Position numbers and translations under genes: made by a program. DNA of 64,000 bases, taken from NCBI RefSeq assembly GCF_000144625.1, contig NC_014376.1, positions 1,178,001 through 1,242,000 of the forward strand. The letters are read 5' to 3'. The notes beneath the pieces were generated by a model. It had not been told where the DNA came from. It saw only the letters and a list, made by a program, of their open reading frames with translations, and ran no database searches. The DNA comes from [Clostridium] saccharolyticum WM1. Its GTDB lineage: Bacteria; Bacillota; Clostridia; Lachnospirales; Lachnospiraceae. This document shows positions 1 to 64,000 of this stretch, in pieces; within the stretch, counting starts at the first letter, position 1; each line of letters starts with the position of its first letter.

Positions 1-70
1 CATATAGCTTTTCAAAATACGAAATCTGTGTTAGTATGAAAAAAACAGATGGATAAAAGGAGCGTTCGCC

Positions 71-1003
71 ATGCATGGAGTAGCCATAACAGATTTGATT
101 AAGAAGATGAATTTCCGGAACATGACTCCGGAGATTGATGCGGAAAAAATTGTGCTCAGCCATCCGGATGTCAACCGTCCGGCTTTGCAGCTGGCAGGAT
201 TTTTTGATCATTTTGACAACGAACGGGTGCAGATCATCGGTTATGTGGAGCAGGAATACATCAATCAGATGAATCATGAGAGAAAGCTTGAGATGTACGA
301 CAAGCTTTTATCCAGCCAGATCCCATGCCTGGTATACAGCCGGAGCCAGGCTCCTGATGAAGATATGCTGGCGTTTTGCAATCATTACGGTGTCCCATGC
401 CTTGTGTCAGATAAGACCACATCAGATCTCATGGCAGAGGTCATCCGCTGGCTTAAGGTGAAGCTGGCGCCATGCATCAGCATTCACGGGGTTTTGGTGG
501 ATGTGTTCGGTGAAGGTGTGCTGATCATGGGAGAGAGCGGGATCGGGAAAAGCGAGGCGGCGCTGGAACTTATAAAAAGAGGTCACCGTCTTGTGACCGA
601 TGACGTAGTGGAGATCCGCAAGGTTAGCGATGAGACGCTGATTGGAAGTGCCCCGGAGATTACCAGGCATTTTATTGAATTAAGAGGCATCGGCATCATT
701 GATGTCAAGACTCTCTTCGGTGTGGAGAGCGTAAAGGACACCCAGTCCATTGATATGGTGATCAAGCTGGAGGACTGGGATAGGGATAAGGAATACGACA
801 GAATGGGAATTGAAGACCAGTATACGGAATTTCTGGGAAACCGGGTGGTATGTCACTCCATTCCGGTACGTCCCGGGCGTAATCTGGCCATTATCGTTGA
901 ATCTGCTGCCGTCAATTACAGACAAAAGAAGATGGGGTACAACGCGGCTCAGGAATTATACAACCGCGTCCAGGCAAACCTTTCAAGAAAACAGGATGAT
1001 TGA
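71..1003 (+). CDS. hprK: HPr kinase/phosphorylase
   Basis: Bifunctional cytosolic enzyme that phosphorylates HPr-type proteins on Ser46 and reverses the reaction, controlling carbon catabolite repression. The 310-residue protein has the family's usual length. The N-terminal domain begins near residue 5 (VAITDLIKKMN). The P-loop GESGIGKS lies at about 154-161, preceded by the conserved SIHG near 138-141, and a DD pair follows near 177. An AAAGGAG site at 56-62 supports the ATG at 71. It opens the cluster hprK-murB-rapZ-whiA-HPr, and its stop overlaps the ribosome site of murB. The likely substrate, a Crh-like HPr, is encoded four genes downstream. Confidence 0.97.
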   Translation: MHGVAITDLIKKMNFRNMTPEIDAEKIVLSHPDVNRPALQLAGFFDHFDNERVQIIGYVEQEYINQMNHERKLEMYDKLLSSQIPCLVYSRSQAPDEDMLAFCNHYGVPCLVSDKTTSDLMAEVIRWLKVKLAPCISIHGVLVDVFGEGVLIMGESGIGKSEAALELIKRGHRLVTDDVVEIRKVSDETLIGSAPEITRHFIELRGIGIIDVKTLFGVESVKDTQSIDMVIKLEDWDRDKEYDRMGIEDQYTEFLGNRVVCHSIPVRPGRNLAIIVESAAVNYRQKKMGYNAAQELYNRVQANLSRKQDD

Positions 1004-1011
1004 GGTGTCTG

Positions 1012-1923
1012 ATGACTGGATTTTATGAAAAACTTCTTGGTGCAGCCGATAAGGACCATATAAAAATTGGGGAAGAGATGCGAAAGCATACCTCGTTCCG
1101 GGTGGGCGGCCCTGCCGCCTGCTTTGTGATTCCGGCAGATGAGACAGAGCTAAGCGGGGTTATGGCACTCTGCCGTGAGGAAGAGGTACCTTTTTTCATA
1201 CTGGGCAATGGAAGCAATCTTCTGGTTGGGGATGAAGGCTTTGACGGAGTGGTCATTTCCATGGATAGCTTCTGCAGTTGTCAGGTGAATAAGGAAACAG
1301 GGATTGTAACGGCCGGAGCCGGAGCGTCCCTGAAACGGATTGCACAGGAAGCTTATAAGGCTTCATTGACCGGCTTTGAGTTTGCAGCCGGAATCCCGGG
1401 CACCCTTGGGGGGGCCGTGGTGATGAACGCCGGAGCCTATGGTTCGGAGATGAAGGAAGTTCTTAAGTCTGTCAGAGTTATGACAGCCGGTGGAGAAGTG
1501 CGGGATCTGCCCGCTGACCAGCTTTCCTTGGGATACCGGACCAGTTGCATTATACCGAAGCAGTATGTTGTGCTGGAAGCAAGGATCCGTTTAAGAGATG
1601 GGGATGAGGTTTCCATTAAAAACCGGATGGATGAACTGGCAGGCAGAAGAAGAGAAAAGCAGCCTTTGGAATATCCAAGTGCTGGAAGTACTTTTAAGAG
1701 GCCGGAGGGGTATTTTGCCGGCAAGCTCATAGAGGAGGCAGGCTTAAGAGGATTTTCTCTTGGAGGTGCCCAGGTATCGGAGAAGCACTGCGGATTTGTC
1801 ATAAACAAGGATCACGCCACTGCTGCTGATATCAGAGACCTGTGTGAAGAGGTGAAAAAAAGGGTATTTAAGAATTCCGGAGTGGCTCTTGAGATGGAGG
1901 TAAAGACGCTGGGGAAGTTTTAG
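1012..1923 (+). CDS. murB: UDP-N-acetylenolpyruvoylglucosamine reductase
   Basis: FAD-dependent cytosolic enzyme that reduces UDP-GlcNAc-enolpyruvate to UDP-MurNAc in peptidoglycan synthesis. Visible motifs are the FAD-binding GNGSNLLVGDEGF, AGIPGTLGGAVVMNAGAYG, and the active-site segment YPSAGSTFKRP, whose serine is the usual proton donor. About 303 residues without the extra type I insertion suggests the short Firmicute (type II) form. I chose ATG 1012 because GAGGTG at 1002-1007 is correctly spaced; an in-frame TTG at 1000 lacks such a site. The site overlaps the hprK stop, so translation is probably coupled. Confidence 0.96.
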   Translation: MTGFYEKLLGAADKDHIKIGEEMRKHTSFRVGGPAACFVIPADETELSGVMALCREEEVPFFILGNGSNLLVGDEGFDGVVISMDSFCSCQVNKETGIVTAGAGASLKRIAQEAYKASLTGFEFAAGIPGTLGGAVVMNAGAYGSEMKEVLKSVRVMTAGGEVRDLPADQLSLGYRTSCIIPKQYVVLEARIRLRDGDEVSIKNRMDELAGRRREKQPLEYPSAGSTFKRPEGYFAGKLIEEAGLRGFSLGGAQVSEKHCGFVINKDHATAADIRDLCEEVKKRVFKNSGVALEMEVKTLGKF

Positions 1924-1942
1924 CGGTGCAAAGGAGAATAAT

Positions 1943-2824
1943 GTGAGGCTAGTCATTGTAACAGGCATGTCAGGTGCAGGAAAGACCCAGGCACTTAAGA
2001 TGCTGGAGGACATGGGATTTTATTGCGTGGATAATTTACCCATTCCCCTGATTGAAACATTTGCGGAGCTGACTTTAAGCAATCAGGCAGGAATCCGGAA
2101 CGCGGCTTTGGGGATCGATATCCGAAGCGGAGAGGATTTATCGGTATTAAACCGGATTTTTGATGAGTGGTCAAGAAACCGGGTACCCTTTGAAATACTC
2201 TTCCTGGATGCGGGGGATGAAACTTTGATCAAGCGCTATAAGGAAACCAGAAGAGCCCATCCCCTGGCGGCAGGAGGCAGGATTGACAGCGGGATCGAAA
2301 AAGAACGGGCAAAACTTGCGTTTTTAAAGGAAGTAGCGGATTATATCATTGATACCAGCCGACTTCTTACAAAGGAACTCAGGCAGGAATTGGAAAAAAT
2401 ATTTGTGAACCAGGAATCTTACCGGAATTTGTTTATCACCATTCTTTCTTTTGGGTTCAAGTATGGAATCCCATCGGATGCAGATCTGGTATTTGATGTA
2501 AGGTTCCTGCCAAATCCCTACTATTCAGAGGAGCTGCGGCCCAAAACCGGAGAAGAAAAAGAAGTGCGGGACTATGTGATGCAGCATGGGACCGCTGCCC
2601 TGTTTTTAGACAAGCTATACGACCTGCTGGAGTTTTTGATTCCCAATTATGTTTTGGAAGGAAAAAATCAGCTGGTGATTGCAATTGGCTGTACAGGAGG
2701 GAAACACCGGTCGGTCACCATTGCCAGGTCTGTTTACGACAGATTTAAGTCCAGGGAAGAATTTGGGATTAAGATGGAGCACCGGGACATCGACAAGGAT
2801 AATATACGGAAAAGGATGGTCTAG
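1943..2824 (+). CDS. rapZ: RNase adapter / nucleotide-binding protein RapZ (YvcJ family)
   Basis: P-loop protein of the RapZ/YvcJ family. In enterobacteria RapZ directs RNase E to GlmZ RNA; in Firmicutes the precise role is less clear. The Walker A GMSGAGKT sits at residues 8-15, followed by DNLP near 30-33, and the C-terminal half carries the conserved GCTGGKHRSV. The 293-residue length is normal. The start is GTG at 1943 behind AAAGGAG at 1931-1937; an ATG two bases upstream is out of frame and stops at once. It lies between murB and whiA, the usual Firmicute order. Confidence 0.95.
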   Translation: MRLVIVTGMSGAGKTQALKMLEDMGFYCVDNLPIPLIETFAELTLSNQAGIRNAALGIDIRSGEDLSVLNRIFDEWSRNRVPFEILFLDAGDETLIKRYKETRRAHPLAAGGRIDSGIEKERAKLAFLKEVADYIIDTSRLLTKELRQELEKIFVNQESYRNLFITILSFGFKYGIPSDADLVFDVRFLPNPYYSEELRPKTGEEKEVRDYVMQHGTAALFLDKLYDLLEFLIPNYVLEGKNQLVIAIGCTGGKHRSVTIARSVYDRFKSREEFGIKMEHRDIDKDNIRKRMV

Positions 2825-2826
2825 AC

Positions 2827-3795
2827 ATGTCATTTTCTTCCAAATTAAAAGAAGAGCTTTCCAGACAAATCAGTCCGGCAAGGCATTGCCAGATCGCAGA
2901 GATGGCCGCAATCATTAGTCTCTGCGGAAAAATAATCATATCGGAAGACGACCGTTATACGATCAAAATAAATACGGAAAATGTGGCAGTTGCAAGAAAG
3001 TACTTTACATTATTGAAAAAAACATTTAATATAAGTACTGATGTGTCCATTAGAAGAAATGCTTATTTAAATAAAAACCGTACCTATACGGTGACCATCC
3101 GGGAGCATGAAGAAGCGATCCGGGTTTTACACGCCACAAAGCTTCTTGATGAAAACGGGGAAATCGGGGAAAACTTAAATCTTGTCCGGAATGTGGTCAT
3201 CCAGCAGTCCTGCTGCAGAAGAGCATTCATCCGGGGGGCATTTCTCTCATCCGGGTCTTTAAGTGATCCTGAGAAGTTCTACCATTTTGAAATTGTATGT
3301 GCCACTGAGGCAAAAGCGGAACAGTTGAAGTCTATAATTGCAACCTTTGACCTTGAAGCAAAAATTGTGAAGAGAAAGCGCTATTTTGTGGTATATATAA
3401 AAGAAGGAAGCCAGATCGTAGATATCCTGAATGTTATGGAAGCGCCGGTGGCATTGATGGAGCTTGAGAATATCAGGATATTAAAAGACATGCGAAACAG
3501 TGTGAACCGACAGGTCAACTGTGAGACTGCCAATATTAATAAAACGGTATCAGCTGCGGTAAAGCAGATAGAAGATATAACTTATATCAGAGATACAATC
3601 GGACTTGATAATCTACCGGACAATCTAAGTGAAATTGCCAGGGAACGATTGGATAGGCCGGAAGCAACATTAAAAGAGCTTGGAGAAGCTCTGGACCCTC
3701 CTGTAGGCAAATCAGGAGTAAACCACCGACTTAGAAAGCTTTGCGACCTGGCAGGGCGGCTGCGCGGGACAGGCGCGAGCGGCGGGATGGAATAG
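2827..3795 (+). CDS. whiA: DNA-binding protein WhiA
   Basis: WhiA-family protein (322 residues): an N-terminal LAGLIDADG-homing-endonuclease-like fold without nuclease activity and a C-terminal helix-turn-helix. In Firmicutes it influences cell division and chromosome segregation. Support comes from the N terminus MSFSSKLKEEL, the CCRRAFIRGAFL segment near residues 131-142, and the C-terminal LKELGEALDPPVGKSGVNHR, the typical WhiA HTH sequence. It begins two bases after the rapZ stop with only a weak ribosome site, so coupling to rapZ is likely. Confidence 0.95.
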   Translation: MSFSSKLKEELSRQISPARHCQIAEMAAIISLCGKIIISEDDRYTIKINTENVAVARKYFTLLKKTFNISTDVSIRRNAYLNKNRTYTVTIREHEEAIRVLHATKLLDENGEIGENLNLVRNVVIQQSCCRRAFIRGAFLSSGSLSDPEKFYHFEIVCATEAKAEQLKSIIATFDLEAKIVKRKRYFVVYIKEGSQIVDILNVMEAPVALMELENIRILKDMRNSVNRQVNCETANINKTVSAAVKQIEDITYIRDTIGLDNLPDNLSEIARERLDRPEATLKELGEALDPPVGKSGVNHRLRKLCDLAGRLRGTGASGGME

Positions 3796-3824
3796 ATCCG
3801 TTCATAGGAATGAGGAGGATAATT

Positions 3825-4081
3825 ATGGTAAGAAAAACAGTCACCGTTGAACTTGCATCAGGATTAGAGGCAAGACCAGTTGCTATGCTGGTTCAGGTTG
3901 CCAGCCAGTATGAGAGCAACATTTATGTTGAAATTGATTCCAAGAGAGTCAATGCAAAGAGTATTATGGGCATGATGACTTTGGGACTTGCGGCGGAGAA
4001 CAGATTACGATCACTGCGGATGGAACCGATGAGGAACAGGCGATTTCCGAAATCGAAAAATACTTAAGTAATCATGAATGA
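3825..4081 (+). pseudogene. Crh-like HPr protein with Glu at position 15, broken by a one-base frameshift
   Basis: HPr-fold protein encoded right after whiA with a strong GAGGAGG site at 3812-3818. Ser46 (AKSIMG), the HprK target, is present. Residue 15, the histidine that accepts phosphate from enzyme I, is Glu (SGLEARP in place of SGxHARP). It therefore cannot carry phosphoryl groups in the PTS and resembles Bacillus Crh, which has Gln there. The frame breaks near 3995: GCGGCGGAGAAC needs one more G to continue as GEQITITADGTDEEQ and end at 4079-4081, giving a normal 85 residues. As read, the frame shifts and stops at 4067. The indel is in a G run, so a sequencing or assembly error is as likely as a real lesion. 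Confidence 0.85.
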
Positions 4082-4104
4082 TATGTGAAAAATACTGTGT
4101 TTTC

Positions 4105-4138
4105 GAGGCGGAGGCTCTGACAAGGGAGGCTCCGCTTC
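4105..4138 (+). terminator. Probable terminator after the hprK-HPr cluster
   Basis: A nine-base-pair stem (4105-4113 with 4130-4138, one G-U pair) has a 16-nt loop and sits 24 nt after the restored HPr stop. The following bases are only modestly T-rich, so it could be a weak terminator or a transcript-stabilising hairpin. Confidence 0.5.
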
Positions 4139-4361
4139 TTATATGTTCTCATGAAATGAAGGACAAATGGTTTTCCGTCTTATTCATTTGTGATACAATA
4201 GAAGAAAGCGTCTATTAACGTACTGCATTCGCCGATTGCCGCATTGCGGCACTTGGCTCATTGCTTTTATGGAATACGGTTCCCGAAAGCGATGAACGGT
4301 AGATTCGCAGGCTGCTCTGCGGATTTACGGCATACACAGGTAAAAAAGAAGGGAAAAACAG
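4139..4361 (+). other. Intergenic leader of dnaE
   Basis: About 220 bases without a convincing gene. A possible -10 (TACAAT, 4194-4199) lacks a good -35. A small nested hairpin (TGCCGC/GCGGCA, 4237-4251, extended by GCC/GGC) lies in the probable 5' untranslated region. No known riboswitch class was recognised. Confidence 0.4.
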
Positions 4362-7300
4362 ATGGCATTTACACATTTACACGTCCATACGGAATACAGC
4401 CTGTTAGATGGCTCCTGCAAGATAAAAGAGCTTGTGGCCAGAGCAAAGGAGCTTGGAATGGACAGCATGGCCATAACAGACCATGGGGTGATGTACGGCG
4501 TCATTGATTTTTACAGGGCGGCCAGGGAGGTGGGAATAAAGCCCATCATCGGATGTGAGGTATATGTGACATCCGGATCCAGGTTTGACCGGGAAACTGC
4601 CGGCGGCGAAGACCGGTATTATCATCTGGTTTTATTGGCGGAGAACAACCAGGGCTATCAGAACCTGATGAAGATTGTTTCAAAGGGCTTTGTGGATGGA
4701 TTTTATTATAAACCGAGAGTGGATTATGAGGTTTTAAGGGAATACAGCGAAGGGATTATTGCATTAAGCGCCTGCCTGGCGGGAGAGGTACAGAGACTGG
4801 TGAGCCGCGGCCTGTATGAAAAAGGCATGGAAGCAGCCCTTCGCTATCAGGAGATATTCGGGAAGGAAAATTTCTTCCTGGAGCTTCAGGATCACGGAAT
4901 CCCGGCCCAAAACACGGTAAACCAGGGCCTTCTGCGGATGAGCCATGAAACCGGAATCCAGCTGGTAGCCACCAATGATATCCACTATACCTATGCGGAG
5001 GATGCCACGCCCCATGACATCCTGTTATGCATCCAGACCGGAAAAAAGGTGGCTGATGAGAACCGTATGCGTTATGAGGGCGGTCAGTATTACTGCAAAT
5101 CAGAGGATGAGATGCGGACGCTTTTCTCCTATGCAGGAGAAGCCATTGACAACACCCACAGGATTGCAGAGCGCTGCAATGTGGAAATTGAGTTTGGCGT
5201 GACCAAGCTGCCCAAGTATGATGTTCCGGAAGGCTATGATTCCTGGTCGTATTTAAACAAGCTTTGCCTGGATGGCTTTCACCGTCATTATCCCCTGGAT
5301 GACGGAACATTAAAGGAGAGACTTGACTATGAGCTGGACGTCATTCACTCCATGGGATATGTGGACTATTTCCTGATTGTCTGGGATTTCATCCATTATG
5401 CCAGATCACAGGACATCATCGTGGGGCCTGGCCGGGGCTCTGCGGCCGGAAGCATTGTATCCTACTGCCTGGGGATTACCAACATTGATCCGATCCGCTA
5501 CAATCTGCTGTTCGAGCGGTTCTTGAATCCGGAGCGGATTTCCATGCCGGATATTGATGTTGATTTCTGCTTTGAACGGCGCCAGGAAGTCATTGACTAT
5601 GTAGTTCAGAAATACGGCAAGGATCAGGTGGTTCAGATCGTGACCTTTGGTACCCTGGCAGCCAAAGGTGTGGTGAGAGACGTGGGAAGGGTACTGGACA
5701 TGTCCTATGCCCGGTGCGATTCCATAGCAAAGATGATTCCTGGAGACCTTGGAATGACCCTTGAAAAGGCCTTAAGGCAAAGCCCTGACTTAAGAAATGC
5801 GTACGAGGGGGACCCTGAGGTAAAGTACCTTATTGATATGTCCATGCGTCTGGAGGGACTGCCCAGGCATACATCCATGCATGCGGCCGGTGTCGTGATC
5901 AGCAGGACCTCTGTTGATGAATATGTTCCCCTTTCCAGGGCAGCGGACGGAACCATTACCACGCAGTTTCCCATGACGACACTGGAAGAACTGGGACTTT
6001 TAAAAATGGATTTCCTGGGGCTCCGGACTCTGACGGTTATCCAGAATGCGGTGAAAGCTATAGAAAAAAACAGGAATTTAAGTCTGGATATGGACCGGAT
6101 CGATTATAATGATAAGGCAGTCTTGGATTCCATTGGCACCGGAAGGGATGACGGGGTGTTCCAGTTGGAAAGCTCCGGTATGAAGAGCTTTATGAAGGAG
6201 CTGAAGCCGGAGAGCCTGGAAGATATCATTGCCGGAATCTCTCTTTACCGTCCGGGCCCCATGGATTTTATTCCCAAGTATTTAAAAGGAAAAAACGACC
6301 GGAGTTCCATTACTTATGAATGCAAACAGCTGGAACCGATCTTAAATCCCACCTATGGCTGTATCGTATACCAGGAGCAGGTCATGCAGATCGTAAGGGA
6401 TTTGGCCGGCTATACCATGGGACGCAGTGACCTGGTGCGCAGAGCGATGTCCAAGAAGAAGACCTATGTCATGGAAAAGGAGCGGCAGAATTTTGTCTAT
6501 GGCAATCCGGAGGAAGAGGTAACAGGATGCATCTCCAATGGAATTGATGAAAAAATCGCTAACCAGATTTATGATGAAATGATCGATTTTGCCAAATATG
6601 CCTTTAACAAGTCTCATGCGGCAGCTTATGCAGTGGTATCTTATCAGACTGCCTTCCTAAAGTATTATTACCCTGAGGAATTTATGGCAGCTCTTCTTAC
6701 TTCGGTTATGGATAATGTTTCAAAGGTATCGGAATATATATTAAGCTGCAGACAGATGGGGATACCGATCCTTCCACCGGATATCAATGAAGGGGAAAGC
6801 GGATTTTCCGTTTCAGGAAGATCCATCCGCTATGGCCTGTCAGCCATTAAGAGCGTTGGAAAATCTGTGGTGGAGCTTATCGTGGCAGAACGGGAACAAA
6901 ATGGTCTGTTTCACGATATGGAAGACTTTATTGACCGTATGAGCAATAAAGAGGTCAATAAAAGAACTCTGGAAAATTTCATAAAATCCGGAGCTTTGGA
7001 TACTCTCCCAGGTACAAGGAAGCAAAAGCTTCTGACCGCACCGGAGCTTTTGGAGCAGAGAAGCAAGGAACGGAAGAACACCATGGAAGGCCAGATGACT
7101 CTGTTTGATATTGCAGGAGAAGAAGAAAAGACTCATTTTCAGGTCACCTTCCCTGATGTGGGGGAATTCTTAAAGGAAGACCTTCTGGCATTTGAAAAAG
7201 AGACTCTTGGCATTTATTTAAGCGGCCATCCAATGGAAGCCTATGAAACCACCTGGAGGAACCATATCACCGCAACTACGATTGAGTTTGTAGTGGACGA

Positions 7301-7844
7301 GGAAACAGGAAAGGCCGGTGTTCCGGATGGTTCCTACGTGACAGTGGGAGGCATGATTACCGGAAAGACCGTAAAGACTACCAGAAACAACAAAATGATG
7401 GCATTCATCACCCTGGAGGACCTGGCCGGAGCTGTGGAGGTGATCGTATTTCCAAAGGATTATGAAAGCAAAAGAGAACTTTTTGCGGAAGATTCCAAGG
7501 TATTCATTCAGGGAAGAGTATCGGTGGGAGAGGATCCGGTAGGAAAGCTGATCTGTGAGCGTGTGATCCCATTTTCAGCCCTGCCCAAGGAACTGTGGCT
7601 GAAGTTTCCTGATAAGGAATCCTATATGGCAGTGGAAAAGGAGATCTTAGATGATTTAAAGGAATCGGAAGGCGATGATTCTGTCATTATTTATCTGGAA
7701 AAAGAGCGTGCCAGAAAGGTTCTGCCGTCCAACAGGAACGTCAATGCGGCAGACGGACTCATCAATTTCCTGATAAAAAAACTTGGTGAAAAAAATGTCA
7801 GACTTGTAGAAAAAAAACTTGAAAAGATTGGTAAAATGAATTAG
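4362..7844 (+). CDS. dnaE: DNA polymerase III subunit alpha (DnaE type)
   Basis: C-family replicative polymerase of 1160 residues. The N-terminal PHP domain begins at residue 4 with HLHVHTEYSLLDGS. The palm has the catalytic pair in PDIDVDF (Asp397 and Asp399). The HhH and OB-fold regions follow, the OB part around VTVGGMITGKTVKTTRN. The PHP domain is continuous with no inserted exonuclease, so this is DnaE rather than PolC. It is preceded by AGAAGGGA and stands alone, with pfkA following after 64 bases. The pairing dnaE-pfkA is common in Clostridia. Confidence 0.97.
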   Translation: MAFTHLHVHTEYSLLDGSCKIKELVARAKELGMDSMAITDHGVMYGVIDFYRAAREVGIKPIIGCEVYVTSGSRFDRETAGGEDRYYHLVLLAENNQGYQNLMKIVSKGFVDGFYYKPRVDYEVLREYSEGIIALSACLAGEVQRLVSRGLYEKGMEAALRYQEIFGKENFFLELQDHGIPAQNTVNQGLLRMSHETGIQLVATNDIHYTYAEDATPHDILLCIQTGKKVADENRMRYEGGQYYCKSEDEMRTLFSYAGEAIDNTHRIAERCNVEIEFGVTKLPKYDVPEGYDSWSYLNKLCLDGFHRHYPLDDGTLKERLDYELDVIHSMGYVDYFLIVWDFIHYARSQDIIVGPGRGSAAGSIVSYCLGITNIDPIRYNLLFERFLNPERISMPDIDVDFCFERRQEVIDYVVQKYGKDQVVQIVTFGTLAAKGVVRDVGRVLDMSYARCDSIAKMIPGDLGMTLEKALRQSPDLRNAYEGDPEVKYLIDMSMRLEGLPRHTSMHAAGVVISRTSVDEYVPLSRAADGTITTQFPMTTLEELGLLKMDFLGLRTLTVIQNAVKAIEKNRNLSLDMDRIDYNDKAVLDSIGTGRDDGVFQLESSGMKSFMKELKPESLEDIIAGISLYRPGPMDFIPKYLKGKNDRSSITYECKQLEPILNPTYGCIVYQEQVMQIVRDLAGYTMGRSDLVRRAMSKKKTYVMEKERQNFVYGNPEEEVTGCISNGIDEKIANQIYDEMIDFAKYAFNKSHAAAYAVVSYQTAFLKYYYPEEFMAALLTSVMDNVSKVSEYILSCRQMGIPILPPDINEGESGFSVSGRSIRYGLSAIKSVGKSVVELIVAEREQNGLFHDMEDFIDRMSNKEVNKRTLENFIKSGALDTLPGTRKQKLLTAPELLEQRSKERKNTMEGQMTLFDIAGEEEKTHFQVTFPDVGEFLKEDLLAFEKETLGIYLSGHPMEAYETTWRNHITATTIEFVVDEETGKAGVPDGSYVTVGGMITGKTVKTTRNNKMMAFITLEDLAGAVEVIVFPKDYESKRELFAEDSKVFIQGRVSVGEDPVGKLICERVIPFSALPKELWLKFPDKESYMAVEKEILDDLKESEGDDSVIIYLEKERARKVLPSNRNVNAADGLINFLIKKLGEKNVRLVEKKLEKIGKMN

Positions 7845-7908
7845 AATACAACGTGTATGCAATGAGAAACCTACTAAATAGATATCCGTGAAACAGGAGG
7901 AAGCTACT

Positions 7909-8883
7909 ATGGCAAAACAAGTGAAAACTATCGGCGTATTAACCAGCGGCGGCGATGCACCAGGTATGAATGCTGCGATCCGTGCTATTGTCAGGACTGC
8001 AATCCATAAGGGATTGGAAGTAAAGGGGATCATGAGGGGATACGCAGGCCTTCTGCAGGAAGAAATCGTTGATATGAACAGCACCAGTGTATCCGATATC
8101 ATCCATCGCGGCGGAACCGTTTTATATACAGCCAGATGCCAGGAGTTTACCACTGCCGATGGGCAGAAGAAAGGCGCCGAGATCTGCAGAAAGCATAATA
8201 TTGACGGCATAGTGGTGATTGGAGGAGACGGTTCCTTCCGGGGAGCAGGAAAGCTTTCTGCCCTTGGGATCAATACCATCGGACTTCCCGGAACCATTGA
8301 TTTAGATATTGCCTGTACCGATTATACCATTGGCTTTGATACAGCTGTCAACACAGCCATGGAGGCCATTGACAAGGTACGGGATACATCCACTTCCCAT
8401 GAACGCTGCAGCATCATTGAGGTAATGGGACGTAATGCAGGGTATATTGCTCTTTGGTGCGGTTTTGCCAACGGTGCAGAAGACATCCTCTTGCCGGAGC
8501 GCTATGACGGGGATGAGCAGGCCCTCATTAACCGTATTATTGAGAACAGAAAGAGGGGCAAAAAGCACCACATCATCATCAATGCAGAGGGGATCGGCCA
8601 CTCTTCCTCCATGGCTAAGCGGATTGAAGCGGCAACAGGCATTGAGACCAGAGCCACCATACTGGGCCACATGCAGAGGGGCGGCGCACCTACCTGTAAG
8701 GACCGTGTCTATGCTTCTATTATGGGCGCAAAGGCAGTGGAACTTCTTTGTGAGGGAAAGAGCAACCGTGTAATCGGCTATAAGCATGGAGAGTTCGTAG
8801 ATTTCGATATTCAGGAAGCCCTTAGTATGACAAAGGATATTCCGGAAGACCAGTTTCAGATCTCAAAGATGCTTGTAAGGTAA
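7909..8883 (+). CDS. pfkA: ATP-dependent 6-phosphofructokinase
   Basis: Glycolytic enzyme converting fructose 6-phosphate and ATP to fructose 1,6-bisphosphate; 324 residues, the usual bacterial PfkA length. Motifs are TSGGDAPGMNAAIR at the N terminus, GGDGSFRGA for ATP binding, PGTIDLD around the catalytic aspartate, and MGRNAGYIA. Gly in GGDGS and PGTID, rather than Asp/Lys, points to ATP and not pyrophosphate as donor. The usual TIDND motif reads TIDLD here. The start is ATG 7909 behind CAGGAGG at 7894-7900; an earlier in-frame start at 7888 has no ribosome site. Confidence 0.95.
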   Translation: MAKQVKTIGVLTSGGDAPGMNAAIRAIVRTAIHKGLEVKGIMRGYAGLLQEEIVDMNSTSVSDIIHRGGTVLYTARCQEFTTADGQKKGAEICRKHNIDGIVVIGGDGSFRGAGKLSALGINTIGLPGTIDLDIACTDYTIGFDTAVNTAMEAIDKVRDTSTSHERCSIIEVMGRNAGYIALWCGFANGAEDILLPERYDGDEQALINRIIENRKRGKKHHIIINAEGIGHSSSMAKRIEAATGIETRATILGHMQRGGAPTCKDRVYASIMGAKAVELLCEGKSNRVIGYKHGEFVDFDIQEALSMTKDIPEDQFQISKMLVR

Positions 8884-8887
8884 TATT

Positions 8888-9481
8888 ATGGAATATACAT
8901 CAATCAGGAAAAATTTTGAAAAGCACGGATTTTCCACACAGCTTTTCCGGACAAAAGAAGAAGCCCGGGATTATCTTGTGGAAATCCTACATAATCAGAC
9001 CATTGGATTTGGCGGAAGTGTGACCCTTCTGGAGATGGGACTATATGAAGCGCTGCAGCAGAACAATGCCGTGGTATGGCACAATAAAGTACCTTCCAGA
9101 GATGTAAGGCGTATGGCCGGTTGTGCAAACATCTATATAACCAGTGCCAATGCAGTAACGGAAGCGGGACAGATCGTAAATATTGATGGGACGGGAAACC
9201 GTGTTGCCATGACCTCTTTCGGGCCCCAGACCTGTTACTATGTAGTGGGCAGGAATAAAATTACCCCGAACCTGGATGAAGCCGTCTTCCGGTGCAGGAA
9301 TGTGGCAGCCCCGCAAAACGCCAGGAGAATCAATGCAAAGACGCCTTGTGCCATAAATGGAGACAAGTGCTATGACTGCAATAGTCCCGGCCGGATCTGC
9401 CGCATTACAACTGTCATTGACAGGGCTCCTATGGGCATGAACTGCGAAATCATTTTTGTGGATGAGGCATTGGGATTTTAA
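8888..9481 (+). CDS. LUD-domain (lactate utilisation protein C/YkgG-like) protein
   Basis: A 197-residue protein of the LUD (DUF162) family. It has the GFGGSVTLLEMG segment near residues 40-51, SANAVTEAGQIVNIDGTGNR, and FGPQTCYYVVGRNKI. Relatives in lactate oxidation systems (LutC/YkgG) lack the cofactor-binding partners seen here only as a cysteine-rich C terminus (CAINGDKCYDCNSPGRIC, about residues 157-174), which could bind a metal or Fe-S cluster. It follows pfkA by four bases and is probably cotranscribed. No lutA or lutB partner is nearby, so its substrate is unknown. Confidence 0.85.
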   Translation: MEYTSIRKNFEKHGFSTQLFRTKEEARDYLVEILHNQTIGFGGSVTLLEMGLYEALQQNNAVVWHNKVPSRDVRRMAGCANIYITSANAVTEAGQIVNIDGTGNRVAMTSFGPQTCYYVVGRNKITPNLDEAVFRCRNVAAPQNARRINAKTPCAINGDKCYDCNSPGRICRITTVIDRAPMGMNCEIIFVDEALGF

Positions 9482-9492
9482 TATCAGAAAAC

Positions 9493-9548
9493 AGGCGGGA
9501 GCAAACGGGATTTTCAGTAAATCCCCGGCTGCATCTCGCCCTTTTTTT
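9493..9548 (+). terminator. Rho-independent terminator after the LUD gene
   Basis: A GGCGGGAGCA/TGCATCTCGCC outer stem encloses an inner GGGATTT/AAATCCC hairpin and is followed by CTTTTTTT at 9541-9548. It ends the pfkA-LUD transcript. Confidence 0.85.
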
Positions 9549-9559
9549 AAGCGGGGAAG

Positions 9560-9631
9560 ATGACCTTTGAGGACAGCAGGCCGGATATTGCAGAGTGGTC
9601 GAGGAAATTTCTTGAGAATTATGGCTGCTAA
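9560..9631 (+). CDS. Possible 23-residue ORF of unknown function
   Basis: ATG 9560 to TAA 9629-9631 encodes a 23-residue acidic peptide (MTFEDSRPDIAE...). GGGGAAG is present but only immediately upstream, and the ORF lies between two terminators. It may be a relic or chance; no family is recognised. Confidence 0.15.
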   Translation: MTFEDSRPDIAEWSRKFLENYGC

Positions 9632-9647
9632 GAAGAGATACAAAAAA

Positions 9648-9685
9648 GAAACCGGATCCTTATTCAGGATTTCCGGTTTCTTTTT
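9648..9685. terminator. Bidirectional terminator between the converging LUD and uxaB transcripts
   Basis: The stem GAAACCGG...CCGGTTTC (9648-9655 with 9673-9680) has an inner ATCC/GGAT. It is followed by TTTTT on the plus strand and preceded by AAAAAA, so it also works for the minus-strand uxaB gene, which ends at 9749. Confidence 0.85.
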
Positions 9686-9748
9686 ATCTTTAACGTTATA
9701 TTCCATGAATCAAAGGTGCTTCCCTGTATAAAGTAACGGCCATATTGA

Positions 9749-11239
9749 TCAATGGGAACATTCCTTCATCACTTCATATGTGCCTTTTTCTTTTATGGCC
9801 CTTAAATAGCCGGCAACGGCCTCTTCAAATCCTGGAATTTTACTTAAATCCTCATCCCAGAAGTCATCATTGGTGCAAACCGCATGTACAAAGGAAGCTG
9901 TGTCATCATCCTTGTGGTCATAGAAGAACTGAAGAACCGGCTTATCATCTTTGACCGTGTATTCATCACCGGCGGGACGTGCAGCAACAAGGCCATCCTC
10001 TGTAAGGTTCCTTCCATGATAGAATGCGAGGTAGAATGCAAAGGAAGCTGTTATGCATTTTGGCAGAGCGCCGGTCTTTTCCACATATGCCTTAAGGGAA
10101 GGCATAACCCGGGCTTTCCATTTGGAGGTAGAATTTAAGGAAATGGACAACAGGGCATGATCAATAAATGGGTTCTTAAAACGCTCTGCAACAGAGGCTG
10201 CAAAACTCATTAATTCCTCTTTTGGCAGGGTCAGGGTTGGGATGATCTCATCGTAAATGGTCTTATTCATAAAGCTGCAGATCACTTCATCATCCATACA
10301 GTTACGGACAATGTCCTGCCCGGAAAGATAAGCACCTAATACAAAGGAGGTATGGGCGCCGTTTAAAATGCGGACCTTTCTCTGCTTATATGGTTTATGG
10401 TCGCTGCAGATGATAACAGGAAGTCCTGCTTCTTCAAATAAAAGCTCCTTCTTTAAGCTTTCCGGTCCTTCGATGACCCAGAAGCCAAAGATTTCTCCCG
10501 TATCAATGATGTTATCCTGATAGCCTAATTCTTCGCAGATGGCAGCAGCTTCATTTCTAGGATATCCGGTGACGATGCGGTCTACCAGAGTGGAGCAGAA
10601 GAGGTTCTCCTCTTTGATCCAGTCAATGAATTCCCCGCCCAGGTCCCATTGCCGGGCATAATTTAAAACACATTTCTCCAGTTCTTTTCCGTTGTTGTCG
10701 ATCAGTTCACAGGAGAGAATGACAAAGCCTTTGCCGGCTTCCTTGCCAAAGGTTTCAAACCTTCTGTATAGGAACTGTGTCAGTTTCCCTGGGTAGCTGC
10801 CGGCCGGTACATCCGCAAACTGGCAGGAAGGATCATAGGTAATGCCTGCTTCCGTGGTATTGCAGGCAATATAACGCAGGTCAGGATTTTCCGCACAGGC
10901 CAATACTGCTTCATAATCCGTATAAGGATTTAAGCATCTGCTTACACAGGAAATCACACGCTTGTCATTCACTTTCTTCCCGTTTTCAAATCCCCGGAGG
11001 AAAAGGGTATAAAGTCCTTCCTGTTCATTGATCATATCTGCAAGTCCTGGTGCAATGGGCTGGCATAAAACAACTTTGGAGTTGAAACCGGTTTTTTCAT
11101 TGAGAACATCAATAAAATAATCCACAAATGCCCTTAAGAAGTTTCCTTCCCCGAACTGCATGACCCGCTCCGGAGCATCCTGAAGCAGGTATCCGTCAAA
11201 CCCAAGTTTTTCCAGTGTTGCATAACATAACTTTTCCAT
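9749..11239 (-). CDS. uxaB: Tagaturonate reductase (altronate oxidoreductase)
   Basis: NAD-dependent mannitol-dehydrogenase-family enzyme interconverting tagaturonate and altronate in galacturonate catabolism; 496 residues. It closely follows the UxaB pattern: ERVMQFGEGNFLRAFVDYF near the N terminus, CNTTEAGITYDP, CELIDNNGKEL, FCSTLVDRIVTGYPR, and the catalytic KVRILNGAHTS. The start is the ATG at 11239, with AAGGAGA eight bases upstream; an in-frame start at 11272 lacks a ribosome site. It lies downstream of uxaA on the same strand, giving the consecutive steps tagaturonate to altronate to 2-keto-3-deoxygluconate. Confidence 0.93.
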   Translation of the reverse strand: MEKLCYATLEKLGFDGYLLQDAPERVMQFGEGNFLRAFVDYFIDVLNEKTGFNSKVVLCQPIAPGLADMINEQEGLYTLFLRGFENGKKVNDKRVISCVSRCLNPYTDYEAVLACAENPDLRYIACNTTEAGITYDPSCQFADVPAGSYPGKLTQFLYRRFETFGKEAGKGFVILSCELIDNNGKELEKCVLNYARQWDLGGEFIDWIKEENLFCSTLVDRIVTGYPRNEAAAICEELGYQDNIIDTGEIFGFWVIEGPESLKKELLFEEAGLPVIICSDHKPYKQRKVRILNGAHTSFVLGAYLSGQDIVRNCMDDEVICSFMNKTIYDEIIPTLTLPKEELMSFAASVAERFKNPFIDHALLSISLNSTSKWKARVMPSLKAYVEKTGALPKCITASFAFYLAFYHGRNLTEDGLVAARPAGDEYTVKDDKPVLQFFYDHKDDDTASFVHAVCTNDDFWDEDLSKIPGFEEAVAGYLRAIKEKGTYEVMKECSH

Positions 11240-11321
11240 AAAATTTATCTCCTTTTTTCTTATTGCATGCATAGATATATGATGCTTTGGAAATCATAAA
11301 CCGATTCCATAACACCGGATA

Positions 11322-12803
11322 CTATAAGGTTACACCTTGCTTAAAGATAGCCATATCATGGAAGCCTGCCTCTTCGGATTTTACTTTTTTGCCGGAAGCT
11401 ACCTCAATTACAAAATCAAAGAACTCATTTTTAAGAGTATCCATATCCGTATCTTCAACCAGTACGCCGCAGTTAAAATCGATCCAATGATTCTTTTTTG
11501 TGCTTAAGGCAGTATTGGTGGAAATCTTCATGGTGGGCACCGGACAGGCAAATGGGGTTCCCCGTCCTGTAGTAAACAGAACGATATGAGCGCCGGAAGC
11601 GGCCAGTGCCGTGGAAGCTACTAAGTCGTTGCCAGGAGCGCTTAAAAGATTTAAGCCCTTGGTACGCACCAGTTCCCCGTATTTCAATACATCCATGACA
11701 GGAGCGCTGCCGGATTTCTGTACACAGCCTAAGGATTTGTCTTCCAGAGTGGAAATACCCCCCTTTTTGTTGCCAGGGGAAGGATTTTCATAGATCGTCT
11801 GGTTATGGCTGGTAAAATAATTCTTAAAGTCATTGATCAGATCAACCGTTTTTTCAAAGGTTTCCTCATTCAGGCATCGGTTCATAAGTAGGGTTTCTGC
11901 TCCGAACATTTCCGGAACCTCTGTGAGAATGGTGGTCCCGCCTTTGGATACCAGCATATCGGAAAATGCCCCGACCGTGGGATTGGCTGTGATTCCGGAT
12001 AAACCATCGGATCCCCCGCATTTCATACCAATTATAAGTTCACTGCAACTTATGGTTTCTCTGTGGAACGTACCAGCATATTCAGCAAGCTGTTCTATAA
12101 GCTCCATGGCATCTGCCATTTCATCTTCAGACTCCTGAGCTGCCAGGAATTTCACCCTGCGCTCATCGTAGGTGCCAATGTATGGTTTCAGCTCGGCAAT
12201 GTTGCTGTTTTCACAGCCTAGTCCCAGAACCAGAACACCGCCCGCGTTAGGATGGTTGATTAAATCAGCCAGTATGGTCCTAGTGTACTCCTGGTCGTCA
12301 CCCATCTGGGAACAGCCGTAGGGATGGGGGAAAGCGGAAACTTCGTCAATATTGCCTCCTGCGAGTTTTTTGGCCATACGCTCCAGCGCTGTGGCAATGT
12401 TATTGACACATCCAACCGTTGGAATGATCCAGATTTCATTGCGTACGCCCACTTTTCCGTCCGGTCTCCGGTAACCCTGAAAGAAGCGTTCGTCCGTGGG
12501 AGCGATTGCCGTTTCCTGCTTTTCATAGGTATAGGTCAGCATATCCCCCAAGCCTGTCTTTAAATTATGGGTGTGAATCCAGGCCCCTGTTTTAATGTTT
12601 TCCTTAGCCATGCCTATGGCGCAGCCGTATTTGATGACGGATGAGCCGGTAAGTATATCGGTGAGGGCAAATTTATGGCCCTGTGGGATATCTTCCAGGA
12701 GTGTAATAGTATTACCAGCGATCTCTGCGGCAGTGCCGGAAGTAAGCGGCTTTAATGCAACTGCAACATTATCTCCGGAATGAATTTTGATAAAATCCTG
12801 CAT
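11322..12803 (-). CDS. uxaA: Altronate dehydratase
   Basis: Iron-dependent dehydratase converting D-altronate to 2-keto-3-deoxy-D-gluconate; 493 residues. An N-terminal SAF domain (residues 1 to about 95) is followed by the UxaA core with HPYGCSQMGDD, GLGCENSN, GMKCGGSDGLSG and GRGTPFACPVPT. The start is ATG 12803, with AGGGAG upstream. It is the first gene of the uxaA-uxaB operon. A minus-strand promoter (12867-12895) and an overlapping palindrome (12845-12868) lie in front, so the divergent LacI protein is the likely regulator. Confidence 0.94.
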   Translation of the reverse strand: MQDFIKIHSGDNVAVALKPLTSGTAAEIAGNTITLLEDIPQGHKFALTDILTGSSVIKYGCAIGMAKENIKTGAWIHTHNLKTGLGDMLTYTYEKQETAIAPTDERFFQGYRRPDGKVGVRNEIWIIPTVGCVNNIATALERMAKKLAGGNIDEVSAFPHPYGCSQMGDDQEYTRTILADLINHPNAGGVLVLGLGCENSNIAELKPYIGTYDERRVKFLAAQESEDEMADAMELIEQLAEYAGTFHRETISCSELIIGMKCGGSDGLSGITANPTVGAFSDMLVSKGGTTILTEVPEMFGAETLLMNRCLNEETFEKTVDLINDFKNYFTSHNQTIYENPSPGNKKGGISTLEDKSLGCVQKSGSAPVMDVLKYGELVRTKGLNLLSAPGNDLVASTALAASGAHIVLFTTGRGTPFACPVPTMKISTNTALSTKKNHWIDFNCGVLVEDTDMDTLKNEFFDFVIEVASGKKVKSEEAGFHDMAIFKQGVTL

Positions 12804-12844
12804 AAGCTCCCTTTCCTTTCTTAGTATCAAATCCAAGTGATACG

Positions 12845-12868
12845 TTTAATGTAAGTACTTACATTAAA
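12845..12868. promoter_or_regulatory. LacI-type operator, perfect 24-bp palindrome
   Basis: A perfect palindrome centred on AAGTACTT, with half-site TTTAATGTAAGT. It overlaps the -10 of the minus-strand uxaA promoter and lies about 40 bases before the uxaA start. Its core GTAAGTACTTAC resembles LacI-family operators and shares GTAA...TTAC with the second site at 13021. Binding by the adjacent LacI protein is inferred. Confidence 0.75.
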
Positions 12869-12895
12869 CATACACTAATTTTGTAAGGACGTCAA
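12867..12895 (-). promoter_or_regulatory. Sigma-A promoter of uxaA-uxaB
   Basis: Read on the minus strand: -35 TTGACG (12890-12895), a 17-bp spacer, and -10 TATGTT (12867-12872). The operator starts within the -10 box. Confidence 0.7.
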
Positions 12896-12978
12896 TAGAG
12901 AAAGAAAAAAAGAGGGATTTCTTTTTATTTATAAGAAAAGGATATGGTTTTTCCATGAGTGAAATCAACAGAAAACAG

Positions 12979-13007
12979 TTGCTTTAGCGAAGGTTATCCT
13001 GTATAAT
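12979..13007 (+). promoter_or_regulatory. Sigma-A promoter of the lacI-type regulator
   Basis: -35 TTGCTT (12979-12984), a 17-bp spacer and -10 TATAAT (13002-13007), 74 bases before the regulator's start codon. Confidence 0.75.
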
Positions 13008-13020
13008 AAATCGAGAAAAG

Positions 13021-13034
13021 TGTAAGCGCTTACG
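13021..13034. promoter_or_regulatory. Second LacI/CcpA-type operator
   Basis: TGTAAGCGCTTACG contains the perfect 12-bp palindrome GTAAGCGCTTAC just after the likely transcription start. It fits autoregulation by the LacI protein. It also differs by one base from the catabolite-responsive element consensus, so CcpA binding is an alternative. Confidence 0.65.
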
Positions 13035-13080
13035 CTCACTTGACCTATGGAAAATTGATCATGCTAAAGGGACTACCAGG

Positions 13081-14088
13081 ATGAACATTTATGATATTGC
13101 AGAGCTTGCAGGAGTTTCCATCGCTACCGTGTCTCGGGTGGTGAACGACAGCCCCCGTGTGAGTGAGAGAACAAAACAAAAGGTAAGAACGGTTATGGAT
13201 GAGAACGGTTACACCCCCAATGTATTTGCCAGGGGTTTAGGGCTTGATTCCATGAAAATCATCGGCATTTTATGTCCGGATGTATCTGATGCCTATATGG
13301 CTACAGCGGTAGCTCATTTAGAGAGCCGTATGCACGAGCATGGTTATGACTGTATCTTGTGCTGCAGCGGATTTGAACAGTCCGTAAAGGAAAAATATGT
13401 CAGCCTTCTTCTTGAGAAGCGGATCGATGCATTAATAATGGTGGGTTCCACTTATGCCGGAACAGGAGAGGCGGATAAAAATACAAAGTATGTCCGGGAT
13501 GCGGCAAAACAGGTTCCGGTTTTTTTAATTAATGGATATTTGGACTGCGAAAACGTATCCTGTGCCTATGGAGATGATTATCAGGCCACCTATCATGTAA
13601 CCAGCCAGATGATTGAGACAGGACGGCGGAGGATTTTATTTCTCTGTGACTCCCGCTCCTACAGCGCAACTCAGAAGCTGGCGGGTTATGAGGCCGCTTT
13701 AAAAGCCAATGGACTTCCTGTGCTGGGTGATTTAAAGCTATATGTAAAAAACCGGATCCATACGGTAAGGGATATCCTTCTGGAACGACGTGACTTAAGG
13801 TTTGACAGTGTGTTGGCAACCGATGACGGTCTTGCCGTAGGAGCAATTAAATATGCCAATGCAAAGCTTTTAAAGATACCGGAAGATTTGTGTATTACCG
13901 GATTTAACAATTCAGCCCTGTCCATCTGCAGCGATCCTGAGCTTTCTTCCATTGACAACAGGGTAGAGGAGTTGTGCAACATTACGGTTGATAACATGAT
14001 GAAGGCCCTGCTGGGAGAGAAAGCGGAGGTTACCAGGAATAATCGGATTCCCTGCCGGCTGATAAAAAGATGTACCACTGATTTTTGA
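13081..14088 (+). CDS. LacI-family regulator, probably of galacturonate catabolism
   Basis: A 335-residue repressor. The N-terminal HTH (residues 1-22, MNIYDIAELAGVSIATVSRV) is followed by the hinge helix and a periplasmic-binding-protein-like effector domain, with ITGFNNSALSI near residue 279. It is divergent from uxaA-uxaB and shares a regulatory region holding two palindromic operators. It therefore probably represses the pair and itself, with a hexuronate-pathway intermediate as inducer. The ribosome site (AAAGG) is modest. Confidence 0.88.
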   Translation: MNIYDIAELAGVSIATVSRVVNDSPRVSERTKQKVRTVMDENGYTPNVFARGLGLDSMKIIGILCPDVSDAYMATAVAHLESRMHEHGYDCILCCSGFEQSVKEKYVSLLLEKRIDALIMVGSTYAGTGEADKNTKYVRDAAKQVPVFLINGYLDCENVSCAYGDDYQATYHVTSQMIETGRRRILFLCDSRSYSATQKLAGYEAALKANGLPVLGDLKLYVKNRIHTVRDILLERRDLRFDSVLATDDGLAVGAIKYANAKLLKIPEDLCITGFNNSALSICSDPELSSIDNRVEELCNITVDNMMKALLGEKAEVTRNNRIPCRLIKRCTTDF

Positions 14089-14092
14089 CCTA

Positions 14093-14121
14093 TTGTCATT
14101 TCTTATTGTATATGCTAAAAT
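14093..14121 (+). promoter_or_regulatory. Sigma-A promoter upstream of the DUF6145-like gene and dusB
   Basis: -35 TTGTCA (14093-14098), a 17-bp spacer and -10 TAAAAT (14116-14121), starting five bases after the LacI gene. Confidence 0.65.
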
Positions 14122-14287
14122 ATAGAGTCAGTAAAATTACAAATATCCAAGGGTATGGCTTCATGAACAGAGCGGTCTCCTGCCGAAAAAGCGGGGTGGG
14201 CTCTGCCAAACAGGGAAGCAATCACGAAACAGCCTGAGGGTATCTTTTTGCACCCGGTAAAGCGGGGGGGGGCTCTGCCCAAAGAGC
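14122..14287 (+). repeat. Leader with an imperfect direct repeat and a nine-G run
   Basis: Two copies of an approximately 20-base unit, AAAGCGGGG...GGCTCTGCC, lie at 14188-14207 and 14259-14279. The second contains nine consecutive G (14264-14272). The meaning is unknown; the G run could slip during replication, but it lies in the untranslated leader. Confidence 0.45.
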
Positions 14288-14680
14288 ATGGTCGATAATA
14301 AGGAAAGAGCGGTGGCAGAAACGATGGAGCATGATGGAGACAATGTGGTGCTTTGCGGCGCCAATTCCTATGAGCAGAAATATTATTTCAACCAGCAGTT
14401 TTCAAGCCTTCCAGAAAGCGTCAGGCAGGAGCTTCAGATTATGTGTGTGCTTTATACCGAAGACGTAGGGGGAATCCTTGTGCTGGAATATGACCAGGAT
14501 GGTACCCTGGAATTTAAAGTAACGGCTGAAGAGGGAGATTACCTGTTTGATGAGATCGGAAGCGTACTGAAGATCAAACAGTACCGGAAAGAAAAAAGGG
14601 AACTTTTGGAAGCTTTGGAAATGTACTACCGGGTGTTTTATTTAGGAGAAGAATTGGAGGACGGAGAAAGAGATACGTGA
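14288..14680 (+). CDS. Small conserved protein, probably DUF6145 family
   Basis: A 130-residue acidic cytosolic protein with no signal peptide or membrane segment. A conserved-looking core (LPESVRQELQIMCVLYTEDVGG) is followed by a beta-rich region and a C-terminal helix, RKEKRELLEALEMYY. I believe it matches the Lachnospiraceae DUF6145 family that sits before dusB; this is from memory. The ATG at 14288 has a weak ribosome site, and ATG 14324 is an alternative. Its TGA overlaps the dusB GTG, so the two are translationally coupled. Function unknown. Confidence 0.7.
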   Translation: MVDNKERAVAETMEHDGDNVVLCGANSYEQKYYFNQQFSSLPESVRQELQIMCVLYTEDVGGILVLEYDQDGTLEFKVTAEEGDYLFDEIGSVLKIKQYRKEKRELLEALEMYYRVFYLGEELEDGERDT

Positions 14681-15657
14681 AGCTTAGAATTGGAAATGTA
14701 ACGTTGGACAACAACCTGATACTGGCACCCATGGCAGGAGTTACTGACCTGCCATTTCGTTTTCTATGCAGAGAGCAGGGCTGCGGTATGGCAGTCACGG
14801 AGATGGTCAGCGCCAAGGCGATTTTATATAAAAATAGAAATACGAATGAGCTGCTGAAGGTGGCCCCGGGAGAAGGTCCTGTAAGCCTCCAGCTGTTTGG
14901 TTCTGACCCGGAGATCATGGCGGATATCGCGGCCCAGGTGGAAGAAGGACCCTATGCATTCATTGACGTGAATATGGGCTGTCCCATGCCCAAGATCGTC
15001 AATAACGGGGAAGGTTCAGCGCTGATGAAGGATATAGGGCTTGCGGAGCGCATTTTGACTTCCATGGTAAAGGCGGTAAAAAAGCCTGTGACCGTAAAAT
15101 TCAGAAAGGGCTTTACAGAAGAGGACTGCAATGCAGTGGAATTTGCCAAAATGGCGGAAAGCTGCGGGGTGGCTGCAGTGGCGGTTCACGGAAGGACCAG
15201 GGAGCAGTATTATTCTGGAACTGCGGACTGGACTATTATAAGGAAGGTAAAGGAAGCGGTAGCCATTCCTGTTATTGGAAACGGTGATGTATTTAAGCCG
15301 GAGGATGCAAAGGCTCTTATGGAAGAAACCGGCTGTGACGGGGTGATGATTGCCAGGGGAGCCAAGGGAAATCCCTGGATCTTTAAAAGGACCCTCCATT
15401 ATCTGGAAACAGGAGAGCTGCTTTCCGGGCCGGACAGAGAGGAGATCAGTAAGATGATCATCCGTCACGGGGCCCTTGAAACAGAGCACAAAGGAGAGGC
15501 TGTGGCCATGCGTGAGATGCGCGGGCATATGGCATGGTATACGGCTGGACTGCCTCATTCCGCAAAGCTAAGAAACGATATAAACCAGGTGGGAACCATG
15601 GACGAATTAAGGAATTTTGCGGAAGAAAGGATCGGAAAAATCCGGTCGGAGAATTAA
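14677..15657 (+). CDS. dusB: tRNA-dihydrouridine synthase
   Basis: FMN- and NADPH-dependent enzyme that reduces uridines in the tRNA D-loop; 326 residues. It shows LAPMAGVTDLPFR at the N terminus, the catalytic cysteine in NMGCPMPKIV (near residue 101), KFRKGF, HGRTREQYYSG, GNGDVF and MIARGAKGNPW. The start is GTG 14677 behind GGAGAAAG, overlapping the preceding stop as GTGA. Confidence 0.93.
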   Translation: MKLRIGNVTLDNNLILAPMAGVTDLPFRFLCREQGCGMAVTEMVSAKAILYKNRNTNELLKVAPGEGPVSLQLFGSDPEIMADIAAQVEEGPYAFIDVNMGCPMPKIVNNGEGSALMKDIGLAERILTSMVKAVKKPVTVKFRKGFTEEDCNAVEFAKMAESCGVAAVAVHGRTREQYYSGTADWTIIRKVKEAVAIPVIGNGDVFKPEDAKALMEETGCDGVMIARGAKGNPWIFKRTLHYLETGELLSGPDREEISKMIIRHGALETEHKGEAVAMREMRGHMAWYTAGLPHSAKLRNDINQVGTMDELRNFAEERIGKIRSEN

Positions 15658-15678
15658 AATCAGGAATCGTTAACAATC

Positions 15679-15707
15679 TTGACATTTTCAGATGTTTACG
15701 CTATAAT
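15679..15707 (+). promoter_or_regulatory. Perfect-consensus sigma-A promoter for greA
   Basis: -35 TTGACA (15679-15684), exactly 17 bp, then -10 TATAAT (15702-15707). It lies 48 bases before the greA start and just after dusB. Confidence 0.9.
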
Positions 15708-15754
15708 ATCTGGAATGCGAATGAGCGAGTATGAAACCAGGAGGAATCAAAACC

Positions 15755-16237
15755 ATGGTAGACAAGAAAAATATTTTAACCTACGAAGGCCTTAAAAAAT
15801 ACGAGGATGAGCTTCAGAATTTAAAGGTTGTAAAAAGAAAAGAGGTCGCCCAGAAGATTAAAGAAGCCAGAGAACAAGGTGATCTATCTGAAAACGCTGA
15901 GTATGATGCTGCAAAGGATGAGCAGAGAGACATAGAGCTGCGTATCGAAGAGCTGGAGAAGCTTCTTAAAAATGCAGAAGTAGTGGTTGAGGATGAGATT
16001 GATTTAGATAAGATAAACATTGGCTGCAAGGTAAAGGTCTACGATGTTGATGAGGACGAAGAGATGGAATTCAAAATCGTCGGTTCCACGGAGGCAAACA
16101 GCCTTCAGAATAAAATTTCCAACGAATCCCCGGTAGGTCATGCACTGATCGGAAGGAAGGTGGGAGATGTCGTAGACGTAGAGACACAGTCCGGAGTGAT
16201 CCAGTATAAGGTGCTGGAAATCCAGAGAGTGTCTTAG
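15755..16237 (+). CDS. greA: Transcription elongation factor GreA
   Basis: Secondary-channel factor that stimulates transcript cleavage by backtracked RNA polymerase; 160 residues. The N-terminal coiled coil carries the acidic tip [16 protein letters not shown] (about residues 42-57). The C-terminal FKBP-like domain has [14 protein letters not shown]. The start ATG 15755 follows AGGAGG at 15739-15744; the in-frame ATG at 15731 has no ribosome site. It is transcribed from its own perfect-consensus promoter, probably with lysS. Confidence 0.95.
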
Positions 16238-16353
16238 GTATATTCTTTTACTGATCCAAGGGAAGCCCAGGCGGTACTTGGTATTTTCGCCGTTTGATGG
16301 GCCGTCTGGCATATCGGACTTCCTTAACATAGTTCACAAAGGAGTGGAAACAG

Positions 16354-17859
16354 GTGGCAGAACAGCAGAATCAAAACCAGAATCAGGTTATGGAAGAGGA
16401 CTTAAACCATTTGCTGAAGGTCCGCCGGGAAAAGCTGGCAGAGCTCCAGGAGGCGGGAAAGGATCCGTTTCAAGTAACAAAGTACGATGTAACCGTACAC
16501 AGCAGTGAGATTAAGGAACAATATGAAAAATGGGAAGGAAAAGAAGTATCCATTGCAGGACGCCTTATGTCAAAGCGGGTAATGGGGAAAGCTTCCTTTT
16601 GTAATGTACAGGATTTAAAGGGGAATATTCAGTCCTATGTGGCCAGAGACAGTATCGGCGAAGAGGAATACAAAGAATTTAAGAAGCTGGATATCGGTGA
16701 TATCGTAGGAATTAAGGGAATTGCTTTTACAACAAAAACGGGTGAAATTTCCATCCACGCTGAGAGCGTTCACTTACTGACCAAGAGCCTTCAGATTCTG
16801 CCGGAGAAATTCCACGGCCTGACCAATACGGATATCCGTTATAGACAGAGATATGTGGATCTGATCATGAATCCTGAGGTAAGGGATACCTTTGTAAAGC
16901 GTTCCCAGGTCATCAAGGCCATCCGTGACCATCTGGATGCCCAGGGTTTCATGGAGGTAGAAACGCCAATGCTGGTTGCCAACGCTGGCGGCGCAGCAGC
17001 AAGACCATTTGAAACTCACTATAATGCCCTTGATGAGGATGTAAAGCTGCGCATTTCTCTTGAACTTTATTTAAAGAGGCTGATTGTAGGCGGCTTGGAA
17101 AGAGTCTACGAAATCGGACGGGTTTTCCGTAATGAAGGCGTAGATACCCGCCATAATCCGGAGTTTACCCTGATGGAATTATACCAGGCATATACCGATT
17201 ACCACGGTATGATGGACCTTGTGGAGAACTTATTCCGTTCCGTTGCCCTTAAGGTCCTTGGAACGGCTGTGGTGAGCTATGACGGTGTGGAAATTGATTT
17301 GTCAAAGCCATTTGAGCGTATTACCATGGTAGACGCTTTGAAGAAATACAAAGACATTGATTTTACCGCCGTACGTACGGATGAAGAGGCAAAGGCTCTG
17401 GCAGACCAGTACCACGTGGAATATGAAGCCCGCCATAAAAAGGGCGATATTTTAAGCCTGCTTTTTGAGGAATTTGTTGAGGAGCATCTGGTTCAGCCTA
17501 CCTTTATTATGGATCATCCGGTGGAGATCTCTCCTCTTACCAAGAAAAAGCCTGACGACCCGGATTACACGGAGCGTTTTGAGCTGTTCATCACAAAGAG
17601 GGAGATGGCAAATGCGTATTCGGAGTTAAATGATCCCCTGGATCAGATTGAACGCTTTAAGGCTCAGGAAGCACTTCTTGCGGCAGGAGACGATGAGGCG
17701 AATACCATGGATGATGATTTTGTAAATGCACTCATGATCGGTATGCCGCCGACCGGCGGGATTGGAATCGGGATTGACAGGTTTGTTATGCTGCTTACGG
17801 ATTCTTATGCCATCAGGGATGTGCTGCTGTTCCCGACAATGAAGACCATAGAGAAGTAA
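16354..17859 (+). CDS. lysS: Class II lysyl-tRNA synthetase
   Basis: Charges tRNA-Lys; 501 residues. The N-terminal OB anticodon-binding domain (about 60-170) is followed by the class II catalytic domain: motif 1 near [10 protein letters not shown], motif 2 [15 protein letters not shown], and motif 3 [12 protein letters not shown] at the C terminus. The start is GTG 16354 behind AAAGGAG (16338-16344). No T-box leader is visible between greA and lysS. The integrated element begins just after its stop codon. Confidence 0.96.
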
Positions 17860-18050
17860 GTGTCCTAAAAACCACAAGATGTAGCAACTACGACGCTTGA
17901 CGACACTAAATATAGGTTTCCAATACTACAATTACAACTTTTTTACAACTTTTGCAGAGAGCCCTACGAAACGGGACGACGCAATACGAAGGGCTGACCC
18001 GGCAATGATATGTTGCGGTCAGCCCTTTTTCGCGCTCATTACATACACCT
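17860..18050. other. Probable left attachment region of the integrated element
   Basis: This stretch lies between lysS and the inward-ending integrase gene. It holds two tandem copies of TACAACTTTT (17933-17942 and 17944-17953), the size and spacing of integrase arm-type sites. The crossover core would be expected here or in the last codons of lysS. I found no matching core elsewhere in the window, so this is inference. Confidence 0.45.
17990..18030 (+). terminator. Rho-independent terminator
   Basis: The stem AGGGCTGAC/GTCAGCCCT (17990-17998 with 18018-18026) is followed by TTTTT on the plus strand. It would end lysS transcripts. Confidence 0.8.
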
Positions 18051-19283
18051 TTACAGTAGCTTAAACTGCCCACTGATCTGTTTCACTTTGTTCTGCATGG
18101 CCTCTTGCGTGATATGACTATAAATATCCATTGTGGTGGAGAAGTCAGCGTGCCCCATAACCTGCTGAATAAACTTGATGTCGTTGGTCATTTCGCAAAG
18201 CCGAGTGCAGAATGTGTGGCGTAGATTGTGTACGCTGAAATGCGGGATCAGTTCTGGCTCACGGTCTTCCAGTTCCGCTTGATCCATCTCTGTCATATTG
18301 TACTCCGTATAAATACGGATGATGGCTCGATTGATGTTGTGAGCGCTCATAAAGGAACCGAAGCGATTGCGAAACACAAAACCGTAATACCCGTCTAGCA
18401 CCAGCTCGGGACCAGGATACAACGTATCCCAGACTTCGCGCAGCAACCGAAGTTGCTCCATGACCTCTGGAAACAAAATTGGAATTATTCGTGTACCTTT
18501 AGCCGTTTTCGGTGTAGTAATATGAAAGCCGGCCTTGTCGTCAATGACTCGGTAAATCAGGTTATGGTTGACAAAGATGGAGTTATTCTCAAAGTCCACA
18601 TCGTTCCAGGTTAAACCGGTGCACTCTGCCACACGCATCCCTGTACCGACCAGCGTGGTCAGGACTGGCAGCCAATGGCAGTAGGTAGGATGTTTTGCCG
18701 CAAATCGCAGGAAATTCCGTTGCTGGATTCTTGTCAAGGCGATTCTGGGCTCCGGCTCCGGTGCAGTGCCATCTTTTTTTAGAGAGCTGTAGACGCCTTT
18801 GCTCGGATTTTTGCGGATATAGTCATCATCTACTGCCATCTCCAGAGTTGGATGAATCAGGTTATTGATGCTTTCCAGTGAGTTTGTTGCAAATCCTTTT
18901 TTCAATAATTTGGTATAAAGGGAAAGAACCTCGCTTTTATGGATGGTATTGATAGACTTATTTGCCAGGGGTTCTTTTTTTATATAGCAATCCCAGAGAT
19001 ATAGGTAGTTTGCCCGAGTTGATGCCTTCAATATAATTTTGGTTCCCATGTAGACCTTGAACATATCGTTCAAAGTAATCTTGGCAGCTTCCTGCGTGCG
19101 GATGCCATCATCCTTATCTTTGTTAATTCCACCTTCTTTTTTACGCAGTTCCGCCAGATCTGCATCGTAAATGTACTTTTTCTTGGTACCGAGCTTGTAG
19201 ACGTACATATACGATCCATCGGCACGTTGGGTTTCCCCGGGGCGAAGGTTGCGCCCCTTATTATCTTTTCTTGCTTTTGCCAT
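18051..19283 (-). CDS. Tyrosine recombinase (integrase) of the integrated element
   Basis: Catalyses integration and excision of the element; 410 residues. An N-terminal beta-rich arm-binding domain of Tn916-integrase type (residues 1 to about 60) precedes a SAM-like core-binding domain (about 65-170) and the catalytic domain. Catalytic residues are Arg217 (GTGMRVAE), Lys262 (KTAKGTR), His352 and Arg355 (HNLRHTF), His378 (GHAD) and the nucleophile Tyr388 (MDIYSH). AGGAGG precedes the start. It lies at the left end next to lysS, with an excisionase upstream. Confidence 0.95.
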   Translation of the reverse strand: MAKARKDNKGRNLRPGETQRADGSYMYVYKLGTKKKYIYDADLAELRKKEGGINKDKDDGIRTQEAAKITLNDMFKVYMGTKIILKASTRANYLYLWDCYIKKEPLANKSINTIHKSEVLSLYTKLLKKGFATNSLESINNLIHPTLEMAVDDDYIRKNPSKGVYSSLKKDGTAPEPEPRIALTRIQQRNFLRFAAKHPTYCHWLPVLTTLVGTGMRVAECTGLTWNDVDFENNSIFVNHNLIYRVIDDKAGFHITTPKTAKGTRIIPILFPEVMEQLRLLREVWDTLYPGPELVLDGYYGFVFRNRFGSFMSAHNINRAIIRIYTEYNMTEMDQAELEDREPELIPHFSVHNLRHTFCTRLCEMTNDIKFIQQVMGHADFSTTMDIYSHITQEAMQNKVKQISGQFKLL

Positions 19284-19349
19284 AATAATTACCTCCTAAC
19301 TGGTGAAATATTTTGCCTACAGTTGCAAGACCGCAGGCAGGGTCTTGTG

Positions 19350-19550
19350 TTAGCATGAAATCTCGTACAGATACTCTTTGACGCGCTGTACACTCCAAAG
19401 AACACGGGAATTCATGGTGATGCGTGCGTGGGCCAAATCACCGATTTGGATAGCGGTATGTCGTCCACAGCAGAGCATCTTGCAGAGAGTGTCGGTATCA
19501 ACGGCCAGACACTGCTCCGGGGAAAGATCATTGGGTTTTCTTTTTTCCAT
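19350..19550 (-). CDS. Excisionase-like small DNA-binding protein
   Basis: A 66-residue protein with a MerR/Xis-like winged-helix pattern: DTDTLCKMLCCGRHTAIQIG for the helix-turn-helix and SRVLWSVQRVKEYL for the wing and last helix. AAGGAGG precedes the start. Its position upstream of the integrase, on the same strand, is the standard xis-int arrangement and suggests it directs excision. Confidence 0.8.
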   Translation of the reverse strand: MEKRKPNDLSPEQCLAVDTDTLCKMLCCGRHTAIQIGDLAHARITMNSRVLWSVQRVKEYLYEISC

Positions 19551-19647
19551 AATCGCCCTCCTTGTGCAATTACATATATCCTTTACGATTTGTAAATCAG
19601 GTTTTTCAACAAAAACAATGAAGCCGATAAAAACCAGTTAGAAGTAA

Positions 19648-19833
19648 TCAGTCAGTAAATTTTCCAAAGGGCCATTTCCTGCGCCGGTGTTCCGCCGCGT
19701 ATTTGCAGGCTCCGCTATGCGGTACTTCTACGGTGGGCATGCTCTTGTCATCGCATACTATCCGCCATTCCTGTATAACTCCCTCCGGAAAGGTTATGAT
19801 TTTATCAAGGTGCAAAAAGGCGTATGGAGCCAT
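19648..19833 (-). CDS. Hypothetical protein or 3' fragment of a larger gene
   Basis: A 61-residue reading frame (MAPYAFLHLDKIITFPEG...). The frame stays open upstream of this ATG for about 25 more codons (…FLGVWVNSGQDR) without another start codon, and there is no ribosome site at the ATG. That pattern suggests the tail of a truncated gene rather than a complete one. No family is recognised. Confidence 0.35.
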   Translation of the reverse strand: MAPYAFLHLDKIITFPEGVIQEWRIVCDDKSMPTVEVPHSGACKYAAEHRRRKWPFGKFTD

Positions 19834-19939
19834 CCGGTCTTGTCCGGAATTGACCCATACACCTAAAAAAGAGGAAGATTGAAAAATTCTTCTGCAAAGT
19901 TCTATAAAAAATTAAAAAACTATATATAGTATTGCACCC

Positions 19940-19968
19940 TTGACTTGACCTATATATTGTGTTATTAT
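19940..19968 (+). promoter_or_regulatory. Promoter of the element's rightward operon
   Basis: -35 TTGACT (19940-19945), a 17-bp spacer and -10 TATTAT (19963-19968), followed by a leader of about 300 bases before the first small ORF. Confidence 0.7.
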
Positions 19969-19974
19969 TACAGC

Positions 19975-20225
19975 GTAATTGATTTTTGTGCGTCCGATAT
20001 GGGAATACAGAGTTTTATCTGTACGCGGTCCTGATCCGCATTGCACACGGTGTTAAGTTTGTATTCTGTCAGTGGTATTACTGCGCCAAATTGGCCGGTA
20101 GATCGCTGGCTTTTTTATTTTCAGGGTTTTCCCTATTTTGAAGCGAGAATGACTTTGGTTCATGGAATTCAGATTCTGTGGACGCTAGGCAATTTTTTGC
20201 CCTTAGTCATTCTCGCTTTTTTTGT
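19975..20225 (+). ncRNA. Structured 5' leader with two tandem attenuator hairpins
   Basis: The leader contains small hairpins (TACAGA/TCTGTA near 20009-20026, GCGG/CCGC just after). Then comes a terminator-like GCCGG/CTGGC hairpin with TTTTTT (20094-20116), and a very strong 14-bp stem AAGCGAGAATGACT/AGTCATTCTCGCTT (20141-20154 with 20205-20218) with seven T. Both sit between the promoter and the operon, so transcription must be allowed through. A longer frame (20041-20265) crosses both hairpins and has no ribosome site, so I do not call it a gene. No known RNA family was recognised. Confidence 0.6.
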
Positions 20226-20287
20226 TGCCCAAATGCCGGTGACGGCTTTGAGGATAAATCTATAATGCAGAAAGGTAGGTATTGAAA

Positions 20288-20446
20288 ATGAAGATGAATC
20301 AGAAAAAGAAGTCCAGCTACACCATCCAAAAGCAGGCGGCAGGCGGCAGGACGAAAAGCTGCCAGAGGGTAGCCTGCCGGAACATGAATCCCCGCGTGGT
20401 GCCTAGAATGACCGTCATTCCCCGACACGCTCATAGGGGGATTTGA
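20288..20446 (+). CDS. Small basic protein, first ORF of the element operon
   Basis: A 52-residue, strongly basic peptide (MKMNQKKKSSYTIQKQ...). It starts at ATG 20288 behind GAAAGGTAGG and ends three bases before the next gene's ATG. The Lys/Arg-rich composition would suit nucleic-acid binding. No family is recognised; the ribosome site and tight spacing are the main support. Confidence 0.5.
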   Translation: MKMNQKKKSSYTIQKQAAGGRTKSCQRVACRNMNPRVVPRMTVIPRHAHRGI

Positions 20447-20448
20447 TT

Positions 20449-21516
20449 ATGACGGCAGGCAGCGTCACACAAAGAGCAAGACATGCTCCTCTTGTGCTGG
20501 TGGAAACAGCAAATCTGTCCAGAAATGAATGGCTGGCATACAGGCGCCGAGGAATCGGCGGCAGTGATGTGGCCTCCATCTTTGGAATTTCCCCTTTCCG
20601 AACGGCCAGGGACCTTTACTTCGACAAATTGGATATTGCATCTGTTGAAGAAGATGAAGGTAACTGGGTTGCCATGGAAATGGGAAACTTATTGGAGCCG
20701 TTGGTGGCAAAAATCTTTGCAAAGAAAACCGGCTACAAAATCTATCAGATCAAAAAGATGTTTTATCATCCGTTATACCCATTCATGCTGGCTGATGTGG
20801 ATTATTTTGTGAAGTTACCAGATGGAACAACTGCCATTTTGGAGATCAAAACCACGAACTACAACGCCAGGGATAGCTGGTGGCTGGATGGTGCGGAAAC
20901 TGTACCCGTATATTATGAAAGTCAGGGTCGTCATTATATGGCGGTCACGGATATAGACCGGGTATTTTTTTGCTGCCTTTACGGAAACAACGAGGAAGAA
21001 GTCATCATCCGGGAAATTAGACGGGATTATGCCTACGAGGAAGAAATGATTTTTCTGGAGCAGGAATTTTGGGACAATCATGTGCTGGCAAAATTGCCTC
21101 CGCCCTATTGGGAGCCGGGGAATCTGATTATGGAGAGTGCCCGCAGACATTTTGGCGCAGCTGATCCTGATGCACCTGTGGTAGAGCTGAATTCCAGTAT
21201 GAGTGCAAAGTTGATACGTTATTTGCAGCTTCAAGAAGAAAAGAAAAATATGGAGGTGAATTCCAAGCAAATTGACAAAGAACTGCAACGCCTGAAAGGG
21301 ATATTGGTTTCTGAAATGGGAACAAGCTGCGCCGCTGTCTGCCGGTATGGTGAAGTCAACTATACCATTACCTATAATCCTGTTAGGAAAACGGGGATTG
21401 ATAAGGATGGTTTGTTACGGCTAAAACTGCAATACCCGGATATTTATGAACAGTTTATCTCAACGTCTGAATTCCGGCGTTTCAATGTAAAAGCATCCGC
21501 GGTGGATGCTGCGTAG
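20449..21516 (+). CDS. YqaJ-type (lambda exonuclease-like) recombination nuclease
   Basis: A 355-residue PD-(D/E)XK nuclease of the YqaJ viral recombinase family. The N-terminal motif RRRGIGGSDVASIFGIS (about 29-45) is followed by EMGNLLEPLVAKIF and the catalytic core LADVDYFV ... AILEIKT (Asp, then ExK). These enzymes resect double-stranded ends to give 3' single strands for annealing. The C-terminal part is helical. The start ATG 20449 has AGGGGG upstream. It is the first large gene of the element's DNA-processing operon. Confidence 0.9.
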   Translation: MTAGSVTQRARHAPLVLVETANLSRNEWLAYRRRGIGGSDVASIFGISPFRTARDLYFDKLDIASVEEDEGNWVAMEMGNLLEPLVAKIFAKKTGYKIYQIKKMFYHPLYPFMLADVDYFVKLPDGTTAILEIKTTNYNARDSWWLDGAETVPVYYESQGRHYMAVTDIDRVFFCCLYGNNEEEVIIREIRRDYAYEEEMIFLEQEFWDNHVLAKLPPPYWEPGNLIMESARRHFGAADPDAPVVELNSSMSAKLIRYLQLQEEKKNMEVNSKQIDKELQRLKGILVSEMGTSCAAVCRYGEVNYTITYNPVRKTGIDKDGLLRLKLQYPDIYEQFISTSEFRRFNVKASAVDAA

Positions 21517-21530
21517 TGAAAGGAGAGTTT

Positions 21531-21617
21531 ATGGAAACGAAAGATTCATTAAAAAAACCAGCTTCCGTGTCCAGTGGGATGGGAGGTGGAAAAGTTGAGC
21601 TATATCGGTACTTATGA
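21531..21617 (+). CDS. Possible 28-residue leader peptide overlapping the helicase gene start
   Basis: ATG 21531 has an excellent AAAGGAG (21519-21525) six bases upstream and encodes METKDSLKKPASVSSGMGGG... before stopping at 21617, inside the helicase gene in another frame. It may serve translational coupling for the helicase, whose own start is a TTG. Its product need not be functional. Confidence 0.4.
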   Translation: METKDSLKKPASVSSGMGGGKVELYRYL

Positions 21618-23868
21618 TGGGACCATTTTTTACAATCCCGCCAATAAATACTGCATCATCAGCATAAAGACGAAAGGCCAGAACGTACCTGTTCAGGCCC
21701 GGTCAACCAGGCAGTATCGGGATCACCTGATTCGATTTGTTGCTGTGGGTTACGAACTGCCCCGCACCGATGCGGTCCAACTGGAGTTGGATGGTGAATG
21801 GAAAAGCGGCAAGTACGGTCAACAGCTTCAAGTAGAGCAATGGCATGAAATTGTTCCGCGGACGGCAGACGGCGTGGAGGGTTATTTGTCTTCCGGCCTA
21901 ATCAAAGGTATTGGTCCCAAAGTGGCAGCTGAAATTGTATCCCGCTTTGGAGTGGGAACGCTGGATATTCTGGAAAAGCATCCGGAACGTCTGCTTGAAG
22001 TCAAGGGCATTACAGAAAACAAGCTGGAGGACATTAAAGCTTCTTATGCAGAAAGCCGTATGCTGCAAGATCTTATGACGCTGCTGTCTCCATACAAGGT
22101 AACTCCGAAAACGGCATTGAAAATCTACCAGTGTTTTGGACCGGACAGCGTGGAGGTGTTGCAAAGAAATCCCTTTGAACTCTGCACTATTTCCGGTTTT
22201 GGGTTCCGACGTGTGGATGCCATTGTTCAGAAGAACGGTGGTGACTTACATGCGCCCATGCGTATCAGAGGCGGGATCGTTTGCACCCTGGATGAGATTC
22301 GGGGCAAACAAGGTCATCTGTATTTGGACAAAGAGGGCCTGGTCAATTTGAGTTTAAAATTATTGAATGAAAAGATACCCCTTCCTGGGATGCGCCTGCA
22401 TAGACAGGAAGTCGAGGCTGTGTTACAAGAAATGATTTTGAACGGTGCGGTGGTAATGTCTAGGGATAATATCTACTTACCTCGTATTTTTGAGTTGGAG
22501 GATGAAACTGCCCGACAGATTGCTAAGAGGCTGGTTGTGGCTTCCATGACGGAGCATATCGCCCCATTGTTGGAACGAATCAAGACGGAAATGGGAGTTT
22601 CCCTTTCTGGAAAGCAGGACAAGGCTGTGCATATGGTATTCCGGCATAACATTTCCATCATTACTGGTTCTCCCGGTACTGGTAAGACAACGGTACTCAA
22701 AACCATTTTGGAGGTGTATCGGCATCTACACCCGGATGGAAAAATCATGTTGATGGCTCCAACCGGCCGTGCCAGCCGCCGCATGGCAGAAAGCACAGGA
22801 TTTGAGGATGCCAAAACAATGCACAGTGGTTTGGGTCTTGGAAGTGAGGAAGATGAAAGCAGCCGGAAAAAAGAGGCCCCTCAGTTGGACGCAGATCTGA
22901 TTATCGTGGACGAATTTTCCATGGTGGATATGTGGCTGGCAAAGCAATTTTTTACAAGGCTAAAAGACGGCTGCCGGGTGGTGCTGGTGGGTGATGCCGA
23001 CCAGTTGCCCAGCGTGGGGGCCGGTAATGTGTTCCATGAACTGATTGAGTGTGGTTTGGTGCCGGTGACGGTACTGAATGAAATTTTTCGTCAGGCTAAT
23101 GACAGCCTGATTGCCTATAATGCAAAATTCATCAATGAGGGCAGTACAAAGCTGTACTATGGTCCGGATTTTGTTTTTCATTCCTGCGATAACCAAGAGG
23201 AGGCCGCAGAAAAAATTATGGAGCGGTACTGCAATGAAATTGCGGAAAGCGGGATTGAACGGGTGCTGATTTTGTCTCCGTTCCGTTCAGAAGGTTCTGT
23301 ATCTGCCGAACAGCTCAATGAGTCTATTCGTGAAATGGTCAATCCTTTCTGCTCTGCAGAGGAGGAAATCAGGCTGGGGCCGAAGAACTTCCGTATTGGC
23401 GACCGCATCATGCAGACCAAGAACACAGAAAAAGTATCCAATGGCGACCTGGGTTTTATTCGGTACATCAAGGATACTGAGGATGGGAAACGAATTGGCG
23501 TAGACTTTGGGCCAAACCGGGAATTGGAGTACAGTGTAGAGGATATTATTAATTTGGATTTGGCCTATGCCACCACGATTCATAAAGCGATGGGATCGGA
23601 GTGCGAAACTGTCATTATGCCGCTGATCAAAGCACATTCGGTAATGCTTTATCGCAATCTGCTTTATACTGCCATTACCCGTGCAAGAAAGCGTGTGGTG
23701 CTGGTTGGGCAGAAAGCGGTATTGTTCATGGCAATTCACCGCAACGAAATCAGCAAGCGCAATACATCCTTGGGAGAGCGTATCTGCCTGTATTACCGGG
23801 CATTTGCCAAGAGCGCAGGTATCATGATTCCCGCTGCCTTGGAGGAAAAATTGAAGAATGCAGGTTAA
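21595..23868 (+). CDS. RecD2-like superfamily 1B helicase
   Basis: A DNA helicase of about 757 residues. An N-terminal OB-like domain (about 1-85) and helix-hairpin-helix repeats (GLIKGIGPKVAAEIVSRFG) precede the motor core: Walker A GSPGTGKT (358-365), Walker B IIVDEFSMVD, GDADQLPSVG, and the C-terminal UvrD-like ATTIHKAMGSE and YTAITRARKRV. This is the RecD2 layout without RecBC partners. I favour TTG 21595 (MSYIGTYDG) because GGGAGG (21581-21586) is eight bases upstream; GTG 21574 and 21586 are alternatives. Confidence 0.9.
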   Translation: MSYIGTYDGTIFYNPANKYCIISIKTKGQNVPVQARSTRQYRDHLIRFVAVGYELPRTDAVQLELDGEWKSGKYGQQLQVEQWHEIVPRTADGVEGYLSSGLIKGIGPKVAAEIVSRFGVGTLDILEKHPERLLEVKGITENKLEDIKASYAESRMLQDLMTLLSPYKVTPKTALKIYQCFGPDSVEVLQRNPFELCTISGFGFRRVDAIVQKNGGDLHAPMRIRGGIVCTLDEIRGKQGHLYLDKEGLVNLSLKLLNEKIPLPGMRLHRQEVEAVLQEMILNGAVVMSRDNIYLPRIFELEDETARQIAKRLVVASMTEHIAPLLERIKTEMGVSLSGKQDKAVHMVFRHNISIITGSPGTGKTTVLKTILEVYRHLHPDGKIMLMAPTGRASRRMAESTGFEDAKTMHSGLGLGSEEDESSRKKEAPQLDADLIIVDEFSMVDMWLAKQFFTRLKDGCRVVLVGDADQLPSVGAGNVFHELIECGLVPVTVLNEIFRQANDSLIAYNAKFINEGSTKLYYGPDFVFHSCDNQEEAAEKIMERYCNEIAESGIERVLILSPFRSEGSVSAEQLNESIREMVNPFCSAEEEIRLGPKNFRIGDRIMQTKNTEKVSNGDLGFIRYIKDTEDGKRIGVDFGPNRELEYSVEDIINLDLAYATTIHKAMGSECETVIMPLIKAHSVMLYRNLLYTAITRARKRVVLVGQKAVLFMAIHRNEISKRNTSLGERICLYYRAFAKSAGIMIPAALEEKLKNAG

Positions 23869-23935
23869 AAAAGAGAAGCAAGGTGCAGAAAATGTGCCCG
23901 GCGTCTCTATTTATTTTTGAAAGGAGCAAATAACA

Positions 23936-25219
23936 ATGAACGAACATGAAAACAAGAAAAACATGATGTATGAAACTATTCCGGCGGTAGCCAAGCTGAA
24001 CAAGGTGCCAGGATTTGACCCATTACAGTTTTTGCGGCCAGTTGTCTCCGAAAAGACACATGAAAAACTGCTGAAACTGGACCTGCGCTATCAGAAACTC
24101 TGGTTCCGTCTGGCCCATCCCCAGGGACGCATGAAAGTGACAGCACTGCGAATTACTGATAAGATGGCGATTTTTGAGGCTAAGGTGTTTCTGGGTGGGA
24201 ACGATAACGAACCGGCCAGTAACTTTATTGCCAGCCTAACCCGGGAGGACACGCTCAATTACATTAAAGAAGCCCAGGAAACCGCTTTGAGTACTGCTTT
24301 ACAGGATGCCGGCTTTGGCCTGCAGTTCGCAGATGTGAGTGTGGCCAGAAGCGGTGAACACTATGGCAGTGCTATTCCGGCTGTTGATGAACATAAGGGG
24401 GAAACGTCTAACGTTAAGAAATCGACGATACAGCCATTTAAAGGCGCCGCAGAGACATCTTCAGTTTTAAATGAGAAAGTACCTGCAGAGGCGACAAAAG
24501 AGCCGCTGGCGGCGTCTGTGGATGCCATAGCACCGATTACCGATGCGCGGGCCAATCCTGCCATGCAGAGTGCAGTGAAAAGTCTTCCTGCAAGCGAACA
24601 GAAAGAAGAACCTGAAGAACATCTGCCTGTCAGCGAGGCTGCACCGGAATCTGCTGTTGCAGAGAGCATGCCCACCGCTTCGGTGGAACAGGATAAAGTG
24701 ATGGAGCACTTTCCTGTTGAACCTATCGGCAAGGAGGAACAGTTGCCCGTTACACGGGCTGATGAAACGGGGCAGGCAGACAGTCTTCCGGTGAGCCAGA
24801 CCGAACAGTCTGTACAGCAGAATGACATTGCGGGCGAGAGCAAAACAGTTTCTTTTACCAGTTTGACCGCTGCTACGCCGACCTCGAAATCTGCCCCTGC
24901 CACCAATGAAGTAAATGAACCTGCAGCCAAAGAAAACGCTGCTCCGATTCCGGTTCAGGGCGTGCAAACGGTTGCTGCCGTGCCCCGTTACACCGCAGAC
25001 ATGCCGATGGAGGACATTGCAGCACTGATGACATATGAAGAGGCGCGGGCTGTGAAGGTAGACACGGGAATCTGTAACGGCTGGACGATTGGGCAGGTCG
25101 CAGATGAAAGGACACCCAGCTTGAAGTTTTACCTTTACGGTTTAAAAGGAAACAACAATATCCTCCGTGCGGCAGCTAAGGTTATGCTGGACTCCATGAC
25201 GGAGCAGAAAGCCGGTTGA
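23936..25219 (+). CDS. Putative single-strand annealing (Rad52/Sak-like) protein
   Basis: A 427-residue protein in three parts. An N-terminal conserved domain of about 140 residues carries MKVTALRITDKMAIFEAKVFL and a helix ALSTALQDAGFGLQF, reminiscent of Rad52/Sak-type annealases. A long low-complexity Ala/Pro/Glu/Ser linker spans about residues 145-335. The C-terminal domain of about 70 residues has CNGWTIGQVADERTPSLKFYL, resembling the GKYKGKTLGE-type domain often fused to phage recombination proteins. It follows the nuclease and helicase genes with AAAGGAG upstream. The annealase assignment is inference from motif shape and context. Confidence 0.55.
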   Translation: MNEHENKKNMMYETIPAVAKLNKVPGFDPLQFLRPVVSEKTHEKLLKLDLRYQKLWFRLAHPQGRMKVTALRITDKMAIFEAKVFLGGNDNEPASNFIASLTREDTLNYIKEAQETALSTALQDAGFGLQFADVSVARSGEHYGSAIPAVDEHKGETSNVKKSTIQPFKGAAETSSVLNEKVPAEATKEPLAASVDAIAPITDARANPAMQSAVKSLPASEQKEEPEEHLPVSEAAPESAVAESMPTASVEQDKVMEHFPVEPIGKEEQLPVTRADETGQADSLPVSQTEQSVQQNDIAGESKTVSFTSLTAATPTSKSAPATNEVNEPAAKENAAPIPVQGVQTVAAVPRYTADMPMEDIAALMTYEEARAVKVDTGICNGWTIGQVADERTPSLKFYLYGLKGNNNILRAAAKVMLDSMTEQKAG

Positions 25220-25259
25220 GTAATCAGCGGCAGGTGCTTAGGAAGAGAGGGATAAGTGG

Positions 25260-27047
25260 ATGGACTCGTACCCACAGGATTTTCCTTTCGGAATCATGGA
25301 CGTGGTGGAATTGCTGCATCTGCATATACGGCGCAGACAGGCAAACAGCGTTTATGTAGACTGCCCTTTTTGCAATGACCGTCGTGGCAAAATGAACGTA
25401 AATTATGTCAAGAATGTCTGGCGGTGCAATTATTGCGGTGAACATGGCGGTATGCTGGCGCTGTATGCAAGCGTGAACAACACAACTAATTCCGACGCTT
25501 ACAGGGAAATATGCGATATTCTGCAAACTGACCCGCCCTGGGGGTATGAGGCGGAGAAAAAATACTTCGGCTGCGCCGGGGCTTCCAATGGGGAGCCCCG
25601 GATCGGCAGCTCTTACCCAGATAGGGCACAAGAAACCAGCGCAGAAGTGCTGGAAGAAGTACCGCAATCAAAGAGAGCCAGCGATCAGGAGATTCACCAG
25701 ACTTATTCGTTGCTGTTGGAAATGCTGTCCCTGACGGATCGGCACAGGCGGCATCTGCGTTCGCCAAAGCGTGGACTGACGGATGAGCAGATTGATTCTC
25801 TTGGCTACAAAAGTACCCCGCCGGTGTTTCTTTGCCGGTCTCTTACAGAACGGCTGACAGCAAAGGGCTGTACAGTGCAGGGAGTCCCCGGTTTTTATCA
25901 GCTGGAGGATGGAAATTGGAGTGTTAAATTTAACAAAAGGACTGCCGGGATTTTAATTCCGGCCAAGGGCCTTGACGGTCTAATTCATGGGATACAGATT
26001 CTTTTGGATGTGCCGCTGAGGAATGAAAACGACCCGCCGGATAAGGTTGGGGCTAAATACATCTGGTTTTCGTCTTCGACAAAATATATGGGTACAACCT
26101 CCGGTAGTCCGGTGCATTTTGTGGGTAATCCGTTTGCCCGTACCGTCTATGTGACGGAGGGGCTGCTCAAAGCAGATATTGCCCACCTTTTGATGAATCG
26201 GTCTTTTGTGGCAATCGCTGGAGCCAATAATGTAAGCCGGCTGGATCTTCTATTTACCCTGCTGGCACAGAACGGCACGGAACTGATCGTGGAGGCACAT
26301 GATATGGATAAGTATAGCAATGAGGCCATTTCTCAAGGGGCTTCCAAAATCTATCTCATGGCACGAAAGCATGGTATGGACTGTCGCCGCTTGACCTGGA
26401 ATCCCAACTATAAAGGTGTGGATGACTGGCAGCTTGCATTACGTCGGAAAGAAATACAAAAAAAAGAGGAGGCGTCTATGAATTTCAAAGCACGGTATCT
26501 TTCCGGCCTTTGTGAAATGGACGACATCAATAGGAGCGTTGAAACGTGGCAAAGAAACCAGGAGCAAGATGTGGGCCTTAATGGCTATCTGGGACTAACA
26601 GAGGGAGAGTATGCTGTTCTCCTCCAAGATGGGCAGAATGTGCTGAAAGAACTGCTGGATACCCAGTGTCGTAAGTGCTGTTTCCGCATTTACCAACTGG
26701 ATTTTGAAGAGGAACCCACAATCCCTTTTGCTTTTTTAGGGATCGAGGCACTACACAAAGCCGGCTTCAAGCAACCGCCTGCCGCAAAATACAGGCTGGT
26801 GTGCGAGGACAGTATCAGAGTGCCGCGAGAACAGTCAGATGATGAGATATTGCAACGGCTTTTTATCCGGTACAGTACACCACGGGAGGATTGCCCTAAA
26901 CGCTGTCTGGCTGCATCGGATGTAGTGGAACTTTATGATGAGGAACAGCGGCTTTATTTTTACCGTGATTTAGAAACATTTGTCCCTGTAAGGTTCTCGC
27001 CGGCCTTTGCAAAACCGATAGCGGAAAGGCAGAGTGATAATGGATAA
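25260..27047 (+). CDS. Primase-like protein: CHC2 zinc finger, Toprim (DUF3854-like) and YodL-like domains
   Basis: A 595-residue protein. The N-terminal CHC2-type zinc finger has CPFC (about 36-39) and CNYC (about 58-61), as in DnaG. The middle section looks like a Toprim/DUF3854 module (VYVTEGLLKADIAHLL, then VEAHDMDKYSNEA). The C terminus (from about 400) carries a FLGLTEGEYA-like stretch and then a YodL-like domain (FRIYQLDFEEEPTIPFAFLG ... SDVVELYDEEQRLYFYRDL). It probably makes or binds primers for element replication. The YodL part is typical of conjugative-element proteins of unknown function. The domain calls are from pattern memory. Confidence 0.7.
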   Translation: MDSYPQDFPFGIMDVVELLHLHIRRRQANSVYVDCPFCNDRRGKMNVNYVKNVWRCNYCGEHGGMLALYASVNNTTNSDAYREICDILQTDPPWGYEAEKKYFGCAGASNGEPRIGSSYPDRAQETSAEVLEEVPQSKRASDQEIHQTYSLLLEMLSLTDRHRRHLRSPKRGLTDEQIDSLGYKSTPPVFLCRSLTERLTAKGCTVQGVPGFYQLEDGNWSVKFNKRTAGILIPAKGLDGLIHGIQILLDVPLRNENDPPDKVGAKYIWFSSSTKYMGTTSGSPVHFVGNPFARTVYVTEGLLKADIAHLLMNRSFVAIAGANNVSRLDLLFTLLAQNGTELIVEAHDMDKYSNEAISQGASKIYLMARKHGMDCRRLTWNPNYKGVDDWQLALRRKEIQKKEEASMNFKARYLSGLCEMDDINRSVETWQRNQEQDVGLNGYLGLTEGEYAVLLQDGQNVLKELLDTQCRKCCFRIYQLDFEEEPTIPFAFLGIEALHKAGFKQPPAAKYRLVCEDSIRVPREQSDDEILQRLFIRYSTPREDCPKRCLAASDVVELYDEEQRLYFYRDLETFVPVRFSPAFAKPIAERQSDNG

Positions 27048-27297
27048 GCTGTGCATCCGTATATCAAAAGAGTTGCAATTAGCGACGTTATGTTCTCTTT
27101 GCCGACGTTTGAAGTCGGATGTGCATTTTTATGGCGGTGATTGCTATTTTACGGTACTTGTGCCGCCACCCTGGAACACAGAGACAGAGCGTTTTGCACA
27201 GGAGCAGCAGGAAAAAATTAAGAAATGGTCGGAGCAGTATCCTGATATTATTTGTTATTGCTTTGACACTTACAGCACATTGGTTTATGTGCTGTGA
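27040..27297 (+). CDS. Hypothetical element protein (85 residues)
   Basis: Starts at ATG 27040, overlapping the end of the primase-like gene by eight bases, so it is translationally coupled. The sequence (MDKLCIRISKELQLATL...) has a mixed alpha/beta look and no signal peptide or membrane segment. No family is recognised. Being within an overlapping operon supports that it is real. Confidence 0.6.
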   Translation: MDKLCIRISKELQLATLCSLCRRLKSDVHFYGGDCYFTVLVPPPWNTETERFAQEQQEKIKKWSEQYPDIICYCFDTYSTLVYVL

Positions 27298-27377
27298 ACT
27301 AATTGGCAAAAGGTGTGGAAAGAGATGATTAATCCTGTTTCCATACCTTTTTTGTGATTAATGAAAGGAGATTTACC

Positions 27378-28355
27378 ATGGGTGTTTTTTCTGAAATAAA
27401 TATGGAAATGCAAAGTGGCATAGACTCGCCGTTTGAGGACGAAGGTGCTTTTGAGCAGACGCCAGCTTTTGAACAGGTAGAACGTCTGCCGGTCATGCCC
27501 TCTGAACAGACGGAAGAAGAGATGAAGTTGCCTGCTCCCCAAGCGTATGCCCCCAATGATATGGATAGCGCAGAAGATGATGCGGATACATCGGAAGATG
27601 GTCCCACCGATGATGAAGATGACTGCGGGGAGGAATCGGAGGATGAAATGGAACCGGACAGCAAGACTGAACCGGACACCGTAACATCCAAAGCCCAGGC
27701 GGACGCTGAGGAACAAAAAAAGCGTGCCGAGCATGAAGCAACTGAGGCCAAACGCAAAGAGGAATGGGAGGCTGCCCAGGCAGCAAAAAAAGCCGCCGAG
27801 AAAGAGCAGTTAGATCATCTGGCAGCTATGGGTGACAACGAAATTATGGAGGCCTCCGCCAAGCGTGTCAGCAGTGATACCGAGAAGCTGACACGGCGCA
27901 ATATGAAGGAGTGTGTGTCGGAGTACATCCAGACACTTTGTTTCTCCGACCCTGCTTTTGCCCGGTTGACAATGCAGCCCCGTAAGACAATGATTCATTG
28001 CTTCTATTACATTAACCGTAAGGCCATGGAATTCCTCCAGCAGGAGATAAAGGACAACGGGATAAAACCAGAGGGGCCCAATGGCGCTTATGGCGGTGAC
28101 ATACCAGATGATATGTGCTACCAGTGGGCGGAAGAATATTTCCGTGACCCGGCTGCCGAAGAGGATAAGGAAAAAGAAGAAGAATTTGTTCCAAAGCCCT
28201 ATATCGGCAGGACCATCACTTCCAATACGAAAAGAAAAAAGGCTGCAGAAAAGAAAGTGCCGGAGAAAAAGCCGGAGCCAGAGAAAAAGAAAGAGGTTCC
28301 TGATGGGCAGTTGTCGTTACTTGATTTAACTATGCCCTCATCGAAGGTCAGCTAA
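27378..28355 (+). CDS. PcfK-like protein
   Basis: A 325-residue protein. The N-terminal half is highly acidic low-complexity sequence (about 1-115). A charged coiled-coil stretch rich in Ala/Glu/Lys follows (about 115-155), then a PcfK-like domain (LTRRNMKECVSEYIQTLCF ... MCYQWAEEYFRD, about 170-270) and a Lys/Pro-rich tail. PcfK is known from conjugative plasmid pCF10, where its function is undefined; here it lies two genes before PcfJ, as in such elements. The start is ATG 27378 with AAAGGAG; earlier in-frame starts lack a site. Confidence 0.8.
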   Translation: MGVFSEINMEMQSGIDSPFEDEGAFEQTPAFEQVERLPVMPSEQTEEEMKLPAPQAYAPNDMDSAEDDADTSEDGPTDDEDDCGEESEDEMEPDSKTEPDTVTSKAQADAEEQKKRAEHEATEAKRKEEWEAAQAAKKAAEKEQLDHLAAMGDNEIMEASAKRVSSDTEKLTRRNMKECVSEYIQTLCFSDPAFARLTMQPRKTMIHCFYYINRKAMEFLQQEIKDNGIKPEGPNGAYGGDIPDDMCYQWAEEYFRDPAAEEDKEKEEEFVPKPYIGRTITSNTKRKKAAEKKVPEKKPEPEKKKEVPDGQLSLLDLTMPSSKVS

Positions 28356-28392
28356 TCTGCCTGATAGCGGCAAGTAAGAAAGGGGATGAACT

Positions 28393-28941
28393 ATGATTGC
28401 ATATAAAGGGTTTTCTCCCGGCATGGTTTGCCGGGAGTATCAGTTTCGCATGGGGATTAATGTGACTGACAAAGCCAACTGCCGGGAAAATGGATTCCAC
28501 TGTGCGGAAGACCCGTTGGATTGCCTGACATATTACTCAGACATGGATTGTGCAGAGTATTACATTGTTGAAGCAGGCGGCGACATTGATGAAGATGATG
28601 TTGATTCAAAAATTGCCTGCACGCATTTGAATATCATTAAAAGGCTGACCGTGGAGGAGTTTTTCCTCCATGGTCTCGCTTATATAGTGGATCACCCGAA
28701 AAGAAATTGGAATTCTAAGGTGCAGAAAGGCAAAGGAAAGGCGTGTAACGGTTATGTGCTGGTGCGCGGGATTGATCCTGCTGCTTCCGGTGAGCTGAAC
28801 GATATCCTTGCTTTTGCAAAAGAAGACCATGCCACTGGGAACATCATTCAGGTGGCCCTGACCCGGGTAGATGGACAGAAAGTGCTGCCCGGACGTTGGT
28901 ATGGAGTTGATTTGAAAGAAAGGCAGGTGAGCTTGATTTGA
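28393..28941 (+). CDS. DUF7666-type element protein
   Basis: A 182-residue soluble protein. Its N terminus (MIAYKGFSPGMVCREYQFRM) and the segment NGFHCAEDPLDCLTYY match a family common in phages and integrative elements that I recall as DUF7666; the function is unknown. The C terminus is less conserved. Its stop overlaps the TTG start of pcfJ, and it has a good ribosome site, so it belongs to the same operon. Confidence 0.7.
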   Translation: MIAYKGFSPGMVCREYQFRMGINVTDKANCRENGFHCAEDPLDCLTYYSDMDCAEYYIVEAGGDIDEDDVDSKIACTHLNIIKRLTVEEFFLHGLAYIVDHPKRNWNSKVQKGKGKACNGYVLVRGIDPAASGELNDILAFAKEDHATGNIIQVALTRVDGQKVLPGRWYGVDLKERQVSLI

Positions 28942-31142
28942 GAAAAAGTGAATTGCGTAAACTACGCACGTTAAAGGCGACGTCTAAGATGATGCAGTTG
29001 GCTGTTGAAAATAATCCAAGACGTGAGGTTTACAGTTATGGCTGGGGAGGCCAACAATACACCAGGGAAATTTATCAGTATGGACTATATATGCGATGTC
29101 AGACTCTGCAAGGCATCCTGAAAGTGGCATTTTTCCTCCCAGACCGTATGCGTTTGGGAGGAAATCTTCCGGCTTATGAGCTGTTTATTTGCCGGGACAC
29201 CGGGCAGTTTTTGACTTATGACCGGAACCGGGGCAAGTGGCTGACAGCCAAGCTGGATATGTTGGATTGGCCCTCTTATGTTCATGCTTCTGAAAAAAAG
29301 TGGATCAATCCGGAGGGCTTTTCTGCCATCAAGAAGTATCTGCGAATAGAGCACGGTGGATATACCGGCTTGTTGGAATATCAACTTCAGGTGCGAGAGG
29401 ATGAACTAAAGCGGCGACACAAACGGGAAACTGACTCTTGGGATTTAGACCTGGCCCAAACGCCGGAGCTGCCTAAAGACTGGGACCGATGGGTGCGTAA
29501 GGTAGGCATTCAGGAGAATTATGTATTTTATCAGTATGCCCGAAAGGGCACAGATAGCGGATACTGTAGTTACTGCGAGAAGGAAGTACCAATCCGTAAT
29601 CCCCGACATAATAAGCAGGGACATTGTCCTTGCTGCCGACATGAGATTACATTCAAGTCTATCGGTAAAGCCGGGAGGGTAAATACAAAAAGTGCCTTTA
29701 TGTATCTGATTCAGCGGTGTGAGGATGGCTTTATGATTCGGGAATTTTCCGGTTCAGGACATTACAGGAAAGGGGAATATGAAAAGCCAGAGTATTCATA
29801 CAGAGAAAATCGACGGGCCATCTATAATCGAAATGGACGTGGCCTCCATGCTTATTACTGGGGGGACTATAAACACAGTGAGTTTCGTTGGATTAGGGGC
29901 AGCCTTTGTTCAGCTTCAGGATACTATGACTATGGTGGACGGGTCTATGGCAGGACAATTCCTGATTTAGGAAAGTATGAACTGCGTCGTACCGGGCTGG
30001 TAGAAAGCATTCGGGATATGCAAGTTATTGATCCAGAAAAGTATTTAGCGGTGCTGCAGGAGGTTCCCCAGCTGGAGCAGTTGTCGAAAGCTGGACTCTC
30101 CGATTTGGTTAAGGAATGTATGGCTGACAGATATTCTTTTCAAGAGTGCTTTCGTAAACATGGCACCGGCAGCCTGGCTAAAGTGCTGGGAACGGATGCC
30201 CAGGGATTAAAACGGCTGCGGGCAAATAAGGGCGGGCAAAAGTTCTTGAAGTGGATTCAATATGAAAAAGCCACCGGGAAACTTCTGCCTGATAAGGTAA
30301 TTGGTTGGTTCTGCAGCCAGAGCGTAAAAGCAGATGACCTGAAATTCATCCTTGACCGGATGAGTATTGTCCAAGTTTATAATTACATGAGGCGACAGAT
30401 GCAGGAGAGCAGAATGTCCAGCAGAGAAATCCTGACCACATGGGAGGACTATCTCTCCATGGCTCTGCGGTTTGGCATGGATACCAATGATGCGATTGTC
30501 TTCCGGGCACGAAAGTTACGCCAACGCCATGATGAATTGGTGGCCCGTTGCCATCAGAAGAAGGACTTAGTCCTTCGCGCTGGTGAGGTGCTGAAAGAGT
30601 ATCCACATATTGAAAAGATCTATCAGTCCATCCGAGATATTTATACCTTTGCGGACAAGGATTACACCGTGGTAGTGCCCTCTCGAATCGAGGATATCAT
30701 ATTGGAGGGAGAGCACCTTCACCATTGCCTCGGCAATGTTGAGAGATACTGGGAACGGATTGAGAGCAGGGAAAGCTATGTGCTATTCCTGCGCCTAACT
30801 TCTGAACAAGGGAAATCCTATTATTCGTTGGAAATTGAGCCAGATGGAACAGTCCGGCAGAAGAGAAACATGTATGACCGTCAGAAAGCTGACATCGAGG
30901 AAGCTACGAAATTCCTGCAAAAATGGCAGAAAGAAATCTCCAAGCGGCTGACGGACGAGGAACGGGAGTTGGCGAAAACCAGTCGTGTTCTGCGTAATCA
31001 GGAATTCGCTCAGTTGCGAGAGGACCAGGTCATCATTCATACCGGACATTTGCGCGGACACCTGTTGGTGGATGTGCTGATGGCTGATTTGATGGAGGCA
31101 ACAGAAATTGTACCTGTGTCGGCGCTTCCTGCGGCGGCATAA
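28938..31142 (+). CDS. PcfJ-like protein
   Basis: A 734-residue protein. A zinc ribbon lies near residues 210-240 (YCSYCEKE ... CPCC). The C-terminal PcfJ domain carries the conserved GEHLHHCLGN followed by YVLFLRL and YYSLEI (about 595-640). PcfJ occurs in conjugative plasmids and integrative elements; its biochemical role is unknown. The start is TTG 28938, overlapping the previous stop as TTGA, with AGGTGAG upstream. It is the largest unexplained gene of the operon apart from the enzymes. Confidence 0.85.
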   Translation: MRKSELRKLRTLKATSKMMQLAVENNPRREVYSYGWGGQQYTREIYQYGLYMRCQTLQGILKVAFFLPDRMRLGGNLPAYELFICRDTGQFLTYDRNRGKWLTAKLDMLDWPSYVHASEKKWINPEGFSAIKKYLRIEHGGYTGLLEYQLQVREDELKRRHKRETDSWDLDLAQTPELPKDWDRWVRKVGIQENYVFYQYARKGTDSGYCSYCEKEVPIRNPRHNKQGHCPCCRHEITFKSIGKAGRVNTKSAFMYLIQRCEDGFMIREFSGSGHYRKGEYEKPEYSYRENRRAIYNRNGRGLHAYYWGDYKHSEFRWIRGSLCSASGYYDYGGRVYGRTIPDLGKYELRRTGLVESIRDMQVIDPEKYLAVLQEVPQLEQLSKAGLSDLVKECMADRYSFQECFRKHGTGSLAKVLGTDAQGLKRLRANKGGQKFLKWIQYEKATGKLLPDKVIGWFCSQSVKADDLKFILDRMSIVQVYNYMRRQMQESRMSSREILTTWEDYLSMALRFGMDTNDAIVFRARKLRQRHDELVARCHQKKDLVLRAGEVLKEYPHIEKIYQSIRDIYTFADKDYTVVVPSRIEDIILEGEHLHHCLGNVERYWERIESRESYVLFLRLTSEQGKSYYSLEIEPDGTVRQKRNMYDRQKADIEEATKFLQKWQKEISKRLTDEERELAKTSRVLRNQEFAQLREDQVIIHTGHLRGHLLVDVLMADLMEATEIVPVSALPAAA

Positions 31143-31210
31143 TAAAAACAATGAGGCTGGGTATCTTTCGGGATACTCGGCCTCACTTTGTTCAAGGAGG
31201 ATTGTAGAAG

Positions 31211-31423
31211 ATGAAACAACTTGGTAATTTGGCAGTAGTCTGCGCACGACGACCGGATGTGCTGCTGCAGATTCTGGGCGGTGTGGTATGCCTTCATGTG
31301 GGTATTGGGCCACAGAGGGAATCTATCACTTTGGATTGGGTCGATGATGAAAAAATTACATCGCTAGTCCGAGAACTGAATTTTGGATGCTATCAAATAA
31401 AGGAGGAAAAGAACGATGATTAA
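31211..31423 (+). CDS. Hypothetical element protein (70 residues)
   Basis: AAGGAGG upstream and an overlap with the next gene's start support this small frame (MKQLGNLAVVCARRPDVLLQ...). It follows a hairpin (31151-31186, GAGGC...GCCTC, no T run) after pcfJ. No family is recognised; it has no membrane segment. Confidence 0.6.
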   Translation: MKQLGNLAVVCARRPDVLLQILGGVVCLHVGIGPQRESITLDWVDDEKITSLVRELNFGCYQIKEEKNDD

Positions 31424-31739
31424 GAATTTGAATCAAATGAAAAAGGCACTGAAGCCGGGAACCCGTTTTCAGATCACCGCCCATTGCCGGCCGGAGTGTG
31501 TTGGTCAGCTGCGGGAAATCACGGTGGCAAATACCCAGGGATTCTACAGTGGGATGGCCGGTGAACCGGATCACCCAGTCAGTAGGAGCAACGGCGGCAG
31601 GGGCTCAGTACTTTGGTGGAGCAAGGCGCCGTTCTGGGATTTCTCAGACGGCATCTGCAGTCTTTACAACAGTGATGCAGAACGCACGGAAAAATATCTG
31701 ATTCTGGCATTCCGTGTGCTTGAAAAGGAGGCGGCATAG
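31416..31739 (+). CDS. Hypothetical element protein (107 residues)
   Basis: ATG 31416 behind AAGGAGG, overlapping the previous gene, and its stop overlaps the GTG start of ligA. The sequence contains a helix (LNQMKKALKPGTRFQI), then a glycine-rich turn region with tryptophans (GGRGSVLWWSKAPFWDF). No family is recognised. Confidence 0.6.
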   Translation: MIKNLNQMKKALKPGTRFQITAHCRPECVGQLREITVANTQGFYSGMAGEPDHPVSRSNGGRGSVLWWSKAPFWDFSDGICSLYNSDAERTEKYLILAFRVLEKEAA

Positions 31740-33757
31740 TGGACGCAAATATTTATGAAAAACAGAGGGATCTGACAGAACGGCTGAACATCTACCGGGA
31801 ACAATATTATGACCATAATGCTCCCAGTGTGTCAGATGAAATTTATGACCGTCTGTTCGACAAATTGAAAGAATTGGAGCAACAGACCGGCATCCACATG
31901 GCAAATTCTCCGACACAGACGGTAGGTTATCCTGTGATGAGCAAGTTAGAAAAGACCATCCATGAAATCCCCTTGCTGTCTTTGGAAAAAACAAAAAGCA
32001 GTGAAGATTTGGAATTGTTCCAAGGAAAGCATCAGGTCATGCTTATGCTGAAGCTGGACGGCCTCACCGTAAAGCTGACCTATGAAAATGGTCGGCTTGT
32101 AGAAGTAGCTACCAGAGGCGACGGCGATGAGGGAGAAATTATTACCCACAATACAAGAGGGATTACCGGAATCCCGGTACAAATTCCCTATAGCGGTCGG
32201 CTGGTGGTGACTGGCGAGGCATTTATTCGCCCCGTTGATTTTGAAATCCTAAAGATTAAACTACTGGACAGCACCGGAAGACCCTATAAAAATGGCAGGA
32301 ATCTGGCTGCCGGTTCGGTGCGTCTGCTGGATGCGGTCGCCTGCCGGGATCGAAAGGTTGTATTTATGCCTTTTGGTGTGTTAGAAGGTTATCCCGACAT
32401 GACAACGAAATCTCAAAAGCTGTCTCAGCTCCCGGCACTGGGCTTTTCTATCTGCAAATTTTTAGTCAGTAAGAGGCCGCTTACCCTGGCTGAAATTGAA
32501 CAGGCAATTCAACAGCTACAACAGTTTGCCAAAGCAAATGGTATTCCCATCGACGGAATCGTGATGTCTTATAACGATATTGCCTTCTCTAAAAGCTGTG
32601 GACGCACAGGTCATCATTATAAGGACGGCATGGCTTTTAAGTTTGAAGATGAGCTTTATGAAAGCCGTTTGCTACACATAGAATGGAACACTACTCGATC
32701 TGGTGAGATTGCCCCAGTGGCGGTATTTGATACCGTAGAGATAGACGGTTGCGAGGTGTCCAGAGCCAGCCTGCATAATTTGACTTTTATTGAGAGTCTG
32801 GAACTGATGCCAGGAAACCGGATTTTGGTCAGCAAACGCAATATGATCATTCCCCACATTGAGGATAATTTAGACCGCGGCGGATTTTTACTGGGAAGTG
32901 TGATTCCCCATGAGTGCCCTTGCTGCGGTCAGTCTACCCGCATCCATGTGGGAGAGGAACGTAGCGTGGAGGGCGAAGTGCGGACAACAAAGACCCTATT
33001 CTGTGATAATCCAGACTGCGAGACGCGGCGACTGCGGAGGTTCGTTCATTTTGTCAGCCAGAAAGCGATGGACATTGCCGGGCTGTCCGAGGCCACACTG
33101 GAGAAATTGATTGGCCGTGGCTGGATACACACTTACATGGACATCTACCGTCTGGACAGACACCGGGGTGAGATTGTGCGGATGGATGGCTTTGGGGAAA
33201 AGTCATGGCAAAATCTTTGGGATGCCATCCAGCAAAGCAGGAATACAACCTTTGAGCGATATGTAATCGCTATGGATATCCCCATGATTGGCAACAGTGC
33301 CAGCAAAGCCTTGCGTAAGGAATTCAATGGCAGTCTTTCCGATTTTGAAATGGCCGTATATCAGGGATATGATTTTACACAGCTTCCCGATTTCGGAGAA
33401 ACGCTTCACAACAATATTCGGGATTGGTTCAGTCTGGAAGAGAATATTTATAGCTGGGATGAGCTGCAAAAGCTGCTGTGCATTGAAAAAAAGCTGGCGG
33501 AAACGGTCCCAAGTGATGAAGATTCTGCATTTGTGGGCTGTACCATTGTGGTAACCGGAAAAGTAGAGCCTTACACCAGAGAGGGCATCAACGATTTAAT
33601 CGAATCTCTGGGTGCCCATCCCGGCAATTCCGTTTCCTCAAAAACGGATTACCTGGTCTGCGGCGAAAAGGCTGGCGGTAAGTTGATGAAAGCACGGGAA
33701 CTGGGTATTCCAGTCCTGACGCCGGCAGAGTTCTTCCAGAGGGCAAATGTTGGCTAA
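31739..33757 (+). CDS. ligA: NAD-dependent DNA ligase carried by the element
   Basis: Seals nicks in duplex DNA using NAD+; 672 residues, full length. The adenylation domain has the active lysine at about residue 105 (KLDG) and TRGDGDEGE. The OB-fold, a four-cysteine zinc finger (CPCC ... CDNPDC), HhH repeats and a C-terminal BRCT domain (VVTGKVEPYTREGINDLIE) follow. It starts at GTG 31739, coupled to the preceding gene. Being inside the element operon, it is probably an accessory copy beside the host's own ligase, which is outside this window. Confidence 0.93.
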   Translation: MDANIYEKQRDLTERLNIYREQYYDHNAPSVSDEIYDRLFDKLKELEQQTGIHMANSPTQTVGYPVMSKLEKTIHEIPLLSLEKTKSSEDLELFQGKHQVMLMLKLDGLTVKLTYENGRLVEVATRGDGDEGEIITHNTRGITGIPVQIPYSGRLVVTGEAFIRPVDFEILKIKLLDSTGRPYKNGRNLAAGSVRLLDAVACRDRKVVFMPFGVLEGYPDMTTKSQKLSQLPALGFSICKFLVSKRPLTLAEIEQAIQQLQQFAKANGIPIDGIVMSYNDIAFSKSCGRTGHHYKDGMAFKFEDELYESRLLHIEWNTTRSGEIAPVAVFDTVEIDGCEVSRASLHNLTFIESLELMPGNRILVSKRNMIIPHIEDNLDRGGFLLGSVIPHECPCCGQSTRIHVGEERSVEGEVRTTKTLFCDNPDCETRRLRRFVHFVSQKAMDIAGLSEATLEKLIGRGWIHTYMDIYRLDRHRGEIVRMDGFGEKSWQNLWDAIQQSRNTTFERYVIAMDIPMIGNSASKALRKEFNGSLSDFEMAVYQGYDFTQLPDFGETLHNNIRDWFSLEENIYSWDELQKLLCIEKKLAETVPSDEDSAFVGCTIVVTGKVEPYTREGINDLIESLGAHPGNSVSSKTDYLVCGEKAGGKLMKARELGIPVLTPAEFFQRANVG

Positions 33758-33823
33758 GAATGTAACAAGTGAGGCAAGTGACTGGGGGAGGTTCCCTCCC
33801 CCTTGGTTTACAGGAGGATTATG

Positions 33824-34447
33824 ATGAATAATAGAACAATGGTACAGATTTCTCTGGGGGAAGAATCAATTTCCCTGCGAACATACTCCCGACGGTTTCG
33901 CTCTCCACAACGGTTTGTTATTCTGCGGAGTGAATTAGAACGGTTGGTAGAGAAGAAATGGCTGGTGACAAATGACATACGCTCCTTTGCGGAACTGCGG
34001 CTGAAAAAGGCTCCGTCTGGCGACGAGGTGCTGGTAATTCGTTTTTCCTGGCTAACGGATGCAGGAGGCGATAACCTTACAGGACATACGGAGACTGTGC
34101 GACTTCCTTTTGACCGGTTCCATGGTTACCTTGCAGAAAAAAAGACATTTGGGCAGGAATGGAGGACTCTCTCTTTAAAGGAGGACTGGACACCGCATAT
34201 TGAATTTCGCAGTCGTCAGAATTTACGGGAGATAACAGAGCGACCTTTACTGCGTCACAAACTGGGGCTCTTTTTGTCCAGGAGCCTGAACTGGGTAGAC
34301 TATGAACGTTTCGTTGTTACAGATGATTTCGTGCCGTACAGCTTTGGCTTTACCAGCTACACACCAAATGGGCGAGGCGTTAGTGGTGGAATTATCCTGC
34401 ACGGACAGGATGATCTGAAAAGGGCCAAATATAGCCTTCATACTTAA
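33824..34447 (+). CDS. Hypothetical element protein (207 residues)
   Basis: The start at ATG 33824 is preferred because AGGAGG (33812-33817) is then six bases away; ATG 33821 is too close. A GC-rich hairpin (GGGGGAG/CTCCCCC, 33784-33801) lies just before. The protein is basic, without signal peptide or transmembrane segments. Such genes follow ligA in related elements, but I do not recognise a defined domain. Confidence 0.6.
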   Translation: MNNRTMVQISLGEESISLRTYSRRFRSPQRFVILRSELERLVEKKWLVTNDIRSFAELRLKKAPSGDEVLVIRFSWLTDAGGDNLTGHTETVRLPFDRFHGYLAEKKTFGQEWRTLSLKEDWTPHIEFRSRQNLREITERPLLRHKLGLFLSRSLNWVDYERFVVTDDFVPYSFGFTSYTPNGRGVSGGIILHGQDDLKRAKYSLHT

Positions 34448-34511
34448 AAATAGTGTTCTGTATATTAGCATAAAGGTCTAACTAATCAAAGAATATAGGA
34501 GTGAAGAAACA

Positions 34512-34775
34512 ATGATGAGAGGAAAAGCGATTTTGAAAAGTTTTAAGGAAACAAGAAACCATGATGTACTTTTTGAGTATGGCCGACTGCTGGAGCAGCA
34601 GGGGTGGAAGTGCATCCTTATAGAGGGCGGCTATTTGTCGCCGGATCATTCCACTATTTTTATCTGTATGAGAGCCCCTTATGAGGGACAATTATTACAG
34701 TATTCGTCTGACGGCGAGGAAAATTATCTTCTGCAGGTCAAGGCAATGGTGGAGTCGGGAGATTTTACAGAGTAG
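34512..34775 (+). CDS. Hypothetical element protein (87 residues)
   Basis: MMRGKAILKSFKETRN... with AGGAG upstream; ATG 34512 and 34515 are both possible. Mixed alpha/beta, soluble. It is the last gene of the long rightward operon, closed by the terminator at 34777-34814. No family is recognised. Confidence 0.6.
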   Translation: MMRGKAILKSFKETRNHDVLFEYGRLLEQQGWKCILIEGGYLSPDHSTIFICMRAPYEGQLLQYSSDGEENYLLQVKAMVESGDFTE

Positions 34776-34776
34776 A

Positions 34777-34814
34777 GAGGGCGGCAAATCCGGTTGGATT
34801 TGCCGCCCTTTTTG
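34777..34814 (+). terminator. Strong rho-independent terminator of the element operon
   Basis: A 14-bp stem (AGGGCGGCAAATCC/GGATTTGCCGCCCT) with a tiny loop is followed by TTTTT. Confidence 0.9.
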
Positions 34815-34835
34815 AGTCTCTTTTTGTAGTGATAT

Positions 34836-34886
34836 TCTGTTGAAAAAGACGTAATCCCGGCGTAAGGGATTGGTAAACAACAAAAG
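34836..34886 (+). repeat. Direct repeat R1 (about 50 bp)
   Basis: The TTGTTGAAAAAGACG-type unit, with internal AATCCC/GGGATT and ending AACAACAAAA, recurs at 36397-36452 with about five substitutions and small indels. The two copies bracket the three-gene XRE module. R2 lies right in front of the parM-like gene, so R1 probably marks where parM's leader continued before the module entered, or the duplication it left. Confidence 0.75.
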
Positions 34887-34903
34887 GCTTCACCATAAAG
34901 AGT

Positions 34904-35185
34904 TCATAAATCTTCCTCTCGGTTCACAACACCGAGAAATTTTAAGAAATGGATACCATCTTTTAAACCCTGGATGTAAATTTCATTAAATTCAAGTCCA
35001 TCTCTTATAGACTGATTCTCAAAATAATTCTCCGCATCTTGAAATACTTCTCTAATTTTCACCTCCGTCGCTGCTTGATTTTCGCAAATTTCCAGGTAGT
35101 GAGGATTTTCTTTCAGCCGCCCCATAGCCACCTCTATTCGCAAGTCTACAAGGGTTCGGAGTGCTTTTTGTGTTTGACTTATCAT
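34904..35185 (-). CDS. Hypothetical helical protein of the XRE module
   Basis: A 93-residue, mostly helical acidic protein (MISQTQKALRTLVDLRIEVA...). AAAGGATGAGG precedes the start. It is the second gene of a minus-strand pair divergent from the XRE regulator at 35897. Composition is more AT-rich than the surrounding element. Function unknown. Confidence 0.55.
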   Translation of the reverse strand: MISQTQKALRTLVDLRIEVAMGRLKENPHYLEICENQAATEVKIREVFQDAENYFENQSIRDGLEFNEIYIQGLKDGIHFLKFLGVVNREEDL

Positions 35186-35266
35186 ACCTCATCCTTTCAC
35201 TGCTCTTATCAAATAAAGAGCTTCTTTATCTGTTTTTATAACAATTCGTATCTAGTCCAGTAAGTA

Positions 35267-35773
35267 TTAGAATTGATTGCTCCAGAAGTATTTTTTTAAC
35301 CTTTCCAATAGGGTGTATTGGTGCTTACAGGATTGTTCATTTTCATCTGAGACAGCCGAGAGTTCTTCATCGGTAAGAGCTACGCAAGAGGGCCTATGCT
35401 CTTGCAAATAGACTACAAAATCTGAAATAGGCCGAGTTCGTTCAAACATGAGTGGTATTTTATACTCATTACAATAACTGGAAATCAAGGAATCCAGCAT
35501 AGCCCAATGCACGGCAGTAAAGGTTTTATGCCGCTTCCTGTATTCATTGATGATTTCATATCCTTGCTGGTTTTCTAAGTATCCGGCAATAATCAGAAAA
35601 TCAATAACCTGATCAACCATCTCTAGTGCCTGATCTTTATTTTTTACCAGCCCTACAATATGAATCCCAGCAGAACATAAATAGTTGGATAACTCTATTG
35701 CACGATCCATCAGCCTGTCTGAAATAATTAATACCCTTATTTTATTTTGCACATATGGATTATTTTCGCTCAT
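35267..35773 (-). CDS. Pseudo-receiver-like protein of the XRE module
   Basis: A 168-residue protein whose first ~120 residues follow the alternating strand/helix rhythm of a response-regulator receiver domain (VLIISDRLMDRAIELSNYL ... FLIIAGYLENQQGYEIINEY). The position expected for the phosphorylated aspartate reads Ala-Gly, so it would be an unphosphorylatable receiver. There is no output domain beyond a short tail. It is divergent from an XRE gene, with inverted repeats in between. The receiver assignment is inference from pattern. Confidence 0.5.
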   Translation of the reverse strand: MSENNPYVQNKIRVLIISDRLMDRAIELSNYLCSAGIHIVGLVKNKDQALEMVDQVIDFLIIAGYLENQQGYEIINEYRKRHKTFTAVHWAMLDSLISSYCNEYKIPLMFERTRPISDFVVYLQEHRPSCVALTDEELSAVSDENEQSCKHQYTLLERLKKYFWSNQF

Positions 35774-35802
35774 TTATTTAACCTCCTGATTTCCACTATG
35801 AA

Positions 35803-35880
35803 GTAATATTGCTTATATCTATAAGCAATATTACTCCATTTTTTTGCTAATATCAATATACAGCTTATACCTATTAGCAA
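35803..35880. promoter_or_regulatory. Two inverted-repeat operators between the divergent XRE-module genes
   Basis: The first site is a perfect 14-bp arm repeat, GTAATATTGCTTAT/ATAAGCAATATTAC (35803-35816 with 35821-35834). The second has arms TTGCTAAT/ATTAGCAA (35844-35851 with 35873-35880). Both share GC-TTA/TAA-GC half-sites and lie between the two start codons, as expected for binding by the XRE protein. Confidence 0.65.
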
Positions 35881-35896
35881 TTTGGGAGGTTTATTT

Positions 35897-36166
35897 ATGA
35901 AAAAGATAATTAAAGATGAGAAATTTGGACATAACATACAACGTATAAGGCTCTCTCGTGGATTAACACAGGAGCAAACGGTCGCACAGTTACAAGTTTT
36001 GGGTTCACCATTAAGTCGCAGTACCTATTCTTTAATAGAAATGGGTAAGGGCAATGTGTTTGTTAGTGATTTGGTCGGGCTACAAAAAATATTTAATGTT
36101 GACTATTCGGCATTCTTTGAGGGTATTACAGTATCACGGAGTAATTCAAAGGCTCAGAGCAAGTAA
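35897..36166 (+). CDS. XRE-family DNA-binding protein
   Basis: An 89-residue Cro/CI-type helix-turn-helix protein: FGHNIQRIRLSRGLTQEQTVAQL, then STYSLIEMGKG for recognition and LQKIFNVDYSAFF for the last helix. The start ATG 35897 follows GGGAGG (35884-35889). It is divergent from the pseudo-receiver gene and probably controls both directions through the repeats at 35803-35880. Confidence 0.8.
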   Translation: MKKIIKDEKFGHNIQRIRLSRGLTQEQTVAQLQVLGSPLSRSTYSLIEMGKGNVFVSDLVGLQKIFNVDYSAFFEGITVSRSNSKAQSK

Positions 36167-36311
36167 ATTGACCCACATGTATGTTATAGGAACTGTGAGA
36201 TATGGTTCTGGTAGTAAGAGTTCCAGGAAAGCCGCAGAGACTCTTTGTGCTATATGCAAGCCTCAAGTATTAGGTTTCAGCTAATATCAGAGGCTGCATA
36301 GATTGATTGTA

Positions 36312-36358
36312 AACATCCCCAGGGTATTCGTTTGAAAAGCGGATACCCTGGGGATGTT
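36312..36358. terminator. Strong hairpin, probable terminator after the XRE module
   Basis: A 16-bp perfect stem (AACATCCCCAGGGTAT/ATACCCTGGGGATGTT) with a 15-nt loop; the following sequence is only weakly T-rich. The preceding stretch 36167-36311 shows no gene. Confidence 0.6.
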
Positions 36359-36396
36359 ACTTTGTTTAAAGTCCTTTCGACAAATCCACTCTATCT

Positions 36397-36452
36397 TTTG
36401 TTGAAAAAGACGCAATCTCGGCGTAAAGGATTAGTATAACAACAAAAAAAGG
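36397..36452 (+). repeat. Direct repeat R2 in front of the parM-like gene
   Basis: The partner of R1 (34836-34886). It overlaps the AAAGGAGGG ribosome site region of the parM-like gene and could be part of its promoter or a centromere-like site. Confidence 0.7.
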
Positions 36453-36464
36453 AGGGCAACTTTT

Positions 36465-37382
36465 ATGACGCTCATTGGAATCGATCATGGAAATAAACAG
36501 ATGAAGACCGTTCACTGCAAGCCGTTTGTGTCCGGTCTGCAACAGAGCACAACCAAACCCTTTGGCAAGGATGTGCTGTACTATAAGGAAGTCTATTACA
36601 CGCTTACGGACCAGCGCATCCCTTACCGCAAGGACAAGACAGATGATGACCGCTTTTTTGTGCTGACGCTGTTTGCACTGGCCGGGGAGATGGCAGCTAG
36701 AGGCTGCAGTGCCGGGGATGTGGTGCGGGTCAAACTGGCCGTGGGTCTGCCACCCGCTCACTTCGGGGCTCAAGTCAAACGGTTCACAGAGTATTTTCAA
36801 GGGCGCGGTATCATTAGATTCTCGTTTAATGGGAAAGCCTATGAGGTCTACATCGAGGACGTAGGCTGTTTCCCCCAGGCTTATGCGGCCGCTGCAACTA
36901 TGCTTTATCAGCTGATGGACGACACCAAAGCGGTAATCCTGGATATTGGCGGATTCACGGCGGATTACCTGCTCTTGAAAAATGGGCAGGCAGACCTTTC
37001 TACCTGTGATTCGCTGGAAAATGGTGTGATTCTGCTTTATAATCGTATTCGATCCAAGGCCAACGCTGAACTGGATATTTTGCTGGATGAAAATGATGTG
37101 GATATCATTCTGCAGGGCAAGGGAGTAGATTACCCGGAGGCGGCTGTCCGACTGGTGGAGCAGCAGGCCCAGCAGTTTGTGGGCGACCTGTTCAGTACCC
37201 TGCGCGAGCGGATGCTGGATCTGCGTTTTATGAAGGTCATTTTTGTAGGCGGTGGCGCTATCCTGCTGCGCCGGCAAATCGAAGCATCCGGCAAGGTGGG
37301 CACGCCATTGTTCGTGGACGACATCAATGCTAATGCGAAAGGTTATGAGTACCTGTACCAGATTGAAATGATGGGCAGGTGA
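36465..37382 (+). CDS. ParM/StbA-like actin-type segregation ATPase
   Basis: A 305-residue actin-fold protein. Phosphate-1 motif GIDHGNKQMK lies at residues 4-13, phosphate-2 AVILDIGGFTADYLL at about 165-179, and the adenosine motif VIFVGGGAILL near 262-272. This matches plasmid ParM/Alp-type filament-forming proteins that push DNA copies apart. AAAGGAGGG precedes the ATG. It overlaps the small downstream gene, which looks like the DNA-binding partner. Its presence suggests the element has an extrachromosomal stage or descends from a plasmid. Confidence 0.85.
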   Translation: MTLIGIDHGNKQMKTVHCKPFVSGLQQSTTKPFGKDVLYYKEVYYTLTDQRIPYRKDKTDDDRFFVLTLFALAGEMAARGCSAGDVVRVKLAVGLPPAHFGAQVKRFTEYFQGRGIIRFSFNGKAYEVYIEDVGCFPQAYAAAATMLYQLMDDTKAVILDIGGFTADYLLLKNGQADLSTCDSLENGVILLYNRIRSKANAELDILLDENDVDIILQGKGVDYPEAAVRLVEQQAQQFVGDLFSTLRERMLDLRFMKVIFVGGGAILLRRQIEASGKVGTPLFVDDINANAKGYEYLYQIEMMGR

Positions 37383-37387
37383 TTATC

Positions 37388-37804
37388 ATGGTAGCTAAAA
37401 AAGAGCGCGGGAGGTTCACCCTGCGGTTAAATGAAAAAGACCCGGCTCATGCCGAGGTGATCCGTCTACTAGAACAGCAAGACCCACACAGCAAGGCGCG
37501 GTTCATTGCCAACGCAATCTTGCACTATGTCCATTGCAGTGAGACGCCGGATATTTCTGTACGGCAAATGCCGGATAGGGCGGCCATTGAAGCCATTGTT
37601 CTGGATATCCTGCGTCAGCAGAAAGGTGGTACAGAGCTGACTGCAGAAGTATCTCGTTCCTTTGTGGAGCAGAAAGAACCGGCGCAGAAGAAACCTTTTT
37701 TGCCGCCAGAGCCTGTAGCCGATGAACCGAAATCATCCGATGTTGACGAAGATGTGAGGAACATGATCAAAGGAACTCTGTCTGCTTTCCGCATCAACAG
37801 CTAA
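37388..37804 (+). CDS. ParR-like partner of the actin ATPase
   Basis: A 138-residue basic-N-terminal protein (MVAKKERGRFTLRLNEKDPAH). It has a ribbon-helix-helix-like start (FTLRLN ... AEVIRLLEQ ... KARFIANAI), a proline/glutamate linker and a short C-terminal helix (VRNMIKGTLSAF), which in ParR proteins contacts ParM. It overlaps the parM-like gene. The start could also be GTG 37379. Assignment by position and pattern. Confidence 0.65.
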   Translation: MVAKKERGRFTLRLNEKDPAHAEVIRLLEQQDPHSKARFIANAILHYVHCSETPDISVRQMPDRAAIEAIVLDILRQQKGGTELTAEVSRSFVEQKEPAQKKPFLPPEPVADEPKSSDVDEDVRNMIKGTLSAFRINS

Positions 37805-37837
37805 TCAAAAAGCGACACATAAGGTTTTGAAGAAATC

Positions 37838-38170
37838 CTATGCCTCGCTTCCTTTTACCGCCGCAATGTAACTACTGATGATATCCTCCAGATGTCGGTA
37901 CTGGCTGGGAGTCAAATTAGAGGATTTTTGAATGAGCGTATTGTAATCCGATGGCGTGATGTCTCCACGCAGCAGGTAGTCAGTGCTGATTTCAAGGGCA
38001 TTGCATACGGAGATGATTGTTTCCGGACGCATGGCCTTGTGTCCAAGCTCCGCAGTGGATATGGTCTGCGGGGTGACATTTGCTTTCTCTGCCAGCGCTT
38101 CCTGTGTCAGATTTTTTTGCTTGCGCCGGTCATACATTCTTTTTCCTATCTCTTTTAAAAGATCATCCAT
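37838..38170 (-). CDS. XRE-family regulator
   Basis: A 110-residue protein with an N-terminal Cro/CI helix-turn-helix (IGKRMYDRRKQKNLTQEALAEK, then VTPQTISTAELGHKAMRP) and a helical C terminus. GGAGGTG precedes the start. It is divergent from the SLOG gene, and a near-perfect inverted repeat (38181-38217) lies between them. It probably represses itself and possibly the SLOG gene or excision functions. Confidence 0.85.
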   Translation of the reverse strand: MDDLLKEIGKRMYDRRKQKNLTQEALAEKANVTPQTISTAELGHKAMRPETIISVCNALEISTDYLLRGDITPSDYNTLIQKSSNLTPSQYRHLEDIISSYIAAVKGSEA

Positions 38171-38180
38171 TAGTTCACCT

Positions 38181-38217
38181 CCATGCTATAGCATTTATAT
38201 TACTTGCTATGGCATGG
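38181..38217. promoter_or_regulatory. Inverted-repeat operator for the XRE regulator
   Basis: 13-bp arms CCATGCTATAGCA and TGCTATGGCATGG (one mismatch) are separated by 11 bp. The half-site CTATAGCA recurs at about 38250, next to a TATAAT box in front of the SLOG gene. Confidence 0.7.
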
Positions 38218-38298
38218 ATTTTTAAGCGGTCATGGTTGATTTATTTCGTCTATAGCAAGTATAATAAATAAAAATACAAATTCAGAAGGAGGATATTC

Positions 38299-38793
38299 AT
38301 GGAGATGCTTTCCTGTGCCGTAATCGGCCACAAGCCCACGAGATTCAAATTCAAGTATAAAGAGAATATGAGTGGATGCAAGCGACTGAAAAAACGGCTA
38401 CATGACCAATTTGTTTTGTTATATGAAAAGGGCGTCCGCCGATTTTATGTCGGGGGCGCTCTGGGCGTGGATATGTGGGCTGCAGAAATCCTTTTGCGGA
38501 TGAAAGAGCAGCCAGGATTTGAGGAAGTCGATTTAAACGTGATACTACCCTACAAGAGACATGATGCTAACTTGGACGAGCGGAGCAAGGCACGGATGCA
38601 GTTTATCCAGGACCATGCCAGGGTAATTGTAGTTAGCGATATTCACGATATGGTAGACCAAGCGGATTATCTGATAGCAGTCTATGACAATGAGCAGAAT
38701 TTATGTTCCAGAACTATGCAGATGGTGAAGTATGCGGAGCAGAAAGGGATGCCAATTATTTTTATCCATCCGGATACAGGCAAGGTATTTTAA
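38299..38793 (+). CDS. SLOG-family (DUF1273/YpsA-like) protein
   Basis: A 164-residue Rossmann-like protein: CAVIGHKPTRF at the N terminus, FYVGGALGVDMWAAEILL near 50-67, then VILPYKRHD and a C-terminal GMPIIFIHP. SLOG proteins bind nucleotide-derived ligands; DUF1273 members are common in mobile elements and some SLOG relatives act in phage defence. The exact role here is unknown. AAGGAGG precedes the ATG at 38299. It is the last gene I can attribute to the element with some confidence. Confidence 0.8.
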   Translation: MEMLSCAVIGHKPTRFKFKYKENMSGCKRLKKRLHDQFVLLYEKGVRRFYVGGALGVDMWAAEILLRMKEQPGFEEVDLNVILPYKRHDANLDERSKARMQFIQDHARVIVVSDIHDMVDQADYLIAVYDNEQNLCSRTMQMVKYAEQKGMPIIFIHPDTGKVF

Positions 38794-38855
38794 CCAATAT
38801 ATGAGTGATTTTATGGAATATATTCTTGTATTTTATAGGAGTCTTATAAAACCCC

Positions 38856-38886
38856 TTGACATGTACCTAACTCCAGGTACTACAAT
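38856..38886 (+). promoter_or_regulatory. MerR-type promoter with a 19-bp spacer and central dyad
   Basis: -35 TTGACA (38856-38861) and -10 TACAAT (38881-38886) are 19 bp apart, too long for normal sigma-A use. The spacer contains the dyad GTACCT-aactcc-AGGTAC (38863-38880). This is the classic architecture of MerR-activated promoters. It drives the alpha/beta hydrolase. The only MerR-like sequence nearby is the remnant at 42711-42872. Confidence 0.8.
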
Positions 38887-39008
38887 ATTATTCTAGTTTA
38901 TAGTGATGTGCCGGATAAGGTAGTCACAGGTCTGAAAGGCTAAATTAACTATTTTAAAAAGCAATAGTTGGTATGAGTACCACAATCAAAATAAAGGAGG
39001 ATTACAAC

Positions 39009-39983
39009 ATGGAAGAAAAATTGAACTTAGTTGAAGAATGGGACAAAACATTCCCCCAAAGCGATAAAGTTAATCATCGCAAAATTACTTTTCATAATCG
39101 CTACGGCATTACGCTGGCTGCCGATTTGTACGAACCGAAAAAGGCAGAAAGCAAACTACCTGCTATAGCAGTATGCGGCCCGTTTGGAGCAGTAAAAGAG
39201 CAGTCCTCTGGTTTGTATGCACAGACGATGGCAGAAAGAGGTTTTTTAACGATTGCTTTTGACCCTTCATTCACAGGTGAGAGCGGTGGCAGCCCCAGAT
39301 ATGTAGCATCCCCGGACATCAATACAGAGGATTTTCAAGCGGCGGTAGATTTCCTGTCCGTTCAGGACAATGTTGACCCGGAAAAAATCGGTATTATCGG
39401 TATATGCGGATGGGGCGGGATGGCATTGAATGCAGCCGCCATCGACACACGGATCAAGGCGACGGTTGCATCTACCATGTATGACATGACCCGTGTAAAT
39501 GCAAAGGGATATTTCGACGCAGAGGACAGTGAAAACGCCCAGTATGAGAAACGCAAAGCTCTGAATGTACAGAGAACGGCTGACTATAGAAGTGGAGAAT
39601 ATGCGAGAGCCGGGGGCGTTGTAGATCCCCTGCCGGAAGACGCGCCTTTCTTCGTAAAGGATTATTATGACTACTATAAGACGAGCCGCGGATATCATAA
39701 AAGATCCTTGAATTCAAATGATGGTTGGAATGTTACCTCCTCTTTGCCATTTTTGAATATGCCTATTTTACAATATAGCAGCGAAATCTACAGTGCGGTA
39801 TTGATTGTTCACGGCGAAAAGGCCCATTCCTGTTACTTTGGCAAAGACGCCTTTGCAAAACTGACAGGCGATAATAAAGAATTGATGATTATTCCAGGTG
39901 CTGTTCACACTGACTTATATGATAAAGTAGATGTGATTCCCTTTGATAAACTGCAAACTTTTTTTACTGAGAATTTGAAATAA
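39009..39983 (+). CDS. Alpha/beta hydrolase (dienelactone-hydrolase/YcjY-like)
   Basis: A 324-residue cytosolic hydrolase. The nucleophile elbow reads GICGWGG with Cys133 in place of the usual Ser, as in dienelactone hydrolases. The likely catalytic His is in GAVHTDLYD near the C terminus. The start ATG 39009 follows AAAGGAGG; an upstream in-frame start at 38973 lacks a site. It is driven by the MerR-type promoter at 38856. Substrate unknown. Confidence 0.8.
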   Translation: MEEKLNLVEEWDKTFPQSDKVNHRKITFHNRYGITLAADLYEPKKAESKLPAIAVCGPFGAVKEQSSGLYAQTMAERGFLTIAFDPSFTGESGGSPRYVASPDINTEDFQAAVDFLSVQDNVDPEKIGIIGICGWGGMALNAAAIDTRIKATVASTMYDMTRVNAKGYFDAEDSENAQYEKRKALNVQRTADYRSGEYARAGGVVDPLPEDAPFFVKDYYDYYKTSRGYHKRSLNSNDGWNVTSSLPFLNMPILQYSSEIYSAVLIVHGEKAHSCYFGKDAFAKLTGDNKELMIIPGAVHTDLYDKVDVIPFDKLQTFFTENLK

Positions 39984-40140
39984 CGGTATTTTATTGCTGA
40001 TAGAATAACGTAAAGTGTAAACTGACGATATCAGCTGCTGTTAACAAAAGAGTCGGTTATCCCTGGTATTTTTAACAAGAATTTATACCAAAAGATTCAT
40101 CTGACCCTGCTAAGCTGTATCCGTAGAATCCACATTTAAT

Positions 40141-40280
40141 CTGTAAAGGAGGTTCCTGGTACTTGATACCGGAGCCTCCTTTACAGACTGAGTTTAAGCC
40201 TAACCTAAAACATATACGGCAAAATATAAATTGTCTTGCTATAAAAGCGGCTCCAATGCACATACATAGGGCCGCTTTTA
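40141..40280. terminator. Two strong hairpins (bidirectional terminators)
   Basis: A 12-bp stem CTGTAAAGGAGG/CCTCCTTTACAG (40141-40152 with 40175-40186) has an inner CCTGGTA/TACCGG. A second stem, TAAAAGCGGC/GCCGCTTTTA (40242-40251 with 40271-40280), carries T-rich flanks on both strands. They separate the hydrolase from the minus-strand genes. The rest of 39984-40324 shows no gene. Confidence 0.7.
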
Positions 40281-40324
40281 TAGTAGGAAATTTACAAAAA
40301 CATTTAACCAGCTGATTTGCATTG

Positions 40325-40631
40325 TCACTGCATTGGATTACACATACGATAAATATTTTTGATGTCTTTTGTTGTGAGATCAGTGATGCCATGGAGGACG
40401 TCGCCATTACGCTCGGCAGCCTTCAGCGCCATTTCAGGAAGCATTGCTTCATCAACACCAAGCTTAGACATGTGGCTCTCCAGGCCCAACTTATTGAACA
40501 TCCAGTCACTTAGCGTCAGTGGCCTTTTGGACGCCTTCTCGCGCGTCAAGGCCCGCTTCAATATCAAAGCAGGTAACACCAAAGCGAGCAGTCTCATCAC
40601 CCAATGCATACTGCATCCATCTGGGCATCAT
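40325..40631 (-). pseudogene. C-terminal remnant of an iron-containing alcohol dehydrogenase
   Basis: About 100 residues matching the end of Fe-ADH/YqhD-type proteins. [19 protein letters not shown] is in one frame and SDWMFNKLGLESHMSKLGV ... is in another, so there is a one-base frameshift near 40520. The N-terminal three quarters and the metal-binding histidines are absent. The upstream end abuts the truncated ABC-F gene directly, which looks like a deletion junction. Confidence 0.75.
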
Positions 40632-41995
40632 TAAGTCAACTCCGTGTCCATTTCCAATGCTTCAACAGCAGGAAGATCAAGAAAATTGCTCGGTTCATCC
40701 ATAAGCAAGATGTTATAGCGACCTAATAACATCTTTGTAAGTAAAACCTTGATAATTTCGCCTCCACTTAAAAAAGATAATTCTTTGGTAATATCGTTTT
40801 GCAAAAATCCCATAGATGCCAGTACAGATCGAATTTCAGAAACTTGATAATCACAATCCTCCTGCATAAATTCTATAAGTCTTTGCTTTCGGTTAAACTT
40901 ATATCCTGTTTGAGAAAAAAAGCCAATCTTCGCCTTGGGTGATATTACTATGCCTTTTTCTCTGTTCATAATCATTTGGAACAATGTTGTTTTACCAGTA
41001 CCATTACCTCCAATTAGTGCTACTTTAGTTCCCAACGGGATTTGAAAAGAGGCATTGTCAAATAGCACTTTATCATCGAAATGTTTGCAAATATCCGTTC
41101 CAGTGATGGGATATGGATTATGCAGTTCCAAAGCTTTGCTTTGTCGAAACCGGACAGTGCGAACTGCTTCTGGCATTTGTATGTCGCCAAGTGCGGATAT
41201 TCTATGCTCCATATTTTTGGCAGCATTATAAAGCTTTTTCTGCTTGCTGCCTGTTGTCTCTTGATGACTAAGGCGTCCACCACTTTCAGAGCTATTCTTT
41301 TTTTTAGCTCCTTTTGCTTTTTGGTCAATTTTTTGAGCTTGCTTCTGCTTTTCGCTAACCGCGCGTTCAAGTCTGTCCCGTTCTGCAATGAAATGCTCAT
41401 ATTGGCTTATCTGCTGTTTTCGTTCCTCTTCCTTTTGATTTACATAGTCCGAATAGTTACCCCAATACTCCGTTATTTTCCCGTCTTTCAATTCCCAAAT
41501 CTTATCAATGACAGCATCGAGAAAATAGCGATCATGGCTAATAACGAGTAATGCTCCCGGAAAGGATTTAAACTGACCGATTAAAAAGTTAATTCCCTCT
41601 TGATCGAGATGACTAGTTGGTTCGTCGGCAAAAATTCCATGTACATGCTCTGACAAGGCCTGTACAATTTTTAAACGAGTTTCTTCACCGCCGCTCATGG
41701 TCTGCATTTCAAGTCTGTCAACATTCAATTTACCCATCAGGAAGTAATCCTTTCCATCTTTCACAATAACATCATCCATCTGTGGTATGAGGGAAAAGGT
41801 ACCATTTTTTGCAATTTGAATCTTCGGTAGTGCAAGTTCACCAGATAGTATCTTTAAGAGGGTGCTTTTCCCAGACCCATTTTTTCCTACTAATCCGATG
41901 CGGTCATAGTCATACAGTTCCAACTCATCAATATCTAATACACTGCGTCCTGCATACTCAACGCGGATGTCTTTTACTTTTAATAATAATTCCAT
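40631..41995 (-). CDS. ABC-F ribosomal-protection-type ATPase, truncated at the C terminus
   Basis: Two ABC domains on one chain and no membrane segments, as in Vga/Lsa/Msr-type antibiotic resistance proteins that act on the ribosome. First domain: Walker [10 protein letters not shown], signature SGGEETR, Walker [13 protein letters not shown] Lys-rich linker follows. Second domain: [28 protein letters not shown]. It stops at about 454 residues, just after the second Walker B, losing the H-loop (SHD). The last residues (MDTELT) run into the alcohol dehydrogenase remnant. The start at 41995 has AGGAGG. The second ATP site may be impaired. Confidence 0.85.
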
Positions 41996-42064
41996 TTCTT
42001 CTTCCTCCTGTAAAATCCCAATTTTTTGCTCGCAGGAATAACCCTGCAATTCCGGCAGTGAGGA

Positions 42065-42088
42065 TTATATGAAATAAAACCCAAACAT
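42065..42088 (-). promoter_or_regulatory. Seven-codon leader peptide upstream of the ABC-F gene
   Basis: The minus-strand ORF MFGFYFI-stop has AAGGAGA eight bases before its ATG. A GCAGG/CCTGC hairpin lies between it and the ABC-F start. Short aromatic leader peptides of this kind control ABC-F and erm genes by ribosome stalling, so antibiotic-responsive attenuation is a reasonable inference. Confidence 0.55.
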
Positions 42089-42120
42089 AATTTTTATCTC
42101 CTTCTTTTTCATCCTAAAGG

Positions 42121-42710
42121 GCATTGAAAAGAACTAAAAATAAATTGGAATTTTTTGTAGTAATTGTCATGGTAGTTGATTTTAGACAGGTTGTAGCAGT
42201 GGCAGAGATGCAGCAAAAAGCTCCTAAGAAGATACAATCATTTCATTGTTGAATTAGTAGTTTCTGAACAAGATAGATAGGAATGTCTGCTTACATATCC
42301 CGACTTTCCTCAATAGTATCCATTTCAACGACATGAACCATAGGGTTTTCTTTCGTCTATTTTTGAAAATACTTGTAAGTGCGGCCAATGCGGAATTCTT
42401 TTGCAGCCAGACTGATTCTGGTTTTCTGTGGTTTGTATTTATAGCATATTTTCGTCTTAAATCAATGTTTATGGAAGTGATACTCCCAGTTCGATGTAAA
42501 AATAAAGGATTCTGCGGCTACAAGGAATTTCATGTCCATGAAAGCATAAATGTGAGTCCTCGATTCCCCCTGCTTTAATAAAGGTGAAGTGAGTTCATCC
42601 AGAGGAGCAATGTCTACTGCTTTTCGATTTATGCCGGATTGACAGGAAACAAGTAATGCCTGAGCTTTATCCATTATGTTTTAATTGTTGGCAAAGGAAG
42701 ACATTCAATA
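42121..42710. other. Intergenic region without a supported gene
   Basis: About 590 bases of AT-rich sequence. Overlapping frames on both strands (42333-42578 plus, 42462-42674 minus) lack ribosome sites and recognisable domains. It looks like decayed coding DNA. Confidence 0.4.
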
Positions 42711-42872
42711 ATGAGTAATGGAATTTACTATAGTATACCATCAAACAAGCCGCAAAAAAGGGGAATTACGGTGCCAACCTTGCGTTACTACGACAGAGAT
42801 GAGCTTCTTCCCTTTGTAGATAAAAAACTAAGCGGGAGAATTTCTGCTTGTATTAATAGATGCAATGTTTAA
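42711..42872 (+). pseudogene. MerR-family regulator remnant
   Basis: A 53-codon frame whose centre reads VPTLRYYDRDELLPFVDKK, the diagnostic recognition-helix and wing sequence of MerR proteins. The first HTH helix is scrambled, and the frame ends right after the wing, so the effector domain is lost. It may be what is left of the activator for the MerR-type promoter at 38856. Confidence 0.7.
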
Positions 42873-42920
42873 GGCAAGTAATCCGAAATAAACACAAAAT
42901 AAAAATTGGAGGACATTAAA

Positions 42921-43682
42921 ATGAACTTTTCTTTTAAAAACAAAGTAGCTTTAATAACAGGAGCAGGTTCTGGTATGGGCCTAACTACCGCAAGGGAATT
43001 TGCTAAGAATGGCGCTTCAGTAGTACTCGCTGATATCATTGAAGAAGCCGTCAATACTGCGGCTGAGCAATTAGTGAAAGACGGACATAAGGCCATAGCA
43101 GTCTGCTGCGATGTAAGCAATGAGCAGCAGGTAAAAGAGATGGTTGATAAAACAATCAAAACCTTTGGACACCTTGACGCTGCCTTCAATAACGCAGGCA
43201 TTCAAGTTCCTATGACGGATACGGCGGATTTAGCGGCTAGTGATTATGACCTTGTTATGGGAGTCAATCTTCGCGGCGTTTGGTTGTGTATGAAATATGA
43301 ATTGCTGCGTATGAGAGAGCAAGGAAGTGGTACAATCGTTAATTGCTCCTCATTGGGTGGATTGGTCGGAGGTGCTGGACGCGCTGCTTATCATGCGGCA
43401 AAGCATGGAGTTTTAGGCTTGACGAAGTGCGCGGCAATCGAATATGCACCGAAGGGGATTCGCATCAACGCTGTATGTCCCGGCACAATCGATACGCCGA
43501 TGGTTCATTCCATGATTGAATCAGGCGACCTATCAAAAGAAGAGGCGATTAGTTTAATGCCGATAGGCCGCCTGGGGAGGCAGGATGAAATTGCCGATGC
43601 AGTATTATGGCTCAGCAGTCAAGCGTCAAGCTTTGTTGTTGGGCAGGCTATATCCGTTGACGGTGGCTATACAATCCAATGA
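42921..43682 (+). CDS. Short-chain dehydrogenase/reductase
   Basis: A 253-residue classical SDR. The NAD(P)-binding TGAGSGMG is near residue 13, Asp in the acidic ADI segment after beta2 favours NAD, NNAG is near 89, catalytic Ser is in NCSSLGG, and the YHAAK motif follows. GGAGG precedes ATG 42921. It is intact among damaged neighbours. Substrate unknown; glucose/alcohol dehydrogenase-like. Confidence 0.88.
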   Translation: MNFSFKNKVALITGAGSGMGLTTAREFAKNGASVVLADIIEEAVNTAAEQLVKDGHKAIAVCCDVSNEQQVKEMVDKTIKTFGHLDAAFNNAGIQVPMTDTADLAASDYDLVMGVNLRGVWLCMKYELLRMREQGSGTIVNCSSLGGLVGGAGRAAYHAAKHGVLGLTKCAAIEYAPKGIRINAVCPGTIDTPMVHSMIESGDLSKEEAISLMPIGRLGRQDEIADAVLWLSSQASSFVVGQAISVDGGYTIQ

Positions 43683-43728
43683 CTTGTCGGCAATATCTGG
43701 CCTAAGTTTATGAAGTGGAGGCGCTATA

Positions 43729-44099
43729 ATGAGAAACGCAAAAAATACTTGCTTTTGTTTTATTCCTAAGTTGCATAGTTTTTCTTATATCCTGCTTAAA
43801 TGACAACACCTCTAGTATGTCTATGTCTCCTTTTTGACCGGGATGGAGTAGGAACGGAATCGGAAATCAATACAACGAGTGAAGAAAAAGCCTCCGTTAA
43901 AAGCACTCAGACTGAAGAAAGCACTAATCTTTTCGTGTCCGGAACCGATAATGAGAGAATACTTATTCGACTGACATTCACAGAAGCCGAAACCGTTACT
44001 ATGCTGGAGGATAATCCAACGACACAAAGCCTCCTCGAGCAGCTTCCAATTACCATAATCTTTGAGGATTTCGCCGATGTAAACCATCTACATGTATAA
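43729..44099 (+). pseudogene. Broken lipoprotein gene with a cyclophilin-like domain
   Basis: ATG 43729 has GGAGG upstream. A lipoprotein signal peptide (ILAFVLFLSCIVFLISC) is readable only after a one-base shift in an A run near 43741. A second shift in a T run near 43832 leads into the mature part (DRDGVGTESEINTT ... RILIRLTFTEAETVTMLED...). That part resembles the start of cyclophilin-like fold proteins common beside MerR-controlled oxidoreductases. It ends early at 44099, fused to an unrelated Fe-S tail. Confidence 0.65.
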
Positions 44100-44194
44100 A
44101 CTGCAACGCTTGTCGGGAACAATGTCCTCAGGACTTTGATATTCCTGTCTATATGAAGAAAATGACTGACCTGATTATGCAACAGAAAAGATAA
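44093..44194 (+). pseudogene. [4Fe-4S] C-terminal tail of an aldo/keto reductase-type gene
   Basis: The frame reads CINCNACREQCPQDFDIPVY..., a perfect CxxCxxCxxxCP ferredoxin motif followed by the IPVYMKKMTDLI helix typical of the C terminus of Fe-S aldo/keto reductases, and stops at 44194. Everything upstream of the cluster motif is missing; the junction with the lipoprotein remnant lies at about 44075-44093. Confidence 0.65.
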
Positions 44195-44789
44195 CAGGTG
44201 TAAGAAACGTTAAATGAAGAAGTAACTTCTTGATTTGAGAAACCTAGATCAGCAGGAGTCTTCCAAAGTTCTAAAAATTTATGGAATATGTTGCTCAAAA
44301 GCATCTGGGACAGCATGAATGAAATGCAGCTATTCAGGCTGTCTCGCACCCCGCTATTGATGTGGTTCATCAGTCTTATAGCCTCCGACCGCGTGTAAAT
44401 ATCTAGGCTTTCTCTTTTGGGTATCGCATAACGGATATATTCATTATTGTCATCAATCATACCTATCTGCCACCTGTATCCATTTCTTCGACAGAAATGC
44501 TAGGATGTTGCGAATTTGGGTTGATCAATAAGGCATTCTAGCACACTATCCATGATGTCAAGAATCGGGCACGAGAACAAACTTGTTACTTTCCCCTTTC
44601 GTATAATATAAATAAAGAAAAGGGTATATTTAGAATGAAAGTGTATTTTTTGTGCATTTTTTACTGGTCTTATTGCTATACGCAAAAAAAATGTTACTTT
44701 ATATATAAAAAATATTGCAAAAAATACAATAATTGTGATAAATTGATAGTAAATAAAATATTATAAGTGTACAAGAGGGGGGATAAAAT
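44195..44789. other. AT-rich intergenic region before the PucR-type gene
   Basis: Nearly 600 bases with no convincing gene. A minus-strand frame (44149-44460) has no recognisable domain. The last 150 bases are extremely AT-rich and should hold the promoter of the downstream regulator, but I see no well-spaced -35/-10 pair. Confidence 0.4.
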
Positions 44790-46328
44790 TTGAGATTAAC
44801 TCTTTCGGTTCTCGCTTATCATTTATCTGAAAAATATGATAATTTTTTTGAGATATATCAAGCAAATGGTAAAAATTCATTGGATAGGATTTGTTACTTT
44901 GAGGTAGACTGTTCGGAAAATAAATTTTTATATTTCATACTTTATGAAGATTTGAAAAAATGCAAGGTTTTACCACAGACGATTATATGCATCGGAGATG
45001 ATGAAGAAGCGCAAAGTTTTATTATTGAAAAAGGAATCGAAGCGCTTATCTTTCCTAATTGTGTTAATCAGAACCTATTATACCAAGCGGTTAGTGATAT
45101 TTTTTTCGAATACAATACCTATGAACAGGATATTAAAGATGCAATTATCCGGAATGATTCGCTTTCAGCAACGCTCAATATTGTTAGTAGAATATTTGAT
45201 AATCCGGTTTTTATTTGTGATGCTGCTTTACGTTTGCTAGGGGCCAGTGAGAATAGTGTAAACGTATCTGACAGCTTGTGGTTGGACACACTGAATCAAG
45301 GTGTATCAAGTCAGATAGTTATGGATGTAATGCAAAATACAGATCTTATAGATTTGCTTAACACAACAAACCGGGCAATTTATATTGAACAGGAACCAGT
45401 TGCTCCATTCTTCAGTGCAAATTTTATTGAAAACAATAAACGGATTGCAACAATTACAATATCAAGTAGTGAAAAAAAATTAAATCCGAAACTGCTTCCA
45501 GTTGTTGACAGAATTGTTGAATTGTTAATAATTGAAGTAAAAAAGGCCGGGAATGCTTATTACCTACAAGCAACAAACCTTCAAAAGGTTATTCTGGACA
45601 TGCTGGATGGCTTCATGCTCGATGAGAGGGTATTACGACGTAATCTTTTAGCAGTACACTGGAATATGAATGATGAATATCAGCTTATTAAGGTTGAGAT
45701 GAGTGAGGATCATGTTCTTAATGGTACTGCAAAATACGTAGAGCTGACAGCTCATAAACTGTTTCCTGATTCAATTCTTGTTGATTTGCAAGATGCTTTT
45801 CTTCTTGTTGTGCATCGTACAGGTAACCGAAATATAGATTATATTATAAGTAATGCATTTTATGAGTTTCTTAAAATGCAAAAAAGCAAGGCTGGGATCA
45901 GTATGCGCTATTATAGTTTTCCTCTCTCTGCGGATGCGTATAAATTAGCGAGTATTGCCTTGGAAAAAGGAAAGGCTTTATCACATAAAGAGGCACTATA
46001 CCATTATGAGGATTATATCGTTACCCATCTGATTGATATGTGTGCTTTATCAATTAATGTGGTATCGCTTTGCAATCCAGAGGCGACAAAGTTATATCAA
46101 TACGATGTAATTCATAACACTGAATATCTTAAAAGTCTTTATATGTATATTCTTGAAGAAAAGCATATTGCGATAGCTGCAAAAAAACTGAATATCCATC
46201 GGAACACTTTAGTTTATAGACTTGGAAAAGTTTCTGAACTCTGCACGATTGATCTTGACGACAGTAAATCCAGACTACATGTGATATGGTCATATCAAGT
46301 ACTGCAATATCTCAAACCTGAATTTTGA
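44790..46328 (+). CDS. PucR/CdaR-family transcriptional regulator
   Basis: A 512-residue regulator. The N-terminal region is of PucR type, a GGDEF-like middle follows, and the C-terminal helix-turn-helix is of the PucR/HTH_30 type (HIAIAAKKLNIHRNTLVYRL near residues 455-475). The start is TTG 44790 behind AGGGGGGA. Such proteins typically activate nearby catabolic operons in response to a substrate. It is in front of the demethylase and MFS genes, so they are its likely targets. Confidence 0.85.
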   Translation: MRLTLSVLAYHLSEKYDNFFEIYQANGKNSLDRICYFEVDCSENKFLYFILYEDLKKCKVLPQTIICIGDDEEAQSFIIEKGIEALIFPNCVNQNLLYQAVSDIFFEYNTYEQDIKDAIIRNDSLSATLNIVSRIFDNPVFICDAALRLLGASENSVNVSDSLWLDTLNQGVSSQIVMDVMQNTDLIDLLNTTNRAIYIEQEPVAPFFSANFIENNKRIATITISSSEKKLNPKLLPVVDRIVELLIIEVKKAGNAYYLQATNLQKVILDMLDGFMLDERVLRRNLLAVHWNMNDEYQLIKVEMSEDHVLNGTAKYVELTAHKLFPDSILVDLQDAFLLVVHRTGNRNIDYIISNAFYEFLKMQKSKAGISMRYYSFPLSADAYKLASIALEKGKALSHKEALYHYEDYIVTHLIDMCALSINVVSLCNPEATKLYQYDVIHNTEYLKSLYMYILEEKHIAIAAKKLNIHRNTLVYRLGKVSELCTIDLDDSKSRLHVIWSYQVLQYLKPEF

Positions 46329-46377
46329 AATACTTTAAGTGGTCAGTTTATTTATAAAATTAAAAACAGCCGAACCA

Positions 46378-46407
46378 AAAGCCGCCGTGGGATTCCAAGG
46401 CGGCTTT
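46378..46407 (+). terminator. Terminator after the PucR-type gene
   Basis: The stem AAAGCCGCC/GGCGGCTTT (46378-46386 with 46399-46407) is followed by a short T-rich stretch. Confidence 0.7.
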
Positions 46408-46459
46408 CGTTGTGCTGTGCGCACACTTTTGACCTGGTCTGTTTCGTGATACGGATACA

Positions 46460-46488
46460 TTGTTTTAAAGTATGACAGGCAATACAAT
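46460..46488 (+). promoter_or_regulatory. Probable promoter of the demethylase gene
   Basis: TTGTTT (46460-46465), a 17-bp spacer and TACAAT (46483-46488), 57 bases before the start codon. The palindrome TGTGCGCACA lies just upstream (46418-46427) and could bind the PucR-type activator. Confidence 0.5.
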
Positions 46489-46544
46489 TGTTATAGAAAT
46501 ATAGTAATAATATACAAAAATAAATTAAATAAGGAGAGAAAATT

Positions 46545-47903
46545 ATGAGTAATGCGAGACCGGATTTCAATCCCTTAAACGAAGGGGCTTCTTTACTGAT
46601 GGGTAGCGGAGAAATGGGCTATTTTGCTTATACCTACACCGGATGGCGCGATGAAACCGATTCATGGAAAAAAACTGCGTATCTGGGGACGGCCCTGATG
46701 AATTCACCCATTTATGACGTAAAGGGATCTGATGTAGCGAAATTTTTCGGCAGGATTTGTGTGAACAACTTTGATAATTTTAGTATTGGGAGAATCAGGC
46801 ATGCGATTATTTGCAATGAAAAGGGCCAGATTATGACCGATGGAGTTGTGATGAAAATAGCAGAAGATACGTATCGGACATACTGGCTGGCTCCTTGTAT
46901 TGAATTCTTGGTTCAGAAGTTCAAGAGCGAATATGACATTGAGGGCAACGATCTGACGGGTAAGGAATATTTCTTCCAAATCGCGGGCCGACTGTCACTT
47001 GAGGTTATGGAGAAAGCTACCGGTCTGGATTTGAAAGATCTGAAATTTGCACAACACAAAGTGATTCAGATCAATGGCAAAAATGTCCGCATACTGCGTC
47101 TTGGTATGACCGGTAATGTTGCATATGAGATTCATGGTGATATTTCCGAAGCTAAGGAAATATACAATATCGTCTGGAACGCCGGGAAAGATTTAGGTAT
47201 GCGAAAATTGGGCCAGCTCGCCTATTGCATGAATCATACTGAAGGCGGATTCCCTAATATCAACATTCATTATCCGCTTCCCTGGTATGAAAGCGAAGAT
47301 CTCGGGTTTAAGGGATTCTCTGAATTCCTGGGCACGCGTCCCTGGTGGGCATTCTATAATAATAACCGTCTGCTGGTAGGCAGCGTCGGCGATGACCTTC
47401 AGACGCGCTTTGTCACTCCTGTTGATGTTGGTTGGGCTAATCTGGTTAAGTTTGACCATGAATTTACAGGGAAAGAGGCTCTTGTAAAGGCAGTGGCAAA
47501 TCCTGCCCGCACTGTGGTGACCTTGGAATGGAATGCGGACGACATCATGGAAGTTTACGGCTCACAGTTCCGGGGAACTGATGTAGAACCCTATGACTAC
47601 ATAGAGGATCGTCCGAACGATGTGTTCTATTTTGGAGGCGAACGATTTACCTATTTGGCGGATAAGGTTCTGGCAGACGGCAAGACGGTCGGCATCAGTG
47701 TTGGGAGAGGTGTCAGCAACTATTATCGCAGGATGATTTCGATGGCGTTTATCGACCCCAAGTATACCGAGCTCGGAAAAGAGCTCACAGTAGTATGGGG
47801 CGATGTCGGACATCCGCAAAAAGAGATTCGTGCCACAGTAGTGCGTTATCCTTATTTTGATGCAGATCGCAACAACGAGGTTGATGTTTCAACGAGACAT
47901 TAA
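46545..47903 (+). CDS. Tetrahydrofolate-dependent O-demethylase of the LigM/DesA (GcvT-fold) family
   Basis: A 452-residue GcvT-fold protein. It lines up with Sphingobium LigM (vanillate/3-O-methylgallate) and DesA (syringate) demethylases. Shared signatures are WRDETDSWKKTAYLG at the N terminus, a long folate-binding core (GMTGNVAYEIHGD), VDVGWANLVKFDHEFTGKEAL and TLEWNADD near 330. It is longer than GcvT or DmdA and has the LigM-type C terminus. These enzymes move an aryl methyl group to THF, giving 5-methyl-THF, without corrinoid. AAGGAGAG precedes the ATG. Neighbours are a PucR regulator, an MFS carrier and a one-carbon cluster. The substrate is unknown. Confidence 0.75.
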   Translation: MSNARPDFNPLNEGASLLMGSGEMGYFAYTYTGWRDETDSWKKTAYLGTALMNSPIYDVKGSDVAKFFGRICVNNFDNFSIGRIRHAIICNEKGQIMTDGVVMKIAEDTYRTYWLAPCIEFLVQKFKSEYDIEGNDLTGKEYFFQIAGRLSLEVMEKATGLDLKDLKFAQHKVIQINGKNVRILRLGMTGNVAYEIHGDISEAKEIYNIVWNAGKDLGMRKLGQLAYCMNHTEGGFPNINIHYPLPWYESEDLGFKGFSEFLGTRPWWAFYNNNRLLVGSVGDDLQTRFVTPVDVGWANLVKFDHEFTGKEALVKAVANPARTVVTLEWNADDIMEVYGSQFRGTDVEPYDYIEDRPNDVFYFGGERFTYLADKVLADGKTVGISVGRGVSNYYRRMISMAFIDPKYTELGKELTVVWGDVGHPQKEIRATVVRYPYFDADRNNEVDVSTRH

Positions 47904-47920
47904 AACTAATAAATAGAAAG

Positions 47921-47957
47921 GTCCACAATTCAAAGGGAAAGGGTTGTGGACTTTTCT
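47921..47957 (+). terminator. Terminator between the demethylase and MFS genes
   Basis: The stem GTCCACAA/TTGTGGAC (47921-47928 with 47944-47951) is followed by TTTTCTT. Partial read-through into the MFS gene is possible. Confidence 0.7.
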
Positions 47958-48034
47958 TCAGTAAGATCCTGTCTCAACTGAAGTATTCTAACTGAAACGT
48001 ATCCTTTTAATACTATTCTTATAGGAGGATTTTT

Positions 48035-49249
48035 ATGGCAGAGAAAAAAAATGCTTTTTACCCTTGGATAGTTCTCATCATCATTTGTTTGGGTGGTTTT
48101 ATTCCAAATTATACACAGTATCAGCTCTCACCGCTGGCACCCCAGTTAATTCAGTCATTTAAGCTTTCAACATCAGAATTTGCCAGCATATTTTCTTCTG
48201 TGGCGATACCTGCCATTTTCTTTAGCCTTGTTGCCGGTTTGTTGGTAGATAAATTTGGAATAAAACGGATAATCGGGGTCGGTTTCATCATTGCGGCCAT
48301 CGGAACAGTTTGGCGAATATGGTCTGATAGCTACATAACACTTTTTGCCAGTATGTTGCTTACCGGGTTTGGTATAACGTTCCTCAATGCGAATGCTGCG
48401 AAAGTAGTCGGCAGCTGGTTCCCACCTGAAAAAGTAGGAAGCAGGACAGGAATATTTTTATCTGCTTCAACGCTGGGTATGACAGTCGGAACCGGAACCA
48501 CGGCACTTCTCAGTATTCAGTCTGCATACCGGATTTCAGCTGCTTTGTCGGTAATATTTGTTGTACTCTGGTTTCTTTTTATTAAAAATCCGGAAGATGT
48601 AAACCCGGACGATAGACTGGAAGAAAAAAACAAGGTTAATGTTCTTCACAGCCTGAAAGTGGTACTTAAATCCCGAACTGTATGGCTGACGGGTATTTGC
48701 CTGATGTTCATTTTAGGGTGTAATGTTGTAATAAGCTCGTTTTTGCCTACTGCTCTTGGTCAGAGAGGTTTGGATTCTGTAACAGCTGGTATGTATGCGG
48801 CTTTTGTTACAGGTGGTAGCCTGATTGGGTGCCTGTTTGCCCCTGTACTTTCGGAAAGGGTGGGAAAGAATAGGCCTGTTATGATGTTCTTCGCACTTGT
48901 TTCCGCAGCTGGCACCGCATTTAGCTGGCTTGCGCCGGTTGGTGTTCTTTTAGGGCTTTGTCTGTGTATAACCGGGATTGCATTGGGAGGGCTTATGCCA
49001 TTGCTAATGTCTATTCCTATTCAATTAAAGGAGATAGGCCCGGGTTATGCAGGAACAGCCGGTGGGGTAACTGCTACCTTGCAATTGCTTGGAGCTGTTT
49101 TGATTCCGACTTACATTATAGCTCCAATCGCAGGTCAAAATATGAATTTATTTTTCATTCTTGGGGCTGTTTGTATGTTGTGTGTGTTTCTGTTCGTGTT
49201 CACTTTACCCGAACTTGGCAAAGGCAAGGGGAAGAGAGAAATGGTCTGA
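48035..49249 (+). CDS. MFS transporter, probable substrate importer of the demethylation locus
   Basis: A 404-residue inner-membrane protein with about twelve hydrophobic segments. It has the MFS loop signature LLVDKFGIKRII between helices 2 and 3 and a charged central loop after helix 6 (NPEDVNPDDRLEEKN). It resembles the CynX/NarK and oxalate/formate-antiporter-like groups. AGGAGG precedes the start. Its place between a LigM-type demethylase and an NmrA-like reductase suggests uptake of a methoxylated compound; this is inference. Confidence 0.85.
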   Translation: MAEKKNAFYPWIVLIIICLGGFIPNYTQYQLSPLAPQLIQSFKLSTSEFASIFSSVAIPAIFFSLVAGLLVDKFGIKRIIGVGFIIAAIGTVWRIWSDSYITLFASMLLTGFGITFLNANAAKVVGSWFPPEKVGSRTGIFLSASTLGMTVGTGTTALLSIQSAYRISAALSVIFVVLWFLFIKNPEDVNPDDRLEEKNKVNVLHSLKVVLKSRTVWLTGICLMFILGCNVVISSFLPTALGQRGLDSVTAGMYAAFVTGGSLIGCLFAPVLSERVGKNRPVMMFFALVSAAGTAFSWLAPVGVLLGLCLCITGIALGGLMPLLMSIPIQLKEIGPGYAGTAGGVTATLQLLGAVLIPTYIIAPIAGQNMNLFFILGAVCMLCVFLFVFTLPELGKGKGKREMV

Positions 49250-49308
49250 TGGGTCATTTGTACTTATCGTTACTTTTTTAAAAATATGAATAAGTGGAAA
49301 GGATAGAC

Positions 49309-50250
49309 ATGGGAAAGATTATTATTACAGGAGTAGATGGCAATTTCGGTGGATTTACCGGCAGAAGTATTCTCAAGAAAAAAAATAAGGACGAACTTAT
49401 ATTTACTAGTCCTAACAAAAATGTGATCTCAAAGTTTCAGGAGCAAGGGATTGATGCCCGTTACGCCGATTATACAAATCCGGAGCAACTCATTGGTGCT
49501 TTTGAGGAAGGAGAGACTCTCCTGCTTATTTCGGTGCCTCAGGTAGGTGAAAAAAGAAGAAAAATGCACAAAAATGCAATTGATGCTGCAGTTAAGGCGG
49601 GTGTGAAAAAAATTATATATACTTCTATTGTAGGCGCGGGCGTCCCTGAAAATGATGCTTATGAGATTGCCGATCATAAATTTACCGAGACATATATCCT
49701 TGGTACAGGGCTGAAATATGTTTTACTTAGAAACTCCCAATACAGTGAGGCAATGATTGCGGCTTTTGAACAGGCGGCAGAATCCGACGGTATTTTAAAG
49801 ACCAGTATGGGTGATGGACGGATCGCTCACGTTTCGCGGGACGATTGCGCTGAAGCTGCGGCTTGCGTAGCAGCTGGTGCTGGTAAAGACAACGCAGTTT
49901 ATTACATCACTGGTCCCACCGCCAATACAGTGGAGGAGTTTGTGGCAATAGGTACTGAGGTTACTGGTAAAAAGGTCATATACCAATATATCACAGACGA
50001 AGATATGTGGGCTTTTTTCGATTCAAGGTTTGTGCCCCGGAAGACAGATGGAGACTGGTCGAAAGCTGACCCGGCATTTCCGTTTTGCAGCGATGGTATG
50101 GTGACATTCAGCCGGGCAATTCGGCTTGGACAAATGAGTAACTGTACAAATGATTTTGAAACACTTACGGGTAAAAAACCAAAATCGGTACGTGCGCTCT
50201 TTGAGAATATAGAGAATCATAGCATCGGAAATAGGACTCCGACGGATTAA
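49309..50250 (+). CDS. NmrA-like / atypical SDR NAD(P)H-binding protein
   Basis: A 313-residue Rossmann protein. The N terminus KIIITGVDGNFGGFTG replaces the usual GATGxxG. KIIYTSIVGAG, LRNSQYSE and HVSRDDCAEAAA follow, the pattern of QorB/NmrA-type reductases. ATG 49309 has AAAGGA upstream; 49294 is an alternative. It probably acts on a quinone or unsaturated product or senses redox state. It closes the PucR-demethylase-MFS group. Confidence 0.8.
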   Translation: MGKIIITGVDGNFGGFTGRSILKKKNKDELIFTSPNKNVISKFQEQGIDARYADYTNPEQLIGAFEEGETLLLISVPQVGEKRRKMHKNAIDAAVKAGVKKIIYTSIVGAGVPENDAYEIADHKFTETYILGTGLKYVLLRNSQYSEAMIAAFEQAAESDGILKTSMGDGRIAHVSRDDCAEAAACVAAGAGKDNAVYYITGPTANTVEEFVAIGTEVTGKKVIYQYITDEDMWAFFDSRFVPRKTDGDWSKADPAFPFCSDGMVTFSRAIRLGQMSNCTNDFETLTGKKPKSVRALFENIENHSIGNRTPTD

Positions 50251-50348
50251 ACTTTTTAATAATAATGTATAATAAAGTAGTTATGTAATATCATATTATG
50301 CTTGGGTCAATGGACTGCATAATGAGGGACGGACTGCTGATGATAAAT

Positions 50349-50397
50349 GGCGATATATTCCCTCTAAGGGGATATATCGCTTAAACTGTAGACAAAA
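50349..50397. repeat. Inverted repeat, left copy, flanking the nuclease gene
   Basis: About 49 bases including GCGATATAT...ATATATCGC (itself a hairpin) and ending CTGTAGACAAAA. Its reverse complement recurs at 52797-52845 with scattered substitutions. The two copies bracket 50398-52796. Confidence 0.7.
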
Positions 50398-50429
50398 TAC
50401 ATTTCTATATTCAGTTATTGTATAAAAAT

Positions 50430-50467
50430 ATAGGACACCAAATAATTTATGATATCTGGTGTCCTAT
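50430..50467. terminator. Hairpin, probable terminator for the minus-strand nuclease gene
   Basis: The 11-bp stem ATAGGACACCA/TGGTGTCCTAT (50430-50440 with 50457-50467) lies about 150 bases past the nuclease stop. The rest of 50468-50620 shows no gene. Confidence 0.55.
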
Positions 50468-50620
50468 TAATTTCTTCTTAAACTGAAACTTTTCTGACAC
50501 CTCCAGATGACCAGTTCATTTTTTCGTTATGTCCATCAGCGCCAGATACAGCAGCTTCAGAAGACCTTTATCGATAGGAAAGATAGTTCCATAAATTTTT
50601 TAATACTTTCTTATTCCTCG

Positions 50621-52645
50621 TTATATCTGATTATCAAAATTCAATATATCTTCACCTAAAATATAATTTATGGTTCCGAGATAATCTCCGTCTTCGTATC
50701 TTGGTATTGTTACGGGTTTTATTTTTATAACCTCTTTATACCATTTCACTGCAATCGGGGAAATAATATATTTTTTGAAATCATTGATGTTTGGTTGATT
50801 ATTTTCCCATATTTTTTCTTTTCTATAAACCTTCGATTCATTCCATATCTTTACATACTGACCATTATCAGAAAAAAACCTAATTAGAACAGATTCATCA
50901 ACAATTCTTATACCATCAATTTCTAGCGATGTAAAACTATCAATATTCGTACAGACCAATTGTATTATTCGCTCTTCTGGATAAGGTTCCGGGGGTAAAA
51001 ATCCCTTTGTTATCTCTCTAATCAGTGTCCAATCGCTTAACAAAACCTGCTTCCTTAGTTCAAGCTGTCTTATGGCTTTTTTTATCTCCTGACGGTCTTC
51101 ATAGTAACGTTTTGGATCGTACGGTGTCACCAAGTGTTTTATTTCAATTATCACAACATAATCATCAAATAAAGCAATAACATCAAAATCCGTATTTCCA
51201 AAAGATGATTTAAATTCTATTTTATCTGTATAGACATTCCACAGGGAAGACTGCGACAACTTTTTTCTTAAATAGGATTCATATTCATCACCAATTGCCG
51301 CCCGCTTTATTTTGTAATCCAACATGATTTGCTCAAGCATTCGGGTTATATTAATCTGTTGAATCAAATTAGGGGCAAATATTACTTTTTTACTACTTAA
51401 TTGAACCAACGGTTTTGAGAATAGATCACCCTCTTTCCCACGCTGCGGATAATAAATAAACCACTCCATTAACCTAGTTGTGGTATTTATGTTCTTGCAA
51501 TATAATCGTGAAAAGCTTTTTATTAGCAAATCAACATCAATATCTGGACATAGATATTTAAATCTTTCGCTTTCAATCTCTTTCCAATTATAATTTAAGA
51601 TGTTTAAATAAATTTGGCTCATAGTAAACAAAAACTCATGTACTTCAAGGAAATCATTCAATTCACCATATGATAACGTTTGTCTTAGATAGGGCGGAAA
51701 GATATCCGTCTGTTTTATAATTTGAATTGTACATTTAGCGGCTAAATTACAACGCAAGTAGACATCCAATTCCAGTTCAAAAATGCCCCTCCATAATTCT
51801 AACTTGATTCGCTTTGCAAGGCGAGTTATAAATTGATTCCCATATATTATATTGTTTTGTTTTCTAATCAATAGAGCACGACTGTTTTGAAATCTTCTAG
51901 CCTCTCTACGTATTCCCGCAATAAAATCAATCATATTAGCTTTATAAGAATAGGGTTCAAAAACTATAATATCTTCATCAGTATCCGTTTTTCTCAATCT
52001 AACACAATAATCTTTATATATATAAAGGGACCATAATCCATTTACTATTTCACAAATATTAGAATGATTTACAAAATCCATAACATCTGGACACTTCAAA
52101 CATTGCTCATATGTTAAATCTTCAGAAGTTTTTTCAAAATTGCTATCATGGTAATATAAGTAAGGAATTAAATAATCTATCAACTCAATTAGATTTTCAC
52201 TATTCTGTGATGTTGAATATCTCATACCAGGATAGATCTCAGATTCTACATTTGCAACTAAATGCCTTATACCTATACTTGGTTTTTTACTATCTGTATT
52301 ATTAAATTCAATACCAAGTTTATGTTGTTCCTCAAATAAAGAAATTAATATTCTCAATTGATAATCCAATGGATAATTCATGAATTCTGTCTTTTCTTTA
52401 GCAGCATTATTTTTTTTCATGTTGCTGTAAATAGCTTCATAAGCAACACCTAACTCAAGCATTATGTCTCGAAACTCCTCTTCATATTCTTCATCAATTG
52501 ACATAATCATCTGTATTAAAGATTCTAAATCTGAATCTTTATAATTATATGAGTTTGGAGAACCTAGAAGATTGCGATACAAAACTATCTTTTTAAATTT
52601 CTCCGGATTTTTTTGATATATGCTGTACAATCCCTTTAAATCCAT
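50621..52645 (-). CDS. Large protein with a C-terminal PD-(D/E)XK nuclease-like domain
   Basis: A 674-residue AT-rich gene. Residues 1 to about 450 are helical with no recognised domain. From about 475 there is a nuclease-like core: GDEYESYLRKKL, then TDFDVIALFDDYVVIIEIKH, giving Asp and ExK as metal ligands, followed by a helix with many charged residues. No membrane segment. AAAGGTGGTG precedes the start. It is a lone gene, opposite in strand to its neighbours and bracketed by inverted repeats, as seen for stand-alone defence nucleases. A defence role is inference. Confidence 0.7.
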   Translation of the reverse strand: MDLKGLYSIYQKNPEKFKKIVLYRNLLGSPNSYNYKDSDLESLIQMIMSIDEEYEEEFRDIMLELGVAYEAIYSNMKKNNAAKEKTEFMNYPLDYQLRILISLFEEQHKLGIEFNNTDSKKPSIGIRHLVANVESEIYPGMRYSTSQNSENLIELIDYLIPYLYYHDSNFEKTSEDLTYEQCLKCPDVMDFVNHSNICEIVNGLWSLYIYKDYCVRLRKTDTDEDIIVFEPYSYKANMIDFIAGIRREARRFQNSRALLIRKQNNIIYGNQFITRLAKRIKLELWRGIFELELDVYLRCNLAAKCTIQIIKQTDIFPPYLRQTLSYGELNDFLEVHEFLFTMSQIYLNILNYNWKEIESERFKYLCPDIDVDLLIKSFSRLYCKNINTTTRLMEWFIYYPQRGKEGDLFSKPLVQLSSKKVIFAPNLIQQINITRMLEQIMLDYKIKRAAIGDEYESYLRKKLSQSSLWNVYTDKIEFKSSFGNTDFDVIALFDDYVVIIEIKHLVTPYDPKRYYEDRQEIKKAIRQLELRKQVLLSDWTLIREITKGFLPPEPYPEERIIQLVCTNIDSFTSLEIDGIRIVDESVLIRFFSDNGQYVKIWNESKVYRKEKIWENNQPNINDFKKYIISPIAVKWYKEVIKIKPVTIPRYEDGDYLGTINYILGEDILNFDNQI

Positions 52646-52796
52646 ATCTGCACCACCTTTTAAATTTCAGCTTCACGAGGCCGCCCTATGTTTCAGGCAT
52701 TACATCAAATTAACCTTATTATACAATATATCAGAACGAAAATATAGCAGTGCGTATATACGGGAATATATATGCACTGCCATATTATAAAATAAG

Positions 52797-52845
52797 TTTT
52801 GTCTACAGTCTGGGCAATATAGTTCCTCTATGGGAATATATTGCT
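52797..52845. repeat. Inverted repeat, right copy, flanking the nuclease gene
   Basis: TTTTGTCTACAG at the inner edge is shared exactly with the left copy, followed by a similar hairpin (GCAATATAG...AATATATTGC). A related hairpin (GCAGTGCGTATAT/ATATATGCACTGC) lies at 52747-52780. Confidence 0.7.
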
Positions 52846-53167
52846 TGTTTTGTGCGGAGCATTCCCGGTATAGATTTGACTTTTGGACACTTCTTTGATT
52901 TTGCTTAATAATTTGAAAAGAAGAGCTATAACTGTAGAGAGATACTGTGTTTGCAGCAGAAGAATGGAAAGATAAAATTTAAGGAATGGGAAGCAGTAAA
53001 TACTCTTCCAGATGTTTTGTGCTGGTAACACAGTTATCGCTCAAACAATTTTGGTTAGCGAAACGATGATTCATGAAAGAAAAAGTAGTATCCTAATAAT
53101 AACAAATAGAAAACTGATTTAGGGAGGGAACGAAGGAATAAAATAGCTTATAACCGCTATGAACAGG
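52846..53167. other. Intergenic region between the nuclease gene and the THF riboswitch
   Basis: About 320 bases with no supported gene; short frames on both strands lack ribosome sites. The promoter of the riboswitch transcript should lie here, but no clear consensus pair is visible. Confidence 0.4.
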
Positions 53168-53288
53168 CAAAGTAGGGCTAAGCGCGTCAAGTGCCAGATG
53201 GACGGGAAGTTGCCGCTGGACGAAAAATTCTGATTAAAAAGATACTTTTGATCATCAATTTATGATGTTTAACCCGCATTCCGTTGCC
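53168..53288 (+). promoter_or_regulatory. THF riboswitch controlling the first folT gene
   Basis: It contains the conserved THF-riboswitch blocks in order: AGTAGG, GCGCGTCAAGTG, GGGAAGTTGCC, a CGAAAA loop, and the 3' block CCGCATTCCGTT that can pair with GGGAA as a pseudoknot. A GCCACA/TGTGGC hairpin (53286-53312) follows, then the GGGAGG ribosome site at 53325. Its lack of a T run points to translational control. The regulated gene is a folate transporter, as expected. Confidence 0.85.
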
Positions 53289-53336
53289 ACAAGGAGTTTT
53301 CTCTTCTGTGGCGCCATCACATTAGGGAGGATCTTT

Positions 53337-53891
53337 ATGTTGAAAAATTTAATATGGCAAGTAAAATCGTCTTTAAAAGAGTTGAATAATGTTCCGACTG
53401 TTTCTGTAACAGGAATGTTGGTCGCACTAAGTGTAGTGCTGTCATTTTTTACGATTGTTATCTCCAATGTATTGCAGATTAGTTTTGGTTTTTTGCCTCT
53501 TGCGGTAGGCGGAATGTTGTTTGGACCTGTAGTAGGAGGTATTATGGGAATTTTGAGCGATATCCTTGGTTATTTTGTCCATCCAAACGGGCCTTTTTTT
53601 CCGGGATTTACATTAAATGCGTTACTTACTGGAACTCTCTATGGTTTTTTTCTCTATAAAAAGCATGTAACCTTAAAGCGTGTGATTTTTGTTTCACTTA
53701 CGATAACACTTCTCGTTAATATGATGCTTAATCCATTATGGCTCAGTATCATGTATGGCAATGCTTTTTTTGTGCTTGTTATCGGGCGTATTGTTAAAAA
53801 CCTGCTGATGTTCCCCATTAATACGGCGTTGCTTTACTCAATCCTGAAACCTATGGAAAGAATTAGAACTCTGGAAAGAGTAAGTGGATGA
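53337..53891 (+). CDS. folT: Folate ECF transporter substrate-binding S component (first copy)
   Basis: A 184-residue membrane protein with about five or six hydrophobic segments. The core GFLPLAVGGMLFGPVVGG and FPGFTLNALLTGTLYG is typical of folate-type S components that work with a shared EcfAA'T module. The ATG at 53337 is chosen because GGGAGG (53325-53330) is correctly spaced. A longer in-frame start at 53262 would begin inside the riboswitch and adds a non-conserved tail. It is homologous to the second copy at 59618. Confidence 0.85.
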   Translation: MLKNLIWQVKSSLKELNNVPTVSVTGMLVALSVVLSFFTIVISNVLQISFGFLPLAVGGMLFGPVVGGIMGILSDILGYFVHPNGPFFPGFTLNALLTGTLYGFFLYKKHVTLKRVIFVSLTITLLVNMMLNPLWLSIMYGNAFFVLVIGRIVKNLLMFPINTALLYSILKPMERIRTLERVSG

Positions 53892-54000
53892 TTATAAAAC
53901 TAGGCAATTCTCACTTATATTATTGTTGAACTGCTTTTATCTTTTTAGGACGAAGTCTATCTGTATTTTTTGACATTTTAATGAAAGGAGTTGTGAATAC

Positions 54001-54117
54001 TTGGAAAAATCTATTTTAATACCTCCAAAAATAGTGGAGAGCTTTATTGAAACAGGTCGAAAGAATGAGATCTTTCATATTATACTGTCCTGCAAATTCT
54101 GTAACATTAATTATTAA
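54001..54117 (+). CDS. Possible 38-residue ORF
   Basis: TTG 54001 has GAAAGGAG ten bases upstream and encodes MEKSILIPPKIVESFIETGR... to a stop at 54117. It may be a small protein or the truncated start of a lost gene. No family is recognised. Confidence 0.3.
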   Translation: MEKSILIPPKIVESFIETGRKNEIFHIILSCKFCNINY

Positions 54118-54163
54118 TAGTTCTTTGAACAGCTATTAAACTACATTGGAGGAGGAAATTTTC

Positions 54164-54580
54164 GTGGAAAGATCACTTGTTATATTAAAGCCTGATGCAA
54201 CAAAAAGAAAACTACTGGGAGAGCTCATAAGCAGATTTGAGAAGAAAAATATGGAGATTACAGATGCTAAGATGGAAGTCATCAGTAGAGATATTGCAGA
54301 AGCTCACTATTCCCATGTTAAGCATCTGCCTTTTTATGATGATATGATTGCATATATGACATCCTCCCCTTCTTTAATAATGGTGGTGAAAGGGGAGGAG
54401 GCAATTCGGGTTATCAGAAGTATGATAGGTAAAACAAACACTTTTGAAGCACAACAAGGAACAATACGAGGAGATTATGGGCTACATTTATTCCAAAACT
54501 TAATACATGCTTCGGATTCGATTGAAAGCGCAGAGATAGAAATACAAAGATTTTTTGGAGTCCAAGAAAGAGAAAGATAA
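54164..54580 (+). CDS. ndk: Nucleoside diphosphate kinase
   Basis: Transfers the gamma phosphate between nucleoside triphosphates and diphosphates through a phosphohistidine. 138 residues with ERSLVILKPDATKR at the N terminus, the GTIRGDYG segment and the active His at about residue 115 (NLIHASDS). The start is GTG 54164 with GGAGGAGG (54147-54154) upstream; an earlier TTG would add residues of no homology. It is somewhat divergent from the housekeeping type, for example MIGKTN in place of the common G-x-T-xP. It sits in the one-carbon cluster, next to a VOC protein. Confidence 0.88.
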   Translation: MERSLVILKPDATKRKLLGELISRFEKKNMEITDAKMEVISRDIAEAHYSHVKHLPFYDDMIAYMTSSPSLIMVVKGEEAIRVIRSMIGKTNTFEAQQGTIRGDYGLHLFQNLIHASDSIESAEIEIQRFFGVQERER

Positions 54581-54582
54581 AT

Positions 54583-54948
54583 ATGAAGATATGCTGGATA
54601 ATGATTTTTGTAAAAAATATGGATGAGTCAATTCAATTTTATCATGAAATACTTGACCTTCCTGTAAACAAAAGGTTTGGAGGTATAAAAGGACCAGAAA
54701 TTGCATTTTTAGGTGACAGTGAAACACAGGTGGAATTAGTTTGCAATCCTGAAAAGCTGGATGGAATATATGGATCAAATATATCAATAGGGTTTGATGT
54801 TGTCTCTGTTGATAACCTGATTAGTGACCTGCAAAAGAAAGCAATTCCAATTTATGATGGACCATATCAGCCAACTGCTAAATTAAAGTTCTTTTATGTA
54901 TTAGATCCAAATGGAGTATCAATTCAATTTGTTGAACGCCATCATTGA
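54583..54948 (+). CDS. VOC/glyoxalase-superfamily protein
   Basis: A 121-residue protein with two beta-alpha-beta-beta-beta units: MIFVKNMDESIQFYHEILDL, then YVLDPNGVSIQFVE at the C terminus. A Glu near 51 (QVELV) and one in FVE fit metal ligands. It starts two bases after ndk, so the two are coupled. The substrate cannot be told; the family includes lactoylglutathione lyases, dioxygenases and resistance proteins. Confidence 0.8.
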   Translation: MKICWIMIFVKNMDESIQFYHEILDLPVNKRFGGIKGPEIAFLGDSETQVELVCNPEKLDGIYGSNISIGFDVVSVDNLISDLQKKAIPIYDGPYQPTAKLKFFYVLDPNGVSIQFVERHH

Positions 54949-55223
54949 TATTAAATACATTTTGGTCCCATAAAAATTTAAAAAATATAATTATTTATAA
55001 TATTGTTTGGAGTTATTTCATCAGCTTTTACCATATTTGCTTGAAAAATGCCACAGGGCATACTGCTAAGCATATGCTTATTTTTTTGTAGAAGTGGTGC
55101 TGTGTTACTTTTGTTTGTATCTTTGGTAATTTTCTGCCTGAAACCGGTGGAAGTAAATTTATGATATTGTATGAGCGAAAACTGTTCTGCATATAAAAAA
55201 ATCAGATTGAGGAGGAAATCAAA

Positions 55224-56894
55224 ATGAAAACAGATGTACAGATTGCACAGGAGGCTAACATGCTTCCGATAGCAGAGGTTGCAAAGAATCTTGGAATTTT
55301 GGAGGATGAACTGGAGCTTTACGGTAAGCATAAGGCAAAGGTTTCTTTGGATGTATTAAAAAGACTTGAAAATAAGCCGGATGCCAAGTTGGTACTTGTT
55401 ACTGCTATCAACCCTACTCCGGCAGGTGAGGGAAAGACCACAACTAATGTTGGTTTATCCATGGGACTTAATAAAATCGGAAAAAAGGCCATTACAGCTC
55501 TCCGGGAGCCGTCGCTGGGACCTTGCTTCGGTGTAAAAGGAGGAGCTGCCGGAGGCGGATATGCTCAGGTTGTACCAATGGATGATATTAATCTTCACTT
55601 TACAGGAGATTTTCATGCTATTACATCCGCGCACAATCTGTTAGCTGCCCTCCTTGATAATCATCTTCATCAGGGAAATGCTCTGCGGATTGACCCTAAA
55701 AAGATCGTGTGGAAAAGAGTCGTGGATATGAATGACAGGTCTCTCAGAAACATCATCGTGGGTCTTGGGGGAAAGGGCGACGGAGTGGTGAGACAAGCCG
55801 GATTCGATATTACAGTTGCATCGGAAATTATGGCAATTCTTTGCTTGGCTACCAGCATGTCTGACTTAAAGGAACGTCTTTCCAGAATGGTAGTAGCTTA
55901 TAATACAGATGGTAACCCAGTCACTGCGGGAGATCTGGAAGCAACAGGAGCTATGGCACTGCTGTTGAAGGATGCAATTAAGCCAAATCTGGTACAGACA
56001 TTGGAGAACACACCTGCGTTTATTCACGGAGGACCCTTTGCCAATATAGCACATGGCTGTAATTCCGTACTTGCAACGAAGGTTGCTTTAAAACTGGCCG
56101 ACTATGTAATAACGGAAGCCGGCTTTGGGGCTGATCTTGGGGCTGAGAAATTCTTTGATATCAAGTGCAGATTCGCAGGGCTGAATCCGGATGCGGTGGT
56201 TATTGTTGCGACAGTAAGAGCTCTAAAAATGAATGGTGGAGTACCGAAGACAGAACTGTCAACTGAAAACCTCAATGCATTGGAAAAGGGAATAGCAAAC
56301 CTGGAGAGACATCTGGAAAACCTTGAGAAATTTGGTGTTTCCGCAGTTGTTGCAATTAATAAATTCCCCGCTGATACAGAAGCGGAATTAGAGTTGCTCA
56401 GAGAGAAATGTGCAGCCAGGGGTGTTGAAGTAATTCTCTCCGATGTATTTGCAAAAGGAGGAGAGGGTGGCATTGCCCTTGCTTCGAAGGTAGTGAAAAT
56501 ATGCGAAACAAAAAAATCAAATTATGCACCCCTTTATGATGTGGATGGCTCTATAGCTGAGAAAATCACAACCATTGCGCAGGAGATATACAGAGCGGAC
56601 GGAGTCGATTTTACGGCTGATGCTAAGAAACAGATTGCAGAGCTTGAAAAACTCAGCTTGGATAAGATGCCGATCTGTATGGCAAAAACCCAGTATTCAT
56701 TCTCGGATAATGCCAATCTGCTGGGAGCACCTATAGGTTTCCGTATCACAGTAAGAGAAGTTAAGGTATCGGCAGGAGCGGGGTTTATAGTGGCTATTAC
56801 CGGCGATATCATGACTATGCCGGGTCTTCCCAAAGTTCCTGCTGCCAATGGTATGGATATTACAGAAGATGGAGTTATTATTGGTTTATCCTAA
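55224..56894 (+). CDS. fhs: Formate-tetrahydrofolate ligase
   Basis: Cytosolic enzyme forming 10-formyl-THF from formate, THF and ATP, reversible with ATP gain. 556 residues, full length. The P-loop PAGEGKTT is at 66-73, followed by [26 protein letters not shown] sequence, DMNDRSLRN, and the C-terminal [18 protein letters not shown] precedes the start. It heads a folD-fchA-FNT-folC series. Placed with a methyl-THF-forming demethylase, it could run towards formate and ATP; in acetogens it runs the other way. Confidence 0.96.
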
Positions 56895-56905
56895 GGAGGA
56901 ATAGA

Positions 56906-57760
56906 ATGGGGACAAGACTAGAAGGAAAGCCAGTCGTTCAGTTTTTAAGAGATGATTTAAAACAACGGGTGGGAAAATTAGCAGAGAAGGGGATTATACC
57001 CACAGTTCTTATTATAAGGGTGGGCGAAAGGGAAGATGATGTATCTTATGAGAGAGGAATATTAAAAAACTGCGAGTTACTGGAAATTAAAAGCAAAGTG
57101 CTACAATTGCCTATTGAAATTGCATTGGACCGGCTTGTGGAAATAATAGAAGCTGCGAACAGGGACATCGATGTCCATGGTATTATGATATTCAGGCCTT
57201 TGCCGGCACATCTTGATCCAGAAGTGCTAAGTAAGACTATAAGCCCTGAAAAAGACATTGACTGTATGTCTCCGGTCAACCTGGAAAAGGTATTTGAAGG
57301 GAATGCAAACGGCTTTGCTCCCTGTACTCCCAAAGCAGTAATCGAGCTTCTAAAATATTATAATATTCCACTCAAAGGCGCCAATGTTGTTGTAGCAGGA
57401 AGAAGCCTGGTGGTAGGAAAGCCCCTTGCAATGCTTCTTCTGGATGAAAATGCTACAGTAACTATCTGTCATTCAAGAACAAAGGAGATGACAGAAATTA
57501 CGGCAAACGCTGATATCGTAGTAGCAGCCATCGGAAAAGCTAAATTCATGTCGGAGAAATATTTTAAACCGGAATCTATTGTGGTTGATGTTGGAATTAA
57601 TGACGCAGGAGATGGAAAGATTTGCGGAGATGTTGATTTTGGCAGCGTTTTTGATAAAGTGACAGCAATTACTCCTGCGGTAGGAGGAATAGGAACTATC
57701 ACAACAACAATTCTCTTAAGTCATGTAGTTATAGCTTGCGAGGAACTAACGAAAGATTAG
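56906..57760 (+). CDS. folD: FolD bifunctional methylene-THF dehydrogenase/methenyl-THF cyclohydrolase
   Basis: Interconverts methylene-, methenyl- and formyl-THF; 284 residues. It has SYERGILKNCE around the catalytic Tyr/Lys, EKDID with the conserved Asp, PCTPKAVIELL, and the Rossmann GRSLVVGKPLAMLL. The usual GILVQLPLP stretch reads GIMIFRPLP, so the conserved Gln is missing. AAGGAGG precedes the start, 11 bases after fhs. A separate cyclohydrolase gene, fchA, follows, so FolD here may mainly serve as dehydrogenase. Confidence 0.9.
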   Translation: MGTRLEGKPVVQFLRDDLKQRVGKLAEKGIIPTVLIIRVGEREDDVSYERGILKNCELLEIKSKVLQLPIEIALDRLVEIIEAANRDIDVHGIMIFRPLPAHLDPEVLSKTISPEKDIDCMSPVNLEKVFEGNANGFAPCTPKAVIELLKYYNIPLKGANVVVAGRSLVVGKPLAMLLLDENATVTICHSRTKEMTEITANADIVVAAIGKAKFMSEKYFKPESIVVDVGINDAGDGKICGDVDFGSVFDKVTAITPAVGGIGTITTTILLSHVVIACEELTKD

Positions 57761-57795
57761 GCAGTATCTCATATTCGGAAATCATTTTTCAGCCA

Positions 57796-57829
57796 GAGAT
57801 GAAGGCAGATTAGGAGCTGCCTTCATCTC
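57796..57829 (+). terminator. Hairpin between folD and fchA
   Basis: The 13-bp stem GAGATGAAGGCAG/CTGCCTTCATCTC has a short loop and no strong T run after it. It could attenuate or stabilise transcripts. Confidence 0.55.
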
Positions 57830-57909
57830 AATAGAAATATTTCTGGTAATGAGTGAAATAAATACTTATATTTTTATGCTGCTATAAAACAGCAGAATGG
57901 AGAAAGAAA

Positions 57910-58536
57910 ATGCTGGAAAAAAGTTGTAACATATTCATCGAAGAATTATCTTCAAAATCACCGGTTCCAGGTGGCGGTGGTGCGTCGGCATATGTCGGAG
58001 CACTTGGAATGGCTCTTGGTTGCATGGTAGGAAACCTGACTCTTGGTAAGAAAAAATATCAGGAGGTAGAGCCCGATATTATAAAACTATTAGAAAAATC
58101 GGAGAAAATTATTATAGAGTTGAAAGAACTGGTAAGCAAAGATGCCGAAGTTTTTTATCCGCTCTCACAGGCTTATGGGTTGCCACAGAATACAGAAGAA
58201 GAGAAGGCAGAGAAAGAGGCGGTTCTTCAGCATGCATTAATTGCTGCGACTAAGGTTCCACTTGATATTGCAAAAACGTGTTTGGAAGCTATTGAGCTTA
58301 TTGAAGAATATGCGATAAAGGGAACACGTATTGCAGTCAGTGATGCAGGTGTAGGTGCAATATTCTGCAAAGCGGCGCTACAGGGAGCTAAACTAAATGT
58401 TCTTATTAATACTAAGATTATGAAAGATCAGGAATTAAAAAACGTTGTTGAAAGTGAACTGTCTGAAACTGTACGGGCAGGGATGGAAAAGGCAGACCGG
58501 ATTTACCAATATGTAGAGACTTTGTTAAAGTCTTAA
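57910..58536 (+). CDS. fchA: Methenyl-THF cyclohydrolase (FchA, cyclodeaminase family)
   Basis: A 208-residue all-helical protein of the FTCD C-terminal/cyclodeaminase fold. PVPGGGGASAYVGALGMALG (about residues 18-37) is the diagnostic loop, followed by a long helix bundle. In clostridia and acetogens FchA hydrates 5,10-methenyl-THF to 10-formyl-THF. AGAAAG precedes the ATG. It belongs to the fhs-folD series. Confidence 0.9.
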   Translation: MLEKSCNIFIEELSSKSPVPGGGGASAYVGALGMALGCMVGNLTLGKKKYQEVEPDIIKLLEKSEKIIIELKELVSKDAEVFYPLSQAYGLPQNTEEEKAEKEAVLQHALIAATKVPLDIAKTCLEAIELIEEYAIKGTRIAVSDAGVGAIFCKAALQGAKLNVLINTKIMKDQELKNVVESELSETVRAGMEKADRIYQYVETLLKS

Positions 58537-58556
58537 AGTGGTAAAGGAGCGTATTT

Positions 58557-59465
58557 ATGAATGGACAAAATTACCTGACATCACCGGAAATTGCGGAAAC
58601 TACCATCCAGACAGCAGTCAAAAAAGCAAAGACACCTGTAATTAATCAGTTACTTCTTGGGATTTTAGCCGGAGCATTTATTGCTTTTGCCTCAGAAGGA
58701 TCAAATATGGCGGCATTCAATCTTTTAGCAAAACCGGAAACCTATGGACTGGGTAAGGTATTGGCTGGCGCAACTTTTGGAACAGGTCTGATGCTGGTGT
58801 TAATTGCAGGAGGGGAACTTTTTACTGGAAACACGATGATGATTGCCGGGGTTCTTGATAAAAAGGTGAAAGTAAAGGATATGCTTAAAAATTGGTGCTT
58901 TGTGTATATCGGAAATTTTATAGGTTCCGTATTCATTGCCTATATGATAAATCATTCAGGACAGCTAAGCAGCGGCTCCAATATGTTAGGTGCAATGACG
59001 ATTAAAATTGCGGCCAATAAGGTCGGATTGTCCTTTTCACAGGCATTTATTCTCGGCATCCTGTGTAATTGGCTGGTTTGTCTTGCAGTTTGGATGGCAT
59101 ATGGCGCCAAAGATATCACAGGAAAAATATTTGCAATATTCTTTCCTATTTGGCTCTTTATAACCTCAGGATTTGAGCACAGTATAGCCAATATGTATTA
59201 CATACCTGCCGGAATTATGGCAAAAAGTAACGGCGCATTGGCTGAGGCTGCCGCACAATTAGGGGTTACGGCAGAAAAACTGGGGCATCTGAACTGGGGA
59301 AGTTTCATTACCAAAAATTTAATACCTGTAACACTTGGAAATATTGTAGGAGGAAGTTTATTTGTTGCCTCCATATATTGGTTCGTCTATATCAGAACCA
59401 ATAAAAAACAGGAAGTGACTGTAGTTTCTGAAGAAAAGACAGCCAATGAATGTACAAATAAATAA
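58557..59465 (+). CDS. Formate/nitrite transporter (FNT) family channel
   Basis: A 302-residue membrane protein with six helices and the two FNT half-repeats: GGELFTGNTMM and, in the second half, GFEHSIANMYYIP with the central His (near 209). Pentameric FNT channels conduct formate or nitrite. Placed between fchA and folT/folC in a one-carbon cluster, formate is the likely solute. AAAGGAG precedes ATG 58557. Confidence 0.9.
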   Translation: MNGQNYLTSPEIAETTIQTAVKKAKTPVINQLLLGILAGAFIAFASEGSNMAAFNLLAKPETYGLGKVLAGATFGTGLMLVLIAGGELFTGNTMMIAGVLDKKVKVKDMLKNWCFVYIGNFIGSVFIAYMINHSGQLSSGSNMLGAMTIKIAANKVGLSFSQAFILGILCNWLVCLAVWMAYGAKDITGKIFAIFFPIWLFITSGFEHSIANMYYIPAGIMAKSNGALAEAAAQLGVTAEKLGHLNWGSFITKNLIPVTLGNIVGGSLFVASIYWFVYIRTNKKQEVTVVSEEKTANECTNK

Positions 59466-59472
59466 TAAGATT

Positions 59473-59571
59473 TGGTTAGAGTAGGGACAGTGCGTTAAGT
59501 ACCGAAGGATGGGAAGTTGTCTTTGGGCGAAAGGCTTGATGCTTGCGGTGCTGTCCCGCATCCGCTACCAC
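59473..59571 (+). promoter_or_regulatory. THF riboswitch controlling the second folT and folC
   Basis: A near-consensus THF riboswitch: AGTAGG, stem GGACAG/CTGTCC, TGCGTTAAGT, GGATGGGAAGTTG, GGGCGAAAGGC and the 3' CGCATCCGCTACC, where CATCC can pair with GGATG. Its end overlaps a hairpin AAAGAAG/CTTCTTT (59574-59590). CTTCTTT can alternatively pair with the AAAGGAG ribosome site (59607-59613), giving a plausible translational switch. Confidence 0.92.
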
Positions 59572-59617
59572 TTAAAGAAGAGACTTCTTTCGTGGTGGAT
59601 CACAAGAAAGGAGTTAT

Positions 59618-60154
59618 ATGAAAAAAATATATAAAGAATGGTTTAAAGAGTACGTTTCTATAGACACACATTCATTGGTTACTATGGGATTATTAATAGC
59701 AATTGAAGTAATCTTGACCCGGTTTGTATCCATACAAGCCTGGAACCTGAGAATAGGCTTTGGATTTTTGCCGATTGCTGTTGCAGGTATGATACTTGGA
59801 CCTGTCAGAGCTGGTATTATGGCTGCTATAGCAGATTTTCTTGGTGCAATATTGTTTCCGTCAGGCACATTTTTTCCTGGGTTTACGTTTACGGCATTAT
59901 TGGTAGGGATTTTATACGGCATTTTCCTTTATAAAAAGATGAATACACGGAGAATAGCCACTGCAATTGGAATCCACCAATGTATTCTGAGCCTGTTTGT
60001 TAATACATTTTGGCTGTCAATTTTATATGGTTCCCCCTACTGGCCTTTATTTACGACTAGAATTGTGCAGACAGTAATTATGCTTTTTGTTGAGGGTATC
60101 TGTCTTGTAGCGGTATGCAATAAGAAAGTAAGCCGGATATTGGCTTTTAAATAG
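59618..60154 (+). CDS. folT: Folate ECF transporter S component (second copy)
   Basis: A 178-residue membrane protein homologous to the first FolT: GFGFLPIAVAGMILGPVRAG, FFPGFTFTALLVGILYG, then FVNTFWLSILYG. AAAGGAG at 59607-59613 precedes the ATG. It sits 13 bases before folC, linking uptake with polyglutamylation, and a THF riboswitch lies directly upstream. Confidence 0.88.
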   Translation: MKKIYKEWFKEYVSIDTHSLVTMGLLIAIEVILTRFVSIQAWNLRIGFGFLPIAVAGMILGPVRAGIMAAIADFLGAILFPSGTFFPGFTFTALLVGILYGIFLYKKMNTRRIATAIGIHQCILSLFVNTFWLSILYGSPYWPLFTTRIVQTVIMLFVEGICLVAVCNKKVSRILAFK

Positions 60155-60166
60155 CAGGAGGTATGT

Positions 60167-61438
60167 ATGGACATCACGGAAGCTATAGAATATATAAATC
60201 AAACAGCATGGCAGGGAAGCAGGCTGGGACTTGAGAGAATGGAAATTCTGCTTGGGTTGATTTGGAACCCCGAAAGAAAGTTAAAATATATCCATATTGC
60301 AGGAACAAACGGCAAAGGTTCCACAGCGGCTATGCTTGCCTCTGTTTTGACTGAAGCAGGATATAAAACAGGACTGTATACCTCACCCTATATACAATGC
60401 TTTAATGAAAGAATCCAAATCAACGGGATTAATATACCGGATGATAAGATAATTGAAGCAGTGGAGCATATAAGAGGATTTGTTGACCAAATGGAGGACA
60501 AGCCAACAGAATTTGAACTTATAACAGTGATTGCATTTCTCTATTTCTATCAATGTCAGTGTGATATTGTGGTTCTTGAAGTAGGCATGGGAGGGAGACT
60601 GGATTCTACCAATATTATACCGGTACCTGAGGTTGCAGTGATTACTGCTATTGACTTAGACCATACCAGGGAACTGGGAAATACGGTTGAAAAAATAGCC
60701 GGAGAAAAAGCAGGTATCATAAAGAATGGTTGTGACGTGGTTCTTTATCAGCAAAGGCAGTCGGTTTTTGAGGTGATAGAATCCGTATGCAGTGATAAAT
60801 CAGCCCGGTTACATCCTGTGGATTTTAATTATATTGAGATTATCTGCAGTGATTTAAACGGACAATGCCTGAATTTTGAAGATTTCCACGATATTAAAAT
60901 AAGCCTGTTAGGAGAATATCAGCAAAAAAACACAGCAGTTGCACTGAAGACACTGGAAATATTGATTAAAAAAGGATGGAATTTTACGGTAAGAGGTATT
61001 AAGGAAGGTATGAAGAAAGCAAAATGGCCCGGCCGTTTTGAGGTTCTTACCAGAAAACCGTATTTTATTGTAGATGGTGCCCATAACCCCAACGGTGTCC
61101 GGGCAATGGCGGATAATATTAACGCATACTTTAAGGACAGGAAAATCATTTTTTTGGTCGGAGTCCTTAAGGATAAAGACTATGAAGCAATGATGAGGCT
61201 GATTATGCCCTATGGGAGCAAATTTATTGTTGTACAACCTGAGAATTCAAGAGCACTTTCCCAAGGTGAACTGGCTGATTACTTAAGAAATAATAGTAAT
61301 GCAGATGTATCAGAAGCAGATAATGTGGAGACTGGAATTAAGACGGCCTTAAATCTGGCAAGAGAAGATGAAGTGATTATTGCCTTCGGTTCACTCTATA
61401 TGGTAGGAAGCATAAGAAATTTTTTTTTACAGGATTGA
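60167..61438 (+). CDS. folC: Folylpolyglutamate/dihydrofolate synthase
   Basis: Mur-ligase-family enzyme adding glutamate to folates, which traps them in the cell; 423 residues. ATP-binding GTNGKGST is at 46-53, followed by LYTSPY, VGMGGRLDSTN, GEKAGIIK and DGAHNPNGV. GCAGGAGGT precedes ATG 60167. It is cotranscribed with the riboswitch-controlled folT, so folate status controls both. Confidence 0.94.
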   Translation: MDITEAIEYINQTAWQGSRLGLERMEILLGLIWNPERKLKYIHIAGTNGKGSTAAMLASVLTEAGYKTGLYTSPYIQCFNERIQINGINIPDDKIIEAVEHIRGFVDQMEDKPTEFELITVIAFLYFYQCQCDIVVLEVGMGGRLDSTNIIPVPEVAVITAIDLDHTRELGNTVEKIAGEKAGIIKNGCDVVLYQQRQSVFEVIESVCSDKSARLHPVDFNYIEIICSDLNGQCLNFEDFHDIKISLLGEYQQKNTAVALKTLEILIKKGWNFTVRGIKEGMKKAKWPGRFEVLTRKPYFIVDGAHNPNGVRAMADNINAYFKDRKIIFLVGVLKDKDYEAMMRLIMPYGSKFIVVQPENSRALSQGELADYLRNNSNADVSEADNVETGIKTALNLAREDEVIIAFGSLYMVGSIRNFFLQD

Positions 61439-61454
61439 TTTAATTAAATGTATG

Positions 61455-61502
61455 TTATCCCATATAGGATTTTACCTCCTATATGGGATAACCTCTTTTT
61501 TT
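61455..61502 (+). terminator. Strong rho-independent terminator after folC
   Basis: A 15-bp perfect stem TTATCCCATATAGGA/TCCTATATGGGATAA (61455-61469 with 61477-61491) is followed by CCTCTTTTTTT. Confidence 0.93.
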
Positions 61503-61544
61503 ACCGGTACCTTCCGGGAGTACCCGATGTTAGAGGAGGAAGAT

Positions 61545-63191
61545 ATGGAAGAGATTATATATATAACAGGCCATAAAAATCCGGACACTGATTCCATATG
61601 TTCAGCGATTGCTTATGCCGAGCTGAAGAAAAAGCTCGGAACTAAGGCAGTTCCCATAAGAATCGGAGATATCAATAAAGAAACGGAGTTTGTATTAAGG
61701 TATTTTAATATCGAAGCACCGGAATATCTTGAAACGGTACGGACTCAGGTATCAGACTTAAGCATGGATATTGTACATCCGGTGTCCGAGGATATTTCCA
61801 TAAAGGTGGCGTGGGGAATCATGCAGAAAAACAATGTCAAGGTTCTTCCTGTTGTAGGTGAGAAAGAAGAGCTGCTTGGAATTGTAACACTTTCGGATAT
61901 AACAAAAAGCTATATGAATGCACTGGAAAATAATGTTCTCTCAGCAAGTAATACTCCTCTAAAAAACATCGTAGAAACATTAAATGCAAAGCTTTTGCAC
62001 GGAAAGGACGAGGACTTCAAGAATTCGGGAAAGGTTGTTATTGCAGCCATGTTGCCGGAAAGTCTGGAGCCTTATATTGAAACCGGAGATATGGTGCTTG
62101 TGGGAAACAGGAAAGACAGCCAGATGAAAGCAATTGAACTGGGAGCCAGCTGCATTATTGTTTCCTGTGGAGGACAGATTGATAACGAAGTCCTTGTGCT
62201 GGCCGAAAAATCCCATTGTATTGTAATGGAAACAAATTATGACACCTTTACCGCAGCAAGATTGATTAATCAAAGCATTCCGGTCGGCTTTATCATGACT
62301 AAGAAAGAGCTTACTTATTTTAATATAAAAGATTTCACCGATTCAGTGAAGGAAAAAATGCTTAAAACCAGATACCGGAGTTATCCGGTGGTGGATGAAT
62401 GTAACCGAATGATGGGGTTTATTTCAAGATATCACCTCATCTCACAGAGAAGAAAAAAGATCGTATTGCTGGATCATAATGAAAAGACACAGACTGTGGA
62501 TGGGATAGAGCAGGCTGAAATTATTGAAATTATTGACCACCACAGAATAGGAGATATACAGACGTCAAATCCTGTTCTGTTTAAAAACGAGCCACTGGGA
62601 AGTACCTCAACCATAATAGCTAATATGTATTTTGAAAACGGAATGAAACCGGCAAAAGGTATCGCAGGAATTCTATGTGCCGCCATCCTGTCGGATACGA
62701 TGAAATTCAAATCCCCCACAAGTACTTTTGTGGATCAGATCACAGCTTCAAAACTTGCTGCCATTGCGGACATTGACATTGATGAATTAGCCGTTGGATT
62801 GTTCCAGGCGGCATCCTCATTAAAGGACATGAGTCCGGAAGCGATTCTGAAAAATGATTTTAAGGAATACCAGTTTGATAAATACAAAGTAGGAATCGGG
62901 CAGTTCAATACCAACGATATGGAGGGATTTTCTGATATTAAAGCGATGCTACTTGAAAGTATGGAAGTACTTAGGAAAGAAGGGCGATATAATTTAATTG
63001 TTCTCATGATCACAGATATGATGAGAGAGGGTTCACAGCTGCTTTTTAAAGGTCATGATAACCAGTTGATGGAGAAAGCATTTTCAACTGAGTCTGATAC
63101 CGACAGTATCTATTTAAAAAATGTAGTCTCAAGAAAGAAACAGATACTGCCTGCCATTGCAAATGCTGCTGAAGTGGCGAGTAATCTGTAG
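61545..63191 (+). CDS. ppaC: Family II manganese-dependent inorganic pyrophosphatase with CBS-DRTGG regulatory insert
   Basis: A 548-residue DHH-family pyrophosphatase. N-terminal metal site GHKNPDTDS (residues 9-17) is followed by CBS domains around a DRTGG domain (about 70-310), then IIDHHRIGD and the DHHA2 part. The insert makes these enzymes respond to adenine nucleotides. ATG 61545 follows AGGAGG (61534-61539). ATG 61527 is possible, but any start at 61452 would lie inside the terminator. Confidence 0.92.
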   Translation: MEEIIYITGHKNPDTDSICSAIAYAELKKKLGTKAVPIRIGDINKETEFVLRYFNIEAPEYLETVRTQVSDLSMDIVHPVSEDISIKVAWGIMQKNNVKVLPVVGEKEELLGIVTLSDITKSYMNALENNVLSASNTPLKNIVETLNAKLLHGKDEDFKNSGKVVIAAMLPESLEPYIETGDMVLVGNRKDSQMKAIELGASCIIVSCGGQIDNEVLVLAEKSHCIVMETNYDTFTAARLINQSIPVGFIMTKKELTYFNIKDFTDSVKEKMLKTRYRSYPVVDECNRMMGFISRYHLISQRRKKIVLLDHNEKTQTVDGIEQAEIIEIIDHHRIGDIQTSNPVLFKNEPLGSTSTIIANMYFENGMKPAKGIAGILCAAILSDTMKFKSPTSTFVDQITASKLAAIADIDIDELAVGLFQAASSLKDMSPEAILKNDFKEYQFDKYKVGIGQFNTNDMEGFSDIKAMLLESMEVLRKEGRYNLIVLMITDMMREGSQLLFKGHDNQLMEKAFSTESDTDSIYLKNVVSRKKQILPAIANAAEVASNL

Positions 63192-63259
63192 TCCTTATAA
63201 AGCTTGTGTATAAACGCAGATAAAAATAGAGTAGAACATGTACAGGAAAGGAGCTAATT

Positions 63260-64000
63260 ATGTATCGAATCACAAGAAAAAAGGCCTTGAATCCAACTGT
63301 TACTTTAATGGAAATAGAGGCACCCATGCTGGCGAAGAAAGCAGAACCCGGTCAATTTATCATCCTGCGAACAGATGAAAACGGGGAAAGAATTCCTCTC
63401 ACGATTGCAGATTTTGACCGGATAAAAGGTACAATAACAATTATTTACCAGGTGGTTGGTGCAACAACGGAAAAACTGAATCATATGGAGGAAGGAGACT
63501 CTCTCCAGGATTTTGTCGGTCCTCTGGGACGAGCAACGAATACGGAAGGTAAAAAGAAAGTTGCAGTCGTAGGCGGTGGTGTGGGATGTGCCATAGCCTA
63601 TCCAGTGGTAAAGAAGTTTTTTGAACAGGGGACTGAAGTGCATGCAATCATAGGCTTCCGGAATAAGGAACTTGTTATTCTGGAGGAAGAATTCAGGGCA
63701 AATAGCAGTAAGCTGATTTTGATGTCGGACGACGGCAGCTGTGGTGAAAAGGGACTGGTTACCGATGCCTTGAAAAAGTTAATTGAAAGCGGAGAAGAAT
63801 ATGATGAGGTTATCACCATCGGACCTTTGATCATGATGAAATTTGTATGCAAATTAACGAAGGAATATGGAATTAAAACAGTAGCAAGCATGAATCCGAT
63901 TATGGTGGATGGCACGGGAATGTGCGGAGGATGCCGTCTTACGGTTGGAGGAACCACCAAATTTGCTTGCGTGGACGGACCTGAATTTGATGGTCATGAG
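63260..64000 (+). CDS. NfnA-like NADH-dependent ferredoxin:NADP oxidoreductase subunit, cut by the window end
   Basis: The first 247 residues of a PyrK/NfnA-type protein. An FAD-binding beta barrel (GQFIILRTDENGERIPLTI) is followed by the NAD-binding VAVVGGGVGCAIAYPV and the C-terminal [2Fe-2S] cysteines in GTGMCGGCRLTV ... FACVDG. AAAGGAG precedes ATG 63260. In clostridia the partner (NfnB/GltA-like) usually follows directly. NfnAB couples NADH, NADPH and ferredoxin pools, which fits a one-carbon oxidation or fixation locus. Confidence 0.88.
   Translation, partial: MYRITRKKALNPTVTLMEIEAPMLAKKAEPGQFIILRTDENGERIPLTIADFDRIKGTITIIYQVVGATTEKLNHMEEGDSLQDFVGPLGRATNTEGKKKVAVVGGGVGCAIAYPVVKKFFEQGTEVHAIIGFRNKELVILEEEFRANSSKLILMSDDGSCGEKGLVTDALKKLIESGEEYDEVITIGPLIMMKFVCKLTKEYGIKTVASMNPIMVDGTGMCGGCRLTVGGTTKFACVDGPEFDGHE

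Follow-up and report, generated by a model that had tools for sequence, protein, structure and literature searches.

A SesA-type gene beside a one-carbon block in [Clostridium] saccharolyticum: a candidate corrinoid-free route from aryl methylenedioxy bridges to formate

SesA of Sinomonas sp. no. 22 (P0111) is a sesamin methylene transferase which, according to the part of the source available, moves a methylene group and yields 5,10-methylene-THF. The BrdA berberine demethylenases, found in air-grown isolates of Rhodococcus, Sphingobium, Arthrobacter and Burkholderia, also open a methylenedioxy ring in a THF-dependent manner and fall into one demethylenase clan with SesA in the published tree, but they are ~27% identical to it and do not cleave sesamin (PMC5547118); they are compared here by description. 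LigM and DesA of Sphingobium SYK-6 belong to the GcvT-type fold family, use THF as acceptor and have one-carbon genes nearby; however, they act on a methyl donor and MetF is needed, as set out in the accessible portion of PMC9296663. Anaerobic ether cleavage feeding THF is also carried out by the corrinoid O-demethylases of acetogens, which the available sections of PMC12915777 describe as four-protein systems. Homoformatogenesis engineered in Acetobacterium (PMC10284823), to go by its title, likewise has an anaerobe oxidising C1 groups to formate as end product, although in a laboratory acetogen mutant and from other methyl donors. Gut microbes convert sesamin to enterolactone, and a table in the available part of one review lists 'SesA' under 'human gut microbes' (PMC9560768); in the portions of the literature found, no gene from any anaerobe was named for sesamin conversion.

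The locus described here lies in a window of 64,000 nucleotides of [Clostridium] saccharolyticum WM1 (positions 1,178,001 to 1,242,000 of NC_014376.1), for which a first-pass annotation had proposed a methoxyl-to-formate pathway built on a LigM/DesA-type demethylase. All of the genes it named were found where it had placed them, with every key gene on the + strand; however, the block is split by a - strand gene (50621-52645) for a 674-aa product without a confident family, and the window ends inside the NfnA-like gene. Upstream of the split, a PucR-type transcriptional regulator (44790..46328; HTH_30 51 bits, a C-terminal match only) is followed by the gene for the GcvT-fold enzyme (46545..47903; GCV_T 112.6 bits), an MFS carrier predicted to take up aromatics (48035..49249; MFS_1 160 bits) and an NmrA-like NAD(P)H reductase (49294..50250; NmrA/NAD_binding_10 matches). 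We rejected a plant-type lignan (pinoresinol) reductase as the identity of the last of these: YtfG and triphenylmethane reductase were its nearest solved chains, and the ten solved sequences matched at E<=0.1 were these and other NmrA-like proteins, none of them named a lignan reductase.

The C1 half, also on the + strand, opens with a THF riboswitch (53166..53288; Rfam RF01831, 70.4 bits, gathering 36) and a FolT-family ECF folate transporter S component (53337..53891; TIGR04518 136.7 bits, cut-off 60), which probably starts at the in-frame ATG at 53337, behind its riboswitch, the called ORF start being 53262. A nucleoside diphosphate kinase (54146..54580; NDK 158.6 bits), whose tie to the other genes is uncertain, precedes formate-THF ligase, Fhs (55224..56894; FTHFS 925 bits), the methylene-THF dehydrogenase/cyclohydrolase FolD (56906..57760; Pfam 191.8 + 95.8 bits, with NCBIfam FolD models matching below their cut-offs) and an FchA-like methenyl-THF cyclohydrolase (57910..58536; Pfam FTCD_C 222.8 bits, NCBIfam FchA 203 against a cut-off of 275). 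The FNT-family channel that follows is FocA-like, with predicted formate export (58557..59465); it passes the FNT subfamily cut-off (TIGR00790, 262.9 bits against 232.3) and misses that of the FocA equivalog model (263.2 against 290.1), so that formate is its likely, not its certain, ion. A second THF riboswitch (59475..59569; RF01831, 74.5 bits) precedes a second FolT-family S component (59618..60154; TIGR04518 171.7 bits, cut-off 60), and a THF riboswitch was also found in one related locus (L044). There follow a folylpolyglutamate synthase-like FolC (60167..61438; TIGR01499 400.7 bits, cut-off 162.65), a CBS/DRTGG Mn-pyrophosphatase (61545..63191; NF011441 872 bits, cut-off 753) and, by profile matches, an NfnA-like subunit (63260..64000, running to 64093), beyond which lies an NfnB-like gene, which the first-pass annotation had suggested looking for. 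The pyrophosphatase ORF was called from 61452 with homology from residue 32; its true start probably lies ~31 codons further on than the called ATG, past a hairpin that resembles a terminator. The role of this enzyme in the cluster is uncertain. The kinase, the pyrophosphatase and both riboswitches add to the genes first listed, as does a glyoxalase-fold gene.

The copy check covered four genes of the block, and each proved to be a second copy in the genome: Fhs (other copy at C1:2290263, 67% identical), FolC (C1:1650256, 35%), the pyrophosphatase (C1:99538, 44%) and NfnB. We also considered whether the cluster is cargo of an integrase element at 18051 and rejected this, as the window holds no tRNA gene and a comparison of 17.4-18.06 kb with the following 146 kb gave no attachment repeat, the only exact repeats being one of 15 bases and one of 14.

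It can be seen from several comparisons that the 46545..47903 protein is kin to SesA. SesA is its closest characterised relative (51% identity over 97%), and the two cluster together, apart from the LigM/DesA-like rows, with SH-aLRT 100 in a quick tree of 88 rows made without bootstrap, without BrdA and without the full SYK-6 DesA sequence. An earlier tree of 106 rows also gave SH-aLRT 100 to a 56-row set containing the SesA grouping; between the two, 22 near-copy, long-branch or other rows were removed and three DesA-like rows and one SesA-like row, all from Novosphingobium, were added. Grouping the window rows with LigM/DesA was rejected by an AU test (p 0.011, 49.7 log units) whose groups were named after the first tree was seen. 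Of the eight SesA residues named for proton donation and THF binding (PMC5547118), seven are identical here, R100 of SesA corresponding to K104. The two SesA histidines are missing from all five LigM/DesA-like rows, where Q and S/T/G stand instead; H86/H231 are present in 82 of the 83 other rows, the lone exception being a DesA-like row. The protein reaches 218 bits against a cut-off of 800 with the NCBIfam DesA model and 192 against 580 with that for LigM, although the DesA-like rows in the tree themselves score under the DesA cut-off. On profile scores, trees and residues we rejected the LigM/DesA assignment of the first-pass annotation, and with a methylene transferase as the nearest characterised enzyme its methoxyl donor is not sustained either. 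The protein does not group firmly with GcvT or sarcosine enzymes, and these and the DMSP enzymes were rejected, the scores for GcvT, SoxA and DmdA being weaker than those of the DesA and LigM models (GcvT models PRK00389 72.6 against 300 and TIGR00528 41.9 against 235.85 bits). We conclude from the sequence comparisons that the gene encodes a SesA-type enzyme and not a LigM/DesA O-demethylase, and predict that it is a methylenedioxy demethylenase; the SesA clade has one characterised member, and 51% identity does not fix the substrate.

The absence of a methylene-THF reductase gene had been taken to leave the chain incomplete. We found that metF is indeed missing from the window, but the gap vanishes under the SesA reading: MetF is not needed, because the product of SesA, 5,10-methylene-THF, is the substrate of FolD. 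A single metF is present elsewhere in the genome, beside a metH-like gene. A genome-wide search for one corrinoid domain, B12-binding_2, gave one match, within an 818-aa MetH-like protein, and so found no dedicated corrinoid O-demethylase protein such as the acetogen systems would have, and a profile search of the genome found no CdhC domain.

We asked how such genes are arranged in 80 related loci (1.34 Mb of DNA, many loci incomplete), presence being counted from tblastn or six-frame searches; in GC-rich relatives, ORF lists lose real genes to antisense ORFs, for example the DesA-like genes missing from the 106-row tree. PucR-like genes (19-35% identity) lie within 3 kb of the SesA-like gene in 29 of the 80 loci, MFS relatives in 18 and NmrA-like relatives in 12, and FolD was found in 18, in 11 of them within 3 kb. 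Fhs, FchA, FolD and FNT genes occur together in five of the 80 loci, from three lineages. In 23 of the 80 loci there are two or more members of the SesA family, and more than one kind of donor may thus be used within it.

In the scheme that we propose, a plant aromatic would be sensed by the PucR-type regulator and imported by the MFS protein, and the SesA-type enzyme would transfer the bridge methylene carbon of its aryl methylenedioxy group to THF, giving a catechol, on which the NmrA-like product could possibly act as a quinone reductase, and 5,10-methylene-THF. FolD would oxidise the latter to methenyl-THF, FolD or FchA would hydrate this to 10-formyl-THF, and the second Fhs, running in reverse, would release formate and THF with formation of ATP. 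Formate would leave through the FNT channel, NADPH from FolD could be handed on by NfnAB, and polyglutamylated folate would be supplied by the two riboswitch-linked FolT proteins and the extra FolC. The first-pass idea of a THF-dependent, corrinoid-free C1 transfer feeding FolD, FchA and Fhs, in which Fhs yields ATP and a channel of the FNT family takes part, is upheld by homology and context, the same block being present close to relatives of the enzyme in other phyla. The enzyme is expected to share the THF dependence of SesA of Sinomonas; what sets it apart is that, in a fermenting organism, its gene is linked to those for Fhs, FchA, FNT, FolT, FolC and NfnAB. With confidence a little above even, we lean towards this being an accessory corrinoid-free module that turns an aryl methylenedioxy bridge into formate, NADPH and ATP in a fermenting bacterium.

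A potential alternative is that the enzyme is a methoxyl O-demethylase after all, forming 5-methyl-THF that the distant MetF would oxidise towards formate or MetH would use to make methionine. The enzyme does belong to the same superfamily as LigM and DesA, D99, E195 and Y227 are common to it and the LigM/DesA-like rows, the genome has its metF, and other family members are without assigned substrates. Against this stand the widely missed DesA and LigM cut-offs, the tree and the AU test, and also the finding that none of the 80 loci has metF, whereas in one of three Novosphingobium DesA-like loci examined metF lies ~1.1 kb from the DesA-like gene. This count comes from phmmer and a two-sequence profile, with which the control cross-detects distant MetF; an earlier tblastn scan was too weak, its control recovering each query's own locus only. 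We regard a methoxyl donor as unlikely. The shared GCV_T domain would also fit a different formaldehyde-level donor, such as the aminomethyl or N-methyl compounds used by GcvT and sarcosine enzymes, but given the kinship to SesA, the weaker GcvT, SoxA and DmdA scores and the 26% likeness, over residues 59-237, to the genome's own separate GcvT-like gene, this appears very improbable.

The two halves might instead have nothing to do with each other, with SesA-type detoxification genes lying next to a folate/formate block that serves purine, glycine or formate metabolism. They lie 5 kb apart with the opposite-strand gene between them, which weighs against one module. So do another genome (G018), where the second Fhs (83%) adjoins genes of the lactate-racemase type and SesA is absent, a second FolC type in four other genus members (46-51%) and second NfnB copies, which are not rare within the genus; moreover, in Blautia sp. 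MSJ-9 the set PucR-SesA-MFS-NmrA occurs with no Fhs in the stretch examined. However, SesA-like genes lie near the same Fhs, FchA, FolD and FNT genes in Treponema, in Tractidigestivibacter/OL-1 and in Clostridia isolate MS499-83, and beside Fhs in Acetobacterium (A. wieringae). Fhs is near a SesA-like gene in only six of the 80 loci, many of which are incomplete, but by our own estimate of one per 4 Mb genome ~0.3 Fhs genes would be expected in 1.34 Mb. Mere adjacency is accordingly a reading to which we give little credence.

If the module reading is correct, the cluster offers a candidate gene together with a C1 route with substrate-level ATP that would need neither corrinoid nor acetyl-CoA synthase. 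More tentatively, and with somewhat less than even confidence, anaerobes of at least three phyla may have wired SesA-type enzymes to FolD, FchA, Fhs and FNT so as to turn the bridge into formate, NADPH and ATP without corrinoid, oxygen or the Wood-Ljungdahl pathway, and gut relatives (Blautia, Tractidigestivibacter) may likewise open lignans from the diet, compounds resembling piperine or drugs with a methylenedioxy group. Labels such as LigM/DesA or glycine cleavage T can conceal different chemistry, and the gut and acetogen relatives become testable candidates.

The GcvT-fold protein encoded at 46545-47903 (+) had been labelled a LigM/DesA-type O-demethylase in the first-pass annotation, with a methoxyl group as the donor. 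Among the best 120 of 769 homologues, the sole one named as a characterised enzyme was SesA (P0111), the sesamin methylene transferase of Sinomonas sp. no. 22, which matched with 51% identity over 97% (489 bits); many others were labelled glycine cleavage T, and one (P0069) carried a pipeline label of vanillate/3-O-methylgallate O-demethylase. Solved LigM chains scored 133 bits, and the NCBIfam DesA and LigM models gave 218 and 192 bits, far below their cut-offs of 800 and 580. Two quick trees, with branch support obtained without bootstrap, were built. In the tree of 106 rows the protein and SesA fell inside a 56-row set (SH-aLRT 100) with LigM far outside, and in the 88-row tree SesA and six rows of the window type were separated from five LigM/DesA-like rows with support of 100; a constraint joining the six and the five was 49.7 log units worse (AU p 0.011). 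The DesA-like rows scored 552, 534 and 415 bits, all under the DesA cut-off, and are therefore relatives rather than proven DesA. Neither the LigM/DesA label nor the methoxyl donor was borne out for this protein.

Eight SesA residues expected to donate protons or bind THF are listed in a paper on the berberine demethylenases BrdA (PMC5547118). Seven are identical in the window protein and R100 is replaced by K104. When the four LigM/DesA reference rows are set apart, 82 of the remaining 83 carry histidine at both H86 and H231, the exception being L069_12597, a copy of a DesA-like row; the four reference rows have Q for H86 and T, S, S and G for H231. Kinship to SesA leaves the substrate unfixed, since the BrdA enzymes fail to cleave sesamin according to the same paper (PMC5547118).

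Pfam and NCBIfam agreed with the first-pass gene names, both around the SesA-like gene (PucR regulator, MFS carrier, NmrA-like reductase) and in the one-carbon block. The NfnA-like gene extends beyond the window, to 64093, and the NfnB-like gene that was to be looked for there comes next; we take the pair to be Nfn, although the models name them sulfide/dihydroorotate dehydrogenase-like protein and NADPH-dependent glutamate synthase. An SDR-family dehydrogenase gene (42906-43682, +) precedes the PucR gene; such genes are common anyway, and 10 of 80 loci have one at most 3 kb from a SesA-like gene.

The SesA product is 5,10-methylene-THF, according to a review (PMC9560768). FolD accepts this directly, so MetF is unnecessary, which explains the gap noted when metF was reported missing from the window. 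It is indeed missing: the genome's one metF lies elsewhere, adjoining a MetH-like gene, and the only B12-binding_2 domain found in a genome search for that family is in the MetH-like protein. No CdhC/ACS domain was found in the genome. LigM/DesA-type pathways use metF, together with ligH (passages of PMC9296663). In acetogens and methanogens, corrinoid dependence holds for most, and perhaps all, O-demethylases characterised to date (passages of a 2026 gut paper, PMC12915777). A THF-dependent route to formate, as first proposed, is supported as an inference.

The loci of the best 80 of 233 relatives in the genome collection were compared (1,338,210 bases, many loci incomplete), and none of them contained metF. 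PucR-like genes were present in 32 loci (29 within 3 kb of the SesA-like gene), MFS in 18 (all 18), FolD in 18 (11), NmrA-like in 13 (12), Fhs in six (three), FchA in five (two), FNT in five (none) and FolC in four (none). Fhs, FchA, FolD and FNT were all present in five: L012 (Treponema), L033, L036 and L037 (two Tractidigestivibacter and 'bacterium OL-1', with the block 5-9 kb from the SesA-like gene) and L044 (Clostridia MS499-83). In L044 a 97-aa SesA-like piece directly precedes the SesA-like gene of 437 aa. The locus also carries a gene for a 5-formyl-THF cyclo-ligase, and its FolT-like gene follows a THF riboswitch; of seven loci searched against Rfam, this alone yielded a match. Fhs lies 189 bases from the SesA-like gene in Acetobacterium wieringae (L070), and Blautia sp. 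MSJ-9 (L060) has the order PucR (inverted), SesA, MFS, NmrA, with no Fhs in the available DNA. Old-yellow-enzyme-like genes (Oxidored_FMN plus Pyr_redox) near SesA-like genes in Tractidigestivibacter (L036, 14483-17341) and Acetobacterium (L070, 5102-7168) could act on aromatic side chains.

Lacrimispora (Clostridium) saccharolytica WM1 is an anaerobic fermenter, and the window is C1:1178001-1242000 of a one-contig genome of 4,662,871 bases. The SesA-like protein was matched in seven of 25 genomes of the genus, at full length in WM1 only (the other six aligned over residues 58-237 at 25-26%, with ORFs of 361-374 aa), and at 1e-60 in five genomes, WM1 included, out of 397 sampled from the family. 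A check for extra copies that covered Fhs, FolC, pyrophosphatase and NfnB found each to be a second copy; identity to the other copy in the genome is 67% for Fhs, 35% for FolC, 44% for pyrophosphatase and 63% for NfnB. Only one more of the 25 genomes has a second Fhs; the second NfnB is not special, because several others have second NfnB-like matches. The FNT gene matched nothing else in the genome, and in the rest of the genus its matches were partial, none above 44%. G+C is 34-43% in twelve 4-kb bins (40-88 kb) and 44-50% in the preceding ten. To the left of the cluster, a phage-type integrase gene (18051-19283, -) adjoins a class II tRNA synthetase gene (D/K/N family, lysyl-like by model position) and is followed by genes for a RecD2-like helicase (21574-23868), a PcfJ-like protein (28938-31142), an NAD-dependent DNA ligase (31739-33757) and an MreB/ParM-like actin (36465-37804) with a 141-aa neighbour. 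This looks like an integrated mobile element; no attachment repeat was found between 17.4-18.06 kb and the next 146 kb.

Several observations argue against tight coupling of the two halves. They lie 5 kb apart, split by an opposite-strand gene (50621-52645, -) in a stretch of 30-34% G+C; its 674-aa product reached 20.7 bits with NERD, short of the cut-off of 22.1, and matched nothing in NCBIfam or PADLOC, and among solved structures nothing scored better than E 0.09. G018, another species of the genus, has an 83% ortholog of the second Fhs (L167, C9:1292000-1311999, at 12686-14356, -) adjoining lactate racemase (LarA-like) and nickel-insertion genes, with no full-length SesA relative, and the second FolC type occurs in four genomes at 46-51% and in one at 38%.

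The SesA paper reportedly mentions homologues in other bacteria. No paper naming a SesA-type gene in an anaerobe was found in the literature searched, part of it available as passages. The idea of a gut SesA is not wholly new, because a table in one review assigns 'SesA' for sesamin to human gut microbes, with a feeding study from 2005 as its reference (PMC9560768). Of the 80 loci, 23 (among them L012, L038, L052 and L068) hold at least two SesA-family genes of different subfamilies, which may serve several substrates. The reading of the window that we favour, with slightly better than even confidence, is that the cluster is a predicted SesA-type demethylenase module.
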